Origin: Thuidium tamariscinum
Taxonomy: Eukaryota > Streptophyta > Bryopsida > Hypnales > Thuidiaceae
Length of the DNA stretch: 64,000 nt
Direction: 5' to 3'
NCBI GenBank assembly: GCA_947034885.2
Contig: OX344752.2
Coordinates: 29,618,386 to 29,682,385, forward strand
Under the pieces are notes generated by a model. It was not told where the DNA came from and did no database searches. It saw nothing but the letters and a program-made list of their open reading frames with translations. Made by a program: the position numbers and the translations under genes. The first letter of the stretch is position 1, and every line of letters begins with the position of its first letter. Below are positions 1 to 64,000 of the stretch, piece by piece.

Positions 1-1187
1 AGTTTCCTGGACGGATTTCCCTGATGTGGGCCCCGATCCGGAACTTTAGGGACAGCTGGCCGGACCTTTCCGGATAATCCGGTTGAGCTCCGATTGGTTG
101 TTGCGGATTTTCTTTGGCCTCGTTGGCATTCCGTTTCTGTTTTTAGGCTTTGACTTTCATTGTGTTTTGGGCTTTTAAGGGGCAGGCAAGTTAGTTGGCC
201 TGTCATTCCCTCCTAGTGCATATTCTATTGTATTTTCATTCCCTTCTTTAATTTGAGCCAGCGGATGGACATTCTAGCTCTGACTTGCGTTTGAGTCTCT
301 TCTTGGTGTGTTCATTGAAGTGTTGAGAGGCAAGAGGGAAGGGTGAGGAGGAATCCGGATTCTGAGGCACTTGAAATCCGAACTGAGTGACCAACTTCCT
401 AGAGTTAGGATCTTGAATCGTGAGTTTGAGCGTGGAGCCTTTAATTCACCGGAACGGTGATCCGATGTGAGTCCAGGAGTGACGAGGAGGAGGTTCCGAA
501 ACCGCAGGGGCGGATTCGTGCGGAGTTAAGCAACCGCCATAGGAAAGTTCCGTCCATCGGAAGGTCTGCCAACCACTGAGTCGATCCGAAGAACTAGGAA
601 AATATGTCCTTTCGGGTCTAGGGGTTTTCGAATCTGTCGTTGTAATAAGGGCAAGTGAAGTAGTCCTGAGTGACCTGCTAACCGGATTGGCCTAGAGCTA
701 TCCGCGAAGTTGTGAGGATCCGAATCCGGCCCTAATACAACATCGGATATATTTTGGTGTTTTCATGTGTTTTGTTTGAGAGAAGAGAGCGTGAGGTGTA
801 CGAGTGGTAAGTCCCTACCCCTCTAAAGATCAAGAGAGGACTCCCTGAGGGTAAAACAGGGATATCAAAAACCAATTATTAAGTGACGGAACCGGATTCC
901 GGATTGAGACGGATCCGGGTGAAGGAGAAATCCAGATCCGAAAAAGGAATCTAGTCATAGTTGAGAGACGGATTCGGAAAGAAAAGACGGACCCTGAAAA
1001 ACAATCTGGAAGATAAGTTGGTATTCCGGATTAAGAGTAGTAACTTGGGGTGTTTTGATCCGATAAACCTAGAAACCGGAAAACGCAACTATTAGTAACG
1101 TTCGGAATCTCCTGGGACGATATTCCGTGTCATATTATCACGTTTGGGTGTAATAAAGGTGCTTTCTGCTAGACTGCGCGTACCACA
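1..1187. mobile_element. Right part of an unidentified element nested in R1 copy 1
   Basis: Similarity to the R1 element (compare 38.15–39.93 kb) starts abruptly at about 1188. The sequence to its left is unrelated, rich in CCGGA/TCCGGAT motifs, and ends in ACCACA, a CA end typical of LTR elements. No coding region is recognisable. I infer the 3' end of an LTR-type element inserted in R1; its left end lies outside the window, so this is not proven. Confidence 0.4.
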
Positions 1188-2978
1188 GTTGTGAGCATCT
1201 AGGGACCTACCATCTTGTCTACCTTCAACACCTTCTTGTCGAACAACATGGCCTTGTTGACGACCTCGCCCAGATGTGTGATGAACTCCCGGATTTCTCA
1301 GAGAGTGTTCCGGGTCTGCGTGGAGAGGCGTCTCTCTTCGTCCAACTCCTCCTGGGCATGATGGAGATCCCCCCTCAGGGCTGAGACCTAGTTTGTCAGC
1401 CGGAGCACTTCCTCTCTATCCCGGCTCTCATGTGCCTCTTGAATCAATTCTCCCAACACCTCCATGATCTTGGAGGGTGGAATAGAGCCTAGGGCTTGGC
1501 TTATGCCCTACAACAATCTCCTCTCCTCCAAGTGATGTCTTCTAAAGTCATCCAGGTCTCGCAGGATCCTTAGCAAGGGGTCTTGTTCCCAGACCGGATC
1601 TAATCTCTGGGCTTCTCTTACTACCACAGGGGTTTCTAGCGGCGGATTCTCTCTTCCTACCTCTGGATCTTCCTTTCCCTCCTGTGTGCACTCTTGTTGC
1701 TCCTCCTGACTTTCCTCCTCGGAGTCCTCCTCATCTTGGTCGTTCTCAACTTCCGGGTCCGCAATCTCATATTCTATCATTGCTACCCCTACCTCGTAAG
1801 CTTCCCTCTCTTTCTCCCTCAAGAGGTCTAACGAATGATACAAATGAAATAGGAATGGTGAAATGGGAGAAGGTTTAGACTTTCCAATTCCCTTCACCAT
1901 TCAGTCCATCCGGTCCCTCATGACTAACCCCCAATCTATCTTCTGGTCTCCCGATAGCGCACCAAAGATGGTGTTGGCTATGGTGACCGTAATCCTGCTA
2001 GGCCTATCCGAGTTCAAGATAGCCATCATGAACCGTAGCAACCTCTTGTGTCTAGCGGACACACACTTGGCTACCATGAAGCCATCCTTCGGGTTGGTGG
2101 TCCTTCGGAACTTACCTGGTGAAACTTATCCGTCCGGGTGCCCGTCGCATCTCCGCCTTGCTTGAAGGCGTACACCTTGCGCCACATAGCCGCACTCCAC
2201 TCCCTTGGCAGCGCCCGGACTGTCCCCTTCCACTCGTTGGTCTGGCTGTCCAGCAATTCTTCCACCATCGCCACATCCTTCAGGTTCCAGGGATGAGCCA
2301 TAAACCCCTCGCAACCCATCTGCCTGAGGTCTTCCTCCAGTTCCCGCTTATCTTGTGCATCAGTTGGTACAAGCGGATTGACATTCCGAAAGGCTAGAAT
2401 TAGCCCTTCTTGCACCTCTCCTGCCATCGCTCACTTTATGCCTACACAATCTAGGCACGGTCCAACTTGACTGAACCTCCCGTGCTTAAGAACCTCTCGA
2501 CTAGCTTAGTGCTAATCGCTCAACTATGCGCCAGACTGGATTGACAACTTTTCTATCCCTCCTCTCTATTTGTAGACCAAATACTCTCTCTCTTGCCAGA
2601 AGACCCTTTCTCGAATTGTGTGCAAGAAAGTGGCAGGACCTGGCCCTACTCTCCTGGTCTTATACTTTTCCCCCAGCATTAATTACTGATCGTTAGGTTT
2701 AAACTAGTCTGGTCACGTGGGAGAGTTTCCGACGATCTCTAGGCTCGGTAGCCACTCATTGCCTATCCAGTCTCGGTCGCTAGGTGGGCTGAATCCAGGT
2801 TTTCTTACGCTGTCCCTTAGCGTAGTTTTCTACTTCCGGTCTGCAGTTTTCCGGTTTCTGGTCTTGGTCCTAACTGTGCGTCAAACTAAGAAAACAACAA
2901 AAAAAATGGGGATTGAATAGATCCCTTTTTCCCGTATTTTGTTTAAGAACCTACTTAGGTGAATTCTAGGTTGCCACA
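1188..2978 (-). mobile_element. R1 element, copy 1 (partial)
   Basis: This stretch matches 38150–39930 closely over its whole length, including the outer end reading TTGCCACA and the TATA-like stretch near 2664 (TATAAG on the minus strand). The element runs on the minus strand. Its boundary at 2978 is set by where similarity to copy 2 stops. The following bases AACAT would be the target duplication, but the other end is not in the window. Confidence 0.75.
1191..2427 (-). pseudogene. R1-encoded protein, copy 1 (decayed)
   Basis: This is the paralogue of the protein at 37284–39380. It starts MAGEVQEG at 2427 and keeps the WNLKD, WKGTVRALPREW and SPISPFLFHLYH stretches, then an acidic Glu-rich region and a predicted helical tail. 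A one-base deletion near 2117 shifts the frame, and TGA or TAG codons interrupt it near 1898, 1506, 1388 and 1300. The LNSDRPSRI…DWGLVMR block resembles in layout the plant transposon-associated domains found in LTR-element ORFs; that is a weak family call made from memory. No protease, reverse transcriptase or integrase motif is visible. It is not functional as it stands. Confidence 0.65.
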
Positions 2979-3741
2979 AACATGACAACACCATTTTTAG
3001 AATCACATGTTCAATAGAACTAGAGTAAGGACTTGTATTACATGTAATCACATTTCACAAGGGCCATCAAGTACAATGCTAATTCCTCTGGAACAAGGTG
3101 ATGCTCTTTCATTAATGGAAATTTCTTGACATGGCATACAGTCCACTTGGCTTGTATGCAAGTGCGGTCAGCCAAACCACTGTGCACATCCGTCACACTT
3201 CCAGATACAGGCTACAGGAGGGAAGGGTCAATTCATGGGTTTAGGTTGGATTGACACCAAGGGCCAGAAACACCCAAGCTTCGAACCGCCTGTCTAGCTC
3301 ACTACCCTCAAGGGAAGTCGCATTTTCGGTTCTTCCCGTGCCGTCTAATGCTTGTTCAAGTGCTGCAACAGCTGCATCATTGCTTTCTTTAGTTTCGATT
3401 GCTGAACTTCGCTTGATATCGGAAATTAGTGTTGGGGACGGGGAACTTTTACTAGTCAACGGACATTCTCGGTTTAGGATGTCCACCTCATTGTCACTTT
3501 TAGGTGTTAGCATTCTACTTCTCTTCCTCAAGAATAGTGGAGCAGCTCTTAGCAGTCTTCGCTTTTTCATTTCGTACTAATGATCAAGAGTTGATAATGC
3601 AATTCGCGGTTTTAGTCAAATTGAATACCTGGTGGGATTCTCCCAAGAAGACTTCAACAACAAGATGTACTTCACTCAACATAAGGGAATCCCAAATTTG
3701 ATGATGAGCGCTGCTATACGTGACATTTTAGCTTTCTAAAT
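2979..3741. other. Unassigned stretch between R1 copy 1 and CACTA A
   Basis: No element end is clear here. On the minus strand 3570–3241 reads as an open frame of 109 codons rich in Ser, Glu and Lys (MKKRRLLRAAPLF…), without a recognisable domain. It may be a fragment of the locus into which R1 inserted. I would not call it a gene on present evidence. Confidence 0.25.
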
Positions 3742-3769
3742 CACTATGAACACATTTTCCATAAGCAAC

Positions 3770-5280
3770 CCATGTTCAGTGTGACTATGAAATGACTAAG
3801 AAATGACTATGAAATGACCATGTACGACTATGAAATGAATCCACTTGCTCTCCCTATGAAGGCAGTTACAGAGGACAGTCATTCTATGTGACTACTCATT
3901 GACTTCTATTGGGCTGTAGTCGCGTACAAGTTATTTCTGAGTCAGGCATTGTAACTACGTAATAGTAATCTGTGACTATGAAAGCTCCGTCCCACGTAAG
4001 GTGGCAAAGATGGGAAAAAAAAATGGGGAACAGAATGGCAATTCTTTAGGGAACGAGTAAGCAACCCCCCCTCCCAAAAAAATGGGTTTAGGGAGAAGAA
4101 GCCTTCCCTGCATTATTCAAATGTGGGTGTGAAGAAAGCGGAAATCATCTTGCTGAAGACAAAGTGGCCCAAAAAAATGGGGAAAGGAATGGAAAAAAAA
4201 ATGGGGAAGCAATGGGGAAAGCTCCTATTCTACAAATGAGTCCTACCTATTAGGAAAGTAGGGTAAAACAGTCCCCAAAAGAAAAGGGATAAAATTATGA
4301 CTACTAGTCAACCAAACAAGCCGGAAAGACAAAAAAAATGGGGAACAAAAAAGATGTCATCACTATTGTTCTACTGTATGAGTCAAGCATGGAAGAAGCG
4401 CATTTCAGAAAAGGATTCTAACTTTTCTTTTCTTTTTTAAATGTGCAATGCCATAGTTCTGGAATACCACAAACTCTTCATATAAAAGAAGGAAAAACGT
4501 GAGTGGATTCAAGATACACATCCCACTTCTGTGGTGGACTCTACTTCTGTAGAAAACTTTATGCACTCCAAAGATAAAAGTGTTCACATATGTTGTACTT
4601 TGGCATCAAAAGGGGAAAGTTGTACGTTAGTCACAAAGAAGTTGTCCAGAATGACTTCCACTGTAGAAGTACTAGAAAATGACTTCTCCAAAATTCTTCC
4701 TCCTTTGGATGTCATTGAGAAGGAGGCTTGTACTTCTACCACAATAAGTCATTTGGACCCCCCAAAAAGGGAAGGTGTGACCCAGAACCCTAACCAAAAT
4801 AAAATAAAATTCATTGAAGGGTTCAACATGCGTCTCTACAGAAAACTGTGAAGCGAACACTGCCCTCTTCCTAAATTTGGATGCTCCTAATCGATATGGC
4901 CTCCTCACATGTTCTTCGACACACCTTAAAATGATTTGGCTATCACAGATGACAAAAGTCAAGCAGAGAATCCGTCTTTAAAGGTACGTGAAGGCATGGG
5001 TTGAATGGGAGTGCATGCTCTGCAATGAAAACAGTTTCAATGTTAGCAGTTTGTCAATAAATTCTATCATTGGCGTAGCCGAGAAAATCAAGGTACCAAA
5101 GCTTTATTCCACACTAGAAAGGGGTCACTTAAAGTAACTGCATGAATGCCCATGAGTGAGTGCAGGAGTGCAATTTCAGAAAATGTAACTACTTCATGAC
5201 TTCTACACTACTGATTGAAGTCCTTTTATAGTCATTCTCTAGTTGTACCACTAGTAAATGACTTGTAACAATTTTGATGC
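3770..5280. repeat. Left subterminal-type repeats of CACTA A
   Basis: From 3778 to 3840 the motif AAATGACTATG repeats in tandem-like fashion, and GTCA/TGAC motifs recur at 3890–3980, 4620–4690 and 5160–5265. Between 4015 and 4345 the string AAAAAAATGGGGA occurs five or six times. Subterminal clusters like these bind TNPA in known CACTA elements. No gene is supported in 3742–5500; the open frame at 4531–4851 has no recognisable content. Confidence 0.4.
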
Positions 5281-6720
5281 TCTCTAAAACCGCAACAGCC
5301 TACTTCGCTTGGGCTGGGTATAGGGTAGGGCCTGATAGCAGATGGTTTCTAGTACCCTTCAGCCTAAAACCCGCACAAGTAGTTGGCTATGGTTTGAAAT
5401 TCACATCCTAACATGTTAGCCATGTTTTCAAGCATTTGGGGTTGTAGATAAGTCTTGAACTTGCAATCTCCAACTACAGGGGATTGTACTCAAGTGAAAA
5501 TCAGAGGAAATCACCGCTAGCGCACGTTCTCTAATCAGGAAGGTGGACGTCAATTATGACTTGAATCTGGAGTTAATGATGAGCCGCCGCCACTCCCACA
5601 AGCTCCAGCAAGCGCAGGACACGCTTGGTGCTGCATTTGCAATTCTCCCGCCTCTGCCTTACTTCCTTACGCGAGCGAAGCTGGTGAGGTTTGCGACTTC
5701 AGCAGCCGGCGCTCTCTTCCCGCGGAGCTTGCTTGGTGGCGATCGATCCTAAGCCACCGCAACTGAGTGGAGAGGCAGAGCGATCGTGCACCACCTTCAT
5801 CGCTTGGAGAAGCTGAGCGATCGGGCTTCACTTTCCGCGTGTGCCGACGTGTAGCGACCGTGCACCCAACGAGCAGTTCTATGACTGGCATGTGAGTTCA
5901 GAATTGCTCATTAAGAGAAGAGTGAGGCATCGAGGGAGAGGACTTACAGTATGGTACGATGGATGCGCCCTCGGACAGTCCCCCGCCGGAGAAGTCACAA
6001 TACGAGTTCATGCGCGATGCAAACGTCGTGAGGGTGCGGCTAGTCACCGCTCCAACCGAGGCAGCAAGAGCCGAGTTGTGAGTCTCCACCACCCTCTCTC
6101 AATTGCATTTATTTTCTTGGACGTTGGTACAATGTGCATCCAGAACCATATTGTAATTGCCGTTGCGAGTGTAGAAATTGCGCTCCCCCCGGCTTTCAGA
6201 TAGACGTCGGCTTTTGTGGAGTTCAGAGGCCTTCACGGACTCTATAGAGAGGATATAGATGCCATAAATTACCATGTCTATGTTCATTTGCTCATGCACG
6301 CTTTCCAAGGCACTAAGACGGCGCATTACTAGGGTTTCAGAGACCCATTCCTGTGGTCAAGGCATTCTTTCCCCCGAGAGTGAAGATGTTGTCGTTCACG
6401 AGACAACTGGAAGTTACTTTATATGTCTTTCAACTTCTAGGTGACTCGTTAAAAGTTGAACATAAGTCACGTAGAAGTCACGTAGAAGTCCGACTGAAGA
6501 CGCGACCACCTTGGGCGCAGGTCGACCAACGTGGCGGCCACGTAGGAGCCGTCGTTGTCGTTGGGCTCTCTTGTAAACTCACATTCAGTTTGAGAAACAA
6601 ACCCTTACCTCAGTTTGCCTTCGTGCCCGTTGTTTGCTTGCGCCATTGTTGTGATTTCTGTGTATATTTGCATTCTTAGAAGTGCGAGGTGCGTGAATTA
6701 GAGAGGGTTTACAGATTTTC
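5281..6720 (+). other. Probable 5' leader/promoter of the CACTA A gene
   Basis: Base composition changes from AT-rich to GC-rich at about 5540, with CCGCCGCC and many CpGs up to about 6100, before the first plausible coding exon near 6721. I see no confident open frame. The pattern fits a promoter and untranslated leader, with possible splice donors near 6076 (GAG|TTGTGAGTC region) that I cannot decide between. Confidence 0.3.
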
Positions 6721-8506
6721 TTGCGAAACCACCACAGGAACAAAGAGAACGAAGCCAAGCGGAAGGCCGCTAGGGTTTCGGCTCCTCTGCTGAAGGAAGG
6801 CGACGCAATTCTACGGAGGAGTTCACGGCGCCAAGGTGTTCGAGTGCGGGCGGGCTCGAAGGCAGATAAGGGCAAGAGAGCCCAGAGTGGCGACATGAGG
6901 TCCGGGAGAGATTCTTCCTTAAAGGCAACCAAGTCTGATGGCAATGCCATCGCGACAGGTATGATGCATCTCGCAATTGCTTGTACACATGTTGAGCGCC
7001 AATCTAAGAAGGCTGCAAAAGCCGCAGGTACATCAACATCTCTTACCATGTTTTGGGGTTGGGATTAGAGTTTTAGGGTTCCGAGTTCAATCCAGGGTTT
7101 AGGGTTCAATGTCCTTGCTTGATTTTTGCTTCCGTTATGGTAGGGTTTTTTTTTCCCCTCGCTTGTGTCCAATTCACGCTGTAATTGGGAACCCTTATGA
7201 GAGTTGTGAGGTGCCTTAGCAGGATCGGAGGAAGACCTCATTGACTCTTCCGAAGACGAGTTAGAGCTCGAGGAGGAGGAGCCCTTGATTGACAAGAGGA
7301 CAAAGAGGAAGAAGACAGTGCAAGGGCATGCTTCACCTTTGAAGCTTACAACACCTCCGCTTCCTGTTCCAAGTGCAGGAGAACCCAGCCAACCCAACTT
7401 GACATGGGTGCCGGGACACTATATGCCAGTCCACCCGCGAGCTCCAATTCCGTGGATAGTAGAAGCGCTGGCTGCACTGCCAGATGCATGGCCTGGCACT
7501 ACATTAGGTGGCCTTGAAGATGACACGGAGGACCGGAGTGGCAGGAGGAAGCGAAAAGCGGACTATGACTTGGCTAGCCGGGAACGAGCCACAGCGGGTG
7601 TGAAACCCAATCGAGTGTTTGTGTTACCAGGTGGGGAAGTGGATACCACATGCAAAGGGAAGAACGTCTGGGATGAAGCTCTACGAGACCTCATTCCAAA
7701 ATGTCTAGATGTGAGCGTGGTGGCGTAGTCCAAACATGAGCCGCACAAACTGAAGAAACTAAGAGTTGCCTCGGATAATAAGTTCGAGTACTTGGGCAAC
7801 CCATTGAGTATGGTTGGATTTAGGTTGGCGATCACGAAGTACTTGAAGGCAGAAAGATGTCGGTTGAAAAATCGATACTTGAGAGGTATTGACACTCCTC
7901 CTCTGCATCTTGACAAGCCGGAATGGGACCGGCTCAAGGATTATTGGAACACGGACAAGCAGAAGGAGAAGGCGCGCAAGATGTCCGTGGTGCGTCAAAG
8001 TGTGAAGAATTTGTCATCTGTGGAGAAGAGAGGGAAGGGTGTCCATCACACTTTGGCAGTAAGTGTTGTCGGAATCCAATTCAGTCAACATATGTTGTTT
8101 TGTGCACAATGCAAGGATACTAATTGTTTCTTTTTGTACCTTGCCAGGGAGGGGGGACTTCAGGAAGCCAGGGCATGATGGACGATGGGGAGGGTAGTCT
8201 GTCCAGCGCGCACCACAAGTTTGTGGGAAATGTAAGTTCACTTCCTTTTTGGAGGTCTCTTTGTTTTCATGTCTCCTTGTACTTGTGTAGATCAAGGGTT
8301 TAGGTGTTCAGTGAAAGTGAAAAAGGTATGGTCAAAGGTAAACGTAGGAGCAATTTGTAGGGGACCTGTTGTTTATTACTTCCTGGTTCATCCTCCACTC
8401 GAAACCTGATGTCTCTATTGTCCAGGAGCCAAGGTATAAAATTACACATTGGCTGCGTGACGGTCCCAGTACGTTTGAATGCCCTCGACCGCTGAACAGT
8501 CTTCCC

Positions 8507-8671
8507 GTAGTGATTAACAAGTCATGATTTAGTTTCCCCGTAGTCATGTACGAATCATTCTATAGTTTCTTTGTAGTCATTCACTAGTCATTCTATAGTT
8601 TCCTTGTAGTCATTAATGAGTCATTATATAGTTGATCTGTAGTCATTTAGGAGTCATTTTGTAGCTTCGCC
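8507..8671. repeat. 33-bp tandem repeat, five copies
   Basis: Units begin at 8507, 8540, 8573, 8606 and 8639 with GTAGTCAT and contain a second copy of TCATT before TATAGTTTC. The period is exactly 33 bp. The repeat lies in an intron of the CACTA A gene and carries the same GTCA motif as the element's terminal regions. Confidence 0.85.
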
Positions 8672-9587
8672 ATAGTCACTTATAGTTGCCGCTGTGGTCT
8701 CCCCGTATTGGCTCTGTAGTTTCTTTTTAGTCCTCCCTTAGTCGTTTCGGAGTTACTCTCTCCCTGTACCATTGCAGGAGGCGCTCTGAAGTCATTTGGA
8801 TGTGTGGTCGCTGTTGGCTAACTTGAAGGCTCGTAGGCCTATTGGGCCTTTGTGTTGGGCGTGTCTTTGAGTAGATGTCGGGCGCAGGTGACTCGACTCG
8901 GTGGGAAGCCATGGAGTCGTGGAAGAAGGATGTGGACTTCAAGTTCGGTCAATTTCTGGTGAATTCAACCGCGCAAGGTGCGGCGATGATGAAATAAGGT
9001 CAATGGTTTCGACCTTCATTGGCACCAAGAAAACTGCGGATGAAGGCAGTCCCTCCATCATGCAGTCCGCATTGGAGAACCTTGACGCGTGTGGAGGACC
9101 ACATCCAAAGCCGTTGGGGGGATGCCCAAGTCCAAGAAGAAATCCACTTCGGTGGCAGCCTTTGCAGGAAATGTAGTCGTGGCTGAAGATAGAAGAGGGC
9201 CCCCTACCTTACCTCGGAGGAAGAAGGGCCATGACTCTATGAGGTGACCGCAACGCCTGCAGACATCACACTCTCGGATTCGGAGTTTGACCATTTCCGA
9301 CCAAAGCCGGCTGCTATGAACTCTAAATCAATGCCTCCATAGTGGAAGATGGCTGAGCGGGTTCAGTCGTCCCCAATTAGGGAGGCGGAAGGGGTCTCCC
9401 AAGCACAAGTAGACCTACAACTGAGCGATCGGGCACAAGCAGATTCTGTGCTAGAGGTGGCAGACCCACGTCCACCCCTAGTGATGGCATAGGCGGCCAC
9501 ACATAACTCCGAAAAAGCAGCCGAAGAACTAGTGTTGGCAGACCCCCAAGCATGTGAAGCCATCACCGTGGTGGAAGACAATGACGG

Positions 9588-9948
9588 CAGGGTTGTCTTG
9601 TCGAACATATTTTTGGATATGGGTGTCACATAGGACGTCCAACGTTGCGTGTCACAGTGACAACTTGTTACGAAGGGCGTCACACCTCGTCGCGAAAGTC
9701 CATTTTCAGCAGCTCAAAAAAATGAAAATCTTACTATTACTATGAACCTAAATGAAGAATGTAATATGTATTCATAAAATTGAAACACTTAATTGAAACC
9801 CAACTTAAATATGTCAAAATTTTTAATTTCTAATGATTTATTTTTAAGTCAACTTGATTTTTAGTCTTTGAGACGTCACGAGGGCTCTACTAGACGTTGC
9901 AGGACGTCTATCTGTCGCGATGTTGCAATGTTCGGCAGAACAACCCTG
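9588..9948. mobile_element. hAT-type MITE in the CACTA A gene
   Basis: The left end reads CAGGGTTGTCTTGTCGAACA and the reverse complement of the right end CAGGGTTGTTCTGCCGAACA, matching at 17 of 20 positions. It is flanked by AATGACGG (9580–9587) and AATGATGG (9949–9956), an 8-bp target duplication with one mismatch, as expected for hAT. The interior is AT-rich and non-coding. Removing it joins the flanking exon in frame (…VVEDNDG|GEESAGGEW…), so an apparent start codon at 9868 is an artefact of the insertion. Confidence 0.88.
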
Positions 9949-11209
9949 AATGATGGGGGTGAAGAAAGTGCGGGAGGAGAGTGGGATGCACCCACACTTG
10001 ACAGCGGAGGCCCAGGACCCTCACCCTGCACTAGCGATGCCGTTGAGAATGTGGCAGGTCAGGAGGAAGGCGAGGTCGAGACGGTGGAAGGCAAGGTCGA
10101 GACGGTGGAAGGCGAGGTCGGCACGGTGGTAGTAGACTCGGCCACTAGGCCCCCAAGTGCGGTGGAGCCAGTGGAGGCAGCGGTGGAGGCGATGGAGCCA
10201 ACGCTTGTGGTTGTGTCGGAGGAAGCAGCCTCTACAGCAGCTTCACCATCCCAGAAGAAGGCTAGGAAACCACCGAAGTCACCCATGAAGGTATTTCCTC
10301 CACCCGGCGTTCGCCCATTAACGCTAACTAAGGTGAGACCTTCTGGTACTTCATTGGTCCTGCCTGAATTATTCCCCTATCGTAAGCCCAAATTAGTAAT
10401 TTTCAATGTACATGGTACATTGCTAGATTGTAGTATGTTGTCCGAGGTTAACCCGAACCCACAAATCCGTAGCACCCTCAAGACTGGACAGAGGAGAGTA
10501 GTTTTCCGTCCATGGCTGAAGTCCTTCCTTGTCCGATGCTTTGAAAATTTTAGTGTGGGCTTTTGGGGTAGCGGCAGTAAGTCACATATGGTTGATGTGC
10601 TACCAACCATTTTGCGTGATTTGAAAGGTGTAAATGCAGCACCCTTGTTTGCATGGTTAGGTCAAGTTCTAGAAGGTGAGGATGTTTCAGATGGCTCCAC
10701 AATAGAGTGGGGTAAACAACTGGAGGCAGTATATGCAAAATGGCCCCATTTCTGTGGAGGAAATACACTCATTGTAGATAGCAAACCAAATAGAGTGGAA
10801 TGCAACCCTGATGCTAATGTAATCATCAGTACTCCATTCTACGTGAAGTGGATATGTTCATTGGCAGATGACAAGGAGTACTTGAAACGGTACCTATGGC
10901 TGTTGTTGGAGGCTTTGAACTCATGCGCAGACGTTGCTAATTTCCGATCAAAATATCTCGCCCTTGTCAATGAATCCATGTCAGAAATGTTGGACAGACG
11001 CCAAACTGGACATGCCTATGAGTTTTGGACCTTGTGGAAGGTGAGGGGAATAGCTGCCCACGTGCTTTAGCATCCCCTCACCTTCCCTTCATCTTTTTTT
11101 CTCATTGTTTGTTGATTTCTGTGCAGGTGAAGGGACAGAAGCGGGAAGCAAGGCCAAGGGTTGCATCGGCAGCGTCCAAGAAAGGATCCGTGCCATCCAC
11201 AAAGTCGGT

Positions 11210-12060
11210 AAGTAGAACTTTGAAACCATGCGTCGCCACGCTTGTGTGTAAGTTGAAGTTGTTTCCTAGTTATGCCAAAGTGACAGGAGAGTGCATATGG
11301 TGACTCGTGCACTCCCTTAGTCACATTCCAGTGACGTCGAAGTCATAGTTCAGTCATTTTTAAGTCGAGAATGGAAGGTCGTATTACTTTACTGTTGGTT
11401 AGAGTTAAGTCATGTAGAACGCCTATAAGTGTCACGAAGTATTCCATTAAGGAAGTAGTGTAACGACAGTAGAAGGGTCATGGCAAGTGCCTAAAGCCTG
11501 AATAGGAGGTGGATGTCGTGTCACATGTGTCAATGCCCAAAAAAAATTGGGAATAGAAAAAAAAACGTTTTGTAACGATTAACATACCAATAGAAGACGC
11601 TCTACCATGAAGACATAATAAAAACTTTGACAGTCAGGTGCGTAGGATGTCCAAGGGTATGAGGTTTGACTTACAAATTGAGAGGCAGTTACAGTCGTTG
11701 TTGTTTTAGGTAGGGGGCTTGTTGTACTGTAGACTGTAAGTATAGGTGGGTCTTTCACAAATGAAACCTTGAAGTGGAATGGTATCAGATTCATCCATGA
11801 AGATGCTCTGATGTCCTACTTCCAAGGAAGTGAGGCAGGAGTTGCACTTGTGACAAGCCTCTCAGAAGTTAAGTGCAAGTCTAGCATCTTTATCGAAGTC
11901 ACGGGGAAGTCATGAACATGTCCCAGGGAAGTCATTGAAATGTCACGGGGAAGTCACTAATATGTCACGAGGAAGTCATAATGAAGTCAGTATGAAGTAA
12001 GTAGTTCTCTGAGATAATGTATCATATGTGCTTTCGGAATTTCTAATGGATTCTGTTCCT
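11210..12060. repeat. Intron of the CACTA A gene with a 22-bp GAAGTCA tandem repeat
   Basis: GAAGTCA units start at 11906, 11928, 11950 and 11972, exactly 22 bp apart, each with ATGTC in the middle. Scattered AGTCA motifs fill 11290–11500. The intron ends at the acceptor CTACAG before 12066. A minus-strand open frame at 11579–11794 shows nothing recognisable. Confidence 0.75.
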
Positions 12061-12331
12061 ACAGTATCGATGCGGAGAGGAGGTCTACCTCCTGAATCCA
12101 CGCGCGCACAAGCAAAGAGTCGCCATCGGTAAAATTAGTGGTTTGCCGGGGAAACACAAATTCCACTTTGCCGAAATCCCAGAGACATGGTTCAAGGTGG
12201 ACATTAAACAGATTTTGCAGAAGGGGGTGGCGCTCATGTTTCCTAACGATGATGATAATCAAGCAGTGATTGATGATGTGAGCGGGACATGTACAATATG
12301 GGACCAGAAGTACCTGAAGCTCACACTATAA

Positions 12332-13645
12332 GGTGTCCAACGGTACTGTTTTTGTTAAGAAACCCTCCTTGATGACTTAGAGCAGCATGTAGACATTCAC
12401 ATGAGACCAACGCGTTTATAAATATGAATGGTACTCTGAAGTGATGGCCTTTCCTATCTCAGGGGCCACTTGTTTAGTTTGCATGTCTGAAATTCATGTT
12501 CCATCATCTTCATTCCATGTTGTATAGCTTGTGATACCATTGTTCTTCCATCATTATACGAGTGTGTTAGGGTGTGGAGGGCGTGACAGTGATGGTGCTA
12601 CAGTCTACATGGTGAATGTTGCCGCAACTTGTGTTGTAGGGCCAGGAAGTTGTTGAGTTCTTCAGTCGTGTCATGTGCATGTGGCATAGGCGATGTCTGA
12701 GTTTCGTGTAAGTCGTAAGCAAGTGTAGCACCACTAGGAAGAGAGAGGACTGTGAGGATGACTTTCAGTTTGCAACGCTCGGTATGTATTGGCAACACCT
12801 AGGGAATTGGAAAATGACTAATTAGAGTACGAAGTACTCTGATATTTCTTAGATACAACTCATGAATGACTACCATGTAGCCCACACGTTGGCCTCGTAA
12901 AACTAAATATGACAACGTAATGACTCAGAGGTAATTGACCCTAAACCCGGTTTAGCATCGTGGAAACCACTTGTACCGAACTAGGAAATGACTCCCCAAA
13001 ATCATCACGTCTTAGCAACCAGGGAATGCTTACAACTACAGGATGACTTTGAAATAACTGCGGGCATTGCTCACATGGCCATCCACGTCGGAGAATCCAG
13101 AGCCGCACCATGACTTCAGAGTGACTCAATCGTGACTAAATCAGAACTTCAGAATGACTTCATAATAGCCCACGTGGAAGTCCACGTCAGAAAACTAAAA
13201 AGAAGAGCGCGACAAAAACGTGTCTAAACCATGACTTAACATTGACTTGAAAATGACATCGTAAAAGCTGACGTGGCGGTCCACGTCACGAAATGCAGTC
13301 CATCAGTGTGACTACATAGTGACTTAACCGTGACTTCACCTCCACTTCAGAATGTCTCCGGTCCTTGCTGACGTCACTTTGGTCTTCGGAAATTTAGCCT
13401 GAAATGGGCAGCTGCCCAACGTGAACCCAAAAATTTCCCAAAAAAACTGAAGTGCCACGTAGACCCCTCCATCCTTCAGTCATCCAAGGCAGAAGTGGAT
13501 GGTGATAATACAGTACCAGTCACTAGGGCCGTGACTTGTCCACAATGACTTCTGGGCCCCAAGTCGCGGCGCAGTTGTTTTTGGCCTAAATGACTACGTA
13601 GTAGTTATATATCGCAGTCACATTTACCCTTATTTTTTTGTAGTG
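12332..13645. repeat. Right terminal region of CACTA A
   Basis: After the stop codon of the gene come about 450 bp of 3' sequence. Then 12.8–13.64 kb holds at least fifteen TGACT motifs, several in the form GAATGACTTC, and paired CCACGT/ACGTGG motifs such as 13271–13288. The terminus is at 13641–13645 (TAGTG). The arrangement matches the subterminal transposase-binding clusters of known CACTA elements. Confidence 0.8.
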
Positions 13646-15531
13646 CCTGCCTCTCGGATTTCTTCCATCTGCTGCGCCTTAAGGGATCGTTGTTCCCACG
13701 AATCCCATGACGGAGCGAAGCTCTGGCTACATGAGGGGCCATCGTGCTTCCTCTTTCCCTTCGGACGTTGAGACGATGTTCTGTGTTGGGGAAGTGTGGG
13801 CAGCTTCGGGTGGGAAACAACTACCTCGTGCTTGAGTTCCAAGCTCGAGGTAAGAGTATCCGTTGTCGCGACAGGGTAGTTCGCATCTCTGTAGAGCTTC
13901 CTCTAGGTCCCTTTCTCTGAGGCTGACGGATCCACTGAAGGTTCCCTGGAACGCAGTGGCGAAGGCGATGCCGAGAAAGGCAGTCTAGTATTCCGATCTG
14001 GAGGGCTATCCACGACCCCATCGTCGATGGGTTTCCTAGAGAAGTCCATGGAGGAATTCAGAGTAGGTGCCGATCCAAGAAAGTTCCCGGTGCTGAAGAT
14101 GACGTATTGCTCGTAGTTGAGGATGGAGTCCTCGGACGCTTGGCAACGTAGATCCCCAATTGGCTCCTCATGAGTGGGGGCCCTGACGACCTTCAATACA
14201 AAACGTAAGAATTAGATCCGACCAATGAAAATCACAAAGCAAATTTATACGAAGGACTCAAACCACTATGTCGGACAATGAGCAGATAGTATTTCCGCAT
14301 TGACACTTTAGCTCGATCCGAGCTAACATGCGCAGTCCCGCAAACAACCACAAAGCGTTGAATTGCCAATATTCAGCTTGACTTGAGCTGATCCGCATAC
14401 CTCGACATGTTCCTCTAACTAGCATTCGGTGATCCGCACACGACCTCCATGGGCCTGTCATATTCTTTGCGACCCCTTTCGTCGCAAAGCATTCATCGTC
14501 CGATCCTCTCGTTTTTATTATCACGGAACGACTTCACCCCACGTCGCGGTGAACGTGCAACTGCTGAAACCAGGAAAGTAGCATTCCCATGAGGAAATTG
14601 TCCTTATCGCTGTTCCCTCTGTAGCTCCAGGACTCTACGAGAACTACGTTCTCGAACTTGTTCATTATGTGCTTTCGTGGGCTGTCGTCCACTATAACGG
14701 TATTTCTAGAGTTAAATCCCCCTCATGGGTGACCGAAAAGCACGTCTAAATTCTTTAGGAACAAATCTTTTTCAGTACCCAGTTCTTTATAGGAGGTGAG
14801 CCTCCCAAATTTGTCCCTGCATTTGAATGTCTTGCACGCGTCTTGACCGAGAACCAAGAGAGGCCTCTAGTTGTTCCGAAAGAGGTACTCGCAGATTTGC
14901 TCAGTGGTGGTTCTCTTTATGGAACTCCACACTAAAACAAATGCTATCGATCCTAGCTCGTCAAGGAATCTGGAGCAATTAGGCCTTACGTACACTGCCT
15001 TCGGTCCCACTACCGCAGCCACGGTAGCAGAGTGTAGTTCCGATTGGGTGTTGAACTGTCTTATTGACCCCTTCGACTGCCAGTCCTCCGCGACACACAG
15101 AATGCCATTGAGATCCAGGACGACGTTTATCCACTTCACTGCCACCCTGGACCTCAATGGCCGATGCACGTCTTCCGTTGCCCCCCCACGAGCTACTAGA
15201 GGGTCGGATTCCTGTTAAGAAACGGAGGACATCGCAGCTAGTTACGAATCGTCGAACTGGCACAGAGCGGAGATCACGCAAAATCGAATCACAAGGTCCA
15301 TACGTCATGCGTACTCTCAGAGACATACCTCAATCTGCGTCGATTCCAAGGGCTCATTGACATCCTCCGAGACCGAAAGCGTCTGAACGACAGCAGAAGT
15401 GCCTTCTCCTTGCGTAGTGGCCTCGCTTTCTACTCTCTCTTCTACAAGCGGATTGTTCTCGCAAGTGACCAGAAGAGAAGGCTCGAAAGAAGGAATCACA
15501 CAAACATGCAATTGTTCAATAACAACAGGGC
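13646..15531 (-). pseudogene. Gene 2A: FCP1-like phosphatase-domain protein, 3' end removed
   Basis: Exons inferred from splice sites run 15531 to about 15331, 15212 to about 14460, and about 14190 to 13646. The second exon encodes an FCP1/NIF-type HAD domain: INVVLDLNGILC (motif I, second Asp replaced by Asn), RPNCSRFLDEL, FVLVWSSIKR (motif II) and TVIVDDSPRKH (motif IV). The last exon is Ser/Pro-rich, with MDFSRKPIDDGVVDS shared with gene 2B. In-frame stops occur near 14861, 14725, 14531 and 13905. CACTA A ends at 13645 inside the last exon, so the C-terminus present in 2B is missing. It lies about 240 bp downstream of gene 1A on the same strand. The DLNG form of motif I occurs in plant FCP1-like proteins; activity is doubtful here. 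Confidence 0.7.
14308..14391. repeat. Two A-type palindromes in the intron of gene 2A
   Basis: TTAGCTCGATCCGAGCTAA lies at 14308–14326, and a weaker form, TCAGCTTGACTTGAGCTGA, at 14373–14391. Both lie in the interval between the FCP1-domain exon and the last exon. Confidence 0.75.
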
Positions 15532-15725
15532 CTGCAGTACAAAATTGAGCAAAAACTCTCCATGAGAAATAATATATTACAGCCTTAGAGTCTGAGTGAT
15601 AATACAAAAATTTTAATACAAAATTGGAAAACGCTTTCGCAATTCATCTTCACCGATGGTAAAGCACCGCCAAAAATCGATTCATATCTACAAACAAACT
15701 GTAAACATGAGCTAGCCCTATACAA

Positions 15726-15745
15726 TTCAGCTCGAGTCGAGCTAA
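15726..15745. repeat. A-type palindrome between genes 1A and 2A
   Basis: TCAGCTCGAGTCGAGCTAAG lies at 15727–15746, about 25 bp beyond the gene 1A stop codon. Copy B has a palindrome at the equivalent place (61148–61170). Confidence 0.85.
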
Positions 15746-17017
15746 GACTACAGAAACGAAAAATCGAATTGTCATTGGGCACAACCTGCTGGTGGATCTT
15801 CAATTGGCTGAGAACCACTTCCGAGTTCCGCATCGGAAGCATCCACGGCTAGGTTGTGCCCAACCTCGACACTGGCCTTTCCCTTGGAAGTTGCCTCTTC
15901 CTCTCCACGCTTGCGCTCGTCGTGAAGCACATTGAGCTCCTTGTCGAAGGAGTTCTCTGGAAACTCTTCGAGCAGGGCCAGTGCAGACCTGCGGATCGAA
16001 GACTCTGTGGACACAGGCTCCTCGAATGGTGGCGGGAGAGGCGTCACTATTGGGGACTCCGCCGGTAGACTATCGTCGAGTGGTGGCGGGAGTGGCGTGC
16101 GTACTGGAGACTCTGCAAGCAGAGGAGGCGCCACATTCACTATCGCGGCGGGACTCGTGGCGTTGTTGTTGTTTGAGCTCGCCGGATTACCCTCGATTTG
16201 AAGTTGTTGAGGGGTGGAAGTAGGCGAAATTGCGGCGAGAGGTTTGATCCCCGCCTTGTCCATCAACAAGGCGAGGATTTCTCCGTTCCTCTTACTCTCT
16301 TCCCTCCTTTCCTCTACCTGCTGCCGCAACCATTCGCTCTGCTGTGATTGGATCTGCCAATTCTTCTCGTTGATCTTGTCCTGAGCCGCGCGATCCCTCT
16401 CACGTTCCTCCCGAAGCTGCGCCATGGCCAGTTCCGTCTTTCACTAATTAGCTTGCGCGCTCTCAGCTTGAATCCTCTGGTATTCAGCCATTTGCTTCAT
16501 ATAGTCATTCATAGACTCCCGTTTTTGCTTTCTCTCGGGCTGACTCACAAGCGTCAGAATTCGTGGCGTCTGAGCGGGTGGAGGAAGCATGGATGATGCA
16601 GAGGACCCTGGGATATCTGGAACTACTCGACTCGTTGGAGTCGCCATTTCGTCCAAACCAGCGCCCTCGTCATAGCCGTCATCGGACTCAGACTTGTCTT
16701 CCGTTGATGAATCATCATCATCATCATCAACGATTTGCAGCGGTTTTCTCTGTTGCAAACTTCCAGGTGAATCCTGGCTCGATCTCAGCTTCCTCTTTGA
16801 AGAGGACGGCTGAGACTGCGAGCCACGGATAGCTTCCGGCTGCGCCTTCGCATACCCGTTAGGCAGGAAGTCATTCTTATCCAATGTCATGGCGCTTTCA
16901 CAGATTTCCGCCCACCATTGACTCTCGAAGTCCGTTCCAGAAGCAAATACATCAATGCAGTTCATCTGCAGTAGTGTAGTGCAGGCAGCGGTTACAAAAG
17001 GTGATCCACTATGGAGA

Positions 17018-17128
17018 TCAGCTCAATTCGAGCTAAACTGAAGGGAAGGAGATAACAATGAATTCAAACAATAATTTAAGATATTAGCAGGCATAAATAC
17101 AGGACACATTAGCTCGATTCGAGCTGAA
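17018..17128. repeat. Two A-type palindromes in gene 1A intron 2
   Basis: TCAGCTCAATTCGAGCTAAA (17018–17037) and TTAGCTCGATTCGAGCTGAA (17109–17128) lie in the intron between the motif-I exon and the last exon. The second is about 16 bp from the 5' splice site. Gene 1B has one at the matching intron (62416–62437). Confidence 0.85.
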
Positions 17129-18583
17129 ATTCAAATAGCATACCATGGCTGCGCAGGTCAGTTTCCCTCCGACGAATCTCGAGAAGACGCAATCGCTAGG
17201 AGTGCAAAATTTCTTAATGAGCCACAGATAAAATTCCATTCGCAATTCCAAATTATGGATACGATACTCGAGCTTGCTATACGCACGCACCTTCACATAC
17301 CTCGCAACATCTGGACATTCAAAATCCTCTGGAATTTTGACTTGGTGTTTGTTTTTGGGATTCTACAGAAACATGAGGATCACCCTCTTTGGTGTCCTCG
17401 CAGCGGAGACATCACCGAGTCGATCATTTTTCCCGGCATAGTAGTCGGCGTAGTTGATGTTCCATGAGCCCAAAACCTCGTGCAACTCTATGAATCTCAG
17501 GACCTGAGCTTGCTCCTTCTCATCGCCACAGATAAAAAGCCAGGATGACACATCGTCGACTTTGGGCTCTTTTTTGAACATACTACTTATCACTTGGAAA
17601 AAATAAGGATTGTCGACTGTAGATTTCTCCTTATTATCGATTCCGGGAAGGATTCGGAAATCCACCACTCCTAGCGACATCCGCTTCGGAGTGTCCGCCT
17701 TCCAAGCACCCGAGGGCCACGTAGAGTGAACGTTCTTATCTTCGTTGTACGTCCGATAGTGGCCTGTTGCTGTTGGTTTCACGAACCTGGCCTTTCGCTC
17801 TAAGAACAACTGGAAAAACTCGTACGCATCTGGCGACAGCTCGGCGCACATCTTGTTCTTTGATCTCATGAGCTTGGCCTCAGCGAAGTATCTCTCCCCC
17901 GGCTTGTCGAGGAGGACGTCCATTGTCGCTCTGGAAAACATGCGGTCCTTCTTGAATGCCTTCCAATTGTCGACAATGATCTCATTCTTTGCGTTCATTA
18001 GGCCGAGATCAGGTTTAATTTGGTGAAGCTCTTTCTTCACCAAATGCTTCCGCTTACGGCGCTCAACCCACTCCTTCGTCGTGTAACAACTCTCAAGGAC
18101 AGACGATATCGCTTTTATCGTCACCTTGGGTAATTGTACTTGCACTTCTTGCCCGACTGATTTAGTATGTGATTGGCTGGCTTGGACAGCTCGTCGTAGC
18201 TTAGGTTTCCAAGGAATTTGAAAAACTTGCGATTAAGCATACAGTTGTCCGGGTTCCAATCAGTGCGGGCGTTAAATAACTTTTCGGTATCTAGGTTGAG
18301 GAGCTCGCCGTGCGCGGTGGCGGATATCACCTCACTCTAGAGTTTGTAAACACTGTCGGGCGCAGTGATGATTTTCAATTCATTCATAAGCTTCAGCTTC
18401 TCTTCCTTGTCCTTAGACTTGGACAACTTCAAGTTCTTGTTTACATCGATCATGGAAAATCGAACGTAAACAGCCTTTTCAAATTCCTGAAAACAATTAA
18501 CAACAAGTCAGGTACCGTTTGCTATAATCAAAGACTTTTACCAAACACTGAGAGAAAGCAATGCAAATTACCATGCTAGGCAT

Positions 18584-18603
18584 TTCAGCTCGAGTCGAGC
18601 TAA
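18584..18603. repeat. A-type palindrome in gene 1A intron 1
   Basis: TTCAGCTCGAGTCGAGCTAA lies 9 bp inside the intron from its GTGAGC donor. The equivalent intron of gene 1B has a palindrome at 63960–63980. Confidence 0.85.
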
Positions 18604-20101
18604 ATTGCTCACCTAAAACTTGTCCTTGTTCTTCAGATTGTCCATTGTCCTCCTCAAGGTTGTATGGGTGCCAACAGAAGCTACCTCCTTTGGATTCTTC
18701 GGTCTGTCCATAGCCTCCCACACCTTTCTGGCACCCAGAATGTTCGTAGCCCACGAAGGCTGTGTGGCAATGAAGCGGTTCGTGCGATTATAGTATGCAG
18801 ATATGCACCGAAGCTTCTCGTCATCGTCAGACCACGCGAGAAAACAGTTCCACTTATGGAACTCCTTCCTCGCGCTCTCAGCAATGCCATTCGCATCATC
18901 CATCATCCACTTGCTAGCCGCCACGCTGTGTTGACCGTTGATGATGTAGAACTCGCTGTTCTGAACCTGTTCCCACGAAGTTGGCTTCTCTGTGAAGCCC
19001 TTGGGCATGACGCACAATGTCTGTCTTCCACTCTTGTCGGGAATGTTCAGTAGCCAATTCACCATATCTCTGACTATCCAATTTTCCTTTGAACGGATAT
19101 TGAACGTCGAAGGGGTAGCGACCAACTTTGTAATGTCGATCTCTCGCTTCTCCCCAACTAGCAAAATGTAGGCGTCGTCGCAAGTGGACCAGAATTTCTG
19201 GTAAACTACACTGACTAATTTGTAGTCAGGCGCTCTCTCTGTGGCTCGTGAGTGGGGAACATTTTGCATTTCCTCCACATAACTCCCTGAAGCGATTTCA
19301 GACTGTTCGGATGACTTTGCAACAGTGTGGGCAGTGGCTGGTGTGGCAGCTGTCTTCCTAGATTGTGATTGCCTTGGCACCCTCGGTTGCTTCTGAGTGT
19401 TTTTTCTCGCCTTAGCGGTGGTTGACTCGACCACTAAGTTCCGCTTTGAGATTTCACTTCCACCTAGTGTGACTGTGTTCTTTGAGACGGATCATGGTTC
19501 CTTCAGCTTATCCTGCAACTGAAGTTTAGCCTTCAATGTACTGAGGTCACTGAACATGAGCCTCAATTTCGCACACAAGCGCCTCCCTGCAAGAGGAGAG
19601 CCATTTGCATCCTACCACTCCTTGTTGTCCATTTTTTTCTCCAACTCTTTTATCTCATCGACAAATATTGATGTCTCAAGACTTTTCAGGAATGGTGTCA
19701 ATGTAAACGGAATCACGAGCGAGTTCAAGCAGACTGTGTAGTGGTATTGATCACCTAGTGGAAGATCTCTATCATCTGTCATGCACTTGATCTTGATGAC
19801 CGGATGTGCATCGGCTTCCACGTCCTTCACTTTCTCATCAAAGGATAATTGTATGAATATGGGTGAGTTCTTGAATTTAAAAGAGAATGCACTCTCGTTT
19901 ATGAAGGGGATCATATGTAAGCTCCAGGCCTCCACTTGGTCAGGATCTTTAAACTCCTAAAATTCTCCCTCGATGAGCATCATGTCCCCGTCAACGTTAT
20001 CGTCCAGGTTTTGAACCTCACATCGCTTGAAGTACATCTCCAAGTTGGCAACTTGTTCCTCCATTCTGCACACCCGTAAGAAAAGAAATTAGTTTGTATG
20101 T

Positions 20102-20730
20102 TTAGCTCGATTCGAGCTAATGTGGCAGGTCCATTTCTATTTGTTGCAGGCATTTGTTAGCCTTATTACTCTAGGAATCTAACAACTGGCTGATTATTCA
20201 GCTCGATTCGAGCTGAATGTCCATTTTCTCTATATGTGTAAGAGGTATTTCTTATGTTACTCAGCTACTGTTCTTGTTGTTGAAGTAGTCAACGAGAAAA
20301 GGATTGTTATTAAATTCAATCTGTTTCTCATGGTTCATGTGGTCACTCTTTCAACTCGAGTCGAGCTGAGCTGCAAGGCTATGAAAATTGAATTAAAAGC
20401 CTTTATTTGTTCTGTAGTTTAGCTCAATTCGAACTAACTTTCAGGCATTTTTAGCCGTATTTGTCTAGGACTCGAATAACTGACTCACTATTCAGCTCGA
20501 CTCGAGCTGAATGTCCATTTCGGTTGTACGAGTAAGAGGCGTTCCTTATGTGTGTTGGCTGCTGTTCTTGTTGTTGACGTAGGTAACGAAAAAAGGATGG
20601 TTATTAAATTGAACCTGTTTCACATGGTTTGTGTGGTCACTTTCAACTCGAATCGAGCTAAGTTGCAACGTTATGAACATGGAATTAAAAAGCCTTCTAT
20701 CGTCTTGTAGTTCAGCTCGAGTCGAGCTAA
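20102..20730. repeat. Cluster of seven A-type palindromes upstream of gene 1A
   Basis: Copies lie at 20102–20120, 20197–20217, 20350–20369, 20419–20437, 20491–20511, 20642–20661 and 20711–20730. The consensus is TCAGCTCGANTCGAGCTGA, a perfect palindrome around one variable base. Blocks of about 290–295 bp are duplicated: 20161–20450 and 20455–20740 share CATTTTTAGCC, CTAGGA and GTAAGAGG…GTTGTTG. The cluster probably lies in a 5' leader intron, since an acceptor (GTGTGCAG) precedes the start codon. Confidence 0.88.
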
Positions 20731-22260
20731 CTTGCAATCTAGAGTATTCAGATTTGAGGAGAAATCCACCACTGCCCGATCACTACATGTCCGGGCACTC
20801 TATAAAACACTTGGGTTTTGAACTGCATCCAGTTTTAGGGTTTGATGGAGAATCTGGACTGACCTGGTGGTACGCTGTCTCCACTTCTCTTGCACTCAAA
20901 ACACTTATGCACAGAAAATTGAAACTCTGCAAGTAGTAATTACAGGGTTCCAGTTAGGGTTTAGGGTTTAGTAACAACAACATTACAACAGAAATCACAG
21001 AGGGGTTCAAAGTCTCACCAGTCCTATGTGTCCTAATAGTAAAGGAAAAACTCTTACAGACTCTGAACATGCACACCGCTTTTTCAGTAGAAAGCATGTT
21101 TGTATGAATTGTTTACAATGAAGCCAAAAAACTCATACAGCCTGACACAAAACAAAGTGCTATTGTAATGAAAGTATACTACAATGAATAGAGCATGCTG
21201 TCATCACCCCAAACAATAGTGTGAAACATTCATGACTCAATTCTACTATAAAGAGAAATTGACATTTCAGTGCACAGCAAATCTAACATACCCTGAGCAA
21301 ATCCTATGCATGAGGCAGCAAAAACATGAAGCAAACCCTGACCACATCCTATGAAGCAGGAAGCACAATGGCTAACTAAAGAAACAGCAAAGCACAATGA
21401 ACAAATGCAATCGAACCCTGTGAGCAAACAGGGAATGCAAAAAGATCTCAAGAATTTAGAGAGACACGCTCCCAAAGAGAACAAATTCCAAGCAAAGAAA
21501 AACAGAAACCAAAAGAGACAACTTACCACCGATAGGCAAGGTGCTCCAATCGACACAAGTACTCCAATTGGGAAGGCGCTCCCTTGAAGACAACCCGCAA
21601 CCACCCGCAACCTCCCGCAACCTCTTCCATAATCAACCCTGAGCTTCCTAATCCGCTGTGCCGGAGCTTCCAGATCCGCCGCGAGAAATTAGTCAATTAC
21701 ACCGCTCAACCGCGCCGCGCTAAACGCTCACTCTCCGGAACTCAGTCACACCACTGAAGGAAACTCTGAACGCCTCGTGAGAGCGCGCAAACAGGACAGC
21801 CTCCCCCGAAACATGCTACACACCAAATCACAGAAACGCTGAATACCCGATTGACGTGCAAGGCCAATGAAACAGCAAAGCACTCAGAAACACCAAAACT
21901 CTCTCAAGCGCTCTTCAATGTTTACAAGAAATGTACAAATTTGAGCGCACAAGCGTAGAGAAACTGAAGAAACACAACGCGAAAAACCTCCACAAACACA
22001 ACACAAAACCTGCAGAAACACAACGCGACAGAAGAAAACACGAAAGTGGGGGTATCCAGCGCCAAACCCTAGGTGCAGCCGCTTCACTCCACGATACCCG
22101 CCGATACCCGCCGATACCCGGAGACAACCGGTTCCATGTTATTGAACCTGTTTGGAGACAACCGGGTTCAAGGCAATTGAGACCCGATTCAGGTGATACA
22201 CGGGATAGGTCTAAAATAAGTACTACAAGCCAATTGGAAAATGTTGAGTGCAATTTTGCG
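20731..22260 (-). promoter_or_regulatory. Probable promoter and leader of gene 1A
   Basis: No convincing gene lies here. 20935–20970 has GTTTAGGGTTTAG-type telobox sequence. 21640–22130 is GC- and CpG-rich, unlike its AT-rich surroundings, and holds three 10-bp units of CGATACCCGC (22092–22121). Position and composition suggest the promoter and first exon of gene 1A on the minus strand; this is inference. Open frames at 21230–21610 and 21931–22272 show no recognisable product. Confidence 0.35.
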
Positions 22261-23530
22261 CTACATACATAAACTATGTCATTCACCTTTGAAAATGCTC
22301 AATTTTATCATTTTTCTTTGAAATTGCACAATCTAATCTATAAATGTACAAAGAACAAAACTATCATTCATTTCAATGTTAAGGAAGGCAAAAATTAATT
22401 GCAGATATCATCGAGTTCAACATTGTCTTAACTTCTAGTGTGTAACAAGACTACTTATTCATTAGCACTTCCATAGCATTGATTAAAGGTCTTCTTTTCA
22501 AATTAAAATATTAAAGGTTGGAATTCGCACTAGTAACCCACATTCACAGACTTTATATCATCCACTAGGCTAGATCCATCTTCATATGTCCGTAATGTAC
22601 CTGTGTCTCCATAGTACAAAGGCCCTTATATTGATCATGAAACTAAGGTATTTATAGAAGTCATTGTACAATAATTAGTTAAGGAAGGTTTTGAATGTGA
22701 TAAATCGTGTAGGGACTTTTTGATACGGTAAGCCATATAAGGTCATCTTTATGTAGTAAACTGTATAGAGTTTGAATAATACAATGAACTACATAGGACT
22801 TCAGTTATATTAGAAAATCCTATAGGATACAACTTAAAGAATGAATTAGTGATTTCAAGGTGGTTCCAAATTAAAGAGGAAGCATCTTAGAAGATTCCAA
22901 ACAAAAAAACAATAGTAAAAGCTTCTATTCATTTAAACGAACACGAAGACATATTTTTTTTTATTTCAAAAGAGAGTGCACAATTAGTGAGTATGAAATG
23001 TAAGTTGCTCCATGAAAATGTGATTTATTACCTATTACCCTAAATCCTAAACCCCGAACCCTTGTTAATCTATTTCAATGGATTTTGGTCAATTAAAATA
23101 TAAAATGAAATATTACAAAATAAATTTATAAAATATTACCTAAGACAAATGCTAGGACTCACATTGAAACTATTAGAAACAAATTTGACAATGGTGAACA
23201 CGAACTTCATGAGAATCATGGTTCAAGGGTATAGAAAAGACAAGGTACTAAAGCAATTTTTTTCATGATCTAAAAGATTGGCATGTACTAGACATGCAAT
23301 TCTAAGTACTCTCCAAATACGTAGTTCTCAGACATTCCAACTTCTCCAATAAAAATTTAACTTTTATTCACGTGCATTTCATGAAGAATATGAAATGTTT
23401 ATTAAACCCTATACAGTAATGGCTTTGTAACCATTTGTTTCTTCAAAATTAGAATTGTTGAATTTGTCATCATTCAATTTAGAGAAGTATTCTATTTGGA
23501 ATGTTCAAAAACTTTAGAACTTCAACCTAG
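22261..23530. other. AT-rich spacer without recognisable content
   Basis: AT-rich sequence with no supported open frame. A degenerate telomere-like tract (CCCTAAATCCTAAACCCCG) lies at 23038–23056. Near the right end the sequence begins to resemble the satellite that follows. Confidence 0.4.
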
Positions 23531-24930
23531 TTTTTCTTGTATTGATGTGAAATTCATGACATTGGGGGGATTTTGATTTCCATAGTGGAAATGGTTGTGT
23601 GGTCTATTTTCTTTTTTCTCAATTGAAATTGATCAATTAGCGGTCATTTGATTTGAATTAGTGTTCAATTTAGAGTGTCCTAAGACTTTAGAACTTTCAC
23701 CAATTCTTTTTGGCACCCTTTCACGTGAAATTCATGACATTGGGGGGATTTTGATTTCCATAAAAAAAATAGCAGTGCGATCTATTTTCTTTTTCCTCAA
23801 TTCAAATTGTGCAATTGACGGACATTGGCTTCTAATTAGTATTTGATTTAGAGTGTCCTAAGACTTCATAGCTTTCAGCTATTTTCTTTGGCACTCTTTG
23901 ACGTGAAATTCACGACATGCGGGGGGATTTTGATTTCCATAAAAAAATGGCAGTGTGGTCTATTTTCTTTTTTCCCAATTCAAATTGGTCAATTAGCGGA
24001 CATTTGATTCAAATTAGTATTGGACTTAGAGTCTCCTAAGACTTTAGAACTTTCACCTATTTTTTTTGGTTTGTATTGACGTAAAATTCTAGACATTGGG
24101 GGGATTTTGATGGTATAGAAGAAATGGTAGTGCGGTCTATTTTCTTTTTGCCCTATTGAAATTGGTCAATTAGTGGACATTTCATTCAAATTAGTGTTGG
24201 ATTTAGAGTGTCCTAAGACTTTACAACTTGCACCTATTTTCTTTGGTAACCTTTGACGTGAAATTCATGACATTAAGGGGATTTTGATTTCCATGAAAAA
24301 AATGGCAGTGTGGTCTATTTTCTTTTTTCCCAGTTCAAATTGGTCAATTAGCAGATAGTGGCTTGTAATTAGTGTTGGATTTAGAGTATCCTAAGACTTT
24401 AGAACTTTCACCTATTTTTTTTGGTTTGTATTGACGTAAAATTCTAGACATTGGGGGGATTTTGATGGTATAGAAGAAATGGTAGTGCGGTCTATTTTCT
24501 TTTTGTCCTATTGAAATTGGTCAATTAGTGGACATTTCATTCAAATTAGTGTTGGATTTAGAGTGTTCTAAGACTTTATAACTTGCACCTATTTTCTTTG
24601 GCAACCTTTGACGTGAAATTCATGACATTAAGGGAATTTTGATTTCCATGAAAAAAATGGCAGTGCGGTCTATTTTCTTTTTTCCCAGTTCAAATTGGTC
24701 AATTAGCAGATAGTGGCTTGTAATTAGTGTTGGATTTAGAGTGTTTTAGGACTTCAAACTTTCACCATTTTGTTTTGGTTTGTATAGACGTGAAAATCAT
24801 GACATTGAGGGGGATTTGGGTTCTTTAGAAAAATGGCACTACGGTCTATTTTGTTTCTTCCAAATTCAAATTGGTTAATGAACGGTCAATTGCTTCAAAT
24901 TCGTGTTGAATTTTGAGAAAAGAGAATAGA
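23531..24930. repeat. Satellite array A, 177–178 bp monomers
   Basis: The landmark GACATTGGGGGGATTTT or a variant recurs at 23558, 23736, 23914, 24092, 24269, 24447, 24624 and 24801, spacings of 177 or 178 bp. The monomers at 24092 and 24447 share TTGACGTAAAATTCTAGACA, while those at 24269 and 24624 share ACGTGAAATTCATGACATTA. A dimeric higher-order unit of 355 bp is therefore present twice. No coding content is credible. Confidence 0.92.
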
Positions 24931-25980
24931 AAGTAGAAACCTTTAATTGCTCTAGTTACTATTTTTATTCTTCTCACAACACCAATAAGGGAAAATCCAA
25001 GTCAGACCCCTTCTCCTATTGTTAAACACTTTTATTTTTAAAGTTCTGGATCAATAAGACATTAGTCGTAAGAAAAGAGATGTAAGAATTTAAAATATTA
25101 TAGAAATGTATAATGCATGACACCCTACATTTTATTTGTCTTTAGTCTTTTTTAAATTAAGATGAAAATTTAAGAAAATAATCTTCTATAGTTAATAAAG
25201 TCTACATCTAAATTCATGGATTTTTGTTGCACTCTATAATGAGTAAATATAATATAGAAGGTCTAAAACATGAGAACATCATGTTGTGAAAGCATCTTAT
25301 TTCATAAGTGATCCATTCATCATTCGAAAGTGCTTTTATAGAAGAAAAAAAAACATTATGTAATATGCATTCTTTACGTTTAAGTAAATTAAATTACATT
25401 AGCAAGTTCTAAATGGTTTATTGAATTAACGATACTTTGTAGGGATGAGGTAAAGTGCTTCTGACATCATGATTTTTTAATAAAAAAATTCATGAAAGCT
25501 TTTAAAACCTAGCAAATGAAACTACTTTAATTAGCGTACAAGTTGCAAATCACTAGAAGATCAAAGATTTATTGACAATGTAGGTGGTCATTATATTTTT
25601 GGCTTTCCTATCATTTCAAAGTTTTTTTCATTACAAATTAGGCACTACACCAACAATCTTGATAATAATTAATAAGGTGCACTTACGGTTTCGTAATCAT
25701 GGCTATATCATTATGACCATAAGAAGCTTCAAAGGATGAACACGTCACAATGTAACTAGTTCAATGATGGCCCTGGCACAATCATTTACTTACACCTAAA
25801 CATGTTTACTATGATGAGCCTTCTACTTCTATTATGAAGACAAGATTGTCAATTAAATTAATATGGTACACAATGTAATGTTAGAAGGACAAAATTTTGA
25901 AAACCAATGTCTACAGTATTTTGAATATTTCATTAAATTCTTCAACTCTCGCCAATGAATTTCATTTAAATGCTGAGAGC
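24931..25980. other. AT-rich spacer between satellite arrays
   Basis: No gene, element end or clear repeat is visible. It is AT-rich with short open frames only. It may be older, unrecognisable satellite or an inserted sequence. Confidence 0.35.
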
Positions 25981-28180
25981 TTCAACCTTTCTAAGTATGT
26001 GTATAGGCAAACCCTCTCCCTATTTTTTTTGGCCCCCCTTTACGTCGAATTTCAATTGTGTAGGCCATTTTGAAATTAGCCCCAAATTTCGCAGGGTGGT
26101 GTATATTTTGGAATCCAACAAAAAATAAAGAATTTCAAATTTGAAATGGAAATTTGTCATAGAATTTGAATGTTCTATGCCATTCCAACTTCTCCCTATT
26201 TTTTGTGGCCCCCCTTTACGACGAATTTCAATTCTATTGGCCATTGCGAGATTAGCCATTCATTTCGTAGGGTGGTGTACATCAGGGTTGACGAATTGCA
26301 ACGTCCAGGGCAAAATTACATCCAAAATCCGGACGTCTGGACGCAGTGGACGCTATGGACGTAGTCCTCGGCGACCAGCGAACGGCATCCGTTGGAAGCA
26401 GACGTGTGGACGGAACTTCGGACGGGCGGATTGGCGGTCAGGACTGCGGACGGAATAGCGGACAGCACCGTTCGACAAGCAAATGGGCAAATGGGTGAAC
26501 GAGAACGAGACTATCCGCGCATCCGCCCGTCCGCGGTTCCCGACCGCCTGTCTGGACGGGGGGTCGGGAACCGCGGATGGGTGGTCGGAAACTGCGGACG
26601 GGACTGTTGTCCCACCTCCCGTCCATAGTCCGACCGACCACCCGTCCGCCTTCCGTCTTACTAAAAGGCCGTCCGCATGGCTGTCCGGTCGCCCGTCCGT
26701 TGGACGTATGTCAAAAAAAAATTCAAATGTCAAAAGACGTCCGAGGGGTAGCGTCTACATCCCATGGACGTCCGGACGTCCGAATGTCCGGACGTCTGAA
26801 CGTCCCGTCATCCCTGGTGTACATTTTGGAATCCAACAAAAAATAAAGAATTTCAAATTTGGAATGGAAATTTGTCATAGAATTTGAATGTTCTATAGCA
26901 TTCCAACTTCTTCATATTTTTTTTGGCCCTCCTTTATGTCGAATTTCAATTGTATAGGCCATTTTGAAATTAGCCCTAAATTTCGCAGGGTGGTGTATAT
27001 TTTGGAATCCAACAATAAATTAAAAATTTCAAATTTGGAATGGAAATTTGTCATAGAACATCAATGTTCTATGCCATTCCAACTTCTCCCTATTTTTTGT
27101 GGCCCCTTTTTACGTCGAATTTCAATTCTATTGGCCATTGCGAGATTAGCCATTAATTTCGCAGGGTGGTGTATGTTTTGAAATCCATCAAAAATTAGAG
27201 AATTTCAAATTTGGAATGGAAATTTGTCATAGAATTTGAATGTTCTATAGCATTCCAACTTCTCCCTATTTTTTTTGGCCCCCCTTTACGTCGAATTTCA
27301 ATTGTATAGGCCATTTTGAAATTAGCCCCAAATTTCGCAGGGTGGTGTATATTTTGGAATCCAACAAAAAATAAAGAATTTCAAATTTGGAATGGAAATT
27401 TGTCATAGAACATCAATGTTCTATGCCATTCCAACTTCTCCCTATTTTTTGTGGCCCCTCTTTACGTCGAATTTCAATTCTATTGGCCATTGCGAGATTA
27501 GCCATTAAATTCGCAGGGTGGTGTATGTTTTGAAATCCATCAAAAAGTAGAGAACTTTAAATTTGGAATGGAAATTTGTCATAGAATTTGATTGTTCTAT
27601 ATCATTCCAACTTCTCCCTATTTTTTTTGGCCCCCCTTTACGTCAAATTTCAATTGTATAGGCCATTTTGAAATTAGTCCCAAATTTCGCAGGGTGGTGT
27701 ATATTTTGGAATCCAACAAAAAATAAAGAATTTCAAATTTGGAATGGAAATTTGTCATAAAAATTTGAATGTTCTATGCCATTCCAACTTCTCCCTATTT
27801 TTTTTGGCCCCCCTTTACGACGAATTTCAATTCTATTGGCCATTTTGAAATTAGCCCCAAATTTCGAAGGGTGGTCTATATTTTGGAATCCAACAAAAAA
27901 TAAAGAATTTCAAATTTGGAATGGAAATTTGTCATAGAATTTGAATGTTCTATAGCATTCCAACTTCTCCCTATTTTTTTTGGCCCTCCTTTACGTCGAA
28001 TTTCAATTGTATAGGCCATTTTGAAATTAGCCCCAAATTTCGCAAGGTGGTGTATATTTTGGAATCCAACAAAAAATAAAGAATTTCAAATTTGGAATGG
28101 AAATTTGTCATAGAACATGAATGTTCTTATGTCATTCCAACTTCTCTCTATTTTCTTCTAGACATTTCAAACTATATGAG
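25981..28180. repeat. Satellite array B, 176-bp monomers
   Basis: The block TTTTTTGGCCCCCCTTTACG or a variant recurs with GGCC at 26031, 26207, 26925, 27101, 27277, 27453, 27629, 27806 and 27982. The spacing is 176–177 bp once the hAT insertion at 26283–26816 and its duplicated target are removed. Alternate monomers carry TTTTGAAATTAGCCCC or TTGCGAGATTAGCCATT, giving a 352-bp dimer. The block corresponds to GGCACCCTTTGACGTGAAAT in array A, so both arrays belong to one family. Confidence 0.92.
26283..26816. mobile_element. hAT-type element in satellite array B
   Basis: It is flanked by a perfect 8-bp duplication GTGTACAT (26275–26282 and 26817–26824). The left end is CAGGGTTGACG and the reverse complement of the right end CAGGGATGACG. 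The interior is GC-rich with many GGACG/CGTCC repeats and no transposase. At 534 bp it is non-autonomous. It shares its terminal motif style and CGTCCG-rich interior with the element at 57303–58165. Confidence 0.9.
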
Positions 28181-29560
28181 GTTCAACAATACTGGCATCG
28201 TCTTTTGTTACTGATCAAAAGTATTCATAGAAGGCCCTTGAAATGAATGAAAATAATTTCAAACATAAAATATGTTTAGCTCTATCGAATTCTAAGTTCT
28301 TCCCATTGCTTTTGAAATTTTTTTTACGTGGAATTCAAAACATATGAGGCTGTAATTTTATTTTTAAGAAAATGGCAAGATTCTGCATGTTCTAGTTTAA
28401 ACAAGAAAGTGGGCAATTGGAGTACACGAAAATTATTTGAAATTAATGTAATATATCTATGTTCCTATAAAATTGGAACTTCTACCCATTTTGGGGGGCC
28501 TTTTTTTAATTCGAAAGTTAATGCATTTGAGGCTTTCTATTTATTTTCAAGAAAAAGTTTGTATTTCCCATGATTTGGTTTTAAGAAATACAAGGCTAAT
28601 TGTGTGCATTAATATGATTTGAGAAGTGGAGTGTTTATATTCTATAGGGTTCCAACTTATATCTTTTTTTTATGTTTTTGCGTACATGGAATTGAAGGCA
28701 TTTCAAGCTTTCCACTTACTATGAAAAAGAAGCCAACATTTCTTAATTTTTGTCTTAAATTTGAAAATGTGCAATTACAACATATGAATATAGTTCTAAA
28801 TATAAGACAACATATGAATATAGTTCTAAATATAAGACAACATATGAATATAGTTCTAAATATAAGAAATCCGTAATCTATAGGATTTAAAGTAATAGCC
28901 CTTTTTGGCTTCTTTGTACTTAGAATGAAAGACGTTTCAGGTTTTCTAATTTTTTTTAAGAAATTTGCAGGATTTCTCGTTTTCTACTTTAAATTGAGAA
29001 GTGGATGACTGAAGTGCTTGAATCTTTTTGAACACAGAATATCTATGTCCTGTGGAATTGTAATTCTAAACCATGTAGGGGTGGTTCTTCATATGTAGAA
29101 TTCAAGACATTTGAGGCTTTCCTCTTTTTTTAATAAAAATTGTAGGATTTCTTATGTTTTTGTTTTCATTAGAAAATAAGTAATTGGAGAAGATTGAATT
29201 TCTTTTCATTATAGAATATTTATAATCTATGTCAGTTAATTGTTTACTTATTTTTTAAACTGCTTAGTATATGATTTAAAAGACATTTTAGTTTGAGTAT
29301 TTATTTTCAAAAAAATGAAAAGAGTTTCTCATTTTTGGTTTAAATTAAAAAGTTGACACCTCGGAAGGATCCAAATAATTTTTGAGATAAAGATTTGAGT
29401 TTCAGTAGCATTTATATTTTTTTCTATTGTCTAGGCTTCTATGTATGTAATGTTCATGACATTTGCAACTTTTGCTCTGTTCATAAGAATTTGCAGAAAT
29501 TGTCTTTTTCTTAGATTTCAGTTAAAGGATCAACTTGTAGAAAGTATGGAAATAAACAGA
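28181..29560. repeat. Diverged satellite-like sequence
   Basis: Beyond array B the order of landmarks persists: a T-run, TTTACGTGGAATTCAAAACA, GAGGCTTTC, then AAGAAAATGG. It recurs at roughly 170–190 bp intervals but the sequence has decayed. I read this as the degenerate edge of the array. A local triplication of 30 bp lies at 28779–28868. Confidence 0.5.
28779..28868. repeat. 30-bp tandem repeat, three copies
   Basis: CAACATATGAATATAGTTCT followed by AAATATAAGA is repeated three times without change, so it is recent. It sits in the diverged satellite edge. Confidence 0.9.
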
Positions 29561-29690
29561 ACCTCTCCAACCCTAAATCTATATCTTGAACCCTAAACCC
29601 TAAAGCTTATGTTTTCAATAGTACATCTAAAACCCTAAACAATAATCCCCAAACCTTTAACCCTATAAATCATGAAGTTTGAAAAATGTA
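29561..29690. repeat. Interstitial telomere-like CCCTAAA tracts
   Basis: AACCCTAAACCCTAAAG at 29588–29604, with further CCCTAAA-like copies nearby (29570–29660), match the plant telomere repeat. The copies are short and interrupted, so this is not a telomere. Confidence 0.6.
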
Positions 29691-30179
29691 CCTAGGGTTA
29701 TTTTCACGACGAGGTCACGAATGCAAAGAACCAAGCTTCATTGACTTCGTGTTGGCAAATTTTGATCTTCAATGAATTGTACAAAAAAAATGGGTAAATT
29801 GCTAAGAAGATATAATTTTTTTCATGAAGATAGAGACTCCTCCTATCAACACATTGAATCCTTACTTTGGTGTCTAAGACGAAAAAAGTCAAACAAGCCG
29901 ATGTATCTTCTGAAAAGGTTTCATTTTATTATTAGGGAGTACTCTGGAAATTAACATCCTATAAATGAGAAAAGCATTAGTGGAATTCGGGGAGAAATGA
30001 CGTCGCAATTGTCACAAAGCCACAATAGTGTGTGAAAGTCAACACAATTTATGAAGGGAATCTGTCTATTGTACAATGGCCTTACTTTTTGTGGGGCCAT
30101 TTTCTGAAATTGACTTGTAAGCAACTTTCGCGGCGTACGTCGATTGCTGTACAGCAAAGGCGGCTTCTTAGATTCCAAG

Positions 30180-30760
30180 GCCGTTTCAAATTAAAATGGC
30201 CTCGTTGAAAGGCGCGATATGATTTGGCGCCATTTTGCCCCGCGCACGGAGGTGGGTTTACGCCGCCTTTGCAAACACAAACTTCTCTTTCACACTCTCT
30301 CTCCCACTGCATCGACATCGGTGTGCATGTACTGAGATCTTGTGTTTTTGTTGTTGAGTTGCGTCCTTACGGTTTGCGGAGTATCCACACGCTCGTTCGG
30401 GGAGTCCTTGCTTGACTTCATTGTCACCTAGAAGGCTGTCCGTCGCGAGTCGTTTCCGGTTAGCAGTGGCACCTCTTCTCTAACTTCATTGTTCGGCGAC
30501 TCTACACCTATTTCTTGCTCCTATTTGAGTACTAAGGAGAGTGTTTCTGTGTTGTTATATCATCAGCGCATTAGATCTGGTAGCACTTCATTGTCGGTTG
30601 AAGTTTTTCGTAGTCTCATGGGGATGAGGGAAGCAAGCCTTTGTGCACAGGGGCGGAGGTGGAGTATTCCATAATTTTCGGGAATCTATTTTTAGTAATT
30701 TTTTTTAAAAAACATCCGCGGTGTTCCGTAAATCACGGAATGACTTATTAATGTCTGCAA
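30180..30760 (+). promoter_or_regulatory. Probable promoter and leader of the DUF7869 gene
   Basis: GC content rises at about 30120. TTTGGCGCC at 30223–30231 matches an E2F-type site (TTTSSCGC). A pyrimidine-rich CTCTCTTTCACACTCTCTCT tract follows (30283–30303), common in plant leaders. The coding start lies about 1.1 kb on, after a palindrome cluster that probably occupies a leader intron ending at the acceptor CACTCAG (31374–31380). From 29691 to 30180 I see nothing recognisable. Confidence 0.35.
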
Positions 30761-31297
30761 TTTAGCTCGACTCGAGTTGAATCGTACGGAGGCAGTACTG
30801 GAACCACTATTTGAATTAGTGTATTTCATTTTTATTGAGAAGAACTTTAGCTCGAATTGAGTTGAATGAACATGTGCTTATATTGGCATCTTTGAAATCA
30901 GTCACTGCGTTGGAAATCGTTTAGTCACCTAGTTGCATTACCCCAACTAATTTCAGAGAAATGAATTTCAGCTCGAGTCGAGCTGAACTTCGTCGCACAT
31001 GTTTGTCTTAATGTGGGCATGACTAGCACTTCAGATCGAATCGAGCTGAAGTGCAAAATTTAGATATTGAATTTAACAAATATCCTACCATCGTTTCAGC
31101 TCGAGTCGAGCTGAAGTTCTTGGCTTGGTTCCCTTGCATATGTTATGTTTTGTATGTCTTAAAGTATTCGAGATATTGCACTTCTCCTCCAATGGAGATG
31201 AAGGGATAAATTCATATTGGGTTCAGCCCAGTCGTTCATTTCATGTTACATATATATAATAATTCCGTATTACTTGTTCAGCTCGATTCAAGCTGAA
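30761..31297. repeat. Cluster of six A-type palindromes upstream of the DUF7869 gene
   Basis: Copies lie at 30761–30781, 30846–30866, 30967–30987, 31030–31050, 31095–31115 and 31277–31297. Three keep the perfect TCAGCTCGANTCGAGCTGA form or nearly so. They are the same motif as in gene 1A, which starts about 11 kb away in the divergent direction. Confidence 0.88.
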
Positions 31298-33438
31298 GTG
31301 ATCTAATCGCAATGCATACTATGATTGGATGGATTCACTAGCGCATGGTTCTTATTCATCGTTAATGTTTTGTCACTCAGGTACGATGTCTGCTGCAGAC
31401 GCATTAGTGCTCATGGATTTCTCATCTGACGATGATTTCCAAGAAATTGAAGGGATGAATGTTGGCGTCCCCGAGTGCGAAGGACTTCCTCGGCGACTAT
31501 GGAACACGAAGTGTGTGACTCTTTACAATGATGATGGTGTCCTTGTCGGGGAGAATACTTGTCACAACGTGAACTCTGACCTTGTCCTCGGCGCGAATGG
31601 CCCTCTTGGAGACACGCACGTTGCTATCCATATTTCGAAGAGTCATTCTGAGGAAGACATTCTTTCCGAGCAAGTTTATTCACTTGTAGCATGGCCTATC
31701 AAGCGAGTTCACTGCCTTGGGGCTAGTCTTCACGATCACGATGCACAAGATAATTTCAATCGATTGCAGAGTGCTCTTCTGAACTCGCCAGCATCATCAT
31801 CTGCACGCCCTTACACAAGTGCCCTGAGAAATCCACCTCGCGAGATTGGCTTAAAAGCAAAAGAGTTGCTTACACAGGATTCCATAAACTTAGTCTCTAG
31901 TAGAGTATGTTGTAGCAAGAATTGCGTGCAGCCGTTTCCAAGAGAGAAGATTCGTGCTTTTCGTGAGAGAATGTATCAGCGCTCTACTTTCAAATTTAGA
32001 GTTCACCTCAAAACCGAAGTTCATAGGACAGTTCATCATGACTCAACTGGGAGGAAGATGGTGACTGTGGAGGGTGTAAGTGTCTGCATGCGAGCGTGGA
32101 TGCTTATTTCTGGAGTTCCGGAAGCAACATTTTATCAGTACCAGACATATGCTAAAGATCAACGTGAAGCAAGGGATCACGGTAACACTAGATTGGTTAA
32201 ACGAAGGAAGCACACTGAACAGGCGTCGGCAACGTTGAAGTGCATCTTAGAAAAAGAGGCTGATCACATGTGTCGTAGCACAGGAAAGCACAATTCCTTC
32301 TCTAAGGCGTTAGAATGTACTAAATTAGCCTTAAAGTGACTCGTGCATCGTTCCCAAAGGATTTGGTCGAAAGTTGACGAAAGACCGGAATATGTTAGTG
32401 GTTACCACAGCAAAAACCTAAGCAAAAGACCAATCCGGTCTTGGTCTCAAAGTTCCTAGGATTTACCTCAGACATGATACTAGATCATTCCCTTGACTTT
32501 CGGGACTTGTATATCTGTTTATACCAGTATATTTATCGCCTTCATACTTATCCTTACTAGATATGGGGCTAGAGACCGGATATTAGGAGTTGGTCCAGTC
32601 CCTAGATTAGTAACCAAATGTAAGTTTTACCTCGATAACAAGAGGGATCTGCTTGTTTGGGTGTTTAGGAAGGAAGCTTACTCCTACCCTTCAAGTTTTA
32701 AAGTGTCAGAAGTTCCACTTGCAATGAAAAAGAAATTACTACTACAACCAGACCGGAATACCTCACAACTGGACCGAGACTAATCCGGCCCAGCAGGTCA
32801 CACAAGCACTCCTACCTAATCCTAACAAAGACTACAACGACAGATTACCTAGTTAGTCTAAGTCCTGGTAGAACAAGGGCGGTAGCTTATGCAAGAGAGC
32901 TGAATTTCCTTACTAGTCCTTCTTTCTTCTAAAGAGACCGGATCACCATTCAGTTGGCATTTGGCCGGGTGCTTCCCGATCTCAAACCCAGACCTTACAA
33001 GTGTCTATCTCTATCGAGTACTCCCTAGACCTGTTCCAGAAAACATTGTGAGATCCTGCACAAATTCCCTATCAAAACCGAATTCACTTTAAGTCTAGAG
33101 ACCGGATAAACTGAACATCCGGGCACACACTTATCCACACAAGGCTGCAATCTTAACCATCACCATAAGACTTTGACAAGGTCCCATGCACATAGTCCAC
33201 TCCAGAGTGAATCAGAAAGGCTCTGACTTGTATTTGCAACACAAAAACTTGTGAAAGTAAGATAACATAATGCGCACCCGGATTCAATTACAACCCGGGT
33301 TTAAATACTAAACTACAAGTAAACCTAAAAGTGCAAATGGAATCAACACCAGCCACAAAGAATGCCATGTGACATTCCTCTACAACTTGGGCGGGTTGAC
33401 TTCCACAAAACTCCAAAAATACCAACAAAATAGGATCT

Positions 33439-36400
33439 TGTGAGCGCTCTTAACTTCACCCTCGAGCTAAGAGTTTTTCACACGGGTCTTGTGTCTAATT
33501 GAGTTTTCTTTCTAATTGGGTAAAAAAGAAAGCCTTCCAAGCAATGAACTCTTTTAGTCATGTCTTTTGAATGTTTCTAATCTAATTTTGTGGTTATGAT
33601 TCTATCTTTTTTAGCCTAAAATTCAACTAGCAATCCTACTCTACTCTATTCTATTCTATAGTTTTGCCTAACTCTAATTCCAAGCATTTGGTAAAAAGAA
33701 ACTTAACAGTAAAACAATGAGAATGAAAATCAAATGTGAGTGGTTTACCTCCTCTGCGTAAATCTCCATGGTCCCGTCGTCAAACATCATCATGTGTAAA
33801 TATTCTCCTACGACCTTGCCATCGAAATCATCCCGACTCACCATCTAATCCATAATTATCACGTTGTTGGTCAAGTAATTCTGTCATGTTTAAAGGAATT
33901 TAAAGGTTATGTAGCGTTAATTTAAATGCGTAATTCCTTTAATTCCTAATTCCCCGGTAATTAAGAAATACTACAATTAAATTAGTCTACCTAGTTGGTT
34001 AGTATTTTGTCCTAAAGGAATTAACGGAAATCTAATGGTTAACCATTTGTTGTTTGTTTAATTTCCTTTTGAATTCTAAATTGATATTATAAAATTCCAC
34101 AAATTAAATTAGATTAATTTGGAGGGGATATTTCCTTCAAATCTTTTCAAATCTAATGAATTTTTGAAATTCCTTTAATCCTAAAGAAATTGGTTGTCAA
34201 TTTGCTTGTTTCCTTTTTGGCTTATTAGGCCTAATAAAACAAAACTAACAAAATCCAAACCTTCTAAAAATCTAATGGCCAAAGAATGTAGAACATTCCA
34301 AAAGACCGAGAACAATTTCAATAGTGTTATTCCAAATAAATGGATTTTTTATTCCCAAAGGTCAACCCCCAAGAATAAAGAATCCCACTCTATAGTGTTA
34401 TTCCAAAGAAATTAGTTTTTTAATCTAATTTATCACGGTTAGGAATCTCACAACCTTAATCTCCACCTAGTTCTCTTTCTTTCTCATTTGTGTTTTGCAA
34501 GGTTTGCAAGTTTTCTATGAGAGAGTTGGCTATGGCGGAATGTTGTGAGTAAGGCAAAAATTGAGATTTCTCCAAAAATTAGATTTTTGATAAAAATTGA
34601 AAGGGGTGTGGCTTCCACTGCCAACCCGTGGTTTTGATCAAAAACCAAGTTTTTGGTGAGTTTTTTCGGACCTAAGGCCTGGCTCCTAGCCGCTCCCAGC
34701 CCGCTCAGTCTGCTCCCGCTCGCTCGGTCGCTTCCAGCCTGCGCCACGTGGCGGAACCCGATTGGCCGGGGTTCCATCCGCCCCCTGGGGTCTCCGTCCG
34801 CCTCCTTGGGCCTCTGGGGGTCTGGCTGCCTCGGGGATCTTGGGGTCTGGCTGCCTCCGGGGGTCTGGTCCGAACTACAAGTTTTGTTTTTTTTGGTATT
34901 TTTGACTATAATTTCAATACTTTGGGGTTCTAGGCACTCTAACTTGATCTCCCTTTTTCACTATATGTGAACCCAACTACTCTATATCTCTAACAATGGT
35001 TATCCTTTATCAAAGATGACTCTAATTCCTACTCAAATGCGTAAGTATGGGGGATAGGGGTGAAGAAAATAACGATAAAATGGGAGTTTGGACATTGGTT
35101 GGAGGCTTTAAACCTTCCAAATTCTTAGCCCTTCAATTGGCCCTTGGTTTTGGCTAACCTTTCCCAAATTAAATCTTTTAACTTGGATTATGAGGTTCAA
35201 AGCTCTGCCGTTTGGGAATTTTTTCAAAGTATTTTAAGAATTCTTTGCGCAAAAGGAGGTACACATGACAGTGTTGAACCGAACTTTCACGTTGAGTTCT
35301 CAAAATTTCCTAGTATTTCAAGGTTTTGCAACCAAAGGAGGTACACATGACAGTGTTTAAACCGGACTTTGGTCCTCAATACTTGAAATTTCAAAGATAA
35401 TTGTTGGCAAGGTATGAGGCTTCGTTACAAGAATGAAGTGTAGCAAAGAAATGAACTTGAAGGGGCCCTAAACCTTCAAATGTTTACAAAATACAAAACT
35501 TGGCCAAGGTCTTTGGTCCAAGTGGTGTTCCGACTATGTCAGAAGGACAAGAGAGAAACAAAGTGTTAGTGCGAGAAATAAGGGTACTGGCAACCTTGAG
35601 GGGGGCCCTTATATACCCGTGGCCGGGCCCCTCTCGGTAATTGCCGGTGAAAACACTTTGTTACTTCCTACCCTAAACTACCTTAATGTAATTCCAAAAT
35701 ATTAGTTGTTTAATGGTGGAAATTTCTAAAAACATCCCCATTTGGTTAAAGAAATCTTGGCCAAATCAAATCCAAGATCTTAACCCAAAATATTTTGGAA
35801 TTAACCCTAATTTACGTAGATATTTTGCAAATTAACCAAAAGTCATTTGGAAAATTGTCTTTCTTTATCCCAAAGATGGCTTTTTATGCAAGAAAGAGAT
35901 CTTGACCAAATCCAATCTTTGATTTTCCAAGAGATATTTCCAAAATCACTTCTAATTAACCGCAATTAACGATTAAAAAGTCAAACTAAGAGCTGACCCT
36001 CTCTATCTTTTAGGGAACAACTCGAAACGGAAAACCGTCTGCGCCATTGTCTTCAAAAGACCCCAATTAGCCTAAAGGACCCCTCACCCCTCACTCCTAG
36101 GCCATTTGCGCGCCCAAATTGGAATTACGGTAACTCCAATTAAAAGTCAAAAATCTAACTTTTAGGATTTGCGCAATTTGATGAATCTGTCAGGCCAGGG
36201 TTGTTAGGAATGTCCGTGAGAGTAAGGAATGACTCCTTATTTGTGACAATCGGACATCATTCGCTCTTGATACGCCGGTCAACCCGTCGCCAACTTATAA
36301 CTTCCAATGAATTTCGATGTCGATGCCGGTTTTGGTAGTTGGGAATGTCGGAATGTCTTCAAACTTGACCGGGTGCTTATTAAGCACACAAAAACCTATC

Positions 36401-37179
36401 CTAATTTTTAGTGAGACTTTACCGCATCATACGTAATTTCTATGAATTTACGAACATTTCTATGTGCGGTTGACTTCCCATGGAGTCCACGTGGAATTTC
36501 GGAAAAATCCGAAATAAATCGGGTAACATCTAGGGCACTCCTAGACTCTTGGTGTAAGTCCCACGCAACCTTGCACCTTTCTAATTTTAGTAATTTGGAA
36601 TTACTTTGCCCAATTGGACAATTTAATTCCCGATGCCCGGGAATCTTAGACAATTGTTTGATTCTTGTTCGCTCCTAGCATGCTCCTACCCTTGGAACAC
36701 CTCTCTGTAGTCTTCAATCTCCAATCCTCCATCTTTTATCTTGTGAAGTGCGAATTCTCCAAATCCATTGTAGTAGTTTTTACCTTTAAATTCAATTTGT
36801 TCCAACATTGAACTTAAGCCCTGATAACTCTTCCACGCTCGTAGTAGACCCTTTTAGCTTAGTCAGTATGTCAGGTGCATCCTTAAAAGGTTGATTTTGC
36901 ACAGACAATCGCTAGGACTGACTAACTCTTTATTCCTTATTTCTCTCGAAATTACTAAATCTTTACATAAACTTGCTTTGGAGACTTAGAATGATTCAGA
37001 TTTCTAGTATTAGGAATTTCCCACCTTCTAAGTTGGTTTTCCACCATTTTGGCATAGACTGATACCAAAACTCCTTCAACACTCTTTTTATGTCTTTTTC
37101 TTGAATATTCTGACTAGTTTTCGCTATTAAATCGCGAAAAATGGACCCAGAGTCTTGAGTGCCATCTCGAGGGCTCACA
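33439..37179 (-). mobile_element. Solo LTR (L1 copy), nested in R1
   Basis: It is flanked by GATCT at 33434–33438 and 37180–37184, with ends TGTGAGCGCTC…GGGCTCACA. It is 3741 bp and nearly identical, in reverse, to 42841–46825. In its own orientation (minus) a TATA box with sequence GGGTATATAAGGGCC lies at about 35604–35618. It has no coding capacity, only matching short frames in both copies. TG/CA ends, a 5-bp duplication and an internal promoter fit a solo LTR of unusual length. Confidence 0.88.
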
Positions 37180-37283
37180 GATCTCAGATCCTACAAATCC
37201 GGATCCGGTCTAGGTTCAAAAACTCCTAACCTAAATATATCTTGCTTTAGCCGCCTTCCTATCTACTTGGTGTTAATGCTTCC

Positions 37284-39380
37284 CTACTTCCTCGCCTGCT
37301 TGACAAGCGATGCACCCTTCGGAGCTGGCTGCTTCTTCGGAGACCGGTACATCTTGACTAGTCTGGGTTTCGGCTTGGTTTTACCTCGCACCTTGGCCCT
37401 GGTCTGCTTGGTCTCCGCCAATGCTTGGTCTGCGTCCGAGTATTGGTCCGACTCATCACCGGAGTCGGTCTCCTCCTTTGAGTCCTCATCTTCCTCTTCT
37501 GAATCCTCCTCCTCTTCAACCCGGGCCTTCCGTTTCATCGTGGGCATCTCCGTGGTCTTCTTCTTGAACCCGGTGATAGGCGGATGGTGCACTGCTTTGC
37601 TCTACGGGGTCTGCTCCCCCACTCTCTCGACAATCCGGACTGGTCCCTTGCTTGGTGACCCAGATCCAGATCCGGTCTTCAGTATGGTGCGGACAAACAC
37701 CGTTGCCTTTGCTTCCCCTCCGATCTTTGGTTGCGTGATGACCGTGGGTGATGACTTGCTTGGAGAATCGTCCAGCAAGTTGATAAACTTGGTCTTCTCC
37801 CTTGGTGGTGTCGTTCCCCGGACAATCTCCCGCAACACGCTTGGCTCAGGTTCCGGCTCTTTGGTCTTCTTGGGTTCAGAAACCCTGGGTTCTTCGATCC
37901 GGGTCTGTGAGACGAGTTCCTCCGCCACAGCTTCAGACCTGATCTCCTCTTCCTTCACTAGCTCGGACGCGCCGGCTTCCATCTCAACCGCAGCTGGTGG
38001 TGGTTGTTCCTTCAGCTGCTCCACCTCCATCTTCTGCACTTCCGGTCTTGGGACCGGAGTAGAGCTAGCTTGGACCTCCGTGACGATCGCTCGCCACTTC
38101 TCCAACGTTGCCTCCATCTTCTTGTTGTAGGCCACCAGAGTAATGAGCATCTGTGGACCTACCATCTTGCCTGCTTCCAACACCTTCTTGTCGAACAGCA
38201 TGGCCTTGTTGACAACCTCGCCCGGATGTGTGATGAACTCCCGGATTTCTCCGAGAGTATTCCAGGCCTACGTGGTGAGGCGTCTCTCTTCATTCAGCTC
38301 CTCCTAGGTGTGATGGAGCTCCCTCTTCAGGGCTGAGACCTAGTTCGTCAGCCGGAGTACTTCTTCCCTGTCCCGGCTCTCATGTGCCTCCCGAATCAAT
38401 TCTCCCAACACCTCTATGATTTTGGAGGGTGGAATAGAGCCTAGGGCTTGGTTGATGTCCTGCAGCAATCCCCTCTCCTCCAGGTGGTGCTTCCTAAAGT
38501 CATCCAGGTCTCGGATGATCCTCATTAAGGGGTCCTGTCCCCAGACCGGATCCACTCTTTGGATCTCTCTTGCCAACACAGAGGCTTCTAATGGCAAGCT
38601 ACCTTCTCCTACCTCTGGTTCTTCCTTCCTCTCTTGCAGTTCCTCTTGCTGCTCATCCTGACCCTCTTCCTCCGAGACCTCATCATCCAGGTTCTTGTCG
38701 GCCTCCGGATCCTCTATCTCATATTCTATCATTGCTGCCCCTACCTCGTAAGCCTCTCTCTCTCTCTCCCTCAGGAGGTCTAACAAGTGGTACAAGTGAA
38801 ACAGGAATGGTGAAATGGGGGAGGGTTTTGACTTCCCAATCCCATTCACCATTTTGACCATCTGCTCCCGCATGACTAAACCCCAATCTATCCTGCGGTC
38901 TCCCGATAGCGCACCAAAAATGGTGTTGGCTACGGTGACCATAATTCTACTTGGCCTATCCGAGTTCAAGATGGCCATCATGAACCGTAGCAGCCTCTTG
39001 TGTCTAGTGGATATGCACTCTGCTACCGTGAAACCATCTTTCGGGTTGGTGGGCCTTTGGAACTTACCCTGGTGGAATTTATCCGTCCGGGTGCCCGTCG
39101 CATCTCCGCCTTGCTCGAAGGCGTACACCTTGCGCCACATAGTCGCATTCCACTCCCTTGGCAGCGCCCGGACCGTCCCCTTCCATTCGTTGGTCTGGCT
39201 GTCCAACAATTCCTCCACCATTGCCTCGTCCTTCAGGTTCCAGGGACGTGCTATAAACCCCTCGCAGCCCATCTGCCTGAGGTCTTCCTCCAGCTCCAGC
39301 TTGTCTTGTGCATCAGTTGGCACGACCGGATTGACATTCCGGAAGGCTAGAATCACTCCCTCCTATACCTCACTTGCCAT
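37284..39380 (-). pseudogene. R1-encoded protein, copy 2
   Basis: One frame runs from MASEV at 39380 to 37284, about 700 codons, interrupted only by single TAG codons near 39365, 38340, 38309, 38273 and 37602. The N-terminal half has WNLKDEAMVEELLDSQTNEW, KVYAFEQGGDATGTRTDKF and NSDRPSRIMVTVANTIFGAL followed by IDWGLVMREQM and SPISPFLFHLYHLLDLL. An acidic Glu/Asp region, a helical part (MILAFRN…EEVLRLTN) and a Pro/Ser/Lys-rich tail ending in basic KPKPRLVKMYRSPKK follow. It could be a structural (gag-like) protein or a plant transposon-associated ORF. No enzyme motif is visible. At position 1 of the frame copy 1 has Gln (GTGCAAGAA) where this copy has TAG. Confidence 0.65.
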
Positions 39381-41888
39381 CACTCGCTCTACGCTTGTAC
39401 TATCTAGGCGCGGTCCAACTTGATTGAACCCTCCGCGCTCAAGAATCTCTCAGCTGGCTTCGTGCTAATCGCTCAACTCTGCACCAGACCGGATTGACAA
39501 CTTCTCTATCCCTTCTCTCTGTCTGTAGACCGAATACGCTCTCTCTTGCCGGAAGACCCTTTCTCGAATTGTGTGCAAGAAAATGGCAGGACCTGGCCCT
39601 GCCCTCCTGGTCTTATACTTTTCCCCCAACATTAATTACTGACCGTTAGGTTTAAACTAGTCTGGTCACGTGGGAGAGTTCCCGACGATCTCTAGGCTCG
39701 GTAGCCACTCATTGCCTATCCGGTCTCGGTCGCTAGGCGGGCTGGATCCGGGTTGTCTTACTCTGTCCCTTAGCGTAGTTTTCGGTTTCCGGTCTGCAGT
39801 TTTCCGGTTTCCAGTCTTGGTCCTAATTGTGCGTCAAACTAAGAAAACAACAAAAAAATGGGGATTGAATAGATCCCTTTTTCCCGTATTTTGTTTAAGA
39901 ATCTACTTAGGTGAATTCTAGGTTGCCACAACATGCCACACAAGACTAGGACTCTGAAATCTGGAGACAAAGTTGTTTCGATGATTCTCCCAGCTACCTT
40001 TCAGTGGAAGAACCAGATTCCAAAAATCAATGAAGCAAATGCTGCTTTCGGATTGAAGGAGGTCTCAGCTTCAAGCTTGAGTAAGATTAGATCCACTCAA
40101 TTCCCCGAATTTGATGTGAAAAAGCCGGAGGATAATTTCGCTCGATGTGGCACTTGTGACAAATTACAAGAACTTCGGAAGAGTGCCCTTGTTGGCTTCT
40201 AATGTGCTTTGAAATGGTCGAGGAGACTTGACAAACATCTTGCCATTGCTCGCACACATAGGGAATTGTACTATGCGAATCATTACATGTCACATACTTC
40301 TCCACATGAATGCCTCACAATTATGCATGACAAGATGGACCATGCAAAGACAGCTTCTCCAGTTTTTTCTCACAAGAGCAAGGAGACAGATGGTCTAGTG
40401 AAATTGCCCGTTTCTGTCATTGGCATGATTGCTCACGGTCATGGAGATGTGCATTATGCACATTATGGATTGGATATCTTCCCACATGATTCAAATTATA
40501 CCATTGGTTCAATGGCAAAATTGTTGCGAGATTTGGAGAAGGCACCAAAGTCTTCGTCTCAATTGTTATTCGAAGGTTCAGGCTCGGTTACCTTGTTCCA
40601 GAAGATTTTAAAGGGAGTTGAGATTTGTCAAGCTTCTCTAACACCTGCACCAGAACTCTTAGTTCCAGTGACGCCATTACCATCCATTCTCAATGTGCAG
40701 ATGGACAATGCCACTGGTGACAACAAGAATCGATATGTTTTTTGCTTCTGGTCTTTGCTTGTGGCAAACAAGATCTTTCGTGAAGTATTTGTGAACTTCA
40801 TGATTGTGGGTCATACACATGACGACATTGACGAGTTATTCGGCAGATGGAGTATGCTTTTGAAGAAGGAGAACTTTCCAACAATCCCAGTGCTTATGAA
40901 GTCGTTCATGGATGTGGAGTCCATTCCTACTATCCCTCACCTTATTGAGGAAGTGCCAGACTTCAAAGGATTTATTGAAGGGGCTTTTTTAGATGGTGGT
41001 GAGGCCCTTGTTGGACATACAAAGCCGCAGCAAGTGAAATTTTACTTGGATTCAAATGGAGTCCTAGTAATGAAGTACAAATTGTTGTGCACTGATATGG
41101 AATGGTTAGGTGAAAATGGTAGCGGGATAAAATTGTGGAAGGAAGATTCCGAGGGATGTAGTTTGTGGCCCCGTGGAGTGCCAACTCTAGTTCCTCCAAA
41201 ACCAATGAGGGGTGTGGAGGACATTGAGAAAGGCATAGCTGGATTCGTGAAGTATTGGGAGAACTTGTGTAATGCAGATGTTACTGGAGAGTGTCGAAGG
41301 CATTATGAGCATTTGGTTTACTATTGGTGTGACTTAAAAGAGGCTTTGCAAGAACCAATTACTCCTTCAAATGTATTGAAGGATGGCTTTTGGCCTACTA
41401 CTCGAATTGAAGTGAATCTCGTTGATCAATTGGGAGAAGATGGCGAGGATCGTGAGGAGTTTAGAGAAGATGATGCCTATGTTGGACCTTTGCGAGGTCG
41501 TCCACAACCATCCTTTAGGATTGGTCGTGATCTCTACGAAGGTTATTTCGTTGCAGTTCGACCTGCAGATGGTAATTCACAACTTGTGTGGATTGCACGG
41601 GCTTTGTCTGATCCGATTTGTAACCCTGAGAAACCAAACTGCATTCTCATTCAATACTTTCGCCCAACTTCTAGAAACCAAGATGTGCAAGAATTCTACA
41701 CCGGATGGGATAGTGAAAGAGGTTTACGTTGGAAGGTTGATGTTAGTGATCCACCAATTTGGGAAGCAACAAATGCTTTGATGACGGCGTGGAAGTCTCA
41801 AATCAAGAAAGATACTCGACAGTGCTTGCTCAAAATTCCGGCCGCACAGATTGAAATCATCAAGCAAAGCCTTGCTTCATATATTTGA

Positions 41889-42835
41889 TGTATTTCAATG
41901 AGACCACCTTACAAGGTCTACGCCTTAACTTCAAATAGAAGTCTATTTAGTACTTGTTGTATTGTTTGGAAGACATTGTATTAGAAATGATTTAAGTATT
42001 GTTTGTATTACATTGTGTTTCAAATGGGAGTCATTTATATGTTGTAGTTTTATACTTCGAGTAGAAGTGTATTTAGTATTTATATTTTTTGTTTGTAGGA
42101 CATTGTACTACAAATGTTTTTTATATATTGCAATTGAGTAGGTGTTGTTTGACTTATGCAATATCGTAGTTTGTTTTTAGATACACTATTTGGATTGTAG
42201 TTTTGTTTTAATAAAAAGAGTGTGCCTCTACATTTTTTTTTAATATATTTACTAATGTATTTACAAATATAATTGCATGTGTTACTTTCTTTTTGACTAT
42301 AATAGTTGTGTTCCTTTATTTTTAATAAAAATATATTTGAGATTAAAAAATTTGTTGTGTAAATGGTAGAGTACAATCTCAATCTAGCTCAATATCAGGA
42401 TAGCGCCTATGGCTTAATAAGGTAGAGGTAAACAGGAATCGAACCCGGGCCTCCAATTACACAACTATCAGTCTCTTGTACTGCCTCTCGCAATATACCC
42501 CAACTTAATGCGGTGACTAACTAATGGAAATATTCACATATTAATTATTACCCTAAACAACCCAGGTTGGATACAAAGTGTAGTTGGAGTCTATGGCTCT
42601 AAAAGGTGGCACCAAATAGAGACTACAATTATATTTTTTCTTCTACTTCAAACTATCATTTTAATGGAAATTATAAGTTTTGATTTATAAAATGAGATTA
42701 TTAAATTTACATTTAATACAATTATACATGATTTTCTGCTCGTGTAAATGAATAGTTTTAATTTGAGAGGTTCTTGATCTCCCAAATTAATGAATATGAT
42801 GTTGTTTTCTTCGTGTGTTGCGTTGTACATTGGTG
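41889..42835. other. 3' region of the DUF7869 gene and AT-rich spacer
   Basis: AT-rich sequence follows the stop codon, without a supported gene. On the minus strand GGTTCGATTCC at 42435–42445 matches a pol III B box exactly and may mark a tRNA-derived SINE remnant, but no cloverleaf or A box is convincing. Confidence 0.35.
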
Positions 42836-42840
42836 GATGT

Positions 42841-45800
42841 TGTGAGCCCTCGAGATGGCACTCAGGACTCTGGGTCCATTTTTCACGATTAAATAGCGAA
42901 AATTAGTTAAAATATTCAAGAAAAAGACATAAAAAGAGTGTTGAAGGAGTTTTGGTGTCAGTCTATGTCAAAATGGTGGAAAACCAACTTAGAAGGTGGG
43001 AAATTCCTAATACTAGAAATCTGAATCATTCTAAGTCTCCAAAACAAGTTTATAAGAAGATTTAGTAATTCCGAGAGAAATAAGGAATCGAGAGTTAGTC
43101 AATCCTAGTAAGTGTCTGTGCAAAATCAACCTTTTAAGGATGCACACGACATACTGACTAAGCTGAAAGAGTCTACTACGAGCCTAGAAGAGTTACCAGG
43201 GCTTAAGTTCAGTTTTGAAACAAATTGGATTTAAAAGATAAAACCACTACAATGGATTTGGAGAATTCGAATTTCACGAGTTAAAAGATGGAGGATTGGA
43301 GATTGAAGACTACAGAGAGGTGTTCCAAGGGTAGGAGCATGCTAGGAGCGAACAAGAATCAAACAATTGTCCAAGATTCCCGGGCATCGGGAATTAAATT
43401 GTCCAATTGGGCAAAGTAATTCCAAATTACTAAAATTAGAAAGGTGCAAGGTTGCGTGGGACTTACACCAAGAATCTAGGGGTGCCCTAAATGTTACCCA
43501 ATTTATTTCGGATTTTTCCGAAATTCCACGTTGACTCCATGGGAAGTCAACCGCACATAGAAATGTTCGTAAATTCATAGAAATTACATATGATACGGTA
43601 AAGTCTCACTAAAAATTAGGATAGGTTTTTGTGTGCTTAATAAGCGCCCGGTCAAGTTTGAAGACATTCCAACATTCCCAACTACCAAAACCGGCATCGA
43701 CATCGAAATTCATTGGAAGTTATAAGTTGGCGACGGGTTGATCGGCGTATCAAGAGCGAATGATGTCCGATTGTCACAAATAAGGAGTCATTCCTTACTC
43801 TCACGGACATTCCTAACAACCCTGGCCTGACAGATTCATCAAATTGCACAAATCCTAAAAGTTAGATTTTTGACTTTTAATTGGAGTTACCGTAATTCCA
43901 ATTTGGGCGCGCAAATGGCCTAGGAGTGAGGGGTGAGGGGTCCTTTAGGCTAGTTGGGGTCTTTTGAAGACAATGGCGCAGACGGTTTTCCGTTTCGAGT
44001 TGTTCCCTAAAAGATAGAGAGGGTCAGCTCTTAGTTTGACTTTTTAATCGTTAATTGCGGTTAATTAGAAGTGATTTTGGAAATATCTCTTGGAAAATCA
44101 AAGATTGGATTTGGTCAAGATCTCTTTCTTGCGTAAAAAGCCATCTTTGGGCTAAAGAAAGACAATTTTCCAAATGACTTTTGGTTAATTTGCAAAATAT
44201 CTACGTAAATTAGGGTTAATTCCAAAATATTTTGGGTTAAGATCTTGGATTTGATTTGGCCAAGATTTCTTTAACCAAATGGGGATGTTTTTAGAAATTT
44301 CCACCATTAAACAACTAATATTTTGGAATTACATTAAGGTAGTTTAGGGTAGGAAGTAACAAAGTGTTTTCACCGGCAATTACCGAGAGGGGCCCGGCCA
44401 CGGGTATATAAGGGCCCCCCTCAAGGTTGCCAGTACCCTTATTTCTCGCACTAACACTTTGTTTCTCTCTTGTCCTTCTGACATAGTCGGAACACCACTT
44501 GGACCAAAGACCTTGGCCAAGTTTTGTATTTTGTAAACATTTGAAGGTTTAGGGCCCCTTCAAGTTCATTTCTTTGCTACACTTCATTCTTGTAACGAAG
44601 CCTCATACCTTGCCAACAATTATCTTTGAAATTTCAAGTATTGAGGACCAAAGTCCGGTTTAAACACTGTCATGTGTACCTCCTTTGGTTGCAAAACCTT
44701 GAAATACTAGGAAATTTTGAGAACTCAACGTGAAAGTTCGGTTCAACACTGTCATGTGTACCTCCTTTTGCGCAAAGAATTCTTAAAATACTTTGAAAAA
44801 ATTCCCAAACGGCAGAGCTTTGAACCTCATAATCCAAGTTAAAAGATTTAATTTGGGAAAGGTTAGCCAAAACCAAGGGCCAATTGAAGGGCTAAGAATT
44901 TGGAAGGTTTAAAGCCTCCAACCAATGTCCAAACTCCCATTTTATCGTTATTTTCTTCACCCCTATCCCCCATACTTACGCATTTGAGTAGGAATTAGAG
45001 TCATCTTTGATAAAGGATAACCATTGTTAGAGATATAGAGTAGTTGGGTTCACATATAGTGAAAAAGGGAGATCAAGTTAGAGTGCCTAGAACCCCAAAG
45101 TATTGAAATTATAGTCAAAAATACCAAAAAAAACAAAACGTGTAGTTCAAACCAGACCCCAAGGCGGACAGACCCCCGGAGGCAGCCAAACCCCAAGACC
45201 CCCGAGGCAGCTAGACCCCCGAAGGCCCAAGGAGGCGGACAGAGGCCCAAGGAGGCGGACAGAGGCCCAAGGAGGCGGACGGAGAACCCCAGGAGGCGGA
45301 CGGAGACCCCAGGGGGCGGACGGAACCCCGGCCAACCGGGTTCCGCCACGTGGCGCAGCCTGAGCGGGCTGGGAACGACCGAGCGGGCGGGAGCAGACTG
45401 AGTGGGCTGGGAGCAGACTGAGCGGGCTGGGAGCAACTGAGTGGCCTGGGAGCGACTGAGCGGCTGGGAGCCAGGCCTTAGGTCTGAAAAAACTCACCAA
45501 AAACTTGGTTTTTGATCAAAACCACGAGTTGACAGTGGAAGCCACACCCCTTTCAATTTTTATCAAAAATCTAATTTTTGGAGAAATCTCAATTTTTGCC
45601 TTACTCACAACATTCCGCCATAGCCAACTCTCTCATAGAAAACTTGCAAACCTTGCAAAACACAAATGAGAAAGAAAGAGAACTAGGTGGAAGATTAAGG
45701 TTGTGAGATTCCTAATCGTGACAAATTAGATTAAAAAACTAATTTCTTTGGAATAACACTATAGAGTGGGATTCTTTATTCTTGGGGGTTGACCTTTGGG

Positions 45801-46825
45801 AATAAAAAATCCATTTATTTGGAATAACACTATTGAAATTGTTCTCGGTCTTTTGGAATGTTCTACATTCTTTGGCTATTAGATTCTTAGAAGGTTTGGA
45901 TTTTGTTAGTTTTGTTTTATTAGGCCTAATAAGCCAAAAAGGAAACAAACAAATTGAAAACCAATTTCTTTACGATTAAAACAAGTTCAAAAATTAATTA
46001 GATTTGAAAAGATTTGATGATAGTTATTGATTAAAATATTCTAATAAGCCAAAAAGGAAACAAACAAATTGACAACCAATTTCTTTAGGATTAAAGGAAT
46101 TTCAAAAATTCATTAGATTTGAAAAGATTTGAAGGAAATATCCCCTCCAAATTAATCTAATTTAATTTGTGGAATTTTATAATATCAATTTAGAATTCAA
46201 AAGGAAATTAAACAAACAACAAATGGTTAACCATTAGATTTCCGTTAATTCCTTTAGGACAAAATACTAACCAACTAGGTAGACTAATTTAATTGTAGTA
46301 TTTCTTAATTACCGGGGAATTAGGAATTAAAGGAATTACGCATTTAAATTAACGCTACATAACCTTTAAATTCCTTTAAACATGACAGAATTACTTGACC
46401 AACAACGTGATAATTATGGATTAGATGGAGAGTCGAGATGATTTCGATGGCGAGGTCGTAGGAGAATATTTATACATGATGATGTCTGACGACGGGACCA
46501 TGGAGATTTACGCAGAGGAGGTAAACCGCTCACATTTGATTTTCATTCTCATTGTTTTACTGTTAAGTTTCTTTTTACCAAATGCTTGGAATTAGAGTTA
46601 GGCAAAACTATAGAATAGAATAGAATAGGATTGCTAGTTGAATTTTAGGCTAAAAAAGATAGAATCATAACCACAAAATTAGATTAGAAACATTCAAAAG
46701 ACGTGACTAAAAGAGTTCATTGCTTGGAAGGCTTTCTTTTTTACCCAATTAGAAAGAAAACTCAATTAGACACAAGACCCGTGTGAAAAACTCTTAGCTC
46801 GAGGGTGGAGTTAAGAGCGCTTACA
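42841..46825 (+). mobile_element. Solo LTR (L1 copy) upstream of gene 1C
   Basis: It is flanked by GATGT at 42836–42840 and 46826–46830, with ends TGTGAGCCCTCGAG…AGCGCTTACA and a length of 3985 bp. It is the inverted, close relative of 33439–37179. The extra length comes mainly from expanded GGCCCAAGGAGGCGGACAGA units (45220–45310) and a partial duplication of the AAGCCAAAAAGGAAACAAAC block (45930–46070). Its sense direction points at gene 1C. Confidence 0.88.
44405..44412 (+). promoter_or_regulatory. TATA box of the solo LTR
   Basis: GGGTATATAAGGGCC is a strong plant TATA context, conserved in the inverted LTR copy. A transcript would start about 30 bp downstream, near the CT-rich TTATTTCTCGCACTAACAC, and run towards gene 1C about 2.4 kb away. 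Confidence 0.6.
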
Positions 46826-46839
46826 GATGTTCTTTTGCA

Positions 46840-49800
46840 ATGAACTTACAAAGTGCAACAATGCGGAAGGATGGAGAGGCACCTCAAGAAGGCGGCGAAG
46901 GCGGCGAGGGTATACCTGATTGCATCGAAGGTGTCCACGGGCTGGAAATTGAAGCCACCGAAACACCACAGCAGGTAACATTTCTAACCATCTTTGTGCT
47001 GTAGCTCATCGCCTCGTTAACGAGGCATCAGTTTTGAGTTTTTCTTTCATGTCCTCGAGTTGGCGGAAGTTTAGAAGACATGTTCGAAAAAAGTTATTTT
47101 TTGCTGATTTAGGGTGTAGAAGACCACCTCGTCAACGAGGTGGCAATTCACAGTTTTTTACTGCAAGTTTGTAATCAGCTACCAATACATTCAAAAACAT
47201 GTTTAAGATTTTTTTTCAATTGCTGATTTACGATTTTAGGTTGTAGAAGGCCGCCTCGTCAACGAGGTGGCAAATTCAGTATTTCTATAGTTCTCATCAA
47301 TTAGTCTAAGCTTGCTCTACATGTTGTACAATTTTTTTCCAATGGCTGATTTTGGTTTTAGAAGACTACCTCGTCAACGAGGTGGCAATTTCAGATTTTA
47401 GGCTTATGATGAGCTAGTCAAAGCTTGTTAAAAATGTTGTTGAATTTTTTTCTTCAATGCCTGATTTTGTTTGTAGAAGATTTCCTTGTCAACGAGGTGA
47501 CAATTTGAAACTCTTTAGGGTTATGATGAACTAGTCAAAGCTTGCTTGAAGTGTTGCTGGATTTTTTTCAAAGGCTGATTTTACTTGTATAAGACCACCT
47601 CGTCAACGAGTTGACAATTTCAGATTTGTTAGGGTTATGATGAACTAATCAAAGCTTGCCAAGCGTGTTTTCTAGTTTTATTCTCAATGGCTGATTTTGA
47701 TTGAGAAACACCACCTAGTCAACAAGGTGACAATTTGAAATTCTTTAGGGTTGTAATGAAGTAGTCCAAGCTTGCTAGGAATGTTGCTGAATTTTTTTTA
47801 CATGGCTGATTTTGCTTCTATAAGATAGCCTCGTCAACGAAGTGACAATTTGACTCTCTTTAGGCTTCAAATGAAGTAGTCCAAGCTTGCCAACCATGTT
47901 GCTGAATTTTTTATAATGGCTGATTTTGTTTCTAAAATACCACCTCATCCTACACCTTGTTGATGAAATAGAACTTCATGGACATTGATGGAGGGCTTCT
48001 CTAAGTGGAAGGATTGGACCTCATCATCAATGATGATTCTCAGCCTACCATTACCATTGCACCGGTAAGATTTGTTTCTAACTCTTTTTGCATTTAAGGA
48101 TTCTTCATTGACTATTCTTGTTGCACCATTGTGATTCATTATCCATTGAGTTTCAATGTAATGCTTTTTACTATTAACTAAATTTTTTGTTTGAATGTAC
48201 CATTCATTATAGGTGGATCACATTGTTCAAAGTGAAGGTCTTGATCCATCTTTTGAGGGGCGAACTGTGGAGGAGGTAGAACAAGATGTGTGGAATGGCC
48301 AAAAACTTGACTCCAATGCTGTTATCAACAATATGCTATTCAACGGTGGTGAATCAGGATCACGCTTTGATATTCCTTTGTGCAGGATGATAGGACTTCC
48401 ATTGGTTCGCCCCCTTCTTCAGAGTCAAGTGAAACGATTGGAGGCCGAGTTTGTCTATGGATATCGACAAGGTGATCGGGTACTTTATGTGTCTACTACA
48501 AATGACAAGGGACTATGCAAATTAGTAACCCCGGAGATTGTGGAGACATGGGATGATCATTGGATAGAGGAGAATGACCAATTTGAATGTTGGTTGAAGT
48601 CTCAACCATCCATCTCACATTTGTCAAACCATATGTTCTTTGTATGGAATGGCAACCATAGATTGGCAGCTTGGTATGATTACATCAACAAGATGCATCG
48701 ATATGATCGTGAGAAGCATATACCCGTTGATTGTATGCTTCTGGTATCAGAGGGTCGTACATGCATTCTATTGGAGGCTATGAATGACATCAATTGGTGA
48801 GTTTCAATTTCTATTTCAAATGTTTTTCTTAAACTTCATCACTTCCTTTGGTGTATTGCACTACTCTATGATTTCAAATTCCTTTATCTTACTTTCTATT
48901 TTTGTGGCTGATTGTAGGTCTACAGAGCATTCCCATGTCAAGAGCAATTTGGTTCAACAATTGCATAGGATGAGTACATATGGCAACATGAAACTAGAGG
49001 AATTTAAAGGTCTTCTAAGTGATGAAGATTACAAGAAATGCGAGAACAGGAAACTCCCAGGTGCTTGGTATCCATTGACATCAAATGTCTTCATACAATT
49101 TCTTCATCGGGTGAGTGTACAATCTTTGCTAAAGTTTTTCATTCATTTGTTGAATTTTCTTAAATTTGTTCTACATTGGTTTAACACTCTTATTTTTCAT
49201 GTGCAGCAAGAGATTGCTATTGTTTCAGATGCTGCAGTACGAACATACTATGAGAAAACCAAGCCCGAAGATCGAATTCCAAGAGGTGTACATGACGCCA
49301 TGACTCTAGCCACCACTGCAGCTATCAAGGGGTTTCGAACAGAGTTTGATAAGCAATCAGCCATCACAAATTCCAAAAATGGCGTTGGATTCTTGGAAGA
49401 GGTATGTAATTTTGATTGCTTTCAAATGAATGAATTGCATGATTTGCATAATTTGCTTGATTACTTTTGGTATTGGTTTTCACTATGATTTCTAATCTTT
49501 GAAATTTCAGATCTACTTGCATTACAGCGCCAATGAAAAGCTAGAGATGTCATTGGAAAAACTTCAGAGGATATCTACATGTGTAGTTCAGCCACACCAC
49601 AAGGTTCGTTGGCTTCATTGGTGGAACTCTAGTGAGACTTCCAAGGAGGGCTTCAGATTTCCTGCCCTTGGTTTCAACACATTAACCTTAGAGACTTGGC
49701 TCTCTAAGGCTGTTTTTTGGGCTGAGGTATATTATGAACCTTCTCTTTCATTCACATGATCACTACTTTCTTTTATAAGCTTGTGAATATTTGCATTATT

Positions 49801-52435
49801 CTTCCATTGTTGTATCATTATATGTTTTACTTGAACAATGTTATATTTACTTTCTTGGAGTTGTTTGTTGTTTGTAGTTGGAAGAGGCAGCAAAAGCAGA
49901 ATTCACAAGCATCATCAAATATGAAAATATTGTGGTTCAATGGAGTGCTAATGATGAATTGGATACAATTGGAGATTATGTGGAGACATGGCGTATTGTA
50001 TTATGGGGTCATGGTTTTTGGTGGCTCTTCAAAAAGGATTCTTCATATTCAAGGTCTACTCCTTCTAAAGAGCAAGAGGATACAGATGCTGCAACAAAAA
50101 GGCTTCTATATAGGTAGACCTTTTACTTCAATTTCATTCATTTGTATAAATTTGAATTGCTTATTTCCTTTACAAATCTTTAAAATAATGACATTTGCAT
50201 CTTCATCATTGCAATGATTTCATTTACTTTATGAATGCAGATATTTCAAGCGAGAGTTGGTTCAAAAAGGTGGGATTGAGAGGAGATTCATGCCAAAGCT
50301 TTTCAAAGGATGGCTTGACACATCTTTGAAGGGTTGTATGTTCACCTTGACTCAACAACAGGGATATTCTATCCAAGAACTTCAAGCTTGTCCTTGGTAC
50401 TTGGAGTGTCCAAGGACTTTTGCCCCTACTCTTGAAGGACCTGAGAAAGAAGCAGCCAAAGACCATCCCAAATCAGTCACACAGCAAGAGTCTTTGGAAG
50501 AAGAAGAGGAGCCTGAGGAGATTGTGCCAGCAAAGAAGGGGCGCAAGCCAAGGGAGAAGAAGGTTATAAAGAAGACAAAGAGTGACAATGCTACCAAAAA
50601 TGACACCCCCTCTTCATCTATGCCTGCATCTATTATTGCACCTCCTCTTCCTCCTATGCCTTGTAGTACAGTTGAGGTGATTGATACAGCTCGTTCTCAT
50701 TGCCCTCCAACTCTTATGTCTATTACAACAGATGTCTTTGCTTCATCTGAGTACATTGTCAGATCTGCAATTCAACTTGATAGACATGGAATTGAGCCTC
50801 AAGCTCTAATTCTACCATCATCGATTTCTACAATGCTCAGCATCAAGGAGAAGACAGGGGACAATATACTAGCATGGAATGAAATGCTTGATTTTGCCAA
50901 AAAAGCAAGATTTATACTCCCTAATGTTGTTGTAATTCTTTCTACTTATTTTACAAGTTGTAAACATGACATTGCAATTCATTCATACAACTAAAATTGT
51001 GTATTTCTTATGTTTAGGTTGGGAGGGAGCGGGTCCGAACTCTTGGAGGCAATGAGAAGCTTGCTCCATACTTTGACTTGATTGTTGCAGATATCCCCGA
51101 TGGATTACCAGTCCCCAACACCTCAGTTTCACCATCTCATATCCCTGCATGGAATATTTTAAATGAAGAAGAGGTTATTGAACCCATCTTTGAGTTTGCT
51201 TCAGAGCACATTCATGATGATGGAGCAATTTTGTTGTTCCATCCAGAGAACGGCAAGGTAAAGGGATTTACACTTGAGCGTGCTGATGCATATGGGTTTC
51301 GTTTACTTGATTCATGGACAGGCGTGAACGAGCTAAAGCTTTCTAGTTACAAGAAATCCAAACGTTGGGTAAGTTCCATTGAAATTTTCCTAATGTTTAG
51401 TTTTAAATGTTTGAACCTATTTCTTGCAACATTGTATTTATGAAGTATTAATTGTGAAACTTGTTTATCCTTAGCAGTCGCAACTCTTTCGAATCCTTCT
51501 CTTTGTACGAAGCAAATGGGAGGAAACATTGGTGGTGTCTAAGTTCTCTATCTATGTGAACTAACAGCTTAGCAATGCAGGCACAAACCTTGAAGAAATT
51601 GACCTTCTCCACAACTTCACCTCTTCACAGACTCAACTCATGAATGGTACAGTTCCATGGAGAGGTGCTCGTGAGAAGGATCCTTTATTTGTGCAACTAT
51701 TGATTGAGGCATTTTCAAAACCTGGCGATGTGGTACTAGATTGTTATGCATCTACAAGTATGTTCTATTAGCTATCATTTTCTCAACCATCTTTTTTTAA
51801 AATTGTGTGTCACATATTTGTTGCAAATTATAACTAATGACATTCTATTGAATGAATAGGGGCCTCTATTCATGCATGCCGCAACATTGGACGTCATTTG
51901 GTGGCCTTGGAGAGTGATATTGAGATTTATAAAGCTCTCCTCCAACCTTTGAACATTCCTCCTTCTTCCACTGCCAATGATCAAGTCAAGCGCCCTCTAT
52001 GCGTAGTGGTAGATGATTATGATGATGAAGACATTGTGAGGCCTTCTGCAAGGCCCCGAAAGAGACGTTGCTGTAAGTAAGTTGGTTGTTGTTTTCATGC
52101 ATGTCTTCATTTTCTTCTATCGTTTGATATCTCAAAATTTTCTTGAAGCTTCTAATTGTTTTTTCATTGCATTTTGTAGAGGCAATCCTTTTCGGCATTT
52201 TGTGCTCTCACCTTCACCTAGTCCCAAGAGTTTGCCATGTTACATTGAGACTCTAGCGACAGCTATGGCAGAGGCTCCATCACCCATTCGTATTGCCAAA
52301 TATCCTTCATACAATGTTGCTGTCAAAAAGTTTTTAGACCTTGAGGCTGAGGTTGAGACACCAGGATTTATATGCAGTGATAGTAGTGAAGGCAGTGATC
52401 ATTCTTCTCCCATATGTGGTATTGGGTCAAATTGA
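46840..52435 (+). CDS. Gene 1C: ParB-like / N4-N6 methyltransferase-like protein
   Basis: Twelve exons with consistent phases fit: 46840–46974, 47972–48064, 48213–48796, 48918–49110, 49207–49401, 49511–49726, 49878–50113, 50241 to about 50922, 51018–51368, 51478–51757, 51860–52072 and 52182–52435, about 1140 residues. Exon 3 carries FFVWNGNHRLAAWYDYI (about residue 220), the ParB/sulfiredoxin-type motif. Exon 9 has YFDLIVADIPDG (about 800), at the place of methyltransferase motif IV (usually DPPY), then DDGAILLFHPENGK. Exons 10–11 give FSKPGDVVLDCYAST joined to RASIHACRNIGRHLVALESD, a motif-I region with its acids kept (usual form DPFxGSGT). ParB plus PF01555-type domains occur together in phages and bacteria, so a prokaryotic source is possible. 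TAA codons in exon 2 (48002–48004) and exon 10 (51562–51564) interrupt it. A LysArg/acidic linker lies near 50500–50600. Methylation activity is uncertain because DPPY is replaced. Confidence 0.7.
47011..47965. repeat. Palindrome-bearing ~115-bp repeats in intron 1 of gene 1C
   Basis: CCACCTCGTCAACGAGGTGG is perfect at 47124–47143. Variants lie at 47011, 47251, 47366, 47481, 47594, 47711, 47826 and a degenerate one near 47940, mostly 113–117 bp apart. Each unit also shares GGCTGATTTTG, CAATTTGAAATTCTTTAGGG and AGTCAAAGCTTGC. The first copy is CGTTAACG-centred. Decay increases to the right. Confidence 0.92.
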
Positions 52436-53156
52436 TCTTGTTCTAAACACTATTGTTGTTACTTGGTTTTCTAATATGATGTAGTGAGACTAAAAGGGCC
52501 ACTACATTCTTGAACCTTATCATATTCTCGAGTTATTTTGCATTCATGTGATCCTAAGTGTGGTGATAAACGTTGTCTTTGTTCTAAAAGAGAGTCCCCT
52601 ATTTTAAAAGACTTCTTCATTTTAGATGTAAATTATTAGAAATGTTTGTAGCATTAGAAGAGAATTGGCCTTTCTATGAGATTGTTTCAGCTTGTTTCTG
52701 ATTTTGTTCCCAGAACAGCAAGGCTGCCGTCTGATCCTGAATTTAAAAATTGTTAAAAATTATTAAAAATAAAAAAATTGCCTCTGAAATATGAAAAAAA
52801 GGAAGGGAAATTTTTTTTAATGACATGGTCATTGCTCGACCACATTAGCGCTATTGCCAAAACAACACTATAGTGCTGCAGTGAGTTTTCTAAGTGCTGA
52901 AAACTCACAGTCTTCAAGAGAGGTCAAATCTCCCCTAATGATAAAAATATTTCTTGCAATTAGCAACATTTTTTTTAAAATTTTTTTATTTTATTTAAAA
53001 TAAAATTAGTAGTAAACAAATATTGGTATTATATAATGTAATAAATGTTGGAATTAGCATAGAAATAAATTTGGTGAATCTCAATTATAATGCTTAAAAG
53101 TAATTATAAATTTTGATTAGAAATGGTACCTCCCTTGAAATAATATTATAACATTA
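52436..53156. other. 3' region of gene 1C and AT-rich spacer
   Basis: No gene is seen. A possible stem occurs around 52860–52910, where GAGTTTTCTAAGTGCTGAAAACTC pairs with itself. Otherwise it is AT-rich. Confidence 0.35.
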
Positions 53157-53889
53157 GGGTCATTGCAAGAAAGACCGACCGATTTATGTAGCGTTTTCCA
53201 CAGTACTGCTGAAATTTTCGGGAGTACTGTATAATTAGAAAAACAATTTTTAAAAAATGTAAAAAATATGTTTTAGGTATATACCTCTAAGAAGAAGGTA
53301 CCCTAGGAAGGAAAAGTGTAGGAAAATTCTCTAAGTAGGAGAACTAGAAAAGTGCAAATTTTCATGAAAATATATACTTTGACATTTTAATTTGTAAAAA
53401 ATAGGAAAAAGAATTTTAAAAAAAACTAAAAATTGTAAATTGGGGAGAACTTTATGATGAAGAGATTTCACCAAAAGAATGATCCCAAAACCATCTTAAA
53501 TGTTCAAAAGTATGCGTGCAAGGGAGGCCTGTTCACGCATATGTAGAGGAAAGAGAATAATGATTTTTAAGATTTCCTTTGGTAGAAACATGCCTACCTA
53601 GTATGGGAATAGGCCACAGAAATTTTAGCTTTAGATCATTAATTTTGGATGCTCCCCAGTACTAAAAACCCCTAAACCGCAAAGTGTGACAAATTAGCTT
53701 AATTGAGATTTAATTATAAAATGATTTTTGAAAATTTCTGAAAAATAAGGAATTTGATTGTTGTCATGTCAGAAATCTTTAGTCAAAATTTCAAGTTAAT
53801 ATGGCTCATACTTTAAAAGTTATAATCAATAACAACTCCGTCATTCAAAGTGTGACGCAAAATAGTACCGGTCTTTCTTGCAATCACCC
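53157..53889. mobile_element. 733-bp MITE
   Basis: The left end GGGTCATTGCAAGAAAGACC matches the reverse complement of the right end, GGGTGATTGCAAGAAAGACC, at 19 of 20 positions. ATTA flanks both sides (53153–53156 and 53890–53893). The interior is AT-rich and non-coding. The superfamily is undecided: the duplication length does not match the PIF/Harbinger triplet exactly. Confidence 0.75.
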
Positions 53890-54087
53890 ATTATGTAAAC
53901 ATAGATCCCTAGTTTCCAAAAAATCACCTAAAACTTTAGATCTTGAATACTTTATAATTGTCCTTTAGCCTAAAGAGATATTTTATAATCTCATCCATCA
54001 ATCTTTCAAATCTTTTTTCATCCAATGCGATGAACAACACATATATTTCATCCCAAAAATCCAAATATAAAAAACTCATCCAACTCC

Positions 54088-54340
54088 GTTCATCTCCATT
54101 CATCCCTATTCATCTTCATTCATCCCCATTCATCTTCATTCATCTTCATTCATCCTCATTCATCCCCAATTTTCCATTAATCTTCATTAGGCACTTCTAT
54201 AGCTATATATTTTTATTCAAAATCATTGACATAGGTATATTATGGTGAAAACTTGGAAAAATTTTACAAGTTCAAAAAAAATTTCAATGCTCAATGCTCA
54301 ACACTCAATGCTCAACGCTCATTGCTCCCCGCTCACATGG
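54088..54340. repeat. Simple tandem repeats
   Basis: 54088–54180 is an imperfect array of CATTCATCTTCA-type 12-mers. 54284–54335 has CTCAATGCTCAA-type units. The second lies just before the point where similarity to CACTA copy A begins. Confidence 0.8.
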
Positions 54341-54360
54341 TAGCAACCCTGCACATCGAG

Positions 54361-56242
54361 TGAGGTGAGACCTTTAGGTGCTTCTAGGCTCTTACTTGCA
54401 TTGCGGGACACTTCTAATTTCAAATTAGTTATTTTCAATGTGCATGGAACCTTGTTAGATTGCAGTATGCTTTCAGAAGTGAATCCAAACAGTCGAATTC
54501 GTAGCACCACACGAACTGCGACTAGAAGAATAGTTTACCAACCTTGGCTGAAATCGTTCCTTTCTCGCTGCTTTGATAGCTTCGTTGTTGCATTCTGGGG
54601 AAGCAGGAGTAGGGAACATATGGATGACGTTGTGGGAGCAATGTTGGGTGGGGTGAAGGGGGTAACGGTAAAACCACTATTCACGTGGTCAAGTGAAGAT
54701 GTTGAAAGTTCTGAGAGTGCCAGTGTTGAAGATGGTAGTGTATTTGAGTAGAGCAAGCAGTTAGAGTCCATTTATGCTCGGTGGCCTAGTTTTTGTGCAG
54801 CCAATACAATCATTGTGGATAGTAAGGCAAGTAGGGTCGAGTGTAACCCAGAGGCTAATATCATCAACAGTACCCCTTTCTACGTGAAGTGGATGTGCGC
54901 ATTGGCAGATGATAAAGAGTACTTGAAACGGTATTTGTGGCCGTTATTGGAGGCTTTGCAACAGTGCCAAGATGTTCTAGCTTTTCGGAAAAAGTTTCCC
55001 GAAGTTGTCAACGACTCTATGTCAGAGATGCTACAGAGACGGCGGAATGGACACGCGTATGAGTTCCTTGATATTATAGAAGGTGAGGGGACTAGCATAC
55101 CATTGCGTTGCATACGTGAAGGCGTCCCCTCACCTTCACTTCATGTTTGAATCTGATGATGTGCTAATGTGTCCATAGGGCAAGGTGCAAAAGCGGGAGG
55201 CGAGGATGAGGCCTGCAAACCCTACATCCGCAACTCCGAAAAAAGGTTCCACACCCTCCACCAAACAGGTGTGTTGCTTCAACTGTGAAGTGCAGCATGG
55301 TCTTATTTGTTTACTGAGTCATTCACTAGTTGTATCCTAGCTCGACTGAGTCATTTACTAGTTGTAGCGTAGTCGTCCTGAAGTTAAGTTGTGGTTTCTA
55401 CAGCGACTTTGACGCGACTTAGCTATAGAACTTATTTTCTTGTAAGGTGTTTAACCCATTGTTCAATGACGTTGTAGTTATGTCTAAAATGTTTCATTTA
55501 GGTTAGACTCAAATGTGCCCCACAGATTCCGTGTACGCATTCAATTTGGGGCATTATCCAGGTAAAAGTATCCTCAATTGTAAACCGGAAGCCTAAGAGG
55601 AGGTAGGTAACCCTAAAGCGTAAGTGTAGAATTGCATATTGCATGACTTGCTTCTGCAATTTAGGAATGACCTTGGATTGCAAGTTGTTGCTCTTCCAAC
55701 CACATTCAATAGTGCGAAGACCTTCTTGTTGGTACATGTGCTCATACCATTCAATGTAACGGTCTAGGATGAGACTTGGGTCGCACACTTCATCGTGGAG
55801 TCGCACGGAAGTGAAACAGCAGTTACCGTGTGCACAGAAGTCATGCAGAAGTGAACTTTCTATTACGTTTTAGTCACATGCCAGTGATGTGGAAGTCATC
55901 AACCAGTAGTGTTACAATATATACCAATGTGATTTATGCTTTCTTGCACTCTAGCTAATTCGTCTCCATGTTGCAGTATCGGATCGGAGACAAAGTTTTT
56001 CTCATAAATCCACGGTCAACAAGGCAAAAAGTGGCGGTGGGCAAGATCTCTGGTATACTCAGAAGCACAGGTTCCATTGCAGAGAAATTCCTGAGACGTG
56101 GTTCAAGATTGACGTAAAGGAAGTTATGCATGGTGGGGTGGCGCTCATGTTTCCCAATGCTGAAGATGATCAAGAGAAGCTTGATGATGTGAAGGACACT
56201 TCTACAATGTGGAACCAAAAATTCCTCAAGATTACAGTTTGA
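54361..56242 (+). pseudogene. TNPA-type CACTA gene with FCP1-like domain, copy B (5' truncated)
   Basis: Similarity to the CACTA A gene starts abruptly at about 54361, so the Ptta-like part is missing. Exons at about 54361–55079, 55180–55269 and 55978–56242 match. The HAD domain shows LVIFNVHGTLLDCSM, QPWLKSFLSRCF, VAFWGSRS and IIVDSKASRVECN; as in copy A, the nucleophile Asp is absent. The next exon, GKVQKREARMRP…KKGSTPSTKQ, matches copy A. The last exon is the TNP1-like C-terminus (EIPETWFKIDVKE…LMFP). A TAG near 54750 stands where copy A has Trp, and a one-base frameshift lies near 56062. The copies differ clearly, so the fusion is not a recent duplication artefact. Confidence 0.72.
55498..55806 (-). 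CDS. Short open frame in an intron of CACTA gene B
   Basis: A minus-strand frame of 102 codons (MRLHDEVCDPSLILDRYIEW…) has protein-like composition and no equivalent in the corresponding intron of copy A. I do not recognise it. It may be an inserted gene fragment or chance. Confidence 0.2.
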   Translation of the reverse strand: MRLHDEVCDPSLILDRYIEWYEHMYQQEGLRTIECGWKSNNLQSKVIPKLQKQVMQYAILHLRFRVTYLLLGFRFTIEDTFTWIMPQIECVHGICGAHLSLT

Positions 56243-57207
56243 GGTAGCATCTGTTTTTTTTGGGCAGGGCCTAGTTCCTTGTACTAGCACTTGTAGAAGT
56301 ATTATATGTTTAGAGTTTAGACTGCTATTGTAAATGGGAAGGCTGAATTGCAGTCGTGGCTTTCCCTATCTCAAGGACCACATTTACTTAGCCTTATATG
56401 GAATTTGGAGCAGAACTTGTAAATGAATTTATTTGTCTTACTGAGACACTTCAAATATAGATTACTTACACAAGTCTCTCTTGCATTTGCATTTAGAAGT
56501 GTGCGTCGTAGTTTGGAGATGTGACCCGAGGACCTTGATGCTTAGGAATTTGAATCTGTGGAGTCACTCATAACTAACGTGAACTGGCTTGTGACTGTGC
56601 AATGACTATAATGTTCTCGAAATGGATCTCGTATATCTTGTGGCCAACGCCCTTAAAACTAGGAAATGACTCAATGAAGTTACCTAAACCATCTATAAAA
56701 TGACGGAGAAATAACTCAGAAATGACTAAAAAACGAATCGCAAGCACTGTCCAGGGTTACTACACCGCAACTCCATTGTGACTATACACCAAATGCCGAA
56801 ACCACTGACGTCACTGTCCACGTCAGCAAAAGTTGGACTGCATCACAACTGAAGAATGACTTCCGAATTGGCTGACGTGGCAGGACACGTCAGCAGAAGT
56901 TCGACTGAGTCGCAACTGAAGAATGACTGGAAGACTCTGCCACGTCACAAAAATTTCCCCCGAAAAGGTCAACTGCCCATGTTTTTCCCAAAATTTCCAA
57001 GTTCCACTGACCAGCCCAAGAGACTATTTCATCTGTTACTCATCCAACTCCCAAATGGATGGTGATAATACACCCAGAGTCATTTCAAGAATGACTTGTC
57101 CACAATGACTGCAGAGGCAGAAGTCATTTTTTAGTCATTTCGGTCCGAAATGACTGGTTTTGAGTCATTTTTTGCAGTCATTTATACCCCATGTTTTTAG
57201 TAGTGCA
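56243..57207 (+). mobile_element. Right terminal region of CACTA B
   Basis: From 56560 the TGACT motif clusters again (GAATGACTT, AAATGACT), with paired ACGTGGCAGG/CACGTCAGC motifs as in copy A. The terminus read on the minus strand from 57207 is CACTACTAAAAACATGGGG. The left end of this element was not found, and the target triplet therefore cannot be checked. Confidence 0.75.
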
Positions 57208-57302
57208 AGCTTCTAAATGAAAGACTAAGACAATCAATAGAGATAAGGAACTTTAACTACCCGGCTTGTAATTACTAAAGGCTTACATGCAATAGTGTAG
57301 AT

Positions 57303-58165
57303 CAGGGCTGTGCGGACGTCCGGGCATCCGCGTTCGGGCGTCCGACACCCCGCGGACGTCCTGTGACATTTGATTTTCATAATTTACTGCGCCCGGTAAA
57401 AACTAAGGCGGACGGCCTTCCTGTTCATTGGCCGTCCGCCCTGACCGTCGGCGTCGGAGCTCTCGTCCGACCGCCCGTCTGCCTTGACCGCCGGTGTTGG
57501 AGGTCCTATCCGACCGCCCCTCTGCCCCGATTGCCAACATTCGACTTGTCGTCCGCCCTGTCCGCCCGCCGTCTGCCAACCGTCCGCCCCGTCCGCCAGG
57601 GTTCTCATCGGACGGAATAGGGTTGACCGGCTGCGAACTTCGAACGGCTGTAACTTTTGCAAAAAGTCTTCAAATTGGGTAAATAAGATATTTTTTGGCA
57701 TCTACAAAAACTGTAAATGCCAAAAAACATCTTATTTACCCAATTTGAAGACTTTTTGCAAAAGTTACAGTCGTTCGAAGTTCGCAGCCGGTCAACTCTA
57801 TTCCGTCTGCCATGAAACCGCCTGTCCGCCCCGTCTGCCGGCCATCCGCTAGCTGTCCGCCAGTTGTCCGCCATAAAACCGCCTGTCCGCTAGTTGTCCG
57901 CCATAAAACCGCTTGTCCGCCAGCCATCTGCCAACTGTCTGCCATAAAACCGCTTGTCCGCCAGCCATCTGCCAACTGTCTGCCATTCAATTGCCTGTCC
58001 GCCAGCCGTCCGCTAGTAAAAGCCGTCCGAAATTTTTTTACCGAGCGTTTTACCGGGCGTTTTACCGAGCATCCGCTACGTCCGCTAGCGTCTAGACGTC
58101 TGGACGTCCGGACGTCCGATTTTTGGACGCATTTTTGGAAAAATGCGGACGTCCGCACAACCCTG
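57303..58165. mobile_element. hAT-type element near gene 2B
   Basis: It is flanked by a perfect 8-bp duplication GTGTAGAT (57295–57302 and 58166–58173). Ends are CAGGGCTGTGCGGACGTCCG and, reversed, CAGGGTTGTGCGGACGTCCG, 19 of 20 matching. The interior is GC-rich with GTCCGCCAGCC repeats and a long inverted repeat (arms 57610–57703 and 57716–57810). It is 863 bp and has no transposase. Confidence 0.92.
57610..57810. repeat. Long inverted repeat (hairpin) inside the hAT element
   Basis: The arms are about 94 bp with few mismatches and a loop of about 12 bp centred at 57709. They run from GGACGGAATAGGGTTGACCG to GCATTTAC and back. A transcript would fold into a long hairpin. Confidence 0.9.
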
Positions 58166-58343
58166 GTGTAGATGTCCATTTTAGAATTTATGAACATCAA
58201 GTACTTTGCTAGGGTAGTTATAGTGCTTTACAATAGAATTATCATATACACTGCAAAAAAAGAGTCTTAGCTCTACATGAGCCTAATTTGAAAACACCTC
58301 AATATAACTAGATGCCTAGGAAAACTAGTCCTACTCCAAAGTA

Positions 58344-60995
58344 CTATTGCGAGTATGACCTATTCTTCAATTTTTCCATTGCCTTCAATATCTCAGGACC
58401 TCGACTATATCTGGTATGGCTCCCTGTTTTTTGGCACACACTTTCACGCACTTGCTTCTTCAAAGACCTTTCCTCCCATGCATTCCATGAACGTTCAATG
58501 GAATGAAGACGAAGTTCCCCATGATGTGTTTTACATTTTCGCTGCCGAACTGGCGCTGAAGGAGTGCATTTAGGTGGAAGAGGCGGAAAGCCACTTGAAG
58601 TAGTCCTCCATTGTTCATTAGAACATTCGTTCGGCACCAATTTACTGAATGCAGTGATAGGAATGGGCACGGACATGGCAGATCCATCAAGAACCTGCTA
58701 ATAGAAGATACAAGTGGATGTCAAAATCTTAAAATGAAACAAACAATTCTTCAAAACAAATGCCGTTTTCAAATAAAAGAATTCTAAATTAAAAAGGTCC
58801 ATACCTTCATCACAGGCTCCACAAGAACTTCATCAACGTATAACTTTCTTTGAGTCGCGCCATTCAATGTAGAGCATTCAGAAGGAGAGGTTGACCGCTG
58901 ACGACATTTCAAAGGGGAAGGGGAGCTGATAGAACTTGGGTGCTTCCCACTATTAGGAAGACTATCTACAACACCATCGTCCAAAGACATGCAGGAGAAA
59001 TCCATTGTGGATTGAGTTGTGGCTGTTGAATACATGATATGCCCCAATCCACTTTGTGAAATGGCAAACTGTCCATAGTTAGAGAATGAATCAACAGAGG
59101 TAGTGCACTTGTTCTCACACTCATTTCCAAGAATTGAATTAGCACGTACACCCTGGAAATCAATAAAGATTGTCAAAAACATCAAACGTCTAAATTGATA
59201 TATTACAAATTGGCATAGTCTAATGCTCACAAGGTACTTCGACATTACGCACAGTGCATGCATGTGCATGCAAATGGATATAGTATATGAAAATGAAACA
59301 CATACAAGAGGGCATGGAAGATCCTAGGGCCCTATTAAATCAGCCACTCTAGTATCTTTTGGATTTTGACGGAAGAGCATAAAGACCCTTTTAACTTTGT
59401 CCATAGTATGGATATCTCTATGGATGTCTTTAAAAAAAATTTGTTTCTCTAAACCGCTTTCTTTCCACTCATCGTAAATTCTATTGCTCCTTTCAATTGC
59501 TTCTGCTATATCGTTGTACTCTCTTCTATCAGTTTCCTCGATAAGAGACCAGCGACCAAATATGTTGTCTAGGCGGTAAGCATATAGTGTTCGTGGCCTT
59601 GCAACGTGCAGACGTTGAATCCATGGAAGAAGGTGATCAATAAGGATTCCATCTACGTTTTTGTCTCCTTCATGTGACCAAGGTTCAAACAAAACGACAT
59701 TACTTGGATAGTTCGTAACGTGCCTTGATGGATTGACGTCAACGATTATTGTATTCTGAAAAGAAAAAATTGAGTTCTCCAACTCCACTAACTTGTCCAA
59801 AGGTTTCAAGAGCAAGTCCACATCTGTTCCGTTCACCTTGTAGTTGTAAAAATTCACTATAAGAAACCCCCATTTTAGGTAACGAGCCCTAATTTTTTAT
59901 AACGGATTTTGGGTGATGTCAATGTTGACAACTCAAAATTTTTATGTCGACAAAACTGTCCAATGTAACATCGATGTTGACATAAAAACATTGGACTGTT
60001 GACATTGATGTTACATTGGATAGTTTTGTCGACATAAAAATTTTGAGTTGTCAACATTGACATCACCAAAAATCCGTTATAAAAAATTAGGGTTCATTAC
60101 CTAAAATGGGGGTTTCTTATAGTGATTACCGCGTCCGTCTCTACACTTGACCACATTGCATTGTTCTTTTCCGAAAATATTGAGAGGAGGCTCTATGCCT
60201 CTAAACAAGTTTTTCGTGATAACTAAAGCATGCATCCTTTTCATAGAAGACCACACTAATACATTCGCAATTGCGGACAACCCTTTCAACACTACTTGAA
60301 GATGGGGCCTAATAGTGATCCGCTTGAAGCCAATAGAATGGGGTTCTATGTTTGAAGGAACATTGTAGGTATCACTATATCGTCTTTCTCGAATAAGATA
60401 CCTCTTATCCTCACATATGCATAGTAGCCCATGCAAACCCAGAATGACATTAAGCCATTTCTTGGTCACCCCAGATGTGCATGGGAAGAAGACACTGCCC
60501 TCTGCCTCTTCTCTATCCTACTCAGAATTTACACCAAAATGGCCAGACAGTTAATTTGGTGCACTGTCCATGTCATTTTGAGTATTAAAGGATTACCTAC
60601 CCCATTGAACCTAGTGGATCAAAATAAAAGATAAGAAAATTAAAACCAGACTCATACAATGTATAGAGGGTGAAGAAGAAACTCACAACATTGGCCACCT
60701 CGTGTGAGGGAGAAGATACACATGCTTGAACAGGACCCTCAAAAGGTGGAATATTAATCTCCACAAGAGCATCGTCCACAAGATCATTAACCACCTCAAA
60801 ATCCTTTAAACTATGAACAAGGCTTTCAACCTTATTCATCTCAGGTGAAGGAAGAGAGGTGACATCGATTACTACAACTGATGCATTCCGAAGAGATACT
60901 TTTTCCGTGTCATTACCATGATCAATACATGGAAGTGGACACTGAATAGGAGGTAGCGACACTCGTGGAACATCGGTATCAAAACAAAGTGTACT
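58344..60995 (-). pseudogene. Gene 2B: FCP1-like phosphatase-domain protein
   Basis: Exons inferred: about 60995–60687, 60520–59324 (interrupted by a 270-bp MITE), about 59152–58805 and 58694–58344. The domain shows NVILGLHGLLC (both motif-I Asp lost), NVLVWSSMKR and NTIIVDVNPSRH, then LLPWIQRLHVARPRTLYAY. The C-terminal part shares MDFS…DDGVVDS and SW.AWEERSLK with gene 2A, and extends beyond the point where 2A is cut by CACTA A. Removing the MITE and one ATT restores a continuous frame (…KCRDGRG|NFYNYK…). A TAG stands at the exon start (60520) if the acceptor is right. The loss of motif-I acids suggests a pseudophosphatase role at most. It lies just downstream of gene 1B. Confidence 0.65.
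59855..60124. mobile_element. CACTA-type fold-back MITE in gene 2B
   Basis: It is flanked by ATT on both sides (59852–59854 and 60125–60127). Ends are CACTATAAGAAACCCCCATT and its near-perfect inverse. Almost the whole 270 bp is one inverted repeat, centred near 59990. The ends and 3-bp duplication fit a tiny CACTA derivative, unrelated in interior to CACTA A or B. Confidence 0.92.
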
Positions 60996-61147
60996 TGCGG
61001 CTGATGCAATTAAACACACAATTCTATTTGTAAGAAAAAAGGTATATTACACATTCTCAAGAGGAGAAATTTGATACAAAATGTATAGCGATAAGCTCTG
61101 ATCTACCAGCCTATACTAGCTATTAGATAGTCAAAACAGCGGAAGGG

Positions 61148-61170
61148 TTTCAACTCGATTCGAGTTGAAA
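61148..61170. repeat. B-type palindrome between genes 1B and 2B
   Basis: TTCAACTCGATTCGAGTTGA is symmetric and lies about 15 bp beyond the gene 1B stop, matching the A-type palindrome at 15726. Confidence 0.88.
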
Positions 61171-62415
61171 TGAGGCTAAGAGAGTCATAAGGAACAACTT
61201 GGAGAGATATCAGTCACAGGGTCCTGTGACTGCTCGGTCTCATCCCCTTCCGCTGGAGTAGTAACATCTATCTTCTCACCCTCTACGACCAAGTCACCAC
61301 CTTGCACTTCAACGGAATTGTCATCAGGAATTGGAGTAGATTCTTCTTCTCTTGTTGCAGATATTGGAGAAGGTTGCACACATGTAGGCGGCGGGGGTTG
61401 CACACTAGATGTTGGAGAAGGCTTCACTATCTGCGCCTCCGAAGGATTCAAACCTCTAGACTTCTGCCGCTTGGAGCTGTCCGCTGATGTATATGCCTGA
61501 TTGGCAATCATCAAAGGCGCTGAGTAATTGGCGGGTTCAATTGCTTGAAGTGGCCTACCACCAAGATAGCTTGCTATCATCCCTGGCATGTCACGCACAA
61601 GGTCCTTGATGAGTTGGCTATTTTGAGCTCTTGCCCGCTCATTCTCTTCTCTCATCTCCGCTCGAGGTCTTGCATTCTCCTCCCTATTGGCTTGGATCAG
61701 CTCCATCATCCACTCCTTGTCCGGATTTCTGGACTACTTTGCTTGCCTCTTCCTCTTCTTCGTTGGACGAGCAGCGGAACTTGGTGTCTGCTTTGCCGGA
61801 GTTGCCATTGGTGTGACAATTGGATGGGATGATGTGTCCGTTGAATCCCGCACCTCAACGGTTTCCATAATGACAGATGGTGTACCAGCGTCATGTGCAA
61901 CATCATTCCCTACGGTGTTTTCCGCAACATCTCCTGTAGGGTTTGTCAGTGGCTCGGGATCATGTGCGTTGTCTTCAACCTGCGTGCCTTCTTCAGCTCC
62001 CTCATTGTCTTCCTCGTCTTCCTCGTCATCCTCATCATCCTCATCCATTGCAAGGATTATTGGAGTCTGATTCTGAGAAGCAGTATGTCTAGCTTCCTCC
62101 TCTGGTGTCATTGGCTGCTTCCCCTTTCCTGAGCTTGAGGCATCCTTGGATGCTCTCTTCGGAAACCTTCCTGAATCCACACGGTAACTGGTATCCAAGA
62201 AGTCATCTTTGTCTAAATTCTCAGATGTAAGCGCAAGGGATGTGAAATTCTCTTTGTATTTGGAGTTCCCCAATACAAAGTGTTTGAGGGAAATCATCTA
62301 CAATGACATTTCAAAAACTGCCTTCAGTTTTTACATTCCCATTCAACTTCCATTGAGTTCTAATTGAACTATAATGTATGCCAAGACAAGAAGAACTAGC
62401 ATCAAACAAATGGAC

Positions 62416-62437
62416 TTTCAACTCGTGTCGAGTTAAA
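62416..62437. repeat. B-type palindrome in gene 1B intron
   Basis: TTCAACTCGTGTCGAGTTAA lies in the intron equivalent to that of gene 1A holding 17018–17128. Confidence 0.8.
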
Positions 62438-63959
62438 CCAGCAATTGAACAAAAAGGAAACGTAGATGGGAAAAAATACTGACTGAGATAAACATACCCA
62501 AGCAGCACAGATGATCTTCCCACCACCAAACACTGAAAGAACTGGATTGCTCCGAGCAACAAACAATCCCAGAACTTGCAAGTAGAAATCCATCTTGAGT
62601 TCCGTATTATAAAGTATTAAAGTCTGTATTCAACGTCGTTGCTAGACTTTGACTTTGAATATCTACCATCCATGGATGCCTCAAACCTTCTCAGCAGTTT
62701 CTTTACTACTATCTTTGCCCCCCTTCTTGATAAAGAAGATAAGCTTGATAGACTCTTTTGCCTTTGATGTCCGCTCAGGCAAATCCCCAATTCTCTCGAA
62801 AAGGGAAGGGATGTAATCGGTATAGTGAAGAAGATAAGATTCACCGTATTCCGAAGTACGAATGTACTGGCGAATGTCAAGCTCCATATCCGCATCCCCG
62901 CAAATCCACAACCACACCTGTGGATCCACCGTCTGGAAATCCTTGAGCTTCTTCAAACCATCCAAGAAGCCCTCAAAATACGACTCGCCTTCCTTCGAAG
63001 AACCTTTGTTGATGATCTCTCGTACATGACGGAAATCCATAACTGCTATCTTCACTACTGAGGACGTGGAATCCTCCCAAACACCACCATCCCATTCTCC
63101 AAAGTCATCTGTCTCCAAATCATACGGTCTGTAGGACCCTGTTGCTTCAGGCTTGCTGAACTTTCCTTTGCTGCCAAGGAAGATGCGGAAAAATTCAGCA
63201 GCATTGGGAGACAGCTCGTTGATGCTCTTGTTCTTGTTGGAGGGCATTTTGGCTAGAGAGAAGAACTCCTTGGGTGGGCCAGACAGAAGAGTGTTCTTCG
63301 TCGCTTTCGTGACATTATAGGCCTTCTTGAACTACTTCCACTTGTCCTTTCGATAGTTGCCTTCATTGCTGAACAAGTTGAGGTTTTTCTTGAGGAAATG
63401 GAGTTGCCTCCTAATTATCTGCTTCCTCTTGCACCTCTCTAGCCATTCCTTGGCTGTATAGCAATCTGCAAGAATCCCTGAAACCTTCTTCATGGTCACC
63501 TTCAGATGTGCTAGTTTTCGATTGGGTGTTCTGCTCAGAAGATGCAATGCCAGTCTCTTTAGATCACCCTTGGAATAGTTCCCTAGCCACTTAAAGAACT
63601 CACGAGGCATGACACCATCTTTTTCTTGATCCCAATTTGGAAGCTGCCTGTATTTCAAGAGAGAATCTGGGTCCACTAGCTCTCCTTAGGATTGACAAGA
63701 AATCAATTCGCTCCACAAATCGTAGACGGCCTTCGACGCCGTAATAATCTTCAACTCGTTGTAGATGTCCACCTCCTTCTCTTTATTCTTGCTGATTTTA
63801 CCTTGGTTTTTCTTGACATCAATCATGGAAAATCGCAGTTTCATAGCAGCAACGAAATCCTACAAGGAATGTTCACAAATCAGTTTGATAACTTGTTCTT
63901 ACAACTCTTGAAACGGCCTCATTCTAACCAAATACATTGAGGATAATGGAAGCAAGCAA

Positions 63960-63980
63960 TTCAACTCGAATCGACTTGAA
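63960..63980. repeat. B-type palindrome in the preceding gene 1B intron
   Basis: TCAACTCGAATCGACTTGAA lies about 100 bp upstream of the exon starting at 63859, in the intron equivalent to gene 1A intron 1. It is slightly imperfect. Confidence 0.75.
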
Positions 63981-64000
63981 CTGTAAAACTCACATGAAAC

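Follow-up and report, generated by a model that had tools for sequence, protein, structure and literature searches.

Family-specific palindromes across a two-gene transposon family of Thuidium tamariscinum as candidate self-recognition sites

The window analysed here, a 64,000-nucleotide stretch of Thuidium tamariscinum DNA, carries two copies of a gene, 1A and 1B, with short palindromes in their non-coding parts. These palindromes are probably the sites by which a two-gene DNA transposon family, with gene 1 head-to-head with a transposase-like gene T, recognizes itself, each site being bound as DNA by a dimer; on the sequence evidence we put this reading at roughly 55%. They had previously been taken for an intron motif near splice sites, which proved too narrow, since sites also lie on the 5' side of T and across the non-coding DNA of the transposon. 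The matching palindrome 5' of T, together with the pairing of gene 1 and T, points to a self-address of a transposon family rather than to an intron motif.

Twenty-two sites in the window, 19 of A type and 3 of B type, fit the 21-mer TTYARCTCGANTCGAGYTRAA at 17 or more of 20 positions, a score never reached in 20 second-order shuffles of the window, and exact CTCGANTCGAG occurs in 13 copies against 0.04 expected. Chance occurrence was ruled out by the window shuffles and by genome counts against reversed-pattern controls. The seven palindromes that the sequence-only reading had named at matching places of genes 1A and 1B are all present, and a further 15 A-type sites (14307, 14372, seven in 20101-20711 and six in 30761-31277) had been missed. 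Not every copy is perfect, as the B sites at 62417 and 63960 and the A site at 17017 each have one mismatch to CTCGANTCGAG. Site coordinates give the start of the 21-mer, and the sites are distributed as follows.

14307..14392: A-type palindromes at 14307 and 14372, probably within an intron of a NIF-like part, 3' of gene 1A on the same strand (splice signs by eye)
15726..15746: A-type palindrome directly past gene 1A's last long ORF
17017..17128: A-type palindromes at 17017 and 17108, gene 1A intron 3
18584..18604: one A-type palindrome, gene 1A intron 2
20101..20731: seven A-type palindromes, at 20101, 20197, 20350, 20418, 20491, 20642 and 20711, within 5' non-coding sequence of gene 1A, probably a 5' intron
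30761..31297: six A-type palindromes, at 30761, 30846, 30967, 31030, 31095 and 31277, located 5' of gene T
61149..61169: B-type palindrome past gene 1B's last long ORF
62417..62437: one B-type palindrome, gene 1B intron 3
63960..63980: one B-type palindrome, gene 1B intron 2

The stretch 20101..20731 of family A contains a duplicated 194-bp unit. The sites at 15726 and 61149, both past the stop, may lie in a further intron, as a GTTGT donor-like word was seen by eye 5' of both. The base that distinguishes the two families is G in 34 of the 38 A half-sites of the window and the family-B A in the other 4, and it is A in 6/6 B half-sites. Four A-type sites (20350, 20642, 30761, 30846) are hybrids with the family-B base in one half, so the claim that both halves changed together between A and B is borne out between families but is not strict inside the window.

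The genes of the window, and a further palindrome in one of them, were placed as follows.

15772..16965, minus strand: following exon(s) of gene 1A, two long ORFs with stops between
17144..18486, minus strand: gene 1A exon 3, decayed, with a frameshift near 18125
18613..20064, minus strand: gene 1A exon 2, decayed, with three in-frame stops inside and one at the exon end
31329..32339, plus strand: N-terminal part of gene T; in many relatives the frame is open over 945-981 aa
40209..41888, plus strand: C-terminal part of gene T with DUF7869 (E 1e-41), about 7.9 kb from the N-terminal part
46861..52435, plus strand: gene C, a separate gene rich in introns, with exon positions judged by eye and one in-frame stop; its C-terminal piece matches N6_N4_Mtase
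47009..47845: eight copies of a further palindrome, differing in state (best CCACCTCGTCAACGAGGTGG), within gene C intron 1; 115-nt tandem repeats contain most of them
61185..62297, minus strand: following exon(s) of gene 1B, one stop inside
62498..63859, minus strand: exon 3 of gene 1B, decayed, with internal stops

Both copies of gene 1 are decayed, 1A by in-frame stops and a frameshift and 1B by in-frame stops. Gene 1 gave no Pfam match above cut-off, the ParB family included, and no recognizable DNA-binding domain; PDB searches gave nothing significant (lowest E 0.074 from two rows and 0.2 from twelve), and a single-sequence structure model of 1A exon 2 had a mean pLDDT of 34.5 with no usable fold. 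The N-terminal piece of T by itself had no Pfam match above cut-off; the T relative at locus L004 runs on into the DUF7869 ORF of the window (77% identity over 88 residues). A 135-aa piece of gene C scored 27.3 bits against PF01555 (cut-off 26.7). A relationship between gene 1 and either gene C or methylases was considered and rejected: BLASTP was empty, and an hhalign match to gene C at 0.098 with two rows was gone with 31 paralogues and family F. That weak two-row match had fallen at the expected place. Neither did gene 1 give a significant profile match as an N6/N4 DNA methylase. No confirmed relatives of gene 1, DUF7869 or gene C were found among viral contigs, and the open-licence literature yielded neither a match for DUF7869 nor a description of such an intron palindrome.

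With 1B as query, gene 1 has 105 matches in the 363-Mb genome; family F as query gave 148, which may overlap with those of 1B. Seventy-two of the 105 places were examined, 1B among them, and 71 of these had sites no more than 700 bases away from exon 3. The flanks held 217 sites in 100,800 bases, under a site model broadened after the first inspection of the data, against 0 in the 79,053 exon 3 bases of the 72 places. Two of the 217 are chance-like 21-mers (L072 at 274, L022 at 382) that were dropped from half-site typing, pair counts and the association table. Most exon 3 flanks have one or two sites; L030 is the one place without any, and L015, L022, L031, L032, L043, L045, L051 and L068 have sites in a single flank. 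Gene 1 stands head-to-head with T at 79 of 106 places, at a median of 13.6 kb (121 of 122 T matches used), compared with a mean of 2.5 and a maximum of 8 under random placement. The matching palindrome type is present on the 5' side of T in families A, B and D: 17 of the 50 A places listed lie within 1.5 kb 5' of T, as does A in the window, and 15 of 50 listed for B (L004 too) and 20 of 50 listed for D are 5' of T. Taking gene 1 and T together, 50 B, 46 D and 36 A places out of the first 50 listed for each lie beside one of these genes, in zones that make up at most 0.44% of the genome; the family-specific forms are therefore not spread at random through unrelated introns, an outcome that would have spoken against maintained symmetry.

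Each paralogue subfamily was expected to have its own palindrome, and this is what the protein tree indicates. The half-site reads AGCTCGA in clade A (support 100/99), AACTCGA in B (95/97), AGGTCGA in D (100/99) and AAGTWGR in E (100/100); the full D form is AGGTCGANTCGACCT, and the distant family F has ATCCTCGA. On a tree of 69 rows (68 loci and window 1A, with pieces below 280 aa at L030, L031, L032 and L050 excluded), half-site type changes 6 times, where the minimum is 5 and the shuffled mean 29.9, and 0/200 shuffles were as low. Across A, B, D and E the family switches are few, and the symmetric positions involved number four. In the genome the A form has 243 places against 0 for the reversed-pattern control, B 106 against 2 and D 316 against 2, while a mixed B/D pattern has 1 against 3. 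Mixed A/D sites number 79, 47 of them 5' of T, so the two half-sites of one palindrome can differ; free loss of symmetry is thus not seen in the main, with these mixed sites as the exception beside 243 A and 316 D.

The expectation that paired changes exceed chance was likewise upheld. Among 110 distinct sites, symmetric pairs numbered 94 at +-5 (58.7 expected from margins), 104 at +-6 (69.2), 72 at +-8 (55.3) and 82 at +-3 (74.0), counts that are not independent events because sites of one family share descent. Within the 22 window sites, pairing above column margins is slight (24/500 shuffles as high). In D introns, sites were 0.84 and 0.81 identical compared with 0.51 and 0.48 for their flanks (0/5000 permutations), the D, A and B relatives in this comparison being picked by hand. 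The central base varies, and +-1 is mostly A/T in A (11/13) and D (46/72) distinct sites, as on a dyad axis; it is A/T in few B (2/17) and no E distinct sites. One D subclade has a fixed C.C pair, tttagctcgaCtcgacctaat.

A symmetric dimer of an element-encoded protein would bind the palindromes as DNA, with no constraint on the central base, which lies on the dyad axis. The binder is most likely the gene-1 product, which is favored because it varies together with the motif, although T could take this role in its place. The bound dimer would keep the promoters and introns of its own element active or unsilenced, and a shift in protein specificity would be followed by re-matching of the half-sites of the element, through which families separate. 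More tentatively, with odds that we place below even, these proteins may be dimeric recognition factors of a transposon-encoded superfamily not described so far, with family-specific dyads on their own non-coding DNA, in which both half-sites were rewritten across whole elements several times. Such a superfamily would offer a natural series from which a protein-DNA recognition code could be read, and would be a second, independently evolved VANC-like anti-silencing system.

If the palindromes instead act as RNA hairpins in element introns or the 5' leader, with an 8-9 bp stem and a three-base loop, and either are bound by an element protein or affect splicing, those sites in or beside gene 1 that can be placed (by eye and exon ends) are suitably located, being in introns or probable leaders, and the six family consensus forms each fold at -7.8 to -13.3 kcal/mol. 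In the sense strand G.U exceeds C.A by 17:4 in the window (p 0.004), by 54:33 (p 0.016) over the 110 distinct sites and by 43:24 (p 0.014) collapsed by slot; a strandless DNA site does not predict this, and the hairpin keeps some weight for that reason. However, the window ratio falls to 14:4 (p 0.015) without the duplicated sites and to 9:3 (p 0.07) when each site has a single vote, and the families that carry the bias are D (37:19) and E (4:0), with none in A (6:5) or B (7:9). C.A pairs are common (33), the fixed C.C pair of the D subclade breaks the stem, the slight pairing of the window sites beyond column margins offers little help, the common orientation is explicable by descent, and some sites lie up to 1.4 kb 5' of T, where a hairpin would need transcription. 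We consider the hairpin unlikely and, from the pattern of the sites, favor a dimer-bound DNA site over it.

Somewhat less probable again is that the palindromes serve T for transposition or its regulation, with gene 1 a mere carrier: T adjoins gene 1 and sites cluster 5' of T, but those of the window element spread across 17 kb and through the gene 1 introns. Host transcription factor sites or functionless hitchhiking repeats would account for the 14 of 50 A places listed that lie elsewhere than gene 1 or T, and for the 17 of 50 CTCGANTCGAG places listed on C1 that are away from any detected copy (the C1 zone, -14.5 to +8 kb, being chosen after site positions were seen); we regard this as quite improbable, since the symmetric word differs from family to family and sites are better conserved than their flanks. 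GANTC is the target of the CcrM and HinfI methylases, and the A, D and most B forms are CGANTCG or near it. The methylase-like piece of the neighboring gene C has PDB matches that include DpnA (E 0.001) and CcrM (E 0.14). That the palindromes are target words for DNA modification is nevertheless the least probable account, because strict GANTC is absent from family E, intron 2 of B has a site reading CGATGCG, and motif IV of gene C reads DIPD by eye, where the catalytic motif of N6/N4 DNA methylases is of DPPY type; gene 1, as noted, has no significant methylase match.

Self-recognition by a dimer-bound DNA site, if true, would add a further self-recognizing transposon group, one whose targets are symmetric and whose several diverged families share a genome, in which to follow how a protein and dozens of sites change together, and would bear on whether self-marking to escape silencing is a general strategy. 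To our knowledge, sequence-specific self-recognition of transposons is established in detail for few systems only, VANDAL elements being an example. Dyad sites recognized by a dimer are also found in ParB-parS, which the palindromes resemble in symmetry and in the inferred mode of binding; gene 1 differs in having no ParB profile match, and its INGQHSVAAS segment resembles a fold of this kind only as judged by eye. In CACTA/Spm elements, the element-encoded TnpA acts at repeated short subterminal sites near the element ends. Our sites share the repetition and, presumably, the element-encoded protein, but they extend across 17 kb of the window element and into introns instead of being confined to ends. 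AGTCA arrays are also present nearby in the window, and these resemble TnpA sites more than the palindromes do.

In the VANDAL (Mutator-like) elements of Arabidopsis, VANC anti-silencing proteins recognize a short family-specific motif that is carried in repeats and lies in introns and elsewhere in the non-coding sequence of the element encoding the protein; the motif differs between related families, and both binding and demethylation have been demonstrated (PMC5735166, PMC10398659). The VANC21 motif, YAGTATTAY, is not described as palindromic in the main texts of these papers (PMC5735166, PMC10398659). As far as those texts describe VANC, the present system is alike in placing its motif in non-coding parts of the element that would encode the recognizer and in having different motifs in related families. 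It differs in that its target is a dyad whose halves switch together, that T has DUF7869 in place of a Mutator-like transposase, and that gene 1, judged by Pfam profiles, has no recognizable VANC kinship. The best reading of the gene 1-palindrome pair is that it would work like VANC of VANDAL, with unrelated proteins and a palindromic target.

The non-coding DNA of the two-gene element, made up of gene 1 and the DUF7869 transposase-like gene T, holds symmetric words that are family-specific and conserved above their flanks. The sequence-only reading had named seven places with palindromes in the two gene-1 copies 1A and 1B, and all seven were found in the window. Exact CTCGANTCGAG occurs 13 times (0.04 expected), and 22 sites score at least 17/20 to TTYARCTCGANTCGAGYTRAA, a score that did not appear in 20 shuffles of the window. 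The traceable long exons are free of all 22. The difference described between A and B half-sites held on the B side, where all 6 half-sites carry the A base, but the G base is present in just 34 of the 38 A half-sites.

Features of the element in the window
14307-31277: 19 A sites (TTYARCTCGANTCGAGYTRAA score at least 17/20)
31329, + strand: start of gene T, oriented away from 1A
40209-41888: ORF, second part of T, with DUF7869
59324-59857, strand of 1B and downstream of it: NIF-like (phosphatase-like) part (E 0.013, below cut-off)
61149-63960: 3 B sites (same score)

To the right of the window, the adjoining 10 kb contain four further B sites. 1A and 1B are decayed, with several exons each, and are homologous, with 38% identity between their third exons. 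1A is likewise followed by a NIF-like part on the same strand (by eye); in either copy this part may be a portion of gene 1 or a separate neighbour. The ORF was assigned to T because a B-family T relative spans both pieces continuously. Leaders hold telomere-like CCCTAAA words, which would fit a plant genome. Two satellite arrays (176-178-base units, 23565-28171) lie between 1A and T. A long inverted repeat (arms 33439-37179 and 42841-46825, longer blocks 97-99% alike) encloses the second part of T and a stretch at about 38134-39931 that occurs a second time at 1182-2979.

Adjoining the NIF-like genes, non-coding stretches hold a second motif system, AGTCAY/RTGACT, with 64 copies in 2990-13645 and 22 in 54300-57205 (7.65 and 12.29 per kb non-coding; coding 1.31 and 0; elsewhere 0.83). 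Of 77 same-strand AGTCA spacings of 6-60 bases, 56 are divisible by 11, where 7 would be expected. Tandem repeats account for part of this excess, and such spacing would suit a DNA-binding array phased to the helix. By eye, the GTAGTG ends at 13645 and 57205 resemble CACTA termini. Gene C (46861-52435), with a methylase-like C-terminal piece, has its own palindrome, CCACCTCGTCAACGAGGTGG, within 115-nt repeats of intron 1.

When exon 3 of 1B was searched against the genome (363,211,507 bases), 105 of 379 candidates were matches, 1B included. At 72 of the 105, up to 700 bases on each side of the matched exon 3 part were scanned with a site model that was widened after seeing forms in the same data and is thus tuned on them. 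At least one site was present in 71 of the 72 (both flanks 63, single flank 8), amounting to 217 sites (two look like chance hits) in 100,800 bases of flank, whereas exon 3 (79,053 bases at these 72 places) had no site. T gave 122 matches; at 79 of 106 places (the 105 plus 1A) it lies upstream of gene 1 in head-to-head orientation. Contig C11, perhaps a sex chromosome, carries 47 of 105 gene-1 and 58 of 121 T matches in just 17.5 of 363 Mb.

The family-specific palindromes are not spread at random. Among the first 50 places listed for each word, 50 B, 46 D and 36 A sites lie no more than 6.5 kb upstream or 7 kb downstream of where a gene-1 exon 3 starts, or at most 1.5 kb 5' of T; other zones bring D to 47/50. 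Among 50 places listed for plain CTCGANTCGAG on contig C1, 9 adjoin A/B/D-type copies or T, 24 adjoin F-superfamily copies (a zone of 0.33% of C1, chosen after seeing site positions) and 17 adjoin no detected copy. Three A-type pairs 61 bases apart (C2:19259504/19259565, C1:32331246/32331307, C3:5042700/5042761) have no detected copy of gene 1 or T nearby and are perhaps non-autonomous elements retaining sites.

In a maximum-likelihood protein tree of 69 rows, whose drawn root is arbitrary, four clades correspond to four half-sites, read at -6 to -3 from the central base. The prediction that each subfamily has its own palindrome was borne out, with 6 half-site changes on the tree against 29.9 when shuffled.

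Half-sites by clade
A: GCTC, 7 rows
E: AGTT, 6 rows
B: ACTC, two rows ACTT, 19 rows
D: GGTC, one row GGTT, 37 rows

If E is placed beside B, and A beside D, the base at -6 splits AD from BE. C/G at -5 tells A apart from D and likewise B apart from E, and the change at -3 belongs to E. All of these differences occur in both halves; -8 is variable inside families as well. The distant family F matches A at 27% across exon 3 and further (E 4e-37), and one copy of it was seen with GTATCCTCGANTCGAGGATAC.

Genome places with exact, unwidened patterns (reversed pattern in brackets)
A: 243 (0)
B: 106 (2)
D: 316 (2)
Mixed A/D: 79 (0)
Mixed B/D: 1 (3)

Symmetry, proposed to be maintained, is therefore strongly kept in A, D and B but not absolute, given the 79 mixed A/D sites (5' of T 47, beside gene 1 21, elsewhere 11). 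In many of them one arrangement and orientation recurs, suggestive of shared descent.

The surrounding intron was less kept than the palindrome. In aligned introns of 12 D relatives hand-chosen to span the clade, the contrast was matched in 0 of 5000 permutations; the other sets were compared without permutation.

Identity of site/flank
D, 12 relatives: 5' 0.84/0.51, 3' 0.81/0.48
A, five: 5' 0.68/0.49, 3' 0.66/0.55
B, eight: 5' 0.87/0.67, 3' 0.81/0.69
All four families, six: 5' 0.68/0.46, 3' 0.61/0.47

As the foremost alternative to a DNA site, the palindromes might work as RNA hairpins, since they lie in introns and leaders, fold as hairpins and favour sense-strand G.U over C.A (17:4 in the window, 54:33 over 110 distinct sites). 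However, D (37:19) and E (4:0) account for this bias, which is absent in A (6:5) and B (7:9), and pairing in the 22 window sites is nearly explained by column margins. A DNA site is favoured by the dyad with a central base free to vary, by A/T beside the centre in most A and D sites, but not B and E, and by sites that reach as far as 1.4 kb upstream of T.

By analogy with VANC, we infer that the gene-1 protein would bind these DNA sites, would act on them as a dimer and, by binding, would resist silencing. VANC motifs are described both in introns and between genes, and they vary from family to family (PMC5735166); the likeness is that the motifs of both systems lie in non-coding parts and are family-specific.
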